Assembly (NCBI GenBank): GCA_021738065.1
Contig: JAIPCT010000024.1
Span: 1 to 42,655 of the forward strand
DNA: 42,655 bases
DNA from: Burkholderiaceae bacterium
GTDB lineage: Bacteria; Pseudomonadota; Gammaproteobacteria; Burkholderiales; Rhodocyclaceae
Direction of reading: 5' to 3'
Both the position numbers and the translations under genes were made by a program. Every line of letters begins with the position of its first letter. Positions within the stretch are counted from its first letter, which is position 1. The notes below the pieces were generated by a model that ran no database searches, was not told the DNA's origin, and saw only the letters and a program-made list of their open reading frames with translations. Positions 1-42,655 of this stretch are shown here, one piece after another.

Positions 1-624
1 CAGGTCACCATGGGCGCGGCCTACGCGACCAAGATGAAAATGGGCAAGCTTGACCTGTATAAAGGCCTGTTTGCCGAGGAAGGTGGCTTCGATATTCCGG
101 AAAACTGGAACATCGGTATAGCCTTCAAGCCGAATGATCAATGGAAGTTCGCGGCCGATTACCAGCGTATAAATTACGGCGGAATCAAGTCGATCTCGAA
201 TTCCAGCGTGATGCCGCTTGACCCTGCTCTTGCAAACGCAGGTATTCCAAACTCATTGGGCTGCTCAACCTGCCGTGGATTCGGTTGGCAGAACGTCGAT
301 GTGATCAAAATCGGAGCGGAATACCAGTACAGCAAGGATCTGATCCTGCGTGCCGGTTTCAACCATTCCGATAACCCTATTACTTCGCGGGATGTCACGT
401 TTAACTTTCTGGCACCAGGAGTGGTGCAGGACCACTACACGCTGGGCTTCACTTACAACGTGAGCAAGGATTCCGAGCTGACCATGTCCTACATGCACGC
501 GGCCAAAAATTCGGTTAGCGGGTCGAGCCTGTTTTCGAATTTCCTCGGTGGCGCTTCTGCCGGTACCGACAAGATCGAGATGTATCAGGATTCGCTCGGC
601 ATCGCTTACGGCATGAAGTTCTAA
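1..624 (+). CDS. FadL/OmpP1/TodX-family outer-membrane channel, C-terminal part
   Basis: The reading frame is open from base 1, so this is the last 207 residues of a longer protein whose start lies outside the window. Alternating aromatic and polar strands (FAADYQRINYGGI, VIKIGAEYQYSKDLILRAG, DHYTLGFTYNVSKDSELTMSY) and a final aromatic residue (AYGMKF) are typical of the last beta-strands of an outer-membrane barrel. The pattern resembles the FadL/OmpP1/TodX family, which lets long-chain fatty acids or other hydrophobic compounds cross the outer membrane. The substrate cannot be told from this fragment. A strong terminator follows 36 bases after the stop, so this gene probably ends its own transcript. 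An extracellular loop contains a CSTC cysteine pair. Confidence 0.8.
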   Translation, partial: QVTMGAAYATKMKMGKLDLYKGLFAEEGGFDIPENWNIGIAFKPNDQWKFAADYQRINYGGIKSISNSSVMPLDPALANAGIPNSLGCSTCRGFGWQNVDVIKIGAEYQYSKDLILRAGFNHSDNPITSRDVTFNFLAPGVVQDHYTLGFTYNVSKDSELTMSYMHAAKNSVSGSSLFSNFLGGASAGTDKIEMYQDSLGIAYGMKF

Positions 625-660
625 TCGGCTGATAGCGTCGAAAGGCGATTGATTCAAGAC

Positions 661-694
661 AAGGGCTGAAAGCGCTAGCGCTTTCAGCCCTTTT
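661..694 (+). terminator. Perfect palindromic terminator, likely bidirectional
   Basis: A perfect inverted repeat centred on GCGCTAGCGC, with 16-base arms (AAGGGCTGAAAGCGCT and its complement), is followed by TTTTCC. It lies between the FadL-type gene and the next operon. Both ends carry an A or T run, so it could act on either strand. Confidence 0.85.
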
Positions 695-737
695 CCTTCC
701 GAAATTTCAAAAACACAATGTCCATAGGGGGAGAGAT

Positions 738-1649
738 ATGTCCAAAATTTGGAAAAATCTGAGTCTCATTATTCTTACGCTCGGCGCTACAGCTGCTTTT
801 GCCCAGGATGCACTGCTGAAGCCTTTTGTGCTGGCTTCCAAGGGTGCCGGTGACGTTGCGCAAGCAGTGGAGGCTTCCAAAGCTGCGCTGACCAAGGCGG
901 GATTCGTCGTGGCCGGTAGCTATTCGCCGTATGCGAACACCACTGTTATCGGCGTGACGAACGACGAGTTGCGCAGTACTGCGGCGAAGTCGGAGCATGG
1001 CGGCTTTGGCGCGGCATTGCGTGTGGCGGTGGTCAAGGTCAAGGACGTCGTCCAGGTTTCTTACACCAACCCGCCCTACTGGGCCAATATTTACCGCATG
1101 CAGGGTGAACTCAAGGATACCGCCGCCAGGTTGCAGGCGGCGCTGGGCAAGATCGAAGAGTTCGGTGCCGAGGGTATGACGGCGGCCAAGTTGCGCAAGT
1201 ATCACTACGCTTTCGGCATGGAGTACTTCGACGAGCCAAACGAGTTCGTCAAGTACGCCAGCCACGAGGACGCGGTGAAGGCAGTCGAGGCCGGACTTGC
1301 CGCGGGCAAGCATGGCGTGACCAAGGTCTATCGGGTTGATGTCGCAGGCAAGAAGGAAGTGCTGTTCGGCGTCGCGATGAAGGGGTCGGGCGACAGCAAG
1401 ATCATGGATGACGCTTACATCATGACTGAAATCGACTTCAAGGACACAAAGTCGGCCGCTCATCTTCCCTACGATGTTTTGGTATCGGACAACAAGGTGT
1501 TTGCCCAATATGCGCGTTTTCGCATCGCGGCCAGTTTCCCGGATCTGTCCATGATGGGTGCCAACAGTTTCATGAATATCATGAAATCACCCGAAGCCAT
1601 ACGCGAGGCGCTGTCGCTGACGGTGGGCGGCAAGAAGGACGCGCGCTGA
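738..1649 (+). CDS. Secreted DUF302-like protein of unknown function
   Basis: The 303-residue protein starts with a Sec signal peptide (hydrophobic SLIILTLGATAAFA, probable cleavage AFA|QD near residue 22), so it is probably periplasmic. The section from about residue 28 to 115 (VEASKAALTKAGFVVAGSY, then VVKVKDVVQVSYTNP) resembles a DUF302 domain by eye; this is a tentative family call. The second half has no domain I recognise. The start has a good ribosome site (GGGGGAGAG, then AT before the ATG). It is the first gene of a compact three-gene unit with the next two genes and follows a FadL-type channel across a terminator. A 9-bp hairpin covers its stop codon. Function unknown. Confidence 0.75.
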   Translation: MSKIWKNLSLIILTLGATAAFAQDALLKPFVLASKGAGDVAQAVEASKAALTKAGFVVAGSYSPYANTTVIGVTNDELRSTAAKSEHGGFGAALRVAVVKVKDVVQVSYTNPPYWANIYRMQGELKDTAARLQAALGKIEEFGAEGMTAAKLRKYHYAFGMEYFDEPNEFVKYASHEDAVKAVEAGLAAGKHGVTKVYRVDVAGKKEVLFGVAMKGSGDSKIMDDAYIMTEIDFKDTKSAAHLPYDVLVSDNKVFAQYARFRIAASFPDLSMMGANSFMNIMKSPEAIREALSLTVGGKKDAR

Positions 1650-1659
1650 ACAGCGCGCG
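1640..1659 (+). other. GC-rich hairpin spanning a stop codon
   Basis: CGCGCGCTG (1640-1648) and CAGCGCGCG (1651-1659) are exact complements separated by AA, and include the TGA stop of the DUF302-like gene. There is no T run, so it is not a normal terminator. It may protect the upstream message or tune expression of the next gene, whose ribosome site begins a few bases later. Confidence 0.5.
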
Positions 1660-1674
1660 GCAAAGGAGAAGACC

Positions 1675-1974
1675 ATGCAACTGGATATGATTACGATCGT
1701 CGGGTTTGGCGCGGTTCTCATCATGCTGGTCAATCTGTTTCAGGTGATCAGCCTGAAATCCCAGATCAGCGGCGGCGTGGTAGGCAAGAGCTGGAATGTG
1801 ATGATCCTGCTGGTGGTGCTGTTCGCCGCTGGCTACATGATCTTGCCGTTTCTCGCCTCCATGCCGGTCGAAACCTTGCGCATCATCGTCTCCCTGATCC
1901 TGTTTTTTGGGGCGATCTATGTTCTGGTTACCATCCGCCTCATTTACGGCATCATCAGGGAGCTATCCTCCTGA
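1675..1974 (+). CDS. Small membrane protein with three predicted helices, unknown function
   Basis: The 99-residue protein is almost entirely hydrophobic. There are three likely membrane spans: about residues 5-25 (ITIVGFGAVLIMLVNLFQVI), 42-61 (NVMILLVVLFAAGYMILPFL) and 68-91 (TLRIIVSLILFFGAIYVLVTI). A clear AGGAG precedes the ATG. It begins 25 bases after the DUF302-like gene and ends 12 bases before the likely start of the next gene, so the three are almost certainly one operon. I do not recognise the family. It could anchor or energise the secreted neighbour, but this is only inference from position. Confidence 0.75.
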   Translation: MQLDMITIVGFGAVLIMLVNLFQVISLKSQISGGVVGKSWNVMILLVVLFAAGYMILPFLASMPVETLRIIVSLILFFGAIYVLVTIRLIYGIIRELSS

Positions 1975-1986
1975 AGGATGCAGGGC

Positions 1987-2478
1987 ATGGCTGATCTACA
2001 AGGAGTCTACGCCCGCACCGAGGCGGGCGTAGCGGAGATCAAGGCTCGCGCGCTTGATCTGACGCGCAAGCAACGCAATCTCCTGATCGTCATTGACGGC
2101 AAGAATGCCCTCGGCTCGTTCGTCAAGATGGCCGGCTGCGCGCCGGAGCAAATGGACGACGTGTTTGGCCCCCTCATCGAACATGGCCTGATTGCGCCGG
2201 TCATCGGCACGGTGAATCCGGCACTTGCGCAAGATGCGCCGCCAAGTGGCGTACCGTCGCCAACATTGCCACCTGCGGCGCAGGAACTGATAGCACTCGC
2301 GGAGCGGGTATTCGAAAAGCATGCCGGCCCCGTTGTGCTCAAGCTGGAAAAGGCCGCGGCTTCTGGGGCGGACTTGCTGACCGCCGCCGAGAGTGCGGCG
2401 AAACTGGCCAAGCTGACCATAGACGAATCCAAGGCCCGGGATTTTCTGGCCGAAGCGCGTCGGCTGATGTCCGCCTAA
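1987..2478 (+). CDS. Small soluble protein of unknown function
   Basis: The 163-residue protein has no signal peptide or membrane span. The first 70 residues (ALDLTRKQRNLLIVIDGK, then EQMDDVFGPLIEHGLIAPVI) look like a short helix-turn-helix or winged-helix fold of the kind seen in small regulatory modules. A proline-rich linker (about 80-95) and a long alanine/lysine-rich helical tail follow. I chose the ATG at 1987 because AGGA sits 9 bases upstream. The in-frame ATG at 1978 directly abuts that site and would add three residues. It is the last gene of the three-gene operon and converges on valS with a 42-base gap that has no evident terminator. Function unknown. Confidence 0.7.
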   Translation: MADLQGVYARTEAGVAEIKARALDLTRKQRNLLIVIDGKNALGSFVKMAGCAPEQMDDVFGPLIEHGLIAPVIGTVNPALAQDAPPSGVPSPTLPPAAQELIALAERVFEKHAGPVVLKLEKAAASGADLLTAAESAAKLAKLTIDESKARDFLAEARRLMSA

Positions 2479-2520
2479 GCGAATCGGTGCTGGGTGCGGG
2501 GCGTCATTCGGGAGGCCGGA

Positions 2521-5355
2521 TTACAATCGGGCCAGTTGCGCGCGGAGTTTTTCCACCAGCGAACTGAAGTTTTCCAGCCGTTCTTTCTCTTGCGCCACCA
2601 CCGCCGCTGGCGCGCGCGAGACGAAACTCTCAGTGGCAAGTTTTCTTTCAGCTTTCTCGATTTCGCCGGCGACGCGGGAAATCTCCTTGCCGATCCGCTC
2701 TTTTTCTGCGGCGACGTCGATCTCTATCTTCAGCATCAAACGGAACTCGCCGACGATCTGGACCGGGGCATCGGAGTCGGGCAGTGTTTCAGCCATCGTG
2801 ACTTCCGAAAGCTTGGCCAGTGCCGCCAGATAGGGCGCATACGCGGCCAGGGTCGCCGTGTCACCAGCGCCGACTAAAGGCACTCGCTGGGCCGGCGAAA
2901 TGTTCATCTCGCCGCGCAAGCTGCGGCAGGCGTTGATCATCTCCTTGAGGCGTGCTACCCAAGCTTCCGCGACCGGATCGCAACGCGTCAGGTCGGCTTT
3001 CGGATAGGTCTGTAGCATCAGCGACCGGCTATCGGCGGCGGCATCCGCTCGCCCTGCCAATGGCGCGACGGTCTGCCAGAGTTCTTCTGTGATGAACGGA
3101 ATCAGCGGATGCGCGAGGCGCAGCACGGTCTCCAGTACGCGTACCAGCGTGCGGCGGGTGGCACGTTGTTGCGCTTCGCTACCCTGCTGGACTTGTACTT
3201 TGGCCAGTTCCAGATACCAGTCGCAGTACTCGTCCCAGACAAATTCGTATATGGCGCGCGCCAGCAGATCAAAGCGATATTCGGCAAAGTGCTGCTCGAC
3301 CTCATGCTCAACATGTTGCAAGCGGCTGACAATCCAGCGATCCGCAGGCGAAAAATCGAGATAGCTGGCGTTGCACGCATCCGGGCCGTGCCGCGAAAGT
3401 CCGCAGTCCTGCCCTTCGCAATTCATCAACACGAAGCGCGAAGCATTCCACAGCTTGTTGCAGAAATTGCGGTAGCCCTCGCAGCGCTGCATGTCGAACT
3501 TGATGTCGCGCCCGGGGCTGGCGAGGCTGAGAAAGGTAAAACGCAACGCATCGGTACCGAAGCCTGGAATGCCGTTCGGATATTCTTTGCGCGTGCGTTT
3601 TTCGATCTTGACGGCGTCCTTCGGATACATCAGCCCGGTGGTGCGCTTCTTCACCAGATCGTCGAGCGAGATGCCGTCGATCAGATCGATCGGGTCGAGC
3701 ACGTTGCCCTTGGACTTGGACATCTTCTGACCTTCGGCATCGCGGATCAGGCCGTGCACATAAACGTGCTTGAAGGGGATCTTGCCGGTGATGTGCTTGG
3801 TCATCATGACCATGCGCGCCACCCAGAAAAATATGATGTCGAAACCGGTGACCAGCACCGACGAAGGCAGATAGAGATCGAGCGCGGGATTCGATTTGGC
3901 CGGCCATTCCGGGGTCCAGTCCAGGGTCGAGAAGGGCCATAGCGCCGACGAATACCAGGTGTCGAGCACATCTTCGTCACGCGTCAGCGCACCCTTGTAG
4001 CCGGCGGCTTTGGCCAGCGAGTAGGCTTCAGCCTCGTCGTGCGCCACATAGACCTTGCCATCGTCGGCGTACCAGGCGGGAATCTGGTGTCCCCACCAAA
4101 GCTGACGCGAGATGCACCAGTCCTGGATATTGTTGAGCCACTGGTTGTAGGTATTGGTCCATGTTTCGGGCACCAGCTTGATTTCGCCCGAGGCCACGCA
4201 TTCCAGCGCCTTGCCGGCGATGCTTTTGCCGTCCGAATTTGGCCCACTCGCGGGTTTGCTGACGGCGACAAACCATTGGTCGGTGAGCATCGGCTCGATC
4301 ACCACGCCGGTGCGGTCGCCGCGCGGTACTTTCAGCTTGTGCTTGTCGGTTTTCTCCAGCAGGCCAAGGGCTTCGAGGTCGGCGACGACGAGCTTGCGCG
4401 CGTCGAAGCGATCCATGCCGCGATACTTTTCCGGCGCATTGTCATTGATCTTTGCGTCGAGCGTGAGCATCGAAATGACCGGAAGTTGGTGGCGCTGACC
4501 CACCGCGTAGTCGTTGAAATCATGCGCCGGCGTTACCTTGACGCAGCCGGTGCCAAACTCGAGATCGACGAAGGCATCGGCGATGATCGGCAGCTCGCGA
4601 TCGCACAGCGGCAGCGTGATGGTCTTGCCGATCAGGTGCAGATAGCGCGGATCGTCGGGATGCACCATCACGGCAGTGTCGCCCAGCATGGTTTCCGGGC
4701 GCGTCGTGGCGACGGTCAGATGGCCCGAGCCGTCGCTCAAGGGGTAGCGGATGTGCCAGAGGAAACCGTCCTCTTCCTCGCTCACCACTTCCAGATCGGA
4801 AACCGCGGTGTGCAGTACAGGGTCCCAGTTCACCAGGCGCTTGCCGCGGTAGATCAGGCCTTCCTTGTGCAGCCGGACAAAGGTTTCGGTGACGATTTTC
4901 GACAGACCGGCATCCATGGTGAAGCGTTCGCGCGTCCAGTCCGGCGAGGTACCCAGACGACGCATCTGCTTGGTGATGGTGTCACCGGAGAAGGCTTTCC
5001 ACTCCCAGACTTTTTCGAGAAACTTCTCGCGGCCCAGGTCATGGCGCGAAATCCCCTGGGCGTCGAGTTGTCGTTCCACCACGATCTGTGTGGCAATACC
5101 GGCGTGGTCGGTGCCCGGTTGCCACAGGGTATTGTCGCCGCGCATGCGGTGATAGCGGGTCATCGAATCCATGATGGCCTGATTGAATCCATGCCCCATG
5201 TGCAAGGTGCCCGTCACATTCGGCGGCGGCAGCAGAATGCAGAAGTTCTCGGTCTTGTTGGTGTCGAGACCGGCGGCGAAATAGCCGCGCGACTCCCAGA
5301 TCGGGTACCAGCGCCGCTCGATTTCGGCGGGTTCGAAGCTCTTGGCGAGTTCCAT
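2521..5355 (-). CDS. valS: Valine--tRNA ligase
   Basis: This 944-residue class I aminoacyl-tRNA synthetase charges tRNA-Val in the cytoplasm. The HIGH-type ATP motif is HMGH at residues 52-55 (inside [13 protein letters not shown]) and the KMSKS loop is at 544-548 ([11 protein letters not shown]). The large editing domain lies between them, an anticodon-binding domain follows, and the last ~70 residues form the charged coiled-coil arm typical of ValRS ([20 protein letters not shown]). Length matches the family. In E. coli valS follows pepA-holC; here those two genes are some 33 kb away, so that linkage is broken. One copy of the dispersed 24-bp motif (2855-2877) is in the C-terminal coding region, where it encodes VGAGDTA. 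The start ATG is 205 bases from the divergent pcnB. Confidence 0.97.
2855..2877 (+). repeat. Dispersed 24-bp motif, copy inside valS
   Basis: GCCGTGTCACCAGCGCCGAC at 2855-2874 matches the intergenic copy at 9969-9992 with one change, then diverges (TAAAG instead of TTTTA). A complementary CGCTGG at 2885-2890 could pair with CCAGCG at 2864-2869. Confidence 0.6.
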
Positions 5356-5450
5356 AGGTCGTGCAGATGGCGAAAACCAGCAATTTTAGCGGAAGCCGGG
5401 GTCCCGACCTGTCCAAATCTGCACCTTGTTTTAGTTGCGGCCGCTGCGCT

Positions 5451-5473
5451 TAACGTCGATAAAGCCGACGTTA
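5451..5473. other. Hairpin in the divergent valS-pcnB region
   Basis: TAACGTCG (5451-5458) and CGACGTTA (5466-5473) are exact complements around a 7-base loop. The element sits 11 bases before a terminator-like hairpin. It could be an operator for one of the two divergent genes or part of a short RNA. Confidence 0.45.
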
Positions 5474-5483
5474 GCCTTCACTG

Positions 5484-5505
5484 AAACTCGGCTCCGCCGA
5501 GTTTT
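5484..5505 (+). terminator. Orphan terminator-like hairpin upstream of pcnB
   Basis: AAACTCGGC (5484-5492), loop TCC and GCCGAGTTT (5496-5504) form a 9-bp stem ending in a run of four T. It is a good intrinsic terminator by shape, yet no gene on the plus strand lies upstream, because valS runs the other way. It must stop a short transcript from the intergenic region, attenuate pcnB, or stop antisense transcription toward valS. A TATCAT hexamer (5510-5515) just after it could be the pcnB -10 box. Confidence 0.6.
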
Positions 5506-5560
5506 CCGTTATCATTGCCGCCTCCCGAAGCAGGCACCGCATGGTTCCCAAGGCATTTCC

Positions 5561-6910
5561 ATGATCCGAAAGTTGCTGCGCCGCGTATTTCGACGTGGCG
5601 ATTCCTCGTCGTCCAGCGCGCCGGCCATGATTCCCGTGGCCCGTCACGGTATTCGCCGCGAGCGGGTTTCGCTCGGCGCCCGTCGCACCTGCGAAACCCT
5701 GCAAAAAGCCGGGCACAAGGCGTTTATCGTCGGTGGTGCGGTGCGCGACTTGATCGCCGGCATCGAGCCCAAGGACTACGACATCGCCACCGACGCAACA
5801 CCGGAGCAAGTGCGCGCCCTGTTTCGTCGCGCCCGCATCATCGGTCGCCGCTTCCAGATCGTGCATGTGATGCAAGGCGGCGAAACGCTGGAAGTGTCCA
5901 CCTTTCGTGCCGCGCATGATGCGGATACGGTCAAGGATGAGCACGGCCGGGTGCTGCGCGACAACGTTTTCGGGTCGATCGCGGAAGATGCCGCGCGTCG
6001 CGATTTCACCATCAATGCGCTGTATTACGATCCCACTTGCGAGACCGTGATCGACTATCACCACGGCGTGGCCGATTTGCAGCAGAAGACCCTGCGCATG
6101 ATCGGCGAGCCCAGGCAGCGTTATCGCGAAGACCCGGTACGCATGCTGCGTGCCGTGCGCCTCTCCGCCAAGCTGCATCTGACGCTGGATCCGGCGGTGC
6201 GCGCGCCGATTCGCGAAATGGCCGAGTTGATGGAGAACGTGCCGGCCGCGCGCCTGTTTGACGAGATGCTGAAATTGCTGTTTTCCGGGCATTCCGTCGA
6301 ATGCGTCAAGCGTTTGCGCGACGATGGACTGCATCATGGCCTGCTGCCCCTGCTGGACGTGATTCTGGAACAACCTCTGGGCGAGAAGTTCGTCATGCTT
6401 GCGCTGGCCAGTACCGACGCGCGTGTCAAGGCAGGCAAGTCGCTGTCTCCCGGTTACCTGTTTGCAACTCTTCTCTGGCACGAGGTGCTGGCCGTTTGGG
6501 AAACTCGTAAGGCCAAGGGCGACGTGCCGATTCCCGCTTTGTATGAGGCCATGGACGAAGTGCTGAATGTGCAGGGCGAAAAGCTTGCCATCACGCGGCG
6601 CATTGCCGGCGACATCAAGGATATCTGGGCGCTGCAACCACGCTTCGAAAAGCGCGCAGGGAAAACCCCCTATCGTCTGATTGAACTGCCGCGCTTTCGT
6701 GCCGGCTACGATTTTCTCGCCTTGCGTGCCGAGAGCGGAGAAATCGACGCGGAAATCGCGACCTGGTGGCATGACTTTCAAAATGCGGATCATGATGGCC
6801 GCGACGCCTTGCTGATACCGGACAGCGCGCCCAAGAAGCGGCGACGCCGGGTTCGCGGCAAGAAGTCACTGGACGAAGGCGGCTCGGTTCCGGCATCCGG
6901 CGAAGACTGA
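5561..6910 (+). CDS. pcnB: Poly(A) polymerase I
   Basis: The enzyme adds poly(A) tails to RNA 3' ends and so marks them for decay. The 449-residue product has the nucleotidyltransferase motif GGAVRD at 58-63 followed by DYD at 72-74, which supplies two catalytic aspartates. The class II tRNA nucleotidyltransferase/poly(A) polymerase motif YREDPVRMLRAVRLSAK lies in the middle, and the C-terminus is a basic tail (PKKRRRRVRGKK) as in PcnB rather than in CCA-adding enzymes. I chose the ATG at 5561 because the protein then begins MIRKLLRRVF, as in related proteins. The frame stays open upstream, but those residues look like non-coding sequence. It is followed at once by folK, an arrangement usual in betaproteobacteria. 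Confidence 0.93.
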   Translation: MIRKLLRRVFRRGDSSSSSAPAMIPVARHGIRRERVSLGARRTCETLQKAGHKAFIVGGAVRDLIAGIEPKDYDIATDATPEQVRALFRRARIIGRRFQIVHVMQGGETLEVSTFRAAHDADTVKDEHGRVLRDNVFGSIAEDAARRDFTINALYYDPTCETVIDYHHGVADLQQKTLRMIGEPRQRYREDPVRMLRAVRLSAKLHLTLDPAVRAPIREMAELMENVPAARLFDEMLKLLFSGHSVECVKRLRDDGLHHGLLPLLDVILEQPLGEKFVMLALASTDARVKAGKSLSPGYLFATLLWHEVLAVWETRKAKGDVPIPALYEAMDEVLNVQGEKLAITRRIAGDIKDIWALQPRFEKRAGKTPYRLIELPRFRAGYDFLALRAESGEIDAEIATWWHDFQNADHDGRDALLIPDSAPKKRRRRVRGKKSLDEGGSVPASGED

Positions 6911-6911
6911 T

Positions 6912-7406
6912 GTGAGCCAGCGGTGCTTTGTCGCGCTGGGCGCCAATCTGGGTAAGCCGGTGGTAACGGTCAATGCCGCGATCGCCGCTTTGCGCGAACT
7001 GCCTGGCGTATCATTTGTCGCTGCATCGTCGCTGTTTAGAACGGCGCCGGTCGGCCTCAAGCATCAGCCGGACTTTATCAATGCCGTGGTGGAGATGATC
7101 GCCGTCTCGCCAGCGCCGATTTTTCTGGCACAGTTGTTCGCGATCGAAGAGCGCTTTGGTCGCCAGCGCAGCGTGAAAAACGCGCCGCGCACGCTGGATC
7201 TTGATCTATTGCTCTACGGTGACCAGCTCAGCGATGATCCGCGATTGACCCTGCCGCATCCGCGTCTTCATGAGCGCGCCTTTGTCCTTGCGCCATTGGC
7301 CGAGCTTGCCCCCCAGCTGACGATCCCCGGCCATGGCTGCGTCGGCGATCTGCTGCTGCGCTGCGCCGATCAAGCGGTTGAAAAGTTGGTGCCACAGTCA
7401 GTTTGA
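6912..7406 (+). CDS. folK: 2-amino-4-hydroxy-6-hydroxymethyldihydropteridine diphosphokinase
   Basis: FolK transfers pyrophosphate from ATP to the pterin precursor in folate synthesis. The 164-residue protein has the family features in order: FVALGANLG at the N-terminus, the FLFRTAPVG-like stretch (SSLFRTAPVG), the signature RTLDLDLLLYGD, and LPHPRLHERAFVLAPLAELAP near the C-terminus. The start is a GTG one base after the pcnB TGA, so the two genes are co-transcribed and probably translationally coupled. A copy of the dispersed 24-bp motif lies in the middle of the gene (7101-7124), encoding AVSPAPIF. Confidence 0.95.
   Translation: MSQRCFVALGANLGKPVVTVNAAIAALRELPGVSFVAASSLFRTAPVGLKHQPDFINAVVEMIAVSPAPIFLAQLFAIEERFGRQRSVKNAPRTLDLDLLLYGDQLSDDPRLTLPHPRLHERAFVLAPLAELAPQLTIPGHGCVGDLLLRCADQAVEKLVPQSV
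7101..7124 (+). repeat. Dispersed 24-bp motif, copy inside folK
   Basis: GCCGTCTCGCCAGCGCCGAT followed by TTTT differs from the intergenic copy at 9969 at two positions (C for G, T for C). GCCAG (7109-7113) can pair with CTGGC (7125-7129). Confidence 0.6.
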
Positions 7407-7769
7407 GCGGGTCGCCATCGGTGCCGCTTGCCGTTGTCCGGCGAACGTGCTGCTGTTCACGGCGTCGAAATTCTCCATGAATTTCGCCTGCTGCGCCCAT
7501 CTCGGAATTCTCAATGATCGAACATGGCGGATTGCAGGCCGACAGTCTCGGAGTATCGCGCTGTTCGAGAATCTGCCAAGGCCGGGGCCGGTCAATCGCA
7601 TCGGTGACTGAGCGATGTCGCCGGCGCTGTTCAGGAAGCTGAGAAAACCATCACCCTCACGGTAATCGTCCCCTATCCCAAATTCCACACGCGGCTTCTG
7701 CTCAAGCTCAATTACCTTTTGGGCGGGTTTGTGTATCCTAGGCGCCGTTTACTTTATGTTTCGATCAAC
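7407..7769. other. 363-base gap between folK and panB without a recognisable gene
   Basis: No reading frame here looks like a real protein. A 96-codon frame on the minus strand (7398-7688) overlaps the end of folK and resembles nothing I know. An exact inverted repeat is present, CGAAATTC (7466-7473) and GAATTTCG (7479-7486) around TCCAT. In many betaproteobacteria a deoxynucleoside kinase gene sits between folK and panB; it is absent here and no fragment of it is evident. The region just before panB has no strong Shine-Dalgarno and probably holds its promoter. Confidence 0.5.
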
Positions 7770-8585
7770 ATGACCTATCTTGCCAGCAACAAGCCGATCA
7801 CCCTGCCCGAACTGGCGCGCATGAAGCGCGAAAACCAGAAGATCGCCATGCTTACCGCCTACGACGCAAGCTTTACTGCATTGGAAGATCGCTGCGGCGT
7901 CGATGTGATTCTGGTCGGCGACTCTTTGGGCAATGTTTTGCAGGGCAAGACTTCGACGCTGCCGGTAACCATGAAACAGATGGTGTATCACACCGAATGC
8001 GTCGGCCACATCGCGCAACGGCCGATGGTCGTTACCGACATGCCCTTCGGCAGTTATCAGGAATCGCGCGAGCAGGCCATGCGCAATGCGGCGCGACTGC
8101 TCGCTGCGGGCGCCGAAATGGTCAAGCTGGAAGGCGGCGAAGTGATGGCTGACACCGTGCATTTTCTGGTGGAACGCGGCGTGCCGGTGTGCGCCCATAT
8201 CGGTCTGACGCCGCAGTCCGTGCATGCCCTGGGTGGCTACCATGTGCAGGGGCGCGGCGAGGCCGCCAGCGCCCGCATGAAGGCCGATGCGCAGGCTCTG
8301 GAACAGGCTGGCGCGGCGCTGATGGTGCTGGAAATGGTGCCGGCCGAGCTGGCCGCCGAGATCACCCAGCTGTTATCCGCCTGCGCCACGATCGGCATCG
8401 GCGCGGGCAAGGAATGTGATGGCCAAGTGCTGGTGCTGCACGACATGCTCGGCATCTATCCTGGCAAGAAGGGACGTTTTGTCAAAGACTTCATGGCCGA
8501 AGCGCAGAGCATCGAAGGGGCTGTCACGGCCTATGTCGCCGCTGTCAAGGACGGCAGTTTTCCCGCTCCGGAGCACTGTTACTGA
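7770..8585 (+). CDS. panB: 3-methyl-2-oxobutanoate hydroxymethyltransferase
   Basis: PanB makes ketopantoate from 2-oxoisovalerate and methylene-tetrahydrofolate, the first step of pantothenate synthesis. The 271-residue protein shows the conserved [10 protein letters not shown], the metal-binding [11 protein letters not shown], and [20 protein letters not shown] chose the ATG at 7770 because it gives [19 protein letters not shown], a normal N-terminus. The frame continues 17 codons upstream without family likeness. The ribosome site is weak. The TGA overlaps the panC ATG as TGATG, so panB and panC are coupled. Confidence 0.95.
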
Positions 8586-9412
8586 TGCAGATCCACCACA
8601 CCATCGCCGCCACCCGGGCGGCTCTTGCCGATGTCGGCCGCATTGTTTTTGTGCCGACCATGGGCAATCTGCACGATGGCCATATCGCCCTGATGCGGCA
8701 GGCGCGAGCTCATGGCGACTGCGTTGTCGCCTCGATTTTTGTCAATCGCCTGCAGTTTCGGCCCGGCGAGGATTTCGAAAAATACCCGCGCACCCTGGAG
8801 CCGGATTGCGAGCGCTTGCGCACCGCCGGCGTCGATCATCTTTTCGCACCGGATGAGCAGGAACTGTATCCGGTGCCGCAACGCTATGTGATCGAACCTC
8901 CGGCGGAGCATGCCAACATCCTCGAGGGCGAGATTCGGCCCGGCCATTTTCGCGGCGTCGCCACGGTGGTGATGAAGCTTTTTTCGGTGGTGCAGCCGCA
9001 GGCGGCGCTGTTCGGCAAGAAGGACTATCAGCAGTTCATGGTCTTGTCGGACATGGTCCGCGAATTCAGCATTCCGATCGAAGTCATTCCTGGCGAAACC
9101 GTGCGCGCCGATGACGGTCTGGCCTTGTCGTCGCGCAACGGATACCTGTCCGCGCAGGAGCGGGCGGAAGCGCCGAATCTGTTTCGGGTGCTGAGCCACG
9201 TGGTTGACTCCGTACGCAAGCGCCGGCGCGACTTTGCCGCTCTCGAGCAGGAGGCCGTTGCCGAACTTCGCGGGCGCGGTTGGGTGCCGGATTATGTTGC
9301 GCTGCGGAAAAAAGATGATTTACAATCGCCGTCCGCTCACGATTCCGGATTGGTGGTGCTGGCGGCGGCGCGATTGGGAAGCACGCGCCTCATCGACAAT
9401 CTGGAAGTTTAG
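8585..9412 (+). CDS. panC: Pantothenate synthetase (pantoate--beta-alanine ligase)
   Basis: PanC joins pantoate and beta-alanine using ATP. At 275 residues it is close to the usual length. It has the HIGH-like motif MGNLHDGH at about 26-33, the pantoate-binding segment ([20 protein letters not shown]), LFGKKDYQQ, and the KMSKS-equivalent [11 protein letters not shown]. It overlaps the panB stop. panD follows after 115 bases, completing the pathway in one transcription unit. Confidence 0.95.
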
Positions 9413-9527
9413 GCCGCCGCGAAGCGCTCATGCCGGCGACGTGCCAGAAGCGAACGCAACCGGAGTTGATGTGTGCCTGGGATCTTCTTCCGGTGAGCCT
9501 CTACCTTTGCATGAGAAAGGAACGACG

Positions 9528-9911
9528 ATGCAACGCACGATGCTTCAATCCAAACTTCATAGAGTCACGGCGACCCATGCCGAGCTCCACTATGAAGGTT
9601 CCTGCGCCATCGACGAAACACTGCTTGAGGCCGCCGGGCTCAAGGAATACCAGCAAGTCGATATCTACAACGTGACCAATGGCGAGCGCTTCTCGACCTA
9701 CACCATGCGCGCGGAGCGGGATAGCGGCACGATCTCGGTCAACGGCGCCGCGGCGCGCCTGGTAGCCCCCGGCGATTTGTTGATCATCGCCGGCTACATC
9801 ATGATGGACGAAGGCGAACTGGAGGGCTACGAGCCGGATCTGGTCTACGTCGACGCCAAGAACCGCATCACGCATCACAGCCGCCAGATACCCGTTCAGG
9901 CAGTGGCCTGA
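9528..9911 (+). CDS. panD: Aspartate 1-decarboxylase, pyruvoyl-dependent
   Basis: PanD makes beta-alanine from aspartate for pantothenate synthesis. The 127-residue proenzyme begins [19 protein letters not shown] and contains the self-cleavage site YEGSC, where Gly24-Ser25 is cut and Ser25 becomes the pyruvoyl cofactor. The start is fixed by AAGGA at 9518-9522 and by family alignment; the same frame is open about 320 bases further upstream inside panC, which is a shadow. The stop is followed by a stem-forming stretch and a copy of the dispersed motif. Confidence 0.96.
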
Positions 9912-9968
9912 CCAGGCCTGAAAGCCTGCTGGCGCCGGCGAGTCGTTGCGCCGCTGCGACGCTGTGAC

Positions 9969-9993
9969 GCCGTGTCGCCAGCGCCGACTTTTA
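9969..9993 (+). repeat. Dispersed 24-bp motif, intergenic copy after panD
   Basis: GCCGTGTCGCCAGCGCCGAC followed by TTTTA. Together with GA just upstream it matches the reverse complement of 35234-35260 over 27 bases with one change. The last three bases are the stop codon of the convergent FAH-family gene. CGCCAGC (9976-9982) can pair with GCTGGCG (9928-9934), so a hairpin may form at the end of the pan operon. Confidence 0.75.
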
Positions 9994-10839
9994 GGGACGC
10001 AAGCGGGTGGGGGTCACGGTTTGTGCCTGCTCCCCCAATCCGTCGATGCCGAGACGGACCTGATCACCAATCTTGAGAAAGCGGCCGCGTCCCATGCCGA
10101 CACCCTGGGGCGTGCCGGTGCAGATCACGTCGCCCGGCAGCAGGGTCATAAAGCGTGAGACATAGCTGACGATTCCCTTGCATGAAAAGATCATGTCGGC
10201 TGTGGTCGAGTCCTGCATCCGCTCGCCATTGACATCAAGCCACACTCGCAGTTGCTGTGGATCGGCGATTTCGTCCCGGCTGACCAACCAGGGACCGATG
10301 GGACTGAAACTGTCGCTGCTTTTCCCCTTGTCCCATTGACCGCCGCGTTCGAGTTGAAAGGCGCGTTCGGTCACGTCGTGAAACAGGCAATAGCCGGCCA
10401 CCCGCTCCAGCGCTCGCGATTCGGCGACGTGACGGGTTTCGCGGCCGATGACGATTCCCAGCTCGGCTTCCCAGTCCAGCTTGCTGCTGCCGATGGGCAT
10501 CAGGATCGGGTCGTTGGGGCCGGTGATGGATGTCGTGGCCTTCATGAACATCACCGGTTCGGCTGGGATCGGCATGTTCGCTTCGAGGGCATGGGCGCGA
10601 TAGTTGAGGCCAATGCCTACAATTTTTGAAATACCGGTGAACGGCACGCCCAGGCGCGGCTTGCCGCGCACGATCGGCAGGCTCTGCGGATTCAGGGCAC
10701 GCAAACGTCTTTGGCCGGCTGCCGAGATTTCACTCCAGCCGATCCCGGCGACATGGCGGGAAAGATCGCGCAGTGTGCCGTTCGCATCGATCAGACCCGG
10801 TTTTTCGCGACCACGCGGGCCGTAGCGGACCAGTTTCAT
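9991..10839 (-). CDS. Fumarylacetoacetate hydrolase (FAH) family protein
   Basis: The 282-residue protein has the two-part FAH fold. An N-terminal domain (MKLVRYGPRGREKPGLID) is followed by the catalytic domain with IGLNYRAHALE, the metal-binding acidic residues in WEAELGIVIG, FHDVTERAFQ, and the closing GDVICTGTPQGVG. Members hydrolyse or decarboxylate C-C bonds in aromatic breakdown products (fumarylpyruvate, acylpyruvates, oxaloacetate), and the exact substrate cannot be chosen here. It starts 36 bases after the MCE gene stop and may be the last gene of that operon, though it has no obvious link to lipid transport. Its stop codon is in the dispersed motif. Confidence 0.88.
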   Translation of the reverse strand: MKLVRYGPRGREKPGLIDANGTLRDLSRHVAGIGWSEISAAGQRRLRALNPQSLPIVRGKPRLGVPFTGISKIVGIGLNYRAHALEANMPIPAEPVMFMKATTSITGPNDPILMPIGSSKLDWEAELGIVIGRETRHVAESRALERVAGYCLFHDVTERAFQLERGGQWDKGKSSDSFSPIGPWLVSRDEIADPQQLRVWLDVNGERMQDSTTADMIFSCKGIVSYVSRFMTLLPGDVICTGTPQGVGMGRGRFLKIGDQVRLGIDGLGEQAQTVTPTRLRP

Positions 10840-10875
10840 TGTGTCTCCTTGTGGATGGGGGCGTTGAGTGCTGCG

Positions 10876-11892
10876 TCAGGATGGATCTTTCTTGCGCTTT
10901 CCGCGCAAGATCGCCTCCGGCTGTTCATCCAGGGTTTCCGCCAGCAGGCGCAGGGCATTGGCGGCACGGGTGATTTCTTTCAGCGCGGCGTTGACGTTGG
11001 TCATCGCCGGCGACTCCTGCTCGGTAAGGTGGCGCACCGCCGCCGCGGCTTTCGCCAGTTCCTCGCTGGCTTGGCTCATCCCCTCGACCATGCGCGAATC
11101 GGGTTGCGCCAGTCCGGCAACCCGGTCAGCGGCGGTATCGAGCTTGACCATTGCCGCTTGCGCGGCCAGCAGCGCCTTGTTCAATTCGGCAAGATTGGCC
11201 CTGACATCGTTGAGGATGGGCCCCCCCTGAGCGTCGAAGCGGGCCGCCAGCGACTCAAGGTGGCGCAAGGTCGCTTCCAGCCGCTGCGGCAGTTCCTGCG
11301 TCGTCCGCGCCGACATCAGTTTATTGACCGCGCTGCTGATTGCGGCGACGTCGGTGAGAAAGCTGTCCATGGGGAAGCCTTCAAGCTTGGTGGCCAGTTC
11401 CTGCACGGTCGTGCGTATGGTCGGAATTTCGCTGAGATCGGGGTCGAGCGCGGCAAAAACCGCCGGTTTGTCGGGGTGAAAATCGAGGTCGACGTACAAC
11501 TGGCCGGTGAGCAGACTTTGCATCCGCAGCCGTGCGCGCAAGCCCCGTTCGACCAACTGTTGCACCGTCGCGCGATCGCGCAGGTCGATCGGCTCGCCGC
11601 CGCTCGCGCGCACCGCCTGCGGCTCCAGTTCAATCATTACCGGCACCACGAAGCGGCGACTATGCGGGTCGAGGCCGAGCTGGATTTGCTTGACCGTGCC
11701 GACCTTGACTCCAAGGAATACCACCGGTGCGCCGACCTGCAGCCCCTGCGCCGCGCCGGCAAAGTACAAAACATGTTGCCGCCGCTCGCCAAACCAGTTG
11801 CCGCCGGCCAGTAGCAGGGTGGTGGCGACGGCCAGTGCGGCGGCGCCAACGACGAAGGCGCCGATCAGCGTGGGATTGGCCTTGCGGCTCAT
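10876..11892 (-). CDS. MCE-domain (MlaD-like) substrate-binding protein of an ABC lipid transporter
   Basis: The 338-residue protein has a short cytoplasmic start (MSRKANPTLIGAF), one membrane span at about 10-28 (IGAFVVGAAALAVATTLLLA), and an MCE domain (VGAPVVFLGVKVGTVKQIQL). A long helical periplasmic region rich in Ala, Leu and Glu follows. This matches MlaD/PqiB-type proteins, which carry phospholipids between the membranes. It is much longer than E. coli MlaD (about 180), so it belongs to a longer-tailed subgroup. The start overlaps the ATPase stop as ATGA, which indicates coupling. No auxiliary lipoprotein (MlaC- or PqiC-like) gene follows. Confidence 0.88.
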   Translation of the reverse strand: MSRKANPTLIGAFVVGAAALAVATTLLLAGGNWFGERRQHVLYFAGAAQGLQVGAPVVFLGVKVGTVKQIQLGLDPHSRRFVVPVMIELEPQAVRASGGEPIDLRDRATVQQLVERGLRARLRMQSLLTGQLYVDLDFHPDKPAVFAALDPDLSEIPTIRTTVQELATKLEGFPMDSFLTDVAAISSAVNKLMSARTTQELPQRLEATLRHLESLAARFDAQGGPILNDVRANLAELNKALLAAQAAMVKLDTAADRVAGLAQPDSRMVEGMSQASEELAKAAAAVRHLTEQESPAMTNVNAALKEITRAANALRLLAETLDEQPEAILRGKRKKDPS

Positions 11893-12644
11893 GCAGTGCC
11901 CCCGCGGGTGAGGAAATTGCGCACCTTGGGATGTCCGTTCTTCAGCGCTTCCTGCGGATTGCCGGTGGCGATCATGGTGTGGCTTTCGGAATCGAGATAA
12001 ATCGAATTGTTGCCGATACTGAGGATGCTGGCCAGTTCGTGCGTTACGACGACGATGGTGGTGCCGAGACTGTCGCGCAGTTCGACGATCAATTCGTCGA
12101 GGCGGCGTGCCGTCAGTGGGTCGAGGCCCGACGAGGGCTCGTCGATGACCAGGATGTCGGGGTCGAGCGCCATCGCCCGCGCCAGGCCGGCGCGTTTTTT
12201 CATGCCGCCGGAAAGCTCGGACGGATAGAACTCCTCGAAGCCGGCGAGCCCGACCAGCGCCAGCTTGAAAGCGACGATCTCGTCGACGCGATCCTGCGGC
12301 AGGCCGGTGTATTCGGCGATCGGCAGGGCGACGTTTTCGGCCAGCGTCAACGAACTCCACAGCGCGCCACCCTGGAACAGGATGCCGAGGCGGCGCTTGA
12401 GCCGCTGCCGCGCCTCCGGCTCGACGTTCCAGAAATCCTCACCGCCGTAGAGCACGGTGCCGGCGGCGGGCCGTTGCAGGCCGACCAGGGCGCGCATCAG
12501 CGTGGTCTTGCCGCAGCCGTTGCCGCCCATGACGACGAAGATGTCGCCCTGGTTGACGGTGAACTCGATGCCGCGCTGGACGATGAATTCGCCGTAGGCC
12601 ATCGTCAGGTCGCGGACTTCGATGTGGGGGGCGTTGTCCATCAT
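11889..12644 (-). CDS. ABC transporter ATPase, MlaF-like
   Basis: This 251-residue nucleotide-binding subunit drives the MCE transporter. It has Walker A (GGNGCGKTTL), the signature LSGGMKKRAGLARAMALDP, Walker B (ILVIDEPSSGLDP) and the switch histidine (VVVTHE). GGNGCGKT and the GMKKR signature are typical of MlaF. There are two adjacent ATGs. The second (12639-12641) stands 4 bases after GGAGG, the first only 1 base, so the second may be the real start. That GGAGG comes from the repeat unit upstream (12642-12829). Confidence 0.92.
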   Translation of the reverse strand: MMDNAPHIEVRDLTMAYGEFIVQRGIEFTVNQGDIFVVMGGNGCGKTTLMRALVGLQRPAAGTVLYGGEDFWNVEPEARQRLKRRLGILFQGGALWSSLTLAENVALPIAEYTGLPQDRVDEIVAFKLALVGLAGFEEFYPSELSGGMKKRAGLARAMALDPDILVIDEPSSGLDPLTARRLDELIVELRDSLGTTIVVVTHELASILSIGNNSIYLDSESHTMIATGNPQEALKNGHPKVRNFLTRGGTA

Positions 12645-12829
12645 GCCTCCGCCGGGCCGTCCCGAGGAGGCATGCGCGGCTTGCCCCCTCTGGGGGTGGG
12701 GGACAGCGAGCCGGGTTTGCGAGCGTGGGGGGCCACGTTGTTCACCATGCCTCCGCCGGGCCGCCCCAAGGAGGCATGCGCCCCCCCTGTGGGGGGCAGC
12801 GAGCCGGGTTTGCGAGCGTTAGGGGCCAT
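12641..12829 (-). repeat. Two-unit direct repeat forming a 62-codon ORF between mla permease and ATPase genes
   Basis: Two similar units (12642-12736 and 12746-12829) share CATGCCTCCGCCGGGCCG, a GGAGGCATGCGC stretch, a C/G-run hairpin, and AGCGAGCCGGGTTTGCGAGC. On the minus strand they make one open frame that starts with an ATG touching the permease stop (TAAATG) and ends in a TGA overlapping the ATPase start (ATGA). The product would contain two copies of the pattern A-P-x-A-R-K-P-G-S-L. Repeats of this kind (GCTCGCAAACCCGGCTCGCTG core) are, from memory, common near gene starts in some betaproteobacterial genomes. Whether the peptide is made is unknown. Confidence 0.8.
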
Positions 12830-13963
12830 TTAGATACCCAACTGGTAATAGACGATGGTCATGATCGAGGCGACGATGGTGATCAGCAGGATCGCGGTAA
12901 CCACGGCGGACGTGGCCGCATGGCCCACCGCCTCGGCGCTGCGGCCGCACTGCATGCCGCGCAGGCAGCCGGCAAAGGCGATCATCGCGCCATACACCGT
13001 GCCCTTGGACAGGCCGACGGCGAAATGCTTGAGTTCAAGCGCACGCAGAGTTTCCGTGTAGTACTCGAAGACGCCGATGTCGAAGACGGTCACCGACACC
13101 AGCAGTCCCGCCAGCATGCCGATGAAGCCCGAGTAGAGCGTGAGCAGCGGCACCATCAGCATCAGTGCCAGCATGCGCGGCAGCACCAGGAAGTCGATGG
13201 CGGAGATGCCCAGCGTCTTGTAGGCATCGATCTCCTCGTTGACCTGCATGGTGCCAAGCTGGGCGGCGAAGGCCGCGCCAGTGCGACCGGCGATGATGAT
13301 GCCGGTCATCAAGGCGCCGACTTCGCGCACCATGCCGATCGCCACAAGATCGGCGATGAATACTTGCGCGCCGACCAGGCGCAATTGGTCGGCGCCGAGA
13401 TAGGCCAGGATCAGGCCGACGAGAAAGCTGATCACTGAGACGATGGGCAGCGCGCGCGGCCCGACTTCCTCGATTTCGAGCCACAGGTCGCGGCGGCGAA
13501 AGCGGGCGCGCCCGGTCAGCAGCCGCAGCAGGGACAGTGTGACCTCGCCGAGGAAGCCGAGCATCTGCGGCGCGCCGTGAAAGAATCCCAGGCTTGCCGC
13601 GCCGACCGAGGCTAGCAAACCTGCTGCGTCATCGCTCCGGCTGGCCAGTTCCTGCTCCGGTACGGCGATCGCCATCGCCAGCAATCGTTGCGCCCCCGGT
13701 GGGAGCCCACCGAAATCAACGGCAATATCGCGATCCATGCAGAGCTTGCCGATCACGAAAACAAAACTGGGTAGCCCCGAATCCCAGTCGGCGAGCCGGC
13801 TGGTATCAAAGCGGATGTGGCGGATCTGTGGATTCAGCCGCTCTTGCAGGCTATCGGCCGAAGGCAGATGCTGGTCGATGCACCAGCATCCACCGAGAAC
13901 TACGGTCAGGGCGTCGGCGCCCGCCGGCTGCAGATCAAGCTGCCATCCTGCATCGCTGCGCAT
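12830..13963 (-). CDS. ABC transporter permease, MlaE family with N-terminal STAS-like domain
   Basis: The 377-residue protein has an N-terminal soluble part of about 110 residues resembling a STAS domain (DLQPAGADALTVVLGGCW, IRHIRFDTSRLADWDSGLPS). A MlaE permease domain with several membrane spans follows (ALPIVSVISFLVGLILAYLG, VGALMTGIIIAGRTGAAFAA, MLALMLMVPLLTLYSGFIGM). The motif GRTGAAFAAQLGTMQVNEEIDA is characteristic of MlaE. It would form the membrane part of a phospholipid transporter with the ATPase and MCE protein downstream. Permeases with a fused STAS-like domain form a known MlaE subgroup. It begins 12 bases after the helicase stop. Confidence 0.92.
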   Translation of the reverse strand: MRSDAGWQLDLQPAGADALTVVLGGCWCIDQHLPSADSLQERLNPQIRHIRFDTSRLADWDSGLPSFVFVIGKLCMDRDIAVDFGGLPPGAQRLLAMAIAVPEQELASRSDDAAGLLASVGAASLGFFHGAPQMLGFLGEVTLSLLRLLTGRARFRRRDLWLEIEEVGPRALPIVSVISFLVGLILAYLGADQLRLVGAQVFIADLVAIGMVREVGALMTGIIIAGRTGAAFAAQLGTMQVNEEIDAYKTLGISAIDFLVLPRMLALMLMVPLLTLYSGFIGMLAGLLVSVTVFDIGVFEYYTETLRALELKHFAVGLSKGTVYGAMIAFAGCLRGMQCGRSAEAVGHAATSAVVTAILLITIVASIMTIVYYQLGI

Positions 13964-13975
13964 GGCCGACTTATT

Positions 13976-15538
13976 CTATTTCTTGCCTAGTCCGCCGAGT
14001 AGCGCGGCAACCGGTTTTTGTGGACGACTCGGCGACGGCTTGCCGGCAGCGGCTTCGACCGCATTGGTTTTACTGACGTATGGCTTGTTCGGGTCGAAAT
14101 CCAGTTTCGGCAGACGCGAATCGATCCGCGGCAGATGGGCTGCGGGTGATGGAAGATGAGGCGGTGGCCGGCGATCATGCTGCTTGGTTTCGCGCTCGCG
14201 GCGCTTCTCTTCGTGCTCGCGGCGATGGCCGCCGCCACCGCTGCGCTCGCGCCCGCGTTCGCGTTCTGGCGGCGCACTGCCAAGATTGAAGCCGGTGATC
14301 TCGACGCGGTCGATCTTGCGCTTGATCAGCTTCTCGATGTCGGCCAAGCGCTGGGTTTCCTCGGGTGCGAAGAGCGAAGTGGCGTTGCCCGATTTGCCGG
14401 CGCGGCCGGTGCGGCCGATGCGATGGATGTAGTCCTCGGCGGTATGCGGCAATTCGTAATTGATGACGTGGGGCAGATCGTCGATGTCCAGTCCGCGCGC
14501 GGCGACGTCGGTGGCAACCAGGACGCGGATCTTGCCGGACTTGAAGGCTTCCAGCGCCTCGGTGCGCTGTTGCTGGCTCTTGTCGCCGTGAATGGCATCG
14601 GCGGCGATGTCTTGACGCTCGAGGTATACCGCCAGCCGGCTGGCACCGAACTTGGTGCCGACGAAGACCAGCACCTGCTTGGCATTTTCCTCGTCGTGTG
14701 TCAGCAGATGCACCAGCAGGCTGCGCTTGAGGTCTGATGCCACGGGGTAAACCCGGTGGGTAACGGTCTCGGTCACCATGTTGCGCCGCGCTACCTCAAT
14801 CAGTTGCGGTGCCTTGAGCATGCTGTCTGCGAGATTCTTGATCTCGTTGGAGAAGGTCGCCGAGAACAGCAGGCTCTGGCGTTCCTTTGGCAGCATGGCG
14901 AGGATGCGTTTGATGTCCGGAATGAAGCCCATGTCCAGCATGCGGTCAGCCTCATCAAGCACCAGCACTTCGACGGCATTGAAGCTGACGCTTTTCTGCT
15001 GCACGTGGTCGAGCAGGCGGCCCGGCGTGGCGACGACAATCTCGCGGCCCTCGCGCAGTTCGGCAATCTGCGGCCGGATATCGACACCGCCGTAGATGCA
15101 GACGGAACGCAGCGGCAGGTGTTTGCTGTAGGTGACCACGCTTTGATGCACCTGCATTGCCAGCTCGCGTGTCGGCGCCAGAATCAGCGCGCGCACCGGA
15201 TGACGGGCGGGGGAGGGCGAGCTGCTGGCATAACGGGCCAGGCGTTGCAAAAGCGGGAGGGTGAAGCCGGCGGTTTTGCCGGTGCCGGTCTGGGCGCCAC
15301 CCATGACGTCCTTGCCGGCCATGATGATGGGAATGGCCTGTACCTGAATCGGTGTCGGTGTCGTGTAGCCGGCGTCGGCGATGGCGCGCAACAATTCGGG
15401 CAACAGCCCCAATTGGGCAAAAGTTCCCGCAGGGACGCAGGGCGCCGGCGCTGGCAGGACGGCGGCCAGCGCTGCCTCCTGGGTGGCGTCCAAGCTTGCG
15501 TCGGCGGAATGGGCAATACTGTCTGGGGTCGCGTTCAA
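13976..15538 (-). CDS. DEAD-box RNA helicase, RhlE-like
   Basis: The 520-residue protein carries the helicase motifs in order: Q motif (GYTTPTPIQVQAIP), motif I (AQTGTGKTAGF), Ia (PTRELAMQV), GG and TPGR (TPGRLLDHV), motif II (VLDEADRMLDMGF), III (SATFS), then ARGLDI and HRIGRTGRAGK in domain 2. The C-terminal tail is basic and low in complexity (REREREREKR-type, then proline-rich) as in RhlE proteins, which remodel RNA in ribosome assembly or decay. No ATG is near the start. The best initiation is the TTG at 15538, 5 bases after AGGAG. A 37-codon upstream ORF ends in that same TTGA. A weaker copy of the dispersed motif lies in the N-terminal coding part. Confidence 0.93.
   Translation of the reverse strand: MNATPDSIAHSADASLDATQEAALAAVLPAPAPCVPAGTFAQLGLLPELLRAIADAGYTTPTPIQVQAIPIIMAGKDVMGGAQTGTGKTAGFTLPLLQRLARYASSSPSPARHPVRALILAPTRELAMQVHQSVVTYSKHLPLRSVCIYGGVDIRPQIAELREGREIVVATPGRLLDHVQQKSVSFNAVEVLVLDEADRMLDMGFIPDIKRILAMLPKERQSLLFSATFSNEIKNLADSMLKAPQLIEVARRNMVTETVTHRVYPVASDLKRSLLVHLLTHDEENAKQVLVFVGTKFGASRLAVYLERQDIAADAIHGDKSQQQRTEALEAFKSGKIRVLVATDVAARGLDIDDLPHVINYELPHTAEDYIHRIGRTGRAGKSGNATSLFAPEETQRLADIEKLIKRKIDRVEITGFNLGSAPPERERGRERSGGGGHRREHEEKRRERETKQHDRRPPPHLPSPAAHLPRIDSRLPKLDFDPNKPYVSKTNAVEAAAGKPSPSRPQKPVAALLGGLGKK
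15444..15465 (-). repeat. Dispersed 24-bp motif, weak copy inside helicase gene
   Basis: On the minus strand, GCCGTCCTGCCAGCGCCGGC shares GCCGTC and GCCAGCGCCG with the family but has three changes and lacks the T run. This is the least certain copy. Confidence 0.35.
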
Positions 15539-15648
15539 ATGAACTCCTGAATCGGCCTGCCCCTCGCGGGGAACCGGTTCAGGCGGCGAAGCGCTTGAGG
15601 AAGATGCGGCAGGATGCCGAATTGGGCGCCAACCGGCAGGGCGCGCAT
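15535..15648 (-). CDS. Putative 37-residue upstream ORF coupled to the helicase gene
   Basis: An ATG at 15648 opens a 37-codon frame beginning MRALPVGAQFGILPHLPQAL. Its TGA overlaps the TTG start of the helicase (TTGA). A -10-like TACAAT (15661-15656) lies only 7 bases before the ATG and no Shine-Dalgarno precedes it, so a transcript from it would be leaderless. The arrangement suggests translational coupling or a leader peptide that controls the helicase. No convincing -35 box is seen, and the peptide resembles nothing I know. It could be chance. Confidence 0.35.
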   Translation of the reverse strand: MRALPVGAQFGILPHLPQALRRLNRFPARGRPIQEFI

Positions 15649-15702
15649 GACGCGTATTGTATTACAGTCGGTCCGCCCCTGTGCCGACCGCCCAATCCGG
15701 GC

Positions 15703-16404
15703 TCATTTGAACAGGCCCTTGATCGCGGCGCCGGCCTTGTCCAGCGTATCTCCGGTGGACTTCATCAGACGCTCAAAACTCACGGCGCCGGTCAGTCTGG
15801 CTTTCAAAGCGCCGGTGACTTCCTGTCCAAGCTCGCCAGGAGTGATTCCACCCTTGTCCTTGCCGATATTTTTCAGGGTGATATCGGGCAGCGCGAGGTC
15901 AATGGTTTTCCCATTCATGAAGGGCGCACTGGCTTGCGCTTTGGCGTTGCGGATGGTGAGTTCCTCGACGATCAGCTTCTTGCCTTGCCGTGCGTTGCCA
16001 GCCGGGCCAAGATAGGCGCTGATGTTCTTCTGTATCGCGTCGAAGTTGGTCAAGGAATCGCCTTTTTCGTAGATCACGTCGGGAGCAATGATGGCGATGC
16101 GGCGAATCAGGATGACATTTTCGGCGAGAGTCGCCTGATCGATTTCGACATCGATCCTGCTGACCTTGAGCGCATGCGCGGTTTTGAACCCGGCCGGATT
16201 GGCGACGAGCAGATGACTGACGACCGCTTTGCCGTCGGTTGGCCTGATCTTTACGGCCTCGACATTGACCTTTGCCTTTGTCATGGCAGTGCCATAGTCG
16301 GCAATGGCGTCTTTGATCAGGCCGTCAATACTGTCGGAAAGCCAGAACAGGCTCGCACCGATGATTGCCGCAACCACAAGCAGTCCGGTCGCGAGCTTTT
16401 TCAT
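15703..16404 (-). CDS. Membrane-anchored AsmA-like periplasmic protein, unknown function
   Basis: The 233-residue protein has one N-terminal hydrophobic segment (MKKLATGLLVVAAIIGASLFW), a signal anchor or uncleaved signal. The rest is mainly beta, with the repeating pattern of AsmA/DUF748-type proteins (VNVEAVKIRPTDGKAVVSHL, then VSRIDVEIDQATLAENVIL and IVEELTIRNAKAQ). Such proteins are linked to outer-membrane assembly or lipid transfer; here the assignment rests on pattern only. The start ATG overlaps the esterase stop as ATGA. I preferred 16404 to the longer open frame because it gives a normal signal-like start and the coupling. Confidence 0.7.
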   Translation of the reverse strand: MKKLATGLLVVAAIIGASLFWLSDSIDGLIKDAIADYGTAMTKAKVNVEAVKIRPTDGKAVVSHLLVANPAGFKTAHALKVSRIDVEIDQATLAENVILIRRIAIIAPDVIYEKGDSLTNFDAIQKNISAYLGPAGNARQGKKLIVEELTIRNAKAQASAPFMNGKTIDLALPDITLKNIGKDKGGITPGELGQEVTGALKARLTGAVSFERLMKSTGDTLDKAGAAIKGLFK

Positions 16405-17249
16405 CGAGATTTCTCGAATAGGCGCAGCACGGCCTGGAACAGGGTGTGATCCGGCTCGCCCAGCGCCTCGACGGCAGCCAGATGATGGCGGCCGTTCAGC
16501 GGAATCTCCCGATCGAAGCAGTGCGGCCAAACTTCGGCGATGAGTCGGGTTTGGCGCTTGAACTCGGCACTTTCGTCACTACCGACAGCAGTGATCAAGG
16601 GCGTGGAGAAACGCGGCCGATAGCGGCATGGACTGAGGAATCGCGCCTGTTCCTCATCAAGATTGAGATCGTCGCGCAAAAAGGGCGCATGCGCGAGCGG
16701 TCGGAGATCATAGAGCCCGGAAATGCACACCGCGCCGGAAAGCAGGTCGGCGGGCAAATCGCGCGACCACCTTGGCCAGTCGGCGGCAAGCATCATTGCG
16801 GCGAGGTGGGCGCCGGCAGAGTGTCCTGCGACCACGATGCGCCGCCTGTCGATGTCGAAGCGCGGCAGATTGCGATACAACCAGGAAAAGGCGCGCAGCA
16901 ACTGAAGGATCATCTCCTTGATCGATGTGGCAGGGGCCAGACCGTAATTCGGAATCGCAACGGCAACGCCTTCGCCGACGAAAGCCGACGCGAGAAAGGA
17001 AAAGTCCTGCTTGTCCAGGGCTCGCCAGTAACCGCCATGGATGAATACCAGAAGCGGCGCGTTGGCCGAGTCCGCCTGAAAAAGATCAAGCGATTCGGCA
17101 GCCGAGGTGCCGAAAAACAAGTCTGGCTGGTGGCACAACTCTTTTCGGGCAGCACGAGACTCCGCGCGCCAGCGATCAAAAACCTGCTGATGATCCGGGA
17201 TTGCCGCCCGGGCGTTGTATTCGCGATCGAGTTGTTCGGGTGTCAGCAT
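16401..17249 (-). CDS. Alpha/beta hydrolase, arylformamidase/esterase-like
   Basis: The 282-residue serine hydrolase has the oxyanion motif FIHGGYWRA and the nucleophile elbow AGHSAGAHLAA. The HGGYW and GHSAGA pair is typical of the kynurenine formamidase/BD-FAE group, which cleaves N-formylkynurenine or small esters. The N-terminus (MLTPEQLDREYNARAAIPDH) is also usual for that subgroup. The likely catalytic His is in NGRHHLAAVEALGEPDH. No other tryptophan-degradation gene is nearby, so the substrate is open. It is followed in overlap by the AsmA-like gene. Confidence 0.85.
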   Translation of the reverse strand: MLTPEQLDREYNARAAIPDHQQVFDRWRAESRAARKELCHQPDLFFGTSAAESLDLFQADSANAPLLVFIHGGYWRALDKQDFSFLASAFVGEGVAVAIPNYGLAPATSIKEMILQLLRAFSWLYRNLPRFDIDRRRIVVAGHSAGAHLAAMMLAADWPRWSRDLPADLLSGAVCISGLYDLRPLAHAPFLRDDLNLDEEQARFLSPCRYRPRFSTPLITAVGSDESAEFKRQTRLIAEVWPHCFDREIPLNGRHHLAAVEALGEPDHTLFQAVLRLFEKSR

Positions 17250-17294
17250 TTCTCGGACTCGATTGATCAGCGCGGCACCCGGCGGCGCGTGGGG

Positions 17295-17732
17295 CTAACT
17301 CTTGACGACTCGTTTCGCCGGCGTGGAGATCGGCTTTCCAGTCGAGTTCTGCGGTACTGCGGCATTGCCTGATTCAGCCGGTTCCAGGGGGCGGAAACTG
17401 CTTTGAGGCAGGGGTGCGGGCTGCGCTTGCGCCGGCGGTGGCGTTTGCGGTTGCTGCATCTGGGATTCTGGCTTGACGACATCGAGTTTGTTGTCGCGCA
17501 TGTAGGCGTCCATGTCGCGCCAGCCGGTATAAATGGCGGCTTTCGGTGATCGTTTGTTGATCTGGTAGCAGTCTTCAAGGCCCCGGCCCGCCAAACGGCA
17601 ACCGCCGCCGATGGCATTGCCTTCGGCTTCATCGCGCGCCAACTGCGCGGCGGGTGTTTCCAAGCCGAGCTGCTCACAGCCGGCGAGCAGACAAGCCAAG
17701 GAAATCAGTATCAGACTATGTTGGAGCTTCAT
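17295..17732 (-). CDS. Small lipoprotein of unknown function
   Basis: The 145-residue protein begins with a lipoprotein signal (MKLQHSLILISLACLLAGC), with lipobox LLAGC and Cys19 as the lipid-bearing residue. The mature part has a short cysteine-containing region (AIGGGCRLAGRGLEDCYQ), a conserved-looking GWRDMDAYMRDNKLDVV, and a long Pro/Gln/Ala-rich C-terminal tail that is probably unstructured. Lack of Asp at the position after Cys suggests sorting to the outer membrane. I do not recognise a named family. It lies between a MarR gene and the esterase on the same strand. Confidence 0.7.
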   Translation of the reverse strand: MKLQHSLILISLACLLAGCEQLGLETPAAQLARDEAEGNAIGGGCRLAGRGLEDCYQINKRSPKAAIYTGWRDMDAYMRDNKLDVVKPESQMQQPQTPPPAQAQPAPLPQSSFRPLEPAESGNAAVPQNSTGKPISTPAKRVVKS

Positions 17733-17775
17733 GCGGGGATGTATGCTGACAATGAGTTTCCGGGTTCGCTGCGAT

Positions 17776-18276
17776 CTATTTCTTTGCGGCTGCCTGGGCG
17801 GCGCTGGTTTTCAGCACGGCGAGCAACTCGTAAAGCTGGTTGCGCTGGCGCTCATCCATTCCGGCGAACAGCTCGACTACCCACTTTTCGTGCGATTCGG
17901 CCATTTTGCGAAAGCTGCGGCGGCCTTCCGGCGTCAGTTTGACGATGTAGGCACGCCGGTCTTTCGGACTGTCCTCCCGCACGACAAGCCCCTCCGCGAC
18001 GAGTTGATCGGTAATCCCCGTCACATTGCCGCCGGTTACCATCATTCGCTTGGATAGCTCGCCCATCTTCAGTCCCAGCGGCGAACGCTCGAGCTGAGCC
18101 ATCAGGTCAAAGCGCGGCAAGGTGATATCAAACTCGGTGCGCAAGCGTGAGCGGATGTGGTTTTCGATCAGATTGGTGCAGGCCAGTGTGCGCAGCCACA
18201 GCCTGAGATCAGGGGCATGTTCGGACGTTGCACGAGTTTCGGTATCGGACGCGGCCGCAGACGAGATTTTGGACAT
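17776..18276 (-). CDS. MarR-family transcriptional regulator
   Basis: The 166-residue protein has the MarR winged-helix core: FDLMAQLERSPLGLKMGELSKR is the first helix-turn-helix part, then MMVTGGNVTGITDQLVAEGLV as recognition helix, and the wing RREDSPKDRRAYIVKLTPEG with the typical DxRxxxVxLT pattern. Long terminal helices provide the dimer interface. These dimers sense small phenolic or lipophilic ligands and usually repress their own gene and a neighbour. The AT-rich stretch upstream (about 18309-18342) is the likely promoter/operator. The target genes are not clear from the context. Confidence 0.9.
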   Translation of the reverse strand: MSKISSAAASDTETRATSEHAPDLRLWLRTLACTNLIENHIRSRLRTEFDITLPRFDLMAQLERSPLGLKMGELSKRMMVTGGNVTGITDQLVAEGLVVREDSPKDRRAYIVKLTPEGRRSFRKMAESHEKWVVELFAGMDERQRNQLYELLAVLKTSAAQAAAKK

Positions 18277-18392
18277 AACGCTCTATTGGCGCTTGCAAAG
18301 AAGCGCGTCTATTTATATCGATGTCTAAACTATCAAAATACACAGGTTTCCGCAATGATATGAATGGCGAATCCGGCAAAAAGCTGTTCGAC

Positions 18393-18854
18393 TCAGACAA
18401 AATCCGGGTTAATCACGGCGCGCAACAGTGTTCGCGACCCATCATCGCGCTTGCGGCGGGTAAACCACCAGACCCCACCTTTCTTGAGCGACCAGTCGTC
18501 TTCGTTGCCTCCCAGCAAAAGAGACGCGACACGGCCCAATGTCGGCTGGTGACCAATGATGAGGATTGCGCCGTTGTAGTCGGGCCAGCCGGCAACCTTG
18601 AGCACGCTCGACGCCGAGGCGCCGACATCAAGTGCCGGTTCGATTCTGTAAGGCAAGTCGAGCATGTGCGCGGTCTGCTGGGTGCGTTCAGCGGGGCTGA
18701 CAAGTACGCCGGGTTTGCGCGGCAAATGCTGATGCAGCCAGCGGGCAACCTTTCTGGCTTGCTTTTCACCGCGCGCTGTCAGGCGTCGCTTGTGGTCGGG
18801 GAGCGTCGGGCTGCCGTTTTCGGCTTCGGCGTGACGCCAGAGTATCAGGTCCAT
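18393..18854 (-). CDS. sixA: Phosphohistidine phosphatase SixA family
   Basis: The 153-residue protein is a histidine phosphatase. It has the catalytic RHAEAE (His8) at the start, the LTARGEKQARKVARWL helix, SPAERTQQTA, and the second histidine in IIGHQPTLGRVA. SixA removes phosphate from phosphohistidine on signalling or phosphotransfer proteins. I set the start at 18854 because AGGAG stands 8 bases upstream and the catalytic motif then begins at once, as in the family. The longer frame adds 12 residues without support. A CYTH-CHAD gene begins its 3' end 43 bases away on the same strand; the two kinds of gene are often found together. Confidence 0.9.
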   Translation of the reverse strand: MDLILWRHAEAENGSPTLPDHKRRLTARGEKQARKVARWLHQHLPRKPGVLVSPAERTQQTAHMLDLPYRIEPALDVGASASSVLKVAGWPDYNGAILIIGHQPTLGRVASLLLGGNEDDWSLKKGGVWWFTRRKRDDGSRTLLRAVINPDFV

Positions 18855-18897
18855 TCGTGGTTCTCCTTGCCAGGCCCAAGCCTGAGCCAATCGTGTT

Positions 18898-20418
18898 TCA
18901 TGAGTATGACTCAGCGGCCGGAGCGAGTTCTGGCAGTCGCAGCCGGGTAATACGTGGCTGCGCTCGCGCGATTTTTTTCAGGAGTTTCGCGTAGCGGCGG
19001 CCATGCCAGCCTCCGATTAGAGTGACCGCCTCACGCAGTCCCGGGTCATCACCGGCGCAATTCATCAGCAGCGAGCCGGCATTGGTCAGATCGTTGAGTT
19101 GTCCCAGCGCATCCTGCATGGTGGCGAGTTGTTTCAGGGCGCGTTGCAAAGCGCGTTGATCTGCCAGTGGCGAAAAAAACTCCAGCGCATAGCGCAGGCG
19201 TTTGACTCCGATGCGCATGACGTGCAGCGACGCCGGGTCCTCGATTCGAGCCGCCAGGCTTTGTTGCTTCAGTTTTTTGCGTAGGCGACGCAGGCGATCC
19301 GCGGCGAATTCCAGCAGATCGATTCTGCCTTGCTCGGTTGGCGGTGGCGCATGCAGGGACTCGAGCGCGGTCAGCAGCATGCGCCCATATTCCGGTGCCG
19401 CCAGCATGGCGAGGGTCTCGGCGCGCGCCATATAGCGGCGGTTGGTAATCTCGCTGGACAGAGCGGGAAGGCGCGGTTCCTTGGGCAGCGCGGCAAGCAC
19501 TGGATCGACAATTTCGGAGAGCAATACATCCAGATCGCGTGCGCAGCCCAACTGCTGCATCAGCGCCGAGAGTGGTGCCTCCAGGGGATTGGCAAGCGAC
19601 TCGGGCAGTATCGGGGCGAATAGACGCAATGCCGCGCGCAGCCTGCGTGTGGCAACACGCATTTGGTGGATGTACTCGGGGTCTTCACTGCTCAGCGCGC
19701 CCGAATGATTCTGCTGCAGGTGCTCCAGGCAGGATAGCGCGATGCGATGAAAGGCTTCGAACGGGAGCATTGTCGCCGACAGGGCAAGTTCTTCGGCTTT
19801 GATTGGCGTCGGCGCAGTGCCCGCGTGCAGTCGATAACCGCGCTCGGCCTTGGACACCACCGATGGCGTCAGGGCGACGCGCTGGCCGAACTGTATCGCA
19901 AGGTCGAATATCGCGTGGACCGGCGCGCCGTCCAACTCCAGTTCGATTTCGGAGATGGCTTCCCGGCGACCGTTGGCGATGATCCAGCCCCGATCCAAGG
20001 TCACCAATACGGCGCCGGGCCCGGCGCCAAATCGCCAGCTTATGCGGCGGAAACGTGTTTCGCAGATGGGTACGATGCCTGCCAGCAAACGAGGTCGCTG
20101 CAACCACTCGCGCACGCCTGACTGGTCGATGAGCGAGAAGTCAAATCGGCCGCTGTAGGGCGTTTCCCATTCGGGTCGGCTGCTGAGTCCCGCCGCTGAG
20201 CGCCCTGCAAGCTTTATCGTTTGCAGCCAGTCGCGCCCCTTGCGCCGCAGGCGCAAGGCAATCCCGCGGTGGCGCAGGGAAAGTTCCGCTGTGTCGTAGT
20301 AGATATTGTCCAGATTCTCGGTACGACGCTCGACCGCCAGTTTCAATAGCGGGTGACGCAGAAAACGTGCTTGATCGGCTTCGGCAAGCGCCAGCTTGAG
20401 TTCGACTTCTTCAGCCAT
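18898..20418 (-). CDS. CYTH and CHAD domain protein (inorganic triphosphatase-like)
   Basis: The 506-residue protein has an N-terminal CYTH domain starting with the metal-binding EVELKL (ExExK) motif, followed by RHRGIALRLRRKGRDWLQT and, near residue 200, EERGYRL-like KAERGYRLHAG. CYTH domains hydrolyse inorganic triphosphate or act on similar triphosphates within a beta-tunnel. The C-terminal half is a CHAD domain: helical, rich in His and Arg (EYIHQMRVATRRLRAALRLF, then SLHVMRIGVKRLRYALEFF). CHAD domains bind polyphosphate. Together with sixA next to it this suggests a role in polyphosphate metabolism, but no ppk or ppx gene is in the window. Confidence 0.92.
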   Translation of the reverse strand: MAEEVELKLALAEADQARFLRHPLLKLAVERRTENLDNIYYDTAELSLRHRGIALRLRRKGRDWLQTIKLAGRSAAGLSSRPEWETPYSGRFDFSLIDQSGVREWLQRPRLLAGIVPICETRFRRISWRFGAGPGAVLVTLDRGWIIANGRREAISEIELELDGAPVHAIFDLAIQFGQRVALTPSVVSKAERGYRLHAGTAPTPIKAEELALSATMLPFEAFHRIALSCLEHLQQNHSGALSSEDPEYIHQMRVATRRLRAALRLFAPILPESLANPLEAPLSALMQQLGCARDLDVLLSEIVDPVLAALPKEPRLPALSSEITNRRYMARAETLAMLAAPEYGRMLLTALESLHAPPPTEQGRIDLLEFAADRLRRLRKKLKQQSLAARIEDPASLHVMRIGVKRLRYALEFFSPLADQRALQRALKQLATMQDALGQLNDLTNAGSLLMNCAGDDPGLREAVTLIGGWHGRRYAKLLKKIARAQPRITRLRLPELAPAAESYS

Positions 20419-20489
20419 GGTGGGTATTGCAGCCGGTAGCCCTGTCTTCGACGATTGAGACTGTTTGAGTTTGCGCCATCAGGGTCTGG

Positions 20490-21725
20490 CTACTCATAGC
20501 GAAGTGCCTCGATGGGCAGAAGGCGCGAGGCTTTTTTTGCCGGATAGTAGCCAAAGAACACGCCGACCACTCCAGCAAAGCCGGCCGCCAGCACAATCGA
20601 GGCACTCGACAGTTCGGTGCGCCAGTCGGCGAGTTCGGCGATCAACATCGAACCGCCGATGCCAAGCAGGATGCCTATGGCGCCGCCAATCAGGGAGAGC
20701 GTGACGGCCTCGACCAGAAACTGGGTCAGTATGTCGCGGGAGCGGGCGCCGACCGCCATGCGCAGGCCGATCTCGCGGGTGCGCTCGGTGACCGAGACCA
20801 GCATGATGTTCATGATGCCGATACCGCCCACCAGCAGCGAGACTGAGGCAACCGCGGCGAGCAGCAAGGTCATGACCTTCGACGATGCCTCCTGCGCTTC
20901 AAGGATCTCGGACAGGTTGCGAACGTAGAAGTCGTCGTCCTGACCCTTTTGCAAGCGGTGGCGCTGGCGCAACAATTCGCGCATGCTGTTCTCCGCCTCG
21001 GCCATGTTGGCGCCATCCCGAATCTTGACCATGATCGAGCCGACGCTGCGACTTTTAGCGTAACGGGTCGACCCAAGCACGCGTTTCCTTGCCGTGCTGA
21101 TCGGCATCAGCAGAATGTCATCCTGATCCTGTCCCATCATGTTCTGGCCCTTGCGGTCTAGCACACCGATCACGGTGAGCGGCACTTTGTTGACGCGAAC
21201 CACCTGATCGATCGGACTGGATTCGCCGAAAAGGTTTAGCGCCACGGTTTGTCCGAGCAGTACTACCTTGCTGGCGCCATTCATTTCGGACGGCTCGAAG
21301 CCGCGGCCATCGACAATAGGCCATTCGCGCACCGCCAGGTATTCGGGCGTGGTGCCATAGAGGGTGGTGGACCAGTTGGCGTTGCCGATTACAACCTGAC
21401 CCGAGCCTCTCAAGCTGGGCGCCGCGGCCTGGATGCCATCGACCTCCCGGTTCATCGCATAGGCGTCGTCCTCGGTGATCGTCAGTTGTGAGCCGTAACC
21501 CCCCCGTGCGCCGCTGGAGGTGGTGGAGCCGTTGAGGACCATGATGATGTTGGAGCCAAGGCTCTTGATTTGCTCTTCCACCCGCGCCTGAGCGCCGTTG
21601 CCGACGGCGATCATGATGATCACCGCGGCGACGCCGATGATGATGCCAAGCATGGTCAGGGCCGAACGCATCTTGTTGACGCGCAGCGCGAGCAAGGCAA
21701 TGCCAAGCGTGGCGGTGAAGTTCAT
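20490..21725 (-). CDS. MacB-like ABC exporter, permease subunit
   Basis: The 411-residue membrane protein has an N-terminal membrane span ([20 protein letters not shown]), a large periplasmic MacB_PCD domain (about 45-250), and three C-terminal spans with the FtsX-type motifs [21 protein letters not shown] and [20 protein letters not shown]. It ends [10 protein letters not shown], the usual end of MacB/YknZ-type permeases. Unlike E. coli MacB, the ATPase is a separate gene, which overlaps its start as ATGA. With the MacA-like adaptor it would export peptides, antibiotics, siderophores or lipoproteins via a TolC-type channel, which is not encoded here. Confidence 0.93.
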
Positions 21726-22438
21726 TTGAGCAAGGCCGCTGCGTCGTTGGCCGCGTTGCTCATGTCTTCGATGATCCTGCCGTCGCGAAAGCTGATGATG
21801 CGTTTTGCAAAGTGCGCAACATCGTACTCGTGAGTCACCAGCACGATGGTGATGCCCTCGCGATTCAGCTGTTGCAATAGGGCCATGATTTCGACGCTGG
21901 TGCGTGAATCCAGCGCCCCCGTGGGTTCGTCGGCCAGCACCAGTTGCGGGTTGTTGACCAGCGCGCGGGCGATGGCCACTCTTTGCTGCTGGCCGCCCGA
22001 GAGTTGCGCCGGATGATGATCCAAGCGATCCGCCAAGCCGACCTGGGCCAGGCGTTGCGCGGCATGTTGATAGCGGTCTTCCGGCAGCATGGCGCTATAC
22101 AGCAGGGGCAGCGCGACATTGTCATGCGCCGAGGTCCGGGCGAGCAAATTGAAGTGCTGAAACACGAAGCCGACTTTACGGTTGCGTACGCGCGCAAGTT
22201 CATCTCCCGTAAGCCGCGAAACTTCCTCACCGCCAAGCCAGTAGCGTCCCCCACTGGGGTGATCGAGACAGCCCAGCAGATTCATGAAGGTGGATTTTCC
22301 CGACCCGGAAGGCCCCATGACCGCGACGAATTCACCCACCGCAATGTCAAGACTCACTCCGCACAGTGCCGGCACCGTGGTGCTGCCCATGCGGTATTCC
22401 TTGGCGAGTTCCTCGACCCGGATCAGTGTCTCCGCCAT
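21722..22438 (-). CDS. MacB-like ABC exporter, ATPase subunit
   Basis: The 238-residue ATPase has Walker A ([10 protein letters not shown]), the Q-loop region [20 protein letters not shown], signature [19 protein letters not shown], Walker B ([12 protein letters not shown]) and VLVTHE. The order and spacing are those of the LolD/MacB/FtsE group. It ends in an ATGA overlap with the permease gene and starts 11 bases after the MacA-like gene, so the three form one operon in the order adaptor, ATPase, permease. Confidence 0.94.
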
Positions 22439-22449
22439 GATGAGCAGAA

Positions 22450-23982
22450 TCAGAACAGGCGCGGGCCTGGCATACCGGAGGCCTTGCCGCCATTCTTGGT
22501 CTGCTGGCCGATGATCATCTCGCTGCCTTCCTTGATCTCGCCCGAGATGATTTCCGTCATGCTGCCGTCGGTGATGCCCAGACGCAGATTGATCGCTTTT
22601 GGACTGCCATCTTCACCCATGATCCAGATTCGACCGCTGCCGCCACCACCGCCGGCGCGCGCCGCTTGTGCGTCACTGGCCATTTCGGCGTAGCGGAGCT
22701 TTTGCTCGGTGCTCAGTATGAGAGCGACTTTCTCGCGGATTTCGGCACGATTGCGTTCCTGCGCGCGGTTTTTTTCCGCGTCAGGGAGGTCGCGCGCTGC
22801 CTGGAATTTTTCACGCATGCCGGCAAATATGGCATCCAGTTTGGCCCGCTGATCGGCGTCGAGCTTGAGCTCGGTGGCCAGGCGCTCGCGCAACTGAGCT
22901 TGCCCGCCGCCTGTACCACCCGTCGAAGTCGGCGCTGGCGAGACGGTGGTTTCGCTCTTCTTTTCGTCGGTCGCACCCGGCGGCCGATAGCGTAACGCGG
23001 CATTCGGCAGCTTGAGCGCATTGTCCTTGTGCGCGGTGACGATGCGGACATTGGCGGTCATTCCGGGAAGCAGGGTGAGATCGGGATTCGCGGCAGAAAC
23101 CACCACGATGTAGGTGACGACATTGGATACCACGGTCGCCGCTTTCCTCACCTGGATGACTTCGCCAACGAAATCGCGGCCGGCAAAAGCATCCACTGTG
23201 AAGCTGGCTTTCTGCCCCTTGCGGATGCGCCCAACATCGGCTTCATCGATCGAGGTTTCCACTTGCATGTCGGTGAGGCTTTTGGCGATCACGAACAATT
23301 CGGGCGACTGCAGGCTGGCGGCGACGGTCTGTCCTGGTTCGACACTGCGCTTGACGACGATGCCGTCGACCGGAGCCTTGATCGCCGTGCGCTCCAGATC
23401 AATGCGGGCCTGCCCCAACTGAGCTTCGCGCTGGCGCACCTGTGCTTCGCTGTTTTTGGATTGCGATTCGGTGACTTGTAAAGCGGCACGACCGGCATCG
23501 AGAACACTCTGCGCCTTTTCCCGCTCAGCGGATGAAAGGAAGTTCCTCTCGACCAGCAGCTTCTTGCGCTCGAAGTCGCGCTGGAACTCCGCAAGATTGG
23601 CCTTGGCGCGCAGCACCTCGGCCCGCTGCACACCGAGCGCGGCTCGGGCAGCCTCCACGTCGGCTTCCGCCTGGCGCACCCGATACTGAAACGTCTCGGG
23701 ATCGATGCGGGCAATCAGCTGATTGACTTTTACCGGTGAGTTGAAGTCGACCAGGATCTCTTTGATCTGTCCCGAAACCTGCGAGCCGACTTGCACCGAA
23801 ACGACCGGGTTCAGGGTGCCGGTGGCCGAAACGGCCGAGGTAAGCGGACCGATTTCAGCCTTGCCCAGCTTGAACTTCGGCGCGTCGCCGACCGCGCCGA
23901 AACTGCGCCATCCCCAATAGCCGGCGCCCGCCAGAGCGATCAACACCAGGCCGACAAGGCCAAAACGAGCGGTTGTTTTCAT
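22450..23982 (-). CDS. MacA-like periplasmic adaptor with an inserted LTxxQ-type helical segment
   Basis: The 510-residue adaptor has an N-terminal membrane anchor ([18 protein letters not shown]), a barrel-sandwich lipoyl domain ([20 protein letters not shown]), a long coiled-coil hairpin (about 95-200), the second lipoyl half ([20 protein letters not shown]) and beta-barrel domains. After PNAALRYRP (about residue 326) a low-complexity linker leads into roughly 75 helical charged residues holding LDADQ (374-378) and LSTEQ (423-427), like the LTxxQ motifs of Spy/CpxP. A glycine-rich linker and a normal C-terminal membrane-proximal domain follow. Typical MacA is about 370-400 residues, so the extra length is this insert. 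Start 23982 chosen as MKTTARFG; it begins 46 bases after the soxB stop. Confidence 0.9.
22926..22947 (-). repeat. Dispersed 24-bp motif, copy inside macA-like gene
   Basis: On the minus strand, ACCGTCTCGCCAGCGCCGAC followed by TT, then CGACG. It encodes TVSPAPTS in the low-complexity linker before the helical insert, a place that tolerates added sequence. Confidence 0.55.
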
Positions 23983-24028
23983 GCCGGGGATTCTAGACGA
24001 TCCGCTCCACGCGGCTGGTAACAAGATG

Positions 24029-25747
24029 TTAGGCGATGCCCGGATTGCCCTTCATGCCGGTCAGCTTTGGATCGTTGACCTTGCGCGCGCTGATGGTCTT
24101 TTTGTCCTTCAACCAGCCGGCGACGACATCCCAAACGGGTTCTCCCGTGGCAGCGGGATCAACCGGCGCCCAGCCGGCAACCTTGTAGGTTTTCTCCGCC
24201 ATGATCGGCTTGCCGCCGAGGCGCATGTCTGAAATGCGGCGACCGGCTTTTGCGTTGGGGTCGCAGGTATAGCTCATGCCACCGACACGGACCATGTCGC
24301 CACCCTGCTGGTAGTAGGGATCGGGGTTGTAGAGGTTGTCAGCGATGTCTTCGAGTACCTCCTTGACCCGCTCGCCTTTCATTTCGTTCAGGGTCGCATA
24401 GGGATAAGTAATCGCGGTTTGATCCATCAGGTGCTCAAAGGTGATGGCGGTTCCCGGCAGCAGCGTGGTTCCCCAGCGGAAGCCCGGCGAAAAGCCAATG
24501 TCGGCGCCCTTGACTTCCATCAGGGCATCCAGAATCAGCTGATCCCAACTGCCGTTGAAGTTGCCCCGTCGATAAAGCAGCCCCTCCGTGACGGCGAGTT
24601 GCTCTTCAAGCTTTTGCTTGTGCGGAGTGCGTATCTTTTCGATATAGGCTGCCATTTGGGTGTCGGCGGGCAGCAGGTTGGAGAATATGGGCAGAAGCTT
24701 GTAGCGAAAATCCTGAACTTTGCCGCCGCGAACATCGAAGTCGAGCACGGCGAGGAATTTTCCGTTCGATCCGGCGTTGGTGACCAGCGTCTGGCCACCG
24801 GAATTCTTGACGATTATTGGCTGCGGCACCCCGTCATGGGTATGCCCGCCCATGATGGCATCGACACCCGTCACGCGCGATGCCATCTTGAGATCGACAT
24901 CCATGCCGTTGTGAGACAGCACGATGACGACTTTTGCTCCCTTGGCGCGCACCTCATTCACCATCTTCTGCATGTTCTCGTCCTGGATGCCGAACGTCCA
25001 GTCAGCCATCATGTAGCGCGGATTGGCGATCGGCGTATAGGGAAATGCCTGGCCGATCACCGCGACGGACACGCCGTTCATTTCGCGCATTGCATAGGGC
25101 GGGAATACCGGATCGCCAAAGTCCGTCGTCTTGACGTTCTGTGCCAGAAAATCGATGTGGCCTTTCAGGTCCTTCTCGACGATTTCCTGCACGCGCTTGT
25201 CGCCCAGGGTGAATTCCCAGTGCGCCGACATCATGTCGACGCCGAGCAGCTTGCAGGCATCGACCATGTCCTGGCCCTTGCTCCACAAGGCGGTGGCGGA
25301 GCCTTGCCAGGTATCGCCGCCGTCCAGCAGCAACGCGTCTGGGCGCTGGGCACGCAAACGTTTGACCAATGTCGCAAGATGAGCGAAGCCGCCGACCTTG
25401 CCATAGGTTTTAGCCGCCTGGGCAAAGTCCAGATAGGTAAACGCATGCGCCTCGCGTGTTCCGGGCTTGATGCCGAAGGCCTTCAGCAGGTGTTCGCCGA
25501 CCAGATGCGGCGCCTTGCCCAGCGCGGCGCCGATGCCGAGATTGACGCTCGGTTCGCGAAACCAGATCGGCAGCAGTTGGGCGTGGCAGTCGGTAAAGTG
25601 CATGAAACGCACATTGCCGAACTTCGGCATATCGTAAAGTGCGTCGCCATTTTCAGCGGCGAGCAGCGGGCGGGAATCAAGAGCGACACCCGCGACCGAG
25701 GCGGCGGCCAGCATTTGCAGAAATTCGCGGCGGTTCATCGAGGACAT
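24029..25747 (-). CDS. soxB: Thiosulfohydrolase SoxB
   Basis: SoxB hydrolyses the terminal sulfone of cysteine-bound S-thiosulfonate on SoxY, releasing sulfate, in the periplasm. The 572-residue protein begins with a twin-arginine signal (NRREFLQMLAAASVAGVAL), so it is exported folded. Dimanganese ligands lie in HFTDCHAQL (50-58), LLDGGDTWQGS, LSHNGMD and GGHTHDG; NAGSNGKFL is also conserved. The 5'-nucleotidase-type C-terminal domain follows. I chose the ATG at 25747 because GAGAGG is 7 bases before it; the alternative at 25738 would begin MNRREF. The frame is open much further upstream through soxX, which is a shadow. It is the last sox gene. Confidence 0.97.
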   Translation of the reverse strand: MSSMNRREFLQMLAAASVAGVALDSRPLLAAENGDALYDMPKFGNVRFMHFTDCHAQLLPIWFREPSVNLGIGAALGKAPHLVGEHLLKAFGIKPGTREAHAFTYLDFAQAAKTYGKVGGFAHLATLVKRLRAQRPDALLLDGGDTWQGSATALWSKGQDMVDACKLLGVDMMSAHWEFTLGDKRVQEIVEKDLKGHIDFLAQNVKTTDFGDPVFPPYAMREMNGVSVAVIGQAFPYTPIANPRYMMADWTFGIQDENMQKMVNEVRAKGAKVVIVLSHNGMDVDLKMASRVTGVDAIMGGHTHDGVPQPIIVKNSGGQTLVTNAGSNGKFLAVLDFDVRGGKVQDFRYKLLPIFSNLLPADTQMAAYIEKIRTPHKQKLEEQLAVTEGLLYRRGNFNGSWDQLILDALMEVKGADIGFSPGFRWGTTLLPGTAITFEHLMDQTAITYPYATLNEMKGERVKEVLEDIADNLYNPDPYYQQGGDMVRVGGMSYTCDPNAKAGRRISDMRLGGKPIMAEKTYKVAGWAPVDPAATGEPVWDVVAGWLKDKKTISARKVNDPKLTGMKGNPGIA

Positions 25748-25814
25748 GGTGTTACCTCTCGGGGTGCGTAAAAAAGGCCTGACCGAGGCCAGGCCTGTGG
25801 TGCGGGGAGCCGTC

Positions 25815-26453
25815 TTACTTGTTGACGGGCGATTTAGGATCGACGAGCAAGGCGACAAGATCCTTGATCTGCTTTTCGTCCAGGGCGCCGACGTGGCCGA
25901 AGCGCGGCATCGCCGAACAGGCGGTGAAAGCCTTGGAGTTGTAGATCTTGGCATAGGCGTATTTCTGAGTTTCGCTGGTGTAGCCACGAGTCTTGCCAAA
26001 ACCCAGCAGGCTCGGACCGATCGTGCCGTAGGAAAGCTCTTCGGGCGAAATCTGATGGCAGTTGTAGCAGTTGCCGCCATTCGGCGCGCCGGCCTTGGCA
26101 TTCCATGTCAAGCCTTGGCCGCTCTGGGCCAGCTTTTCGCCCGCCTTCCAGTCGCCCATATAATTGCCATCGGCCGGGAGCTTCAGAGTTGTCGTTTGCT
26201 CGGACTCCAGCATGGCAGCCATTTCCGGCGACGGGTTGTCGCCGCTGCGGTTGCAAATGTCCTGCAGTTTGTCGGTGGCAACGCGATCCATTTTGGCGAT
26301 GCCTTTTTCCTGGAAATCGCGCTTGACCGCAATGGTGGCTTTTTTCATCATTTCCGGCGAAGCGTGATGCTCGCGCTCGGTGGCGCAGCCCGCGGCGAGG
26401 AAGGTGGTGAGGGCCACGGCGGCGGCCAGCACGGTGGTGTTGATTTTTTTCAT
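25815..26453 (-). CDS. soxX: Sulfur-oxidation c-type cytochrome SoxX, lipoprotein form
   Basis: SoxX is the cytochrome c partner of SoxA and passes on the electrons released when the sulfur substrate is joined to SoxY. The 212-residue protein has one haem site CYNCH (129-133) with GTIGPSLLGFGKTRG after it and a likely axial methionine in CSAMPRFG. Unusually, its signal ends in the lipobox FLAAGC (Cys23), so it should be lipid-anchored, and about 100 residues precede the haem domain. That makes it longer than compact SoxX proteins. A GAGGAGAG site precedes the ATG. It lies 14 bases after soxA. Confidence 0.94.
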   Translation of the reverse strand: MKKINTTVLAAAVALTTFLAAGCATEREHHASPEMMKKATIAVKRDFQEKGIAKMDRVATDKLQDICNRSGDNPSPEMAAMLESEQTTTLKLPADGNYMGDWKAGEKLAQSGQGLTWNAKAGAPNGGNCYNCHQISPEELSYGTIGPSLLGFGKTRGYTSETQKYAYAKIYNSKAFTACSAMPRFGHVGALDEKQIKDLVALLVDPKSPVNK

Positions 26454-26467
26454 TTCGTCTCTCCTCT

Positions 26468-27277
26468 TTAGCGCTTCAGGGCCGGGCCCTTGTACTCCGC
26501 ACCTTCGCCCATGACGGCCAGAAAGGTGATCAGAGCGTTGACCGATTCCGACATGTACTTGGGTTCGGGGAATCGCTGCTGGCGGAAGCAGTCATTGATG
26601 CGCCATTGCATGGAATGCAAGCGGCTGGTCGATACACGATAGGCCGGCCAACCTGTGTAGGCACCCTTGGCATCCGCTGTCTTGGTCAGGTTGGGAAGTT
26701 CCTGCAGGCGAATGCGCATTCCATCTACGGCATGACAGGTTCCGCACGAGAAATCGTAGGGACCGGCACGCAGATGGAACAATGCTTCGCCAAGCGCAAA
26801 GGCCTCCAGCTCCTTGGGATGACTGTTGGGCGGCGAAATCTTCATGCCCTTCGAGGCGGTTACCACATAAGCCAGGAGGTCCTCAATTTCGGAGGGTTTG
26901 TCGGCACTGCCAAAGGGTTTTTTCACGATATCGGCAGTGCTGAATCCCTGAATCGTCTCCCTGCACCAATTGATGCGCGACTCGATGTCCATGACGCGAC
27001 CCGCATCGCCGAAGTAACGCGGGGTTTTGGCGTAAGCACCTTTGACCACGCCTGGGCCGAGGCCCAAGTCACACTTCTCGAGCGAGACGTTTTTAGGGCC
27101 GGCTGCCTTTTTCCACAGTATTTCGCCACGCGCTTCGTACAGTTCTGCCGGATTGTCATCACCGAGCATTTCGCGGTATTTTTCGATGCCGGCAATAGTG
27201 GGATCCTTGGCCTGAGCCAGAACCGACCCGGTCCATGTGACAGCCAGCGCTGCCATGATAGCGATGCGGTATTTCAT
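26468..27277 (-). CDS. soxA: Sulfur-oxidation cytochrome SoxA, single-haem form
   Basis: SoxA, with SoxX, oxidatively couples thiosulfate to the SoxY cysteine. The 269-residue protein has a signal peptide (MAALAVTWTGSVLAQA), one haem motif CGTCH (178-182), and the active-site haem ligand Cys230 in INDCFRQQRFPEP, which carries a persulfide in studied SoxA. The N-terminal domain has no CxxCH but keeps Cys69 and Cys105, which probably form a disulfide, as in monohaem SoxA types. The start at 27277 has AGGAG 5 bases upstream. The longer frame to 27391 is not needed. Confidence 0.96.
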   Translation of the reverse strand: MKYRIAIMAALAVTWTGSVLAQAKDPTIAGIEKYREMLGDDNPAELYEARGEILWKKAAGPKNVSLEKCDLGLGPGVVKGAYAKTPRYFGDAGRVMDIESRINWCRETIQGFSTADIVKKPFGSADKPSEIEDLLAYVVTASKGMKISPPNSHPKELEAFALGEALFHLRAGPYDFSCGTCHAVDGMRIRLQELPNLTKTADAKGAYTGWPAYRVSTSRLHSMQWRINDCFRQQRFPEPKYMSESVNALITFLAVMGEGAEYKGPALKR

Positions 27278-27344
27278 GGTTTCTCCTCCAGGGTGCATGC
27301 CGCCGGTCTTGATTGCCGGCCTTTGCGGGGTAACGGATAGGGTG

Positions 27345-27656
27345 TCAGGCAACGGCGACTTCGTCGGACCGCTTGTCTCCTTTGTTGTCAACCCAACTGA
27401 TAACGACCTTGTCGCCTGCTTTGGCGCCTTTTACTTTGAAGCCAAAGACCGGGTTGCGCGATACGGACGTGCCGATTTGCCCATCGACAACTATCTTGCC
27501 CGCAACCTCGACGGTCATTGATTGAATGAAATGGGCCGGGATGGTTTTGCCGGCAGCGTCTTTGCGCTGTCCGGTCTCCATCGCGTGGCCCATCAGAACT
27601 CTGATTTCAGCAACATCTCCGCTCAGTTTTGCGCGAATCTTCATTGGATCTGACAT
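27345..27656 (-). CDS. soxZ: Thiosulfate oxidation carrier complex protein SoxZ
   Basis: SoxZ is the scaffold partner of SoxY. The 103-residue protein has the SoxZ immunoglobulin-like beta pattern: MKIRAKLSGDVAEIRVLMGH, then METGQRKDAAGKTIPAHFI and VSRNPVFGFKVKGAKAGDKV. It has no signal peptide, as usual, because it is exported with SoxY. GGGAG precedes the ATG. It lies 37 bases after soxY. Confidence 0.97.
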   Translation of the reverse strand: MSDPMKIRAKLSGDVAEIRVLMGHAMETGQRKDAAGKTIPAHFIQSMTVEVAGKIVVDGQIGTSVSRNPVFGFKVKGAKAGDKVVISWVDNKGDKRSDEVAVA

Positions 27657-27693
27657 GGTGTACTCCCTTCTTTATCCTGTCTATTGGGTCTGC

Positions 27694-28170
27694 TTAGCCG
27701 CCGCAGCCGCCGACGGTAACCTTGACTTCTTTTTGCGCAATATAGAACTTGCCATCAGCCTTGACGACCGCCTTGACCAGCGACGTTTGTCCCAGTTTCA
27801 GGCGCACCGCAGCTTCCGGCAGGGCGCCGTTGGCAAAATCGAAATGAGCGGAAAGCGGTAGCGGATTCTTCTCGACCAGAATTGCAATTGAAACCGTGTT
27901 GGGAATGGTGCTCACCACGTCGACCGGCACGACAGCGCCGTTCTCCGCAATATCGGGGACCTTGAGGATCAGGCCCTTGTGTTCGCCTGGCGTTCCTGCT
28001 CCGAGACCTTTGAGTACGCCGGTCGTATCCTGGGCTTCAAACGCGGCCTTGTTCCACTCTGCCGCAAAAGCGGCAGTGGGCTTGAGCACTCCGGCTGCAA
28101 TCAGCGCTGAAAGCGCCCCCAGACTGCCGGCGCCGCGAAGTACGGTTCTCCGTGTGACGTTCATTTCCAT
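27694..28170 (-). CDS. soxY: Thiosulfate oxidation carrier protein SoxY
   Basis: SoxY carries sulfur intermediates on a C-terminal swinging-arm cysteine. The 158-residue protein has a twin-arginine signal (NVTRRTVLRGAGSLGALSAL) and ends KVTVGGCGG, where Cys156 is the carrier residue. It is the first gene of the operon soxY-soxZ-soxA-soxX-soxB. AGGA lies 9 bases before the ATG at 28170; a second ATG at 28164 is possible. A TATAGA hexamer (minus strand, 28207-28202) might be a -10 box, but I see no good -35. No dedicated regulator lies next to the cluster. Confidence 0.97.
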   Translation of the reverse strand: MEMNVTRRTVLRGAGSLGALSALIAAGVLKPTAAFAAEWNKAAFEAQDTTGVLKGLGAGTPGEHKGLILKVPDIAENGAVVPVDVVSTIPNTVSIAILVEKNPLPLSAHFDFANGALPEAAVRLKLGQTSLVKAVVKADGKFYIAQKEVKVTVGGCGG

Positions 28171-28482
28171 GCTTGGTTATCCTCCGTATCATTATTTTGA
28201 ATCTATAGCTGTTTCGCGAGCAAACTTAACACTTGTTGAATCAGAAACAAAGCCTCATGGGTCGAGCGAATGTTTAAGTCTTGCATACAAATCGCGCAGC
28301 GTAAATGGGAAATATCTATTTGAGAAATCATGCAAGCAATGGAATAAAGTCAGGTGGGACTTCGTCGCAATTTCATTGCGCAGTGCACCAGTTGCACGAT
28401 GCTTCCCGGTTTTAACGCGTGTCTCGTGGAACGCCACGATCAGTCGCGTACTCGGATAGTTCGGTCGCGTTGTGCGCGACAC

Positions 28483-28514
28483 TGGAAATGGAAATGGAAA
28501 TGGAAATGGAAATG
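28483..28514 (+). repeat. Hexanucleotide tandem repeat (TGGAAA)5
   Basis: Five exact TGGAAA units followed by TG. It lies in a region with no recognised gene. A hexamer would not shift a reading frame, but a change in copy number could alter promoter spacing or RNA structure. Confidence 0.9.
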
Positions 28515-28656
28515 CGCTTTTGGCATTTGGCGAATCTACCGCGCGTTACTGTTCACGGTCGCTTTGCGTCGGCTGGATTCATGGCGAATCGGGCTTTGAT
28601 TCGTAGCTCAATGGAGTGCCGCGAGGCAAGCCGACAATAGATTCAGGCTGGGGACA

Positions 28657-28685
28657 TTGTGAGACGATGAAGTTTGTCGGATAAT
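28657..28685 (+). promoter_or_regulatory. Sigma70-type promoter of tRNA-Leu
   Basis: TTGTGA (28657-28662) and GATAAT (28680-28685) are separated by 17 bases, the optimal spacing. Transcription would start near 28692, giving a 37-base leader before the tRNA. Confidence 0.6.
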
Positions 28686-28728
28686 GCGCGCCTCGCAGCG
28701 CTGGTTTCGACGTGCTGCGAACCCCCGG

Positions 28729-28813
28729 GCCGGGGTGACGGAATCGGTAGACGTAGCGGTCTCAAACACCGCCGCCGCAAGGCGTGGGGATTCGACTTCC
28801 CCCCCCGGCACCA
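28729..28813 (+). tRNA. tRNA-Leu (anticodon CAA)
   Basis: The 85-base tRNA folds fully. The acceptor arms are GCCGGGG (28729-28735) and CCCCGGC (28803-28809). The anticodon stem GCGGT/ACCGC holds the loop CTCAAAC, giving anticodon CAA for UUG codons. A long variable arm (GCC-GCAA-GGC type) is typical of leucine tRNAs, and the T arm is GGGGA-TTCGACT-TCCCC. The 3' CCA is encoded (ACCA at 28810-28813). Confidence 0.96.
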
Positions 28814-28871
28814 AGAGCGCCAGTCATGATCGTGAAAACGGACAGTGCTGCTCTGAAATGAATGGATGTGG

Positions 28872-28901
28872 CGAGAATTCTCTCGAATTCGGGGTTGTTT
28901 T
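28872..28901 (+). terminator. Possible weak terminator after tRNA-Leu
   Basis: CGAGA (28872-28876), ATTC, TCTCG (28881-28885) forms a 5-bp stem. A T-rich stretch (TTGTTTTATT) comes about 10 bases later. Spacing is longer than ideal. Confidence 0.3.
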
Positions 28902-29046
28902 ATTGGCGACGCGTTGGTGACACCCCATGCCGGTAACAAGGGCAGCAGGAGAAAAACTGCGGAATTCCGGATTACACTGAGCGCTCTGGACACTTGTTCA
29001 GCCTCGTGGAGGGTAGGTTTTGATAACGCCGAAATCTGGAGTTTCA

Positions 29047-29721
29047 ATGACAGTGCTTCGGGCGCTGCCGATTTTCGAGACGCTCGACGACGACTGTCTT
29101 GCGCCCCTGACCCGGGTTTCCATGCTGCGTAATATTCCGCGGAACACCGTGGTCTTGCATGATGGCGATCGTACCGACAACATCTACTTTGTCCTCTCTG
29201 GCGCGCTGAAGGTGCAAGTCAGCGACAAGGAGGGACGCGAGGTCATCCTGTCGATGCTCGGTCCCGGAGAGCTCTTCGGCGAGATGGGCGTGCTCGACGA
29301 CCATCCGCGTTCGGCGACGGTATTGGCGGTCGAGTCCAGCGAGGTGGTGATGATAGGCAAGGCCGATTTCAAGCAGTGCCTGGTGGACAATCCCGACGTC
29401 TCCCTGTTCATCATGCGCAATTTGACTAAACGCTTGCGCCTGGCCGACCGCAACATCGAGAGTCTTGCGCTGCTCGATGTCTATGGCCGTGTCGCGCGAC
29501 TGTTGCTGGAATCGGCGGAAACCGTGAACGGGCGCCAAGTTGTGACGCACAAGATTTCGAAGCAGGATATCGCCAAGATGATTGGCGCATCGCGTGAAAT
29601 GGTCAGCCGCGTAATGCGCGATCTCCTGGTTCAGGGACTGATAGAGGAAGAGGATGGGCAACTGATTCTGGTTGATCTGGCCGTGCTTAAGCGAAGCGAC
29701 TATCAACGATCAGAGGAATGA
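29047..29721 (+). CDS. Crp/Fnr-family transcriptional regulator
   Basis: The 224-residue protein has a cyclic-nucleotide-binding-type domain (about 5-120) with VLSGALKVQVSDKEGREVIL and the phosphate-binding-cassette-like GPGELFGEMGVLDDHPRSATV. A long dimer helix follows, then a helix-turn-helix ISKQDIAKMIGASREMVSRVMRDL. The FGEMGVLDDHPRSATV stretch is close to that of cNMP-binding members (Crp/Vfr type), and no cysteines for an iron-sulfur cluster are present, so it is not an Fnr oxygen sensor. GGAG lies 5 bases before the ATG at 29047. An in-frame TTG at 29020 with GGAGG 7 bases upstream would add nine residues and is nearly as good. It lies between tRNA-Leu and queA; its targets are unknown. 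Confidence 0.9.
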   Translation: MTVLRALPIFETLDDDCLAPLTRVSMLRNIPRNTVVLHDGDRTDNIYFVLSGALKVQVSDKEGREVILSMLGPGELFGEMGVLDDHPRSATVLAVESSEVVMIGKADFKQCLVDNPDVSLFIMRNLTKRLRLADRNIESLALLDVYGRVARLLLESAETVNGRQVVTHKISKQDIAKMIGASREMVSRVMRDLLVQGLIEEEDGQLILVDLAVLKRSDYQRSEE

Positions 29722-29787
29722 GAGCCGTTCAAGCATAGCCTCGGCACAACGCCGATCAATTCCTGCTTCCCGTCTCATGCCATTTTG

Positions 29788-31932
<2,145 letters not shown>

Positions 31933-31967
31933 TCACCGGTTATGTCCGACATTCTTGGAGACTCATA

Positions 31968-32309
31968 GTGCTGATTTCAAATGCTTACGCGCAGGCAGCG
32001 GGTGCCGCCGCCGATCCGTCGGGCGGTCTGATGAGCATGCTGCCCATCATTCTCATGTTCGTTGTGCTGTGGTTCGTGATGATTCGACCGCAAATGAAGA
32101 AGGCCAAAGAGCAACAGAAGATGGTTAGCGAGCTGGCCAAGGGCGATGAAGTGGTCACCCAGGGTGGCATAGCCGGTCGCATTTCCAAGGTGGGTGAGAA
32201 TTATCTCAGCCTGGAAGTGGCCGAAGGCAAGGATGGCGCGGTGGTGATTACCGTGCAGAAGAACTCCGTGGGCGCGCTGCTGCCCAAGGGCACACTGAAA
32301 AACCTGTAA
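31968..32309 (+). CDS. yajC: Sec translocon accessory protein YajC
   Basis: The 113-residue protein has one membrane span (MSMLPIILMFVVLWFVMI, about 20-38) followed by the conserved RPQMKKAKEQQKMVSELAKG and GDEVVTQGGIAGRISKVGE, the standard YajC pattern. It associates with SecDF and SecYEG. The start is GTG at 31968 with GGAG 7 bases upstream. The genes tgt-yajC-secD-secF are in their usual order. Confidence 0.96.
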   Translation: MLISNAYAQAAGAAADPSGGLMSMLPIILMFVVLWFVMIRPQMKKAKEQQKMVSELAKGDEVVTQGGIAGRISKVGENYLSLEVAEGKDGAVVITVQKNSVGALLPKGTLKNL

Positions 32310-32351
32310 TTACCAAGCCGGCCGCGTCAACGCGGCAGCGGCTACCATGCC

Positions 32352-34220
32352 ATGAATCGCTATCCGCTCTGGAAGAACGCCACGGTGTTAATCGCCCTGG
32401 TGCTTGGACTGCTCTACACCCTGCCCAATTTTTTTGGTGAAGCGCCGGCCGTGCAAGTGGCCAGCGTGAAGTCGACTCACAAAGTCGACGCCAAATTATT
32501 GGCCCGGGTGGAAGAGGCGTTGAAGACGGCGGCGATCCTGCCGCAAGGAATTGTTCTGGATCTGACGAGCATTCGGGTCCGATTGCCGGATACCGATAGC
32601 CAGATCAAGGCCAAGGACGTCATTGAAAAGGCGCTCAATCCTGTCGCCGACGATGCAAGCTATAGCGTTGCATTGAATCTGGTGTCGGACTCTCCCAATT
32701 GGCTGACGGGCATACATGCCCTGCCCATGTATCTCGGCCTTGATTTGCGGGGTGGCGTGCATTTTCTGTTGCAGGTGGATATGCAGGGCGCGCTGACCAA
32801 ACGCCTGGATTCCACGGGCGCGGACTTGCGCAGCCTGTTGCGAGACAAGAACATTCGTCACAGCGGCATCAACCGCAACGGACAAACTGTTTCGATCGGT
32901 TTTCGGGACGCCGAAACCCGGGAAAAGGCGCTTGCCTTCCTGATCGACAATCAACCGGATTTACAACTGCTCGAAGCTCAGGACGGCGCCGATCTCAAAC
33001 TGATCGCGACGCTCAAACCTGTGGCGCAGAAGCGCATTCAGGAATTCGCGGTCAAGCAGAACATTACGACCCTGCACAACCGCATCAACGAACTCGGCGT
33101 TGCCGAGCCAGTCATCCAGCAACAGGGCGCGGATCGTATCGTGGTGCAGTTGCCGGGCGTTCAGGACACCGCCAAGGCCAAGGATATTCTGGGTCGTACC
33201 GCGACTCTTGAAGTGCGCATGGTCGATGATGAGGCCAGCGCCGATCCGAATGTCATGGAGCGAGCGGCACGAGGCCAGCCGCCTCCCGGTACTGAATACT
33301 TCGTCGAGCGCGGTGGTCAGCCCTTGCTGGTCAAAAAGCAGGTGGTGTTGACCGGTGAACGGCTGACAGATGCCCAGCCGGGGTTCGACAGCCAGACTCA
33401 GGAAGCCGCTGTCCATTTGTCGCTTGATTCAGCCGGTGCTCGCATATTCAAGGACGTAACGCGTGAGAGCGTCGGCAAGCGCATGGCGATTGTGCTGATA
33501 GAAAAAGGCAAGGGCGAGGTGGTAACCGCGCCGGTGATACGCACGGAGATCGGCGGTGGCCGGGTGCAGATTTCCGGCCGCATGAGCACTGTTGAAGCCA
33601 ACGATGTCGCCTTGCTGTTGCGTGCCGGATCGCTTGCGGCACCGATGGAAATCATCGAAGAACGCACCATCGGTCCAAGTCTCGGTGCCGACAACATCGC
33701 CAAGGGCTTCAGTTCGACGCAGTGGGGTTTTGTCGCGATCGCCGTGTTCATGTCTTCGTACTACCTGCTGTTCGGAGCCGTGTCGGTGTTTGCACTGTCG
33801 GCAAATCTACTGTTGCTGGTGGCGCTGCTTTCCTTGCTGCAGGCCACGCTGACACTCCCCGGTATCGCCGCGGTCGCGCTGACGCTCGGCATGGCGATCG
33901 ATGCCAACGTGCTGATCAACGAGCGGATACGCGAGGAACTGCGCGGCGGCAATTCCCCGCAGGCCGCGATCACTGCCGGCTACGAGCGTGCCTGGGCGAC
34001 AATTCTCGACTCGAATATCACCACCCTGATCGCTGGCGTGGCCCTGCTGATATTTGGTTCCGGGCCGGTACGAGGTTTCGCCGTGGTGCATTGTCTGGGT
34101 ATTCTGACCTCGATATTCAGCTCGGTTGTCGTATCGCGGGCGCTGATCAACCTGATCTACGGCAGTCGACGCAAACTGACATCGGTCAGCATCGGACAAG
34201 TTTGGAAACCGGGAGCCTGA
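32352..34220 (+). CDS. secD: Protein translocase subunit SecD
   Basis: SecD uses the proton gradient to assist late steps of export through SecYEG. The 622-residue protein begins MNRYPLWKNATVLIALVLGL with the first membrane span, then a large periplasmic part with LGLDLRGGVHFLLQVDM, and ends with five further spans. The RND-type motifs GMAIDANVLINERIREELRGG are in the fourth span region. The length matches the family. secF begins one base after its stop. Confidence 0.97.
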   Translation: MNRYPLWKNATVLIALVLGLLYTLPNFFGEAPAVQVASVKSTHKVDAKLLARVEEALKTAAILPQGIVLDLTSIRVRLPDTDSQIKAKDVIEKALNPVADDASYSVALNLVSDSPNWLTGIHALPMYLGLDLRGGVHFLLQVDMQGALTKRLDSTGADLRSLLRDKNIRHSGINRNGQTVSIGFRDAETREKALAFLIDNQPDLQLLEAQDGADLKLIATLKPVAQKRIQEFAVKQNITTLHNRINELGVAEPVIQQQGADRIVVQLPGVQDTAKAKDILGRTATLEVRMVDDEASADPNVMERAARGQPPPGTEYFVERGGQPLLVKKQVVLTGERLTDAQPGFDSQTQEAAVHLSLDSAGARIFKDVTRESVGKRMAIVLIEKGKGEVVTAPVIRTEIGGGRVQISGRMSTVEANDVALLLRAGSLAAPMEIIEERTIGPSLGADNIAKGFSSTQWGFVAIAVFMSSYYLLFGAVSVFALSANLLLLVALLSLLQATLTLPGIAAVALTLGMAIDANVLINERIREELRGGNSPQAAITAGYERAWATILDSNITTLIAGVALLIFGSGPVRGFAVVHCLGILTSIFSSVVVSRALINLIYGSRRKLTSVSIGQVWKPGA

Positions 34221-34221
34221 C

Positions 34222-35181
34222 ATGGAATTTTTTCGCATTCGCAAAGACATTCCTTTCATGCGCCATGCGCTGGTGTTCAATGTCATTTCATTGCTAACCT
34301 TCCTGCTGGCGGTGTTCTTCCTGGTAAGCCGGGGCTTGCATCTCTCGGTCGAGTTCACCGGCGGTACGCTGATCGAGGTCGCGTATTCACAGGCACCTGA
34401 ACTGCAACAGATACGTAAGCAACTGGAAAGCGACGGCTTTACCGACACCCAAGTACAAAACTTTGGCTCCTCGCGCGACGTATTGATCCGCGTGCCTTTG
34501 GCCAAGGGCGCCGAAACCTCGAAAGTCGGCGATCAGGTGATGGCGTCCCTGGCAAAAATCGTGAGCACCGAGGCAACCGCGACGGCAGACGGCGCGGCAT
34601 TCGGGTTGAAACGAGTCGAATTCGTCGGGCCGCAGGTTGGCAGGGAACTCGCCGAAGACGGAGCGCTGGCCCTATTACTGGTAATCATCGGCATCATGGG
34701 CTATCTGGCGATGCGTTTCGAATGGCGTTTTGCGCTTTCGGCGATCATCGCCAACATGCATGACGTGGTGATTATTCTCGGCTTCTTTGCTTTCTTTCAA
34801 TGGGAGTTCTCGTTGCCCGTGCTGGCGGCGGTGCTGGCGGTGCTCGGCTACTCGGTCAATGAGTCGGTGGTAGTGTTTGACCGGGTACGCGAAACTTTCA
34901 AGAAGAAACGCGGGCTGACCACGCCCGAAGTGCTCAATCACGCCATCACCAGCACGATATCGCGCACCATCATCACCCATGGCAGCACGCAGATGATGGT
35001 CACTTCGATGCTGATTTTCGGCGGTCCGGCATTGCACTATTTCGCGCTGGCATTGACCATCGGCATTCTGTTCGGCATTTACTCTTCAGTGCTGGTGGCA
35101 AGCCCGCTGGTGATGTGGATGGGCGTGTCACGAGAGCAGTTCATTCAGCCGAAAATAGAGAAACAGGAAGCAGTGGTCTGA
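34222..35181 (+). CDS. secF: Protein translocase subunit SecF
   Basis: SecF pairs with SecD. The 319-residue protein has a first membrane span (VFNVISLLTFLLAVFFLVS), the conserved LSVEFTGGTLIEV, then spans including LAVLGYSVNESVVVFDRVRE, where the Asp and Arg are conserved, and TISRTIITHGSTQMMV. Length and order are normal. A hairpin and one copy of the dispersed motif follow its stop. Confidence 0.97.
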   Translation: MEFFRIRKDIPFMRHALVFNVISLLTFLLAVFFLVSRGLHLSVEFTGGTLIEVAYSQAPELQQIRKQLESDGFTDTQVQNFGSSRDVLIRVPLAKGAETSKVGDQVMASLAKIVSTEATATADGAAFGLKRVEFVGPQVGRELAEDGALALLLVIIGIMGYLAMRFEWRFALSAIIANMHDVVIILGFFAFFQWEFSLPVLAAVLAVLGYSVNESVVVFDRVRETFKKKRGLTTPEVLNHAITSTISRTIITHGSTQMMVTSMLIFGGPALHYFALALTIGILFGIYSSVLVASPLVMWMGVSREQFIQPKIEKQEAVV

Positions 35182-35214
35182 AGGGCCACAGCGGGTCGGG
35201 GAAGACGCAGACCC

Positions 35215-35260
35215 TGCCAGCGACCATCGGCTGAAAAGTCGGCGCTGGCAACACGGCGTC
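35215..35260 (-). repeat. Dispersed 24-bp motif with hairpin, intergenic copy after secF
   Basis: 35234-35260 read on the minus strand is GACGCCGTGTTGCCAGCGCC followed by GACTTTT, matching the copy after panD over 27 bases with one change. TGCCAGCG (35215-35222) and CGCTGGCA (35243-35250) are complementary, so a stem with a 20-base loop may form at the end of the secDF transcript. The rest of the gap (35182-35381) holds no gene. Confidence 0.75.
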
Positions 35261-35381
35261 CCAGGTTGGGTTTTTCGCCCTGCATTGGCGCCGGAAGCAA
35301 TGACAACGGTGATGCTGCGTGCTTGCTTGAGAAACCGCTTCTGCCGACTATCGGGTGATTCGCTTTCGCCGAGCGAGTCAG

Positions 35382-35711
35382 CTACTCGACGCTTGTCGCG
35401 AAGACATGCTTGATGCGCAGTTGGTTTTTCCCATCCGCCACCAGCGCCAGAAGTCGATCGATATTCGGATGTTTGCCTGGGTTCTGGCGGGCATCATCGG
35501 CATGCTCTGAAAACAGTTCCAGGCCTTTCCTGGCCGCCTCGCATGTGATTGCGCCATAGACCTGTCCGAGGTGGTTATAGACCGCCAGCGATCCTGTTTG
35601 TCCAGGCTTGTTCTCTATGGTTCCGGCGAGCGCACCATCGCTATCGAGCAGATGAATGGCTGCGATGTGAGAAATGCGGGGGATTGATTTGAGGTTGTCG
35701 GCAAATGACAT
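35382..35711 (-). CDS. DUF2322-like small conserved protein
   Basis: The 109-residue soluble protein begins MSFADNLKSIPRISHIAAIHL and contains TGSLAVYNHLGQVYGAITCEAARKGLELF-type sequence. This looks like the DUF2322 family of betaproteobacteria, from memory. Its function is unknown. It begins one base after the purB stop and is therefore expressed with it. Family assignment is moderate. Confidence 0.75.
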   Translation of the reverse strand: MSFADNLKSIPRISHIAAIHLLDSDGALAGTIENKPGQTGSLAVYNHLGQVYGAITCEAARKGLELFSEHADDARQNPGKHPNIDRLLALVADGKNQLRIKHVFATSVE

Positions 35712-35712
35712 T

Positions 35713-37098
<1,386 letters not shown>

Positions 37099-37193
37099 TC
37101 AGGCGCCGGCAGTGGCGGGAACTGTATTGCCATTTTACCATGCAGCCCTCGTCGTTTCGATTGAAAGCGCTCGAAGGGGAGCAGGCACCATGT

Positions 37194-37199
37194 TATAGT
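37194..37199 (+). promoter_or_regulatory. Possible -10 box upstream of the GST gene
   Basis: TATAGT lies 33 bases before the GST start. No good -35 hexamer is found at normal spacing. The divergent purB start is at 37080, so this 151-base gap must hold both promoters. Confidence 0.3.
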
Positions 37200-37231
37200 T
37201 TCGCCGCCATTACCCCACGTGACTTGACCCC

Positions 37232-37840
37232 ATGAAACTGATCGGCTCCCTTACCAGTCCCTACGTTCGCAAGATTCGAATAGTTCTTGCCGAAAAGAAG
37301 ATTGACTACGATCTGGTGCTGGACTCACCTTGGGAGGAGGGGAATCAGGTGGTCGCTCACAATCCGTTGGGAAAAGTTCCGGTGCTGGTACTGGACGATG
37401 ACGGCACGCTGTTTGATTCTCGTGTGATCGCGGAGTATCTGGATACCGTAGCTCCCAACAATCGACTTATTCCCGCTTCAGGCCGTGAACGCATCAGCGT
37501 CAAGCGCTGGGAAGCTCTGGCCGACGGCGTTCTCGATGCTGCAGTTGCTGCGTTTCTCGAGTCAAAACGTCCGGAAGGCGAGCGCAGCGCCTCCTGGATC
37601 GAACGCCAGCGCGGGAAAATTATCCAGTCGTTGCAAGCGATGTCCGAGGAATTGGAACAACAGGCTTGGTGTCACGGCAACAGCCTTTCTTTGGCGGATA
37701 TTGCCGTGGGCTGTGCGCTCGGATATGTTTCATTTAGGCTTGGCGACATTGCCTGGGCTGGGAAATACCCGAATCTCGACAAGCTTTACGGCAAACTAAT
37801 GCAGAGGCCTGCATTCGCCGACACCGCGCCGCCGGCCTAG
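37232..37840 (+). CDS. Glutathione S-transferase family protein
   Basis: The 202-residue protein has an N-terminal thioredoxin-like domain: SLTSPYVRKIRIVLAEKKID with the Ser/Tyr region near residue 8, VAHNPLGKVPVLVLDDDGTL with the cis-Pro, and FDSRVIAEYLD. A helical C-terminal domain contains SLADIAVGCALGYV. It resembles the bacterial YibF-like group. Such enzymes join glutathione to electrophiles or reduce hydroperoxides; the substrate is unknown. It is a single gene between divergent purB and a convergent small gene. Confidence 0.92.
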   Translation: MKLIGSLTSPYVRKIRIVLAEKKIDYDLVLDSPWEEGNQVVAHNPLGKVPVLVLDDDGTLFDSRVIAEYLDTVAPNNRLIPASGRERISVKRWEALADGVLDAAVAAFLESKRPEGERSASWIERQRGKIIQSLQAMSEELEQQAWCHGNSLSLADIAVGCALGYVSFRLGDIAWAGKYPNLDKLYGKLMQRPAFADTAPPA

Positions 37841-37895
37841 TTTTGGCATGAACAGCTGGCAATGCCGACGATCTGGCCCCGAGTTGCCCCTGTAT

Positions 37896-38285
37896 TCAAC
37901 TATCGCTCTCAGCCTCGAGGCTTGTGCCGTCAAGGCGGGCGATCATGCGCGGCAGGAGGTTCTTTTCAGCCTGGTGTGTCAATTCACCCATGAGTTGGTC
38001 CGCCAATCCATCCGTGACTTTGAGTACGGCCTGGGGTAATTCCTGATCCAGCCAGCGTGAAAGCTCTTCGCGCAGCGCATCGAGATGCCTTTGCATATGC
38101 GGTGGCGCCGTGGCAAGTGCGGCTTCGTCTTCAGTGACGATGTCGGTCAGTATCGGCAGGTCTTCCTCGGCTGCTGCCTGCATCACGTCGGGCTTTTCGA
38201 GCGATGATCCGGCTACAAATACGCGGGTGCGACGAATCAGCGCGTCGGCTTTTTGCAACAGTTCCGCTGTCTCGTCATCGGCCAT
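37896..38285 (-). CDS. Small conserved protein of unknown function after holC
   Basis: The 129-residue soluble protein is rich in Ala, Glu and Leu and predicted helical (MADDETAELLQKADALIRRT, then PHMQRHLDALREELSRWLDQ). It starts directly after the holC stop with no spacing, so the two are translated together. Similar short genes follow holC in other betaproteobacteria, as I recall, but I know no function. An anti-parallel helical regulator or assembly factor is possible. Confidence 0.7.
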   Translation of the reverse strand: MADDETAELLQKADALIRRTRVFVAGSSLEKPDVMQAAAEEDLPILTDIVTEDEAALATAPPHMQRHLDALREELSRWLDQELPQAVLKVTDGLADQLMGELTHQAEKNLLPRMIARLDGTSLEAESDS

Positions 38286-38714
38286 TTAGTGGGCTCCATC
38301 TGAAATTTCTTGAGCTTCGAGAGGATAACCGCGCTCGCGATAGAAGCGATACCGTTCCCGTCCAAGCCGCTTGGTTTCATCGGCAATGCTGACGATCTCG
38401 ACCAGCTGCCGGAAGCGACTGAATCCGGGCGGAACGGAATCCGACAAATTCAACAGATAATCGTCATGCAGCGGGTTCGCAAGCTCGGATGCGAGAACAA
38501 TAGGAGTCAGCGAAGCCAGCGTGTCAGTCGCCCTGCAGTGCGGCGTAAAGCCGGTAGCTGGATGAACCCAAAGCAGCCGATCAAGGCCTTCTAGAATTTC
38601 ACCATCGGGAACATAGACCAGCACTTTCTTGGACTCGCCATACGCGCGCGCAATCCAGATCGCTACCGCCTGGAGCCTGTCGCGCGCGCCGTGGAGAAAA
38701 GTGATCTGCGTCAT
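38286..38714 (-). CDS. holC: DNA polymerase III subunit chi
   Basis: The chi subunit links the clamp loader to single-strand binding protein. The 142-residue protein begins MTQITFLHGARDRLQAVAIW, then LVYVPDGEILEGLDRLLWVHPATGFTPHC, as in HolC, and ends with RFRQLVEIVSIADETKRLGRERYRFYRERGY, a characteristic stretch. The ATG overlaps the pepA stop as ATGA. The pepA-holC pair is widely conserved. The longer frame upstream is a shadow of pepA. Confidence 0.93.
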   Translation of the reverse strand: MTQITFLHGARDRLQAVAIWIARAYGESKKVLVYVPDGEILEGLDRLLWVHPATGFTPHCRATDTLASLTPIVLASELANPLHDDYLLNLSDSVPPGFSRFRQLVEIVSIADETKRLGRERYRFYRERGYPLEAQEISDGAH

Positions 38715-40234
38715 TTCCGCCTGCGTTTGGGGGCTTGTTGAATGCTGCGATTCGCACGCTCCATAAGAAAATGTGTCAGCAAAGGGACCGGTCGCCCAGT
38801 CGCTCCCTTTTCCTTTCCAGAACGCCACGCGGTGCCGGCGATGTCGAGATGAGCCCATCTGTATTTTTCGGCGAAGCGAGAAAGGAAACAGGCGGCGGTG
38901 ATCGTACCCGCTGCGCGCCCTCCGATATTCGCCATATCGGCAAAATTGCTCTTCAACTGCTCCTGATAGTCTTCCCACAGCGGCATCTGCCAAGCTCGAT
39001 CATAGGCATCATGGCCGGCATCAAGCAATTCTTTCGCCAGACTGTCATCGTTCGCCAACAGTCCGGTGGCGACTGCCCCGAGCGCGATGACACACGCACC
39101 AGTCAGGGTGGCAACATCGACGACACATTCCGGTTCGAGACGCTCGACGTAAGTGAGCGCATCGCACAGAATGAGCCGGCCTTCGGCGTCGGTGTTCAGT
39201 ATTTCAACTGTTTTACCCGACATTGACGTGATCACGTCGCCCGGTTTGGAGGCTGCGCCCCCCGGCATGTTTTCCGTCGTCGGAATGACCCCGATGATAT
39301 TGATCGGCAACTTCATCATGGCGGCTGCCTTGATCGCTCCCAGTACGCTGGCGGCGCCGCACATGTCGTACTTCATTTCGTCCATTTCCAGTCCCGGCTT
39401 AAGCGATATGCCGCCGGAATCGAAAGTGATGCCTTTGCCGATCAGCACGATGGGTTTCGCGCCCGAGGTGCCACTTTCATGGCGCAGTATGATGAACTTT
39501 GGCGGCTCGGTCGACCCGCGGGCGACTGAAAGCAGCGTATTCATGCCTAGCTTCTCCATATCTCCCCGGTCAAGAATTTCGACACCCAGCCCAAGCGTGC
39601 TTCCCAGCAGGCTGGCCTGCTCCGCGAGATAACTTGGAGTGCATATATTTCCAGGTAGATTGCCCAGATTTTTGGCGAGATCCATTCCTTCAGCAATTGC
39701 CAGTCCTTGAGCCAGTGCGGTTTCCGCGATAGTTAGTTCATTGCGGCGATTGACGCAGAACGTCAACTTTCGAAGCGGACGCCGGACTTCTTCCTTTTTC
39801 GATTTAAGTCGATCAAAGCGATACAGGGTTTCCTGCACCACAATTGCCGCTTGCCGTATTTTCCAGGCCACATCTCGCTTCTTGACATTGAGTTCGGTCA
39901 GGTACAGTGTCCCATCGAACCCCCCGGTTTCATTGAGTTGACGGACTGCGCACGCAATGGCAGCACGGTATTCCTTTTCATGAAATTCCCTTTCCTTGCC
40001 AAGGCCTACAAGGAGGATGCGATCCGCTTCAACTCCGGGAACGCCGTGCAGCAGCAGGCTGGTTCCGGCTTTGCCTTCCATATCGCCGCGACGCAGGATA
40101 TCGCTGAGAAATTGCGTTGCCGCATGGTCAACAATCTCCGCCGCTGCCGACAGCTTTCTAGCCTCGAATACACCGACGACAACACAAGCGCTGCGTTGCT
40201 TTTCTGGGCTTCCGCTTTTTATGCTAAATTCCAA
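38711..40234 (-). CDS. pepA: Leucyl aminopeptidase (M17), TTG start
   Basis: PepA removes N-terminal residues from peptides, using two metal ions, and in E. coli also binds DNA. The 507-residue protein has the GKGITFDSGGISLKP metal-binding region, MKYDMCGAASVLGA, and the family signature NTDAEGRLILCDAL. The start is decided by AGGAG (40245-40241, minus strand) placed 6 bases before a TTG at 40234, giving MEFSIKSGSPEKQRSACVVV, the normal N-terminus. An ATG at 40288 would add 18 unlikely residues. It is divergent from lptF. Confidence 0.96.
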   Translation of the reverse strand: MEFSIKSGSPEKQRSACVVVGVFEARKLSAAAEIVDHAATQFLSDILRRGDMEGKAGTSLLLHGVPGVEADRILLVGLGKEREFHEKEYRAAIACAVRQLNETGGFDGTLYLTELNVKKRDVAWKIRQAAIVVQETLYRFDRLKSKKEEVRRPLRKLTFCVNRRNELTIAETALAQGLAIAEGMDLAKNLGNLPGNICTPSYLAEQASLLGSTLGLGVEILDRGDMEKLGMNTLLSVARGSTEPPKFIILRHESGTSGAKPIVLIGKGITFDSGGISLKPGLEMDEMKYDMCGAASVLGAIKAAAMMKLPINIIGVIPTTENMPGGAASKPGDVITSMSGKTVEILNTDAEGRLILCDALTYVERLEPECVVDVATLTGACVIALGAVATGLLANDDSLAKELLDAGHDAYDRAWQMPLWEDYQEQLKSNFADMANIGGRAAGTITAACFLSRFAEKYRWAHLDIAGTAWRSGKEKGATGRPVPLLTHFLMERANRSIQQAPKRRRK

Positions 40235-40270
40235 AGTGCTCTCCTCAAGGGCGACGGGGATTTGGTGAAA

Positions 40271-40298
40271 TTGTCCTGTTTCGGACATATTTTATGAA
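40271..40298 (+). promoter_or_regulatory. Candidate promoter for lptF-lptG
   Basis: TTGTCC (40271-40276) and TATGAA (40293-40298) are 16 bases apart; each matches four of six consensus bases. The lptF ATG lies 59 bases further on. Confidence 0.35.
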
Positions 40299-40357
40299 TG
40301 GCTGCATTATTCCCCAAGTTTTCTCTGAATGTCAAAGCTGACGCTTTCTCACACACG

Positions 40358-41440
40358 ATGATTTTTCAACGCGCCGCAATTCGTGAATTCACTCATACTG
40401 CGGCCGGGGTTTTCGTTGCCCTGTTTGCAATTCTGATGACGACTCAGCTGATTAGATTGCTGGGCGACGCGGCGGGTGGGAGGCTGGCCTCAGAGGCGGT
40501 GATCGCTCTCCTCGGATTTCGCGCGATCAGCTATCTGCCGGTGTTGCTTTCTTTGACTCTGTTTGTCGCGGTACTCATGACCTTGTCGCGCTGGTATCGG
40601 GATTCAGAGATGGTGGTCTGGCTGGCGTCGGGCATTCCATTGAGCGCCTGGATTAAACCCGTGTTGAAGTTCGTCGTGCCACCAGTGACGGTGATTGCGA
40701 TTCTTTCGCTATTGCTGGCGCCGTGGGCGACGCAGAAGAGCGAAGCCTATCGTCAGCGGATGGATCAGCGCGATGATGTCGCGCGAGTGTCTCCTGGCGC
40801 GTTCAATGAATCAAGTGCGGCAGACCGCGTGTTTTTTGCAGAGAGCGTGGCCGGCGAGGATGGAAACGTAAAGAATGTTTTTATCAGTTCCATTCAACAA
40901 GGCCGCCTGGGTGTGATGGCAACTGCACAAGGCCATACAGAGACCATGCCCAATGGGGATCGGTTTCTGGTGCTTGATCGCGGAAGGCGCTACGAAGGTG
41001 CGGCCGGAACGGCAGAGTACCGGGTGATGGAATTTGATCGTTATGCGCTTCGGATTGAAACCAAAGAAGCCCGTGGGTTGGAAGACTCACCTAGAACCAA
41101 ACCGGTTTGGGAACTTGTTCGCGATCCGCATTCGCTCAATCTGGCTGAACTGCTTTGGCGCCTGGGTTTGCCGCTTGCGGCGCTCAATCTTGCTGTGCTC
41201 GCAATTCCGCTGGCGTTCGTCAATCCGCGTGCCGGGCGGACCAATAATCTGGTTTTTGCACTTCTCACTTACATGATTTACAGCAACCTGCTTAGTGTCA
41301 GCCAGGCCTGGGTTGCACAAGGGAAATTGCGCTTCGAGATTGGCGTCTGGGCGGTGCACGTCGGTATGTTTCTACTTCTTCTGGTTCTTTTCTACCGCCG
41401 GCAGAATCCACTTGCATGGGGTAGATTGAGATGGCGCTGA
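40358..41440 (+). CDS. lptF: LPS export ABC transporter permease LptF
   Basis: LptF and LptG form the membrane part of the LptB2FG extractor that lifts LPS from the inner membrane. The 360-residue protein begins MIFQRAAIREFTHTAAGVFV with span 1, then two more spans (FRAISYLPVLLSLTLFVAVL; FVVPPVTVIAILSLLLAPWA). A periplasmic beta-jellyroll (about 140-260) and three more spans follow. I set the start at 40358 since it fits the family; the open frame begins 20 codons earlier. It overlaps lptG by 10 bases. Confidence 0.95.
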   Translation: MIFQRAAIREFTHTAAGVFVALFAILMTTQLIRLLGDAAGGRLASEAVIALLGFRAISYLPVLLSLTLFVAVLMTLSRWYRDSEMVVWLASGIPLSAWIKPVLKFVVPPVTVIAILSLLLAPWATQKSEAYRQRMDQRDDVARVSPGAFNESSAADRVFFAESVAGEDGNVKNVFISSIQQGRLGVMATAQGHTETMPNGDRFLVLDRGRRYEGAAGTAEYRVMEFDRYALRIETKEARGLEDSPRTKPVWELVRDPHSLNLAELLWRLGLPLAALNLAVLAIPLAFVNPRAGRTNNLVFALLTYMIYSNLLSVSQAWVAQGKLRFEIGVWAVHVGMFLLLLVLFYRRQNPLAWGRLRWR

Positions 41441-42510
41441 AGCTGTATGAGCGGCATCTGGCACGAGAGATATATGCTTCCACCGCATTGGTGTTGGCAG
41501 CGTTCTTGATGCTGTTCGCCTTTTTTGACTTGATTCATGAGCTTGAGAGCATTGGCAAGGGCGGATATGAGCTTTTGCACGCCATGGGATATGTGGCCCT
41601 GACCCTACCCGGCAGGTTGTATGAGCTACTGCCGATCGGGGTATTGATCGGTACGCTTTATGCACTCACGGTGCTTGCTCGACATTCCGAGATTACCGTG
41701 TTGCGCGCTGCCGGGCTTTCTACGCGCACTTTGTTGTTCACCTTGGCAAAGATCGGTCTGTTGTTTGTCGGTTTGACGCTCTTGTTGGGGGAGTTTGTTG
41801 CACCACCGGCTGAGCGCGCCGCCCAGCAACTGAGACTGAAGGCGATGGGCGCCCTGGTGGCCCAGGAGTTTCGTTCAGGATTGTGGGTCAGGGACGAGCG
41901 TTCATTTGTGAATGTTCGAGAGGTACTTCCTGATGCTTCTCTCAGAAGTGTCCGCGTGTTTGAATTCGACGAACAGTTCCAGCTGCTTTCGATCAGCGAA
42001 GCAGAGCGCGGACTTTATGTATCCGCTGGTAAATGGTCGTTGGAGGGAGTGGTTCGCACGGTATTTTCGGCAGACTCAGCGAGCGTGGAACGCTATGGCG
42101 AACTGAACTGGAAGTCGGCGCTCAGTCCGGATTTGCTGGCAGTGTTGCTTGTCGTTCCGGAGCGGATGTCTCTTGTTAATTTGTATTTATATATACAACA
42201 TCTTAGCGGAAATCAGCAGAAGACCGACCGATATGATATCGCGATGTGGAAGAAGCTAATCTATCCTTTGGCGGCATTGGTGATGATGGCCTTGGCGTTG
42301 CCGTTTGCTTACATGCAGGATCGAATGGGAGCAGTCAGTATCCGGGTTTTTGCCGGAATAATGCTCGGTATAGGATTCCACATGTTGAACGGGCTGTTTT
42401 CCAGTCTTGGCGTGATCAATAGCTGGGCACCTTTTTTTTCTGCGATAACACCGAGCGTACTTTTCGTGCTGACGGCTGCTGGAATGCTATGGTGGGTTGA
42501 GCGGCGCTGA
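41431..42510 (+). CDS. lptG: LPS export ABC transporter permease LptG
   Basis: The 359-residue partner of LptF has the same 3+3 span layout: MALKLYERHLAREIYASTAL with span 1, LYELLPIGVLIGTLYALTVL, EITVLRAAGLS (the coupling region that contacts LptB), a periplasmic jellyroll, and three C-terminal spans with FSSLGVINSWAPFFSAITPS. The start is inside the end of lptF. The last 24 bases overlap a convergent RDD gene. Confidence 0.95.
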   Translation: MALKLYERHLAREIYASTALVLAAFLMLFAFFDLIHELESIGKGGYELLHAMGYVALTLPGRLYELLPIGVLIGTLYALTVLARHSEITVLRAAGLSTRTLLFTLAKIGLLFVGLTLLLGEFVAPPAERAAQQLRLKAMGALVAQEFRSGLWVRDERSFVNVREVLPDASLRSVRVFEFDEQFQLLSISEAERGLYVSAGKWSLEGVVRTVFSADSASVERYGELNWKSALSPDLLAVLLVVPERMSLVNLYLYIQHLSGNQQKTDRYDIAMWKKLIYPLAALVMMALALPFAYMQDRMGAVSIRVFAGIMLGIGFHMLNGLFSSLGVINSWAPFFSAITPSVLFVLTAAGMLWWVERR

Positions 42511-42655
42511 AGGAGATCGGTTGTCTTTGAACACCAGTCGGGTTCCTGCCAGCCGATCATGCAGGAATTGGTTGTCGCGATCGAACAGGGCCCACAGCAC
42601 GCCCACACCCAGGTAGACAATGCTTGGCCAGGCCAAGGCGTAGCGCAAGGCCAGA
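42487..42655 (-). CDS. RDD family membrane protein, C-terminal part
   Basis: A minus-strand frame entering from the right edge encodes 55 residues and stops at TAG (42489-42487). It reads LALRYALAWPSIVYLGVGVL, a membrane span, and then DRDNQFLHDRLAGTRLV, the hallmark end of RDD domains (..D.....HD.LAGT.VV). The protein begins outside the window. Its end overlaps the lptG end tail to tail by 24 bases. RDD proteins have varied, mostly unknown roles, some in ion transport. Confidence 0.85.
   Translation of the reverse strand, partial: LALRYALAWPSIVYLGVGVLWALFDRDNQFLHDRLAGTRLVFKDNRSPSAPLNPP

What the first reader, a model, noticed from the sequence alone, without database searches (positions are those of the whole stretch)
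9966..35260. A ~24-bp motif dispersed in both orientations through genes and operon ends
The consensus GCCGTSTCGCCAGCGCCGAC plus TTTT occurs at 9969-9992 and 35234-35258 (intergenic; 26 of 27 bases identical to each other), and at 2855 (valS), 7101 (folK), 22926 (macA-like) and 30586 (queA), with a weaker copy at 15444 (helicase). The host genes are unrelated, and the frame and strand in which the motif is read differ: it gives SPAP in folk and macA-like genes, and VGAG in valS and queA. A shared DNA-level function or a small insertional repeat is therefore more likely than protein homology. Several copies have a complementary CTGGC or CGCTGG arm near by (7125, 2885, 35215, 9928), as in REP-type elements. 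An uptake signal, a nucleoid or segregation protein site, or a REP-like mobile unit are all possible. I do not know a described element with this sequence.
Basis: partly seen in the sequence, partly recalled or inferred. Interest (0 to 1): 0.8.

Follow-up and report, generated by a model that had tools for sequence, protein, structure and literature searches.

The report
Genome-wide 24-letter repeated DNA word
The genomes of a group of environmental bacteria (Sulfuritalea and relatives) are dotted with hundreds of copies of one 24-letter DNA word that evolves like the "this DNA is from your own kind" tags known in two other bacterial families, although uptake of tagged DNA has not been tested.

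Summary
The window has 7 copies (0.03 expected); its genome has 572 at up to 3 mismatches, against 4 for the reversed pattern. The word is about 24 bp, T-CGCCGT-N-N-CGCCAGCGCCGAC-TTT: asymmetric, equal on both strands, mostly inside genes in all six frames, without replication polarity, more evenly spaced than random. Examined copies arise by substitution, not insertion. In queA, four-fold-degenerate sites inside the motif are 91% conserved, against 48% outside. Six genera of Rhodocyclaceae are rich in it; a seventh carries a dialect (GCCGAC to GTCGAC). Two genomes within rich genera have lost most or all of it. A DNA uptake sequence (DUS/USS), reported only in Neisseriaceae and Pasteurellaceae, is the best fit. 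ComEC is present in all genomes tested; the one complete genome examined has a minor-pilin operon with a ComP_DUS-family pilin. Against it: canonical ComEA was not found in 17 of 19 motif-rich genomes, the pilin also occurs in motif-free relatives, and uptake is untested. A REP/RAYT origin is not supported, but copies are commoner beside Y1-transposase genes (16 of 24 within 200 bp). Best reading: a third uptake-sequence system with a long word (0.55).

The parts
2854..2875 (+). motif copy inside valS (gene on -), 1 mismatch in the 20-mer, T-run lost; orthologous site also has the motif in G002
7100..7124 (+). motif copy inside folK/HPPK, sense strand, 1 mismatch, TTTT present; orthologous sites in G002 and in L116 have the motif
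9968..9992 (+). perfect copy with TTTT at the end of an intergenic gap between convergent genes (aspartate decarboxylase and FAA hydrolase)
15444..15464 (-). degenerate copy (3 mismatches, no T-run) in a DEAD-box helicase gene; the aligned G002 stretch is closer to consensus (CGCCGTCCCGCCAGCGCCGACC), so probably a decayed or half-formed site
22926..22948 (-). motif copy inside the HlyD/MacA-like gene (sense), 1 mismatch
30585..30609 (-). perfect copy with TTT inside queA (antisense); synonymous sites inside it are conserved across the genus
35234..35258 (-). intergenic copy with TTTT, 1 mismatch, in the gap between convergent secF and the adenylosuccinate lyase gene

Best explanation
The motif is a DNA uptake sequence: a roughly 24-bp tag, T-CGCCGT-N-N-CGCCAGCGCCGAC-TTT, read on free DNA by a surface receptor, probably a type IV minor pilin, so that competent cells of this Rhodocyclaceae clade preferentially take up DNA of their own kind. 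SHOWN: overabundance, strand symmetry, intragenic spread, lack of replication polarity, even spacing, origin by substitution, DNA-level conservation in queA, clade restriction, a dialect, secondary loss.
For: 572 copies against 4 control; 28 of 31 same-genus genomes have 302-686 copies at up to 2 mismatches. De novo, the top 12-mer of a 360-kb sample of G002 is CCAGCGCCGACT, 48 against 0.84 expected. G002: 52 of 70 copies genic in all six frames, 24 sense and 28 antisense, 16 intergenic and 2 at gene ends, with 87% of the stretch coding; 75 + and 67 - copies in 780 kb, by my sum 73 leading and 69 lagging; spacing CV 0.74, P = 0.0036. queA: no gap inside the motif in 30 rows; four-fold third positions identical to the window in 115 of 126 comparisons inside and 1494 of 3100 outside. 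Dialect in G098: AGCGTCGACTTT 9 against 0.04 expected in 80 kb, 128 copies genome-wide, changed in place at two orthologous sites. Six genera rich, other genera 0-46 per genome except a genus-rich member with loss. ComEC in 40 of 40 genomes. In G002 a pilin over the Pfam ComP_DUS cut-off (43.6 against 27.3 bits) lies just before a fimT-pilV-pilW-pilX-pilY1 operon. Published uptake sequences share the traits: 65% of H. influenzae copies in ORFs, no orientation bias, even spacing, rise by point mutation (passages of PMC1939737), dialects (PMC3630211).
Against: No uptake or transformation experiment. Canonical ComEA found in only 2 of 19 motif-rich genomes (both genus g88) with a family-specific profile. 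The ComP_DUS pilin occurs in 59 of 60 genomes, motif-rich and motif-free alike, and is absent from the dialect genome G098; by eye its charge does not differ between the two groups. G016 and G293 lost the motif but keep ComEC and a ComP_DUS pilin. The closest PDB sequences to the pilin are other pilins, not ComP. The word is longer than the 9-12 nt of known tags and rarer (about 1 per 5.5 kb in G002). The inverted terminator pairs of Neisseria are not seen. Copies are commoner beside Y1-transposase genes and occur in phage DNA, neither of which the model requires.
Confidence: 0.55

Rival explanations
1. A chromosome-organising site: a cytoplasmic protein (nucleoid, condensin or segregation protein) binds the 24-bp word at about 600 evenly spaced places and structures the chromosome.
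For: Even spacing, chromosome-wide spread, a sharp asymmetric logo without flanking conservation, DNA-level conservation. ComEA mostly absent.
Against: No polarity towards ori or ter, unlike KOPS or matS (recalled). A whole-genome dialect change and near-complete loss in G016 and G293 are unexpected for an essential organiser. No candidate protein was sought or found.
Confidence: 0.2
2. A self tag for recombination or defence: a Chi-like or nuclease-sparing signal by which the cell tells its own DNA from foreign DNA inside the cytoplasm; some phages mimic it.
For: Clade-specific and abundant; three of 39 stretches of G002, all of low GC, have none (L252, L260, L262); present in DNA with phage tail, terminase and primase genes.
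Against: No orientation bias; 24 bp is far longer than known Chi sites (recalled). Phage copies are sparse: 11 at up to 2 mismatches beyond the one each contig was selected for, in 287 kb of 36 whole contigs; 1 of 80 tail-sheath relatives has even a 3-mismatch copy.
Confidence: 0.12
3. A REP-like or otherwise mobile repeat spread by the Y1 (IS200/RAYT-type) transposases of these genomes.
For: Y1_Tnp genes in 26 of 31 same-genus genomes. 16 of the 24 Y1 genes examined have a motif within 200 bp (12 beyond the 3' end, 11 of them in one orientation; 4 before the 5' end); base rate for G002 genes 12.8%, or 15% with free flanks. Many loci are homologous, so by rough grouping 7 of 13 independent groups. 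A 7-copy tandem array of 24-25 bp units exists.
Against: In the two loci read in full, the Y1 gene is bracketed by other repeats (GGGGTCAGAG in G000, GGGGACAGACC in G002), with the motif outside them at no fixed distance. Most copies are genic and aligned copies are gap-free. No palindrome or pairing arms. G001, G007, G012 and G018 have no Y1 hit yet 359, 537, 422 and 433 copies.
Confidence: 0.08
4. Chance, codon usage or conserved protein sequence.
For: The genomes are GC-rich and some genic copies lie in conserved genes.
Against: 572 against 4; all six frames; synonymous conservation inside queA; nearly absent from relatives in 24 other families, 0-4 copies each.
Confidence: 0.01

Closest known systems
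DNA uptake sequence (DUS) of Neisseriaceae, read by the minor pilin ComP
   Same: Clade-specific, overrepresented, asymmetric, both strands, often intragenic, dialects in related genera; a ComP_DUS-family pilin is encoded in G002 beside fimT
   Different: About 24 bp instead of 10-12; about 1 per 5.5 kb instead of about 1900 copies per Neisseria genome; no inverted pairs; ComEA mostly not found; uptake untested. The shared start GCCGT(C)T may be coincidence: that position is unconserved here
Uptake signal sequence (USS) of Pasteurellaceae
   Same: Extended motif with a T-rich end (29-bp extended consensus, passages of PMC1939737), even spacing, copies inside ORFs, rise by point mutation
   Different: Unrelated sequence and family; here nearly the whole word is strongly conserved, not a 9-bp core
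REP elements with RAYT transposases
   Same: Short repeat in hundreds of copies; Y1_Tnp genes in most genomes, with motif copies near two thirds of those examined
   Different: Mostly genic, not palindromic, made by substitution, abundant without a Y1 hit; the Y1 genes read in full have repeats of their own
Chi, KOPS, matS and parS sites (recalled)
   Same: Overrepresented chromosomal sites
   Different: Longer word, no polarity, not regional

Membership tests
DNA uptake sequence (DUS/USS) | Strong genome-wide overrepresentation, both strands | tested here: met
   572 against 4, 296/276; 28 of 31 same-genus genomes 302-686
DNA uptake sequence (DUS/USS) | Frequent inside ORFs, any frame, with excess in non-coding DNA | tested here: met
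   52 of 70 genic, 16 intergenic, 2 at gene ends, 87% coding by a home-made gene caller
DNA uptake sequence (DUS/USS) | No replication polarity; even spacing | tested here: met
   75 + / 67 -, 73 leading / 69 lagging in 780 kb; CV 0.74, P 0.0036 for 76 copies in 360 kb
DNA uptake sequence (DUS/USS) | Arises by point mutation at existing sites | tested here: met
   queA, 30 rows; in other genes the evidence is mixed: 50 of 88 aligned pairs keep the motif, 31 have a gap in it, many in poor alignments
DNA uptake sequence (DUS/USS) | Dialects among related taxa | tested here: met
   G098 GTCGAC dialect; g88 copies often read TCACCAGCG (listed places)
DNA uptake sequence (DUS/USS) | Type IV pili and ComEC | tested here: met
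   ComEC 40 of 40; minor-pilin operon in G002; other pilus parts not searched
DNA uptake sequence (DUS/USS) | Periplasmic ComEA | tested here: not met
   2 of 19 motif-rich genomes. A usual part of the pathway rather than part of the tag's definition
DNA uptake sequence (DUS/USS) | Specific receptor that tracks the motif | tested here: inconclusive
   ComP_DUS pilin in 59 of 60 genomes regardless of motif, missing in G098
DNA uptake sequence (DUS/USS) | Motif enhances binding or uptake of DNA (the defining function) | not testable with these tools
   needs an experiment
REP/RAYT | Extragenic location | tested here: not met
   52 of 70 genic
REP/RAYT | Palindromic, able to form a hairpin | tested here: not met
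   arms not enriched
REP/RAYT | Copies flank the RAYT gene | tested here: inconclusive
   16 of 24 Y1 genes within 200 bp, but outside the element's own repeats

The most novel reading that the evidence does not exclude
A third, independently evolved self-DNA uptake code, in free-living Rhodocyclaceae, with a word about twice the length of known tags, recognised through a ComP-family or other minor pilin and working without canonical ComEA; mobile Y1 elements and some phages ride on the tag.
Probability: 0.4. Interest if true: 0.87.

Novelty: new variant of a known kind. Interest (0 to 1): 0.72.

Why it matters
[quoted passage not shown] A third, environmental lineage with its own word, a dialect and recent losses would let the old question of whether uptake tags are selected self-recognition or a by-product of receptor bias be tested by comparison, outside pathogens. 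If it works without ComEA, the machinery itself is new. If it is not an uptake tag, it is an unexplained 24-bp chromosome-wide word kept at DNA level across at least six genera.

Tried and rejected
Insertion element: the queA copy aligns gap-free. REP-like arms and inverted pairs: not enriched. Terminator or RNA-level signal: no sense bias (24 sense, 28 antisense). Chi/KOPS/matS: no polarity or regional bias. FimT/GspH as the receptor: 22 of 25 genomes, no relation to the motif. ComP_DUS pilin as a discriminating marker: 59 of 60 genomes. Uptake-like words in five motif-poor or motif-free genomes (G034, G036, G063, G073, G076): nothing dispersed stood out in samples of 40-80 kb; G071 showed two 12-mers in 3-4 bins, not followed. 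In 36 whole viral contigs the motif is sparse. Plasmid search with window queA DNA: no match. Literature: searches showed no paper on an uptake sequence in Rhodocyclaceae or Sulfuritalea in the open-licence library held; subscription papers are not covered.

Limits of the counts: searches left out same-genome pairs, pairs above 95% identity and alignments without 100 bp flanks; 666 of 762 pairs were queA pairs, and of 96 others 88 fell in the tabulated identity bins. One search left out G000 itself, G016 and G021. 'Tex' for the ~800-aa HHH_3 hits and all statements about Chi, KOPS, matS and parS are recalled.
Full report
OBSERVATION. The window lies in a 3.40-Mb draft genome of 148 contigs, 87.6% complete, with 572 copies at up to 3 mismatches, 296 forward and 276 reverse, against 4 for the reversed pattern.

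ANATOMY. In 780 kb of the single-contig relative G002, 142 copies at up to 3 mismatches give the logo T(.63) CGCCGT, a position that is almost never T, a position T/C/G, CGCC-A(.84)-GCGCCGAC-T(.97), then a T/C-rich tail of about three bases. There is no conservation beyond about 25 bp, so the word is not the visible part of a longer element. The top overrepresented 12-mer found without prior knowledge in 360 kb is CCAGCGCCGACT, 48 against 0.84. Arms that could form a hairpin are not enriched.

PLACEMENT. Of 70 copies in 360 kb of G002, 52 are inside predicted genes, 16 intergenic and 2 at gene ends, with 87% of the stretch coding; all six frames are used, 24 sense and 28 antisense (home-made gene caller). 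Copies fall 75/67 on the two strands and, by my sum over the GC-skew switch, 73/69 on leading and lagging strands. Spacing is more even than random (CV 0.74, P 0.0036). Three stretches without copies (L252, L260, L262) have low GC.

EVOLUTION. The queA copy aligns with 23 genus-mates and 6 outgroup sequences without a gap inside the motif; outgroups differ by substitutions. Among 21 compared genus-mates, four-fold third positions inside it equal the window in 115 of 126 comparisons, against 1494 of 3100 outside and 1362 of 2275 at C/G-ending codons outside. This is one gene. Over other genes the orthologue evidence is thinner: 50 of 88 aligned pairs keep the motif, 31 have gaps in it, many in doubtful alignments. 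The valS and folK copies of the window are present at the orthologous places of G002.

RANGE, DIALECTS, LOSS. In the genus, 28 of 31 genomes have 302-686 copies at up to 2 mismatches; G016 has 33, G021 132 and G025 187; 30 genomes of other genera and families have 0-4. Of 297 family genomes, 37 have 100 or more, all in six genera (g1, g32, g43, g62, g70, g88); G076 has 40, G098 31, and G016 and G293 of rich genera 46 and 0; the remaining genomes have 0-18, some clustered (for example 5 of the 6 in G135 lie within 41 kb), as expected of transferred DNA. G098 has its own form, CCAGCGTCGACTTT, found de novo (9 against 0.04), with 128 copies at up to one mismatch; at two orthologous sites a standard copy faces a dialect copy. 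Copies of genus g88 often read TCACCAGCG (listed places).

MACHINERY. ComEC is in 40 of 40 genomes tested and passes the ComEC/Rec2 cut-off in G002. In G002, a pilin over the Pfam ComP_DUS cut-off lies just before fimT, pilV, pilW, pilX and pilY1 genes. That pilin family occurs in 59 of 60 genomes and none of 14 control genomes, with or without the motif, and is missing only in G098, a draft of 330 contigs that also lacks GspH hits. Sequence search of the PDB gives other pilins, not ComP. Canonical ComEA is in 2 of 19 motif-rich genomes, both g88, and in some motif-free genera. So the machinery is partly there, does not discriminate, and has an unexplained gap.

MOBILE DNA. Y1_Tnp genes occur in 26 of 31 same-genus genomes. 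In the two loci read in full they are bracketed by repeats unrelated to the motif. Yet over 22 loci with 24 Y1 genes, motif copies are denser within 1 kb (one per 2.0 kb; G002 genome sample one per 5.5 kb), and 16 of 24 genes have one within 200 bp, against 12.8% of G002 genes. Many of these loci are homologous; roughly 7 of 13 independent groups are positive. Either the elements settle near the word, or small mobile islands carrying it spread better by uptake. Four genomes without a Y1 hit still have 359-537 copies.

INTERPRETATION. The traits match those listed for uptake sequences in the passages read (PMC1939737; PMC3630211). Because ComEA is mostly missing and uptake is untested, I give 0.55 to the uptake tag, 0.20 to a chromosome-organising site, 0.12 to an intracellular self tag, 0.08 to a REP/RAYT-type origin. 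As function is not shown, I do not file it as a DUS; I say it behaves like one.

Noticed in passing
L008:1422-1594 (G000:C38, about 11465-11640): Seven head-to-tail copies of the motif with a 24-25 bp period: a local array of the word itself.
   Followed up: partly
L154:9800-12600 (G000:C83): Two Y1-transposase genes bracketed by a repeat TGCCAAAGGGGTCAGAGACATTTCGC; motif copies lie nearby but outside it.
   Followed up: partly
L372:780-2300 (viral contig IMGVR_UViG_3300009945_000063): An array of about 316-bp units that looks by eye like integron cassettes (GCCTAAC...GTTAGGC, label recalled), each unit with a motif copy.
   Followed up: no
G135:C1:1461265-1502264 and similar clusters: Stray motif copies of motif-poor genomes are clustered, suggesting transferred islands; the word may serve as a tracer of donor clade.
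   Followed up: no
G016 and G293: Genomes of motif-rich genera that have lost most or all of the motif but keep ComEC and a ComP_DUS pilin: natural knock-outs for finding the gene lost with it.
   Followed up: partly
L308-L310 (G071 samples): Two other words, AGAGGTGGCCCC and AAAGTCATGACC, occur 4 times each in 60 kb in 3-4 separate 2-kb bins; nature unknown.
   Followed up: no
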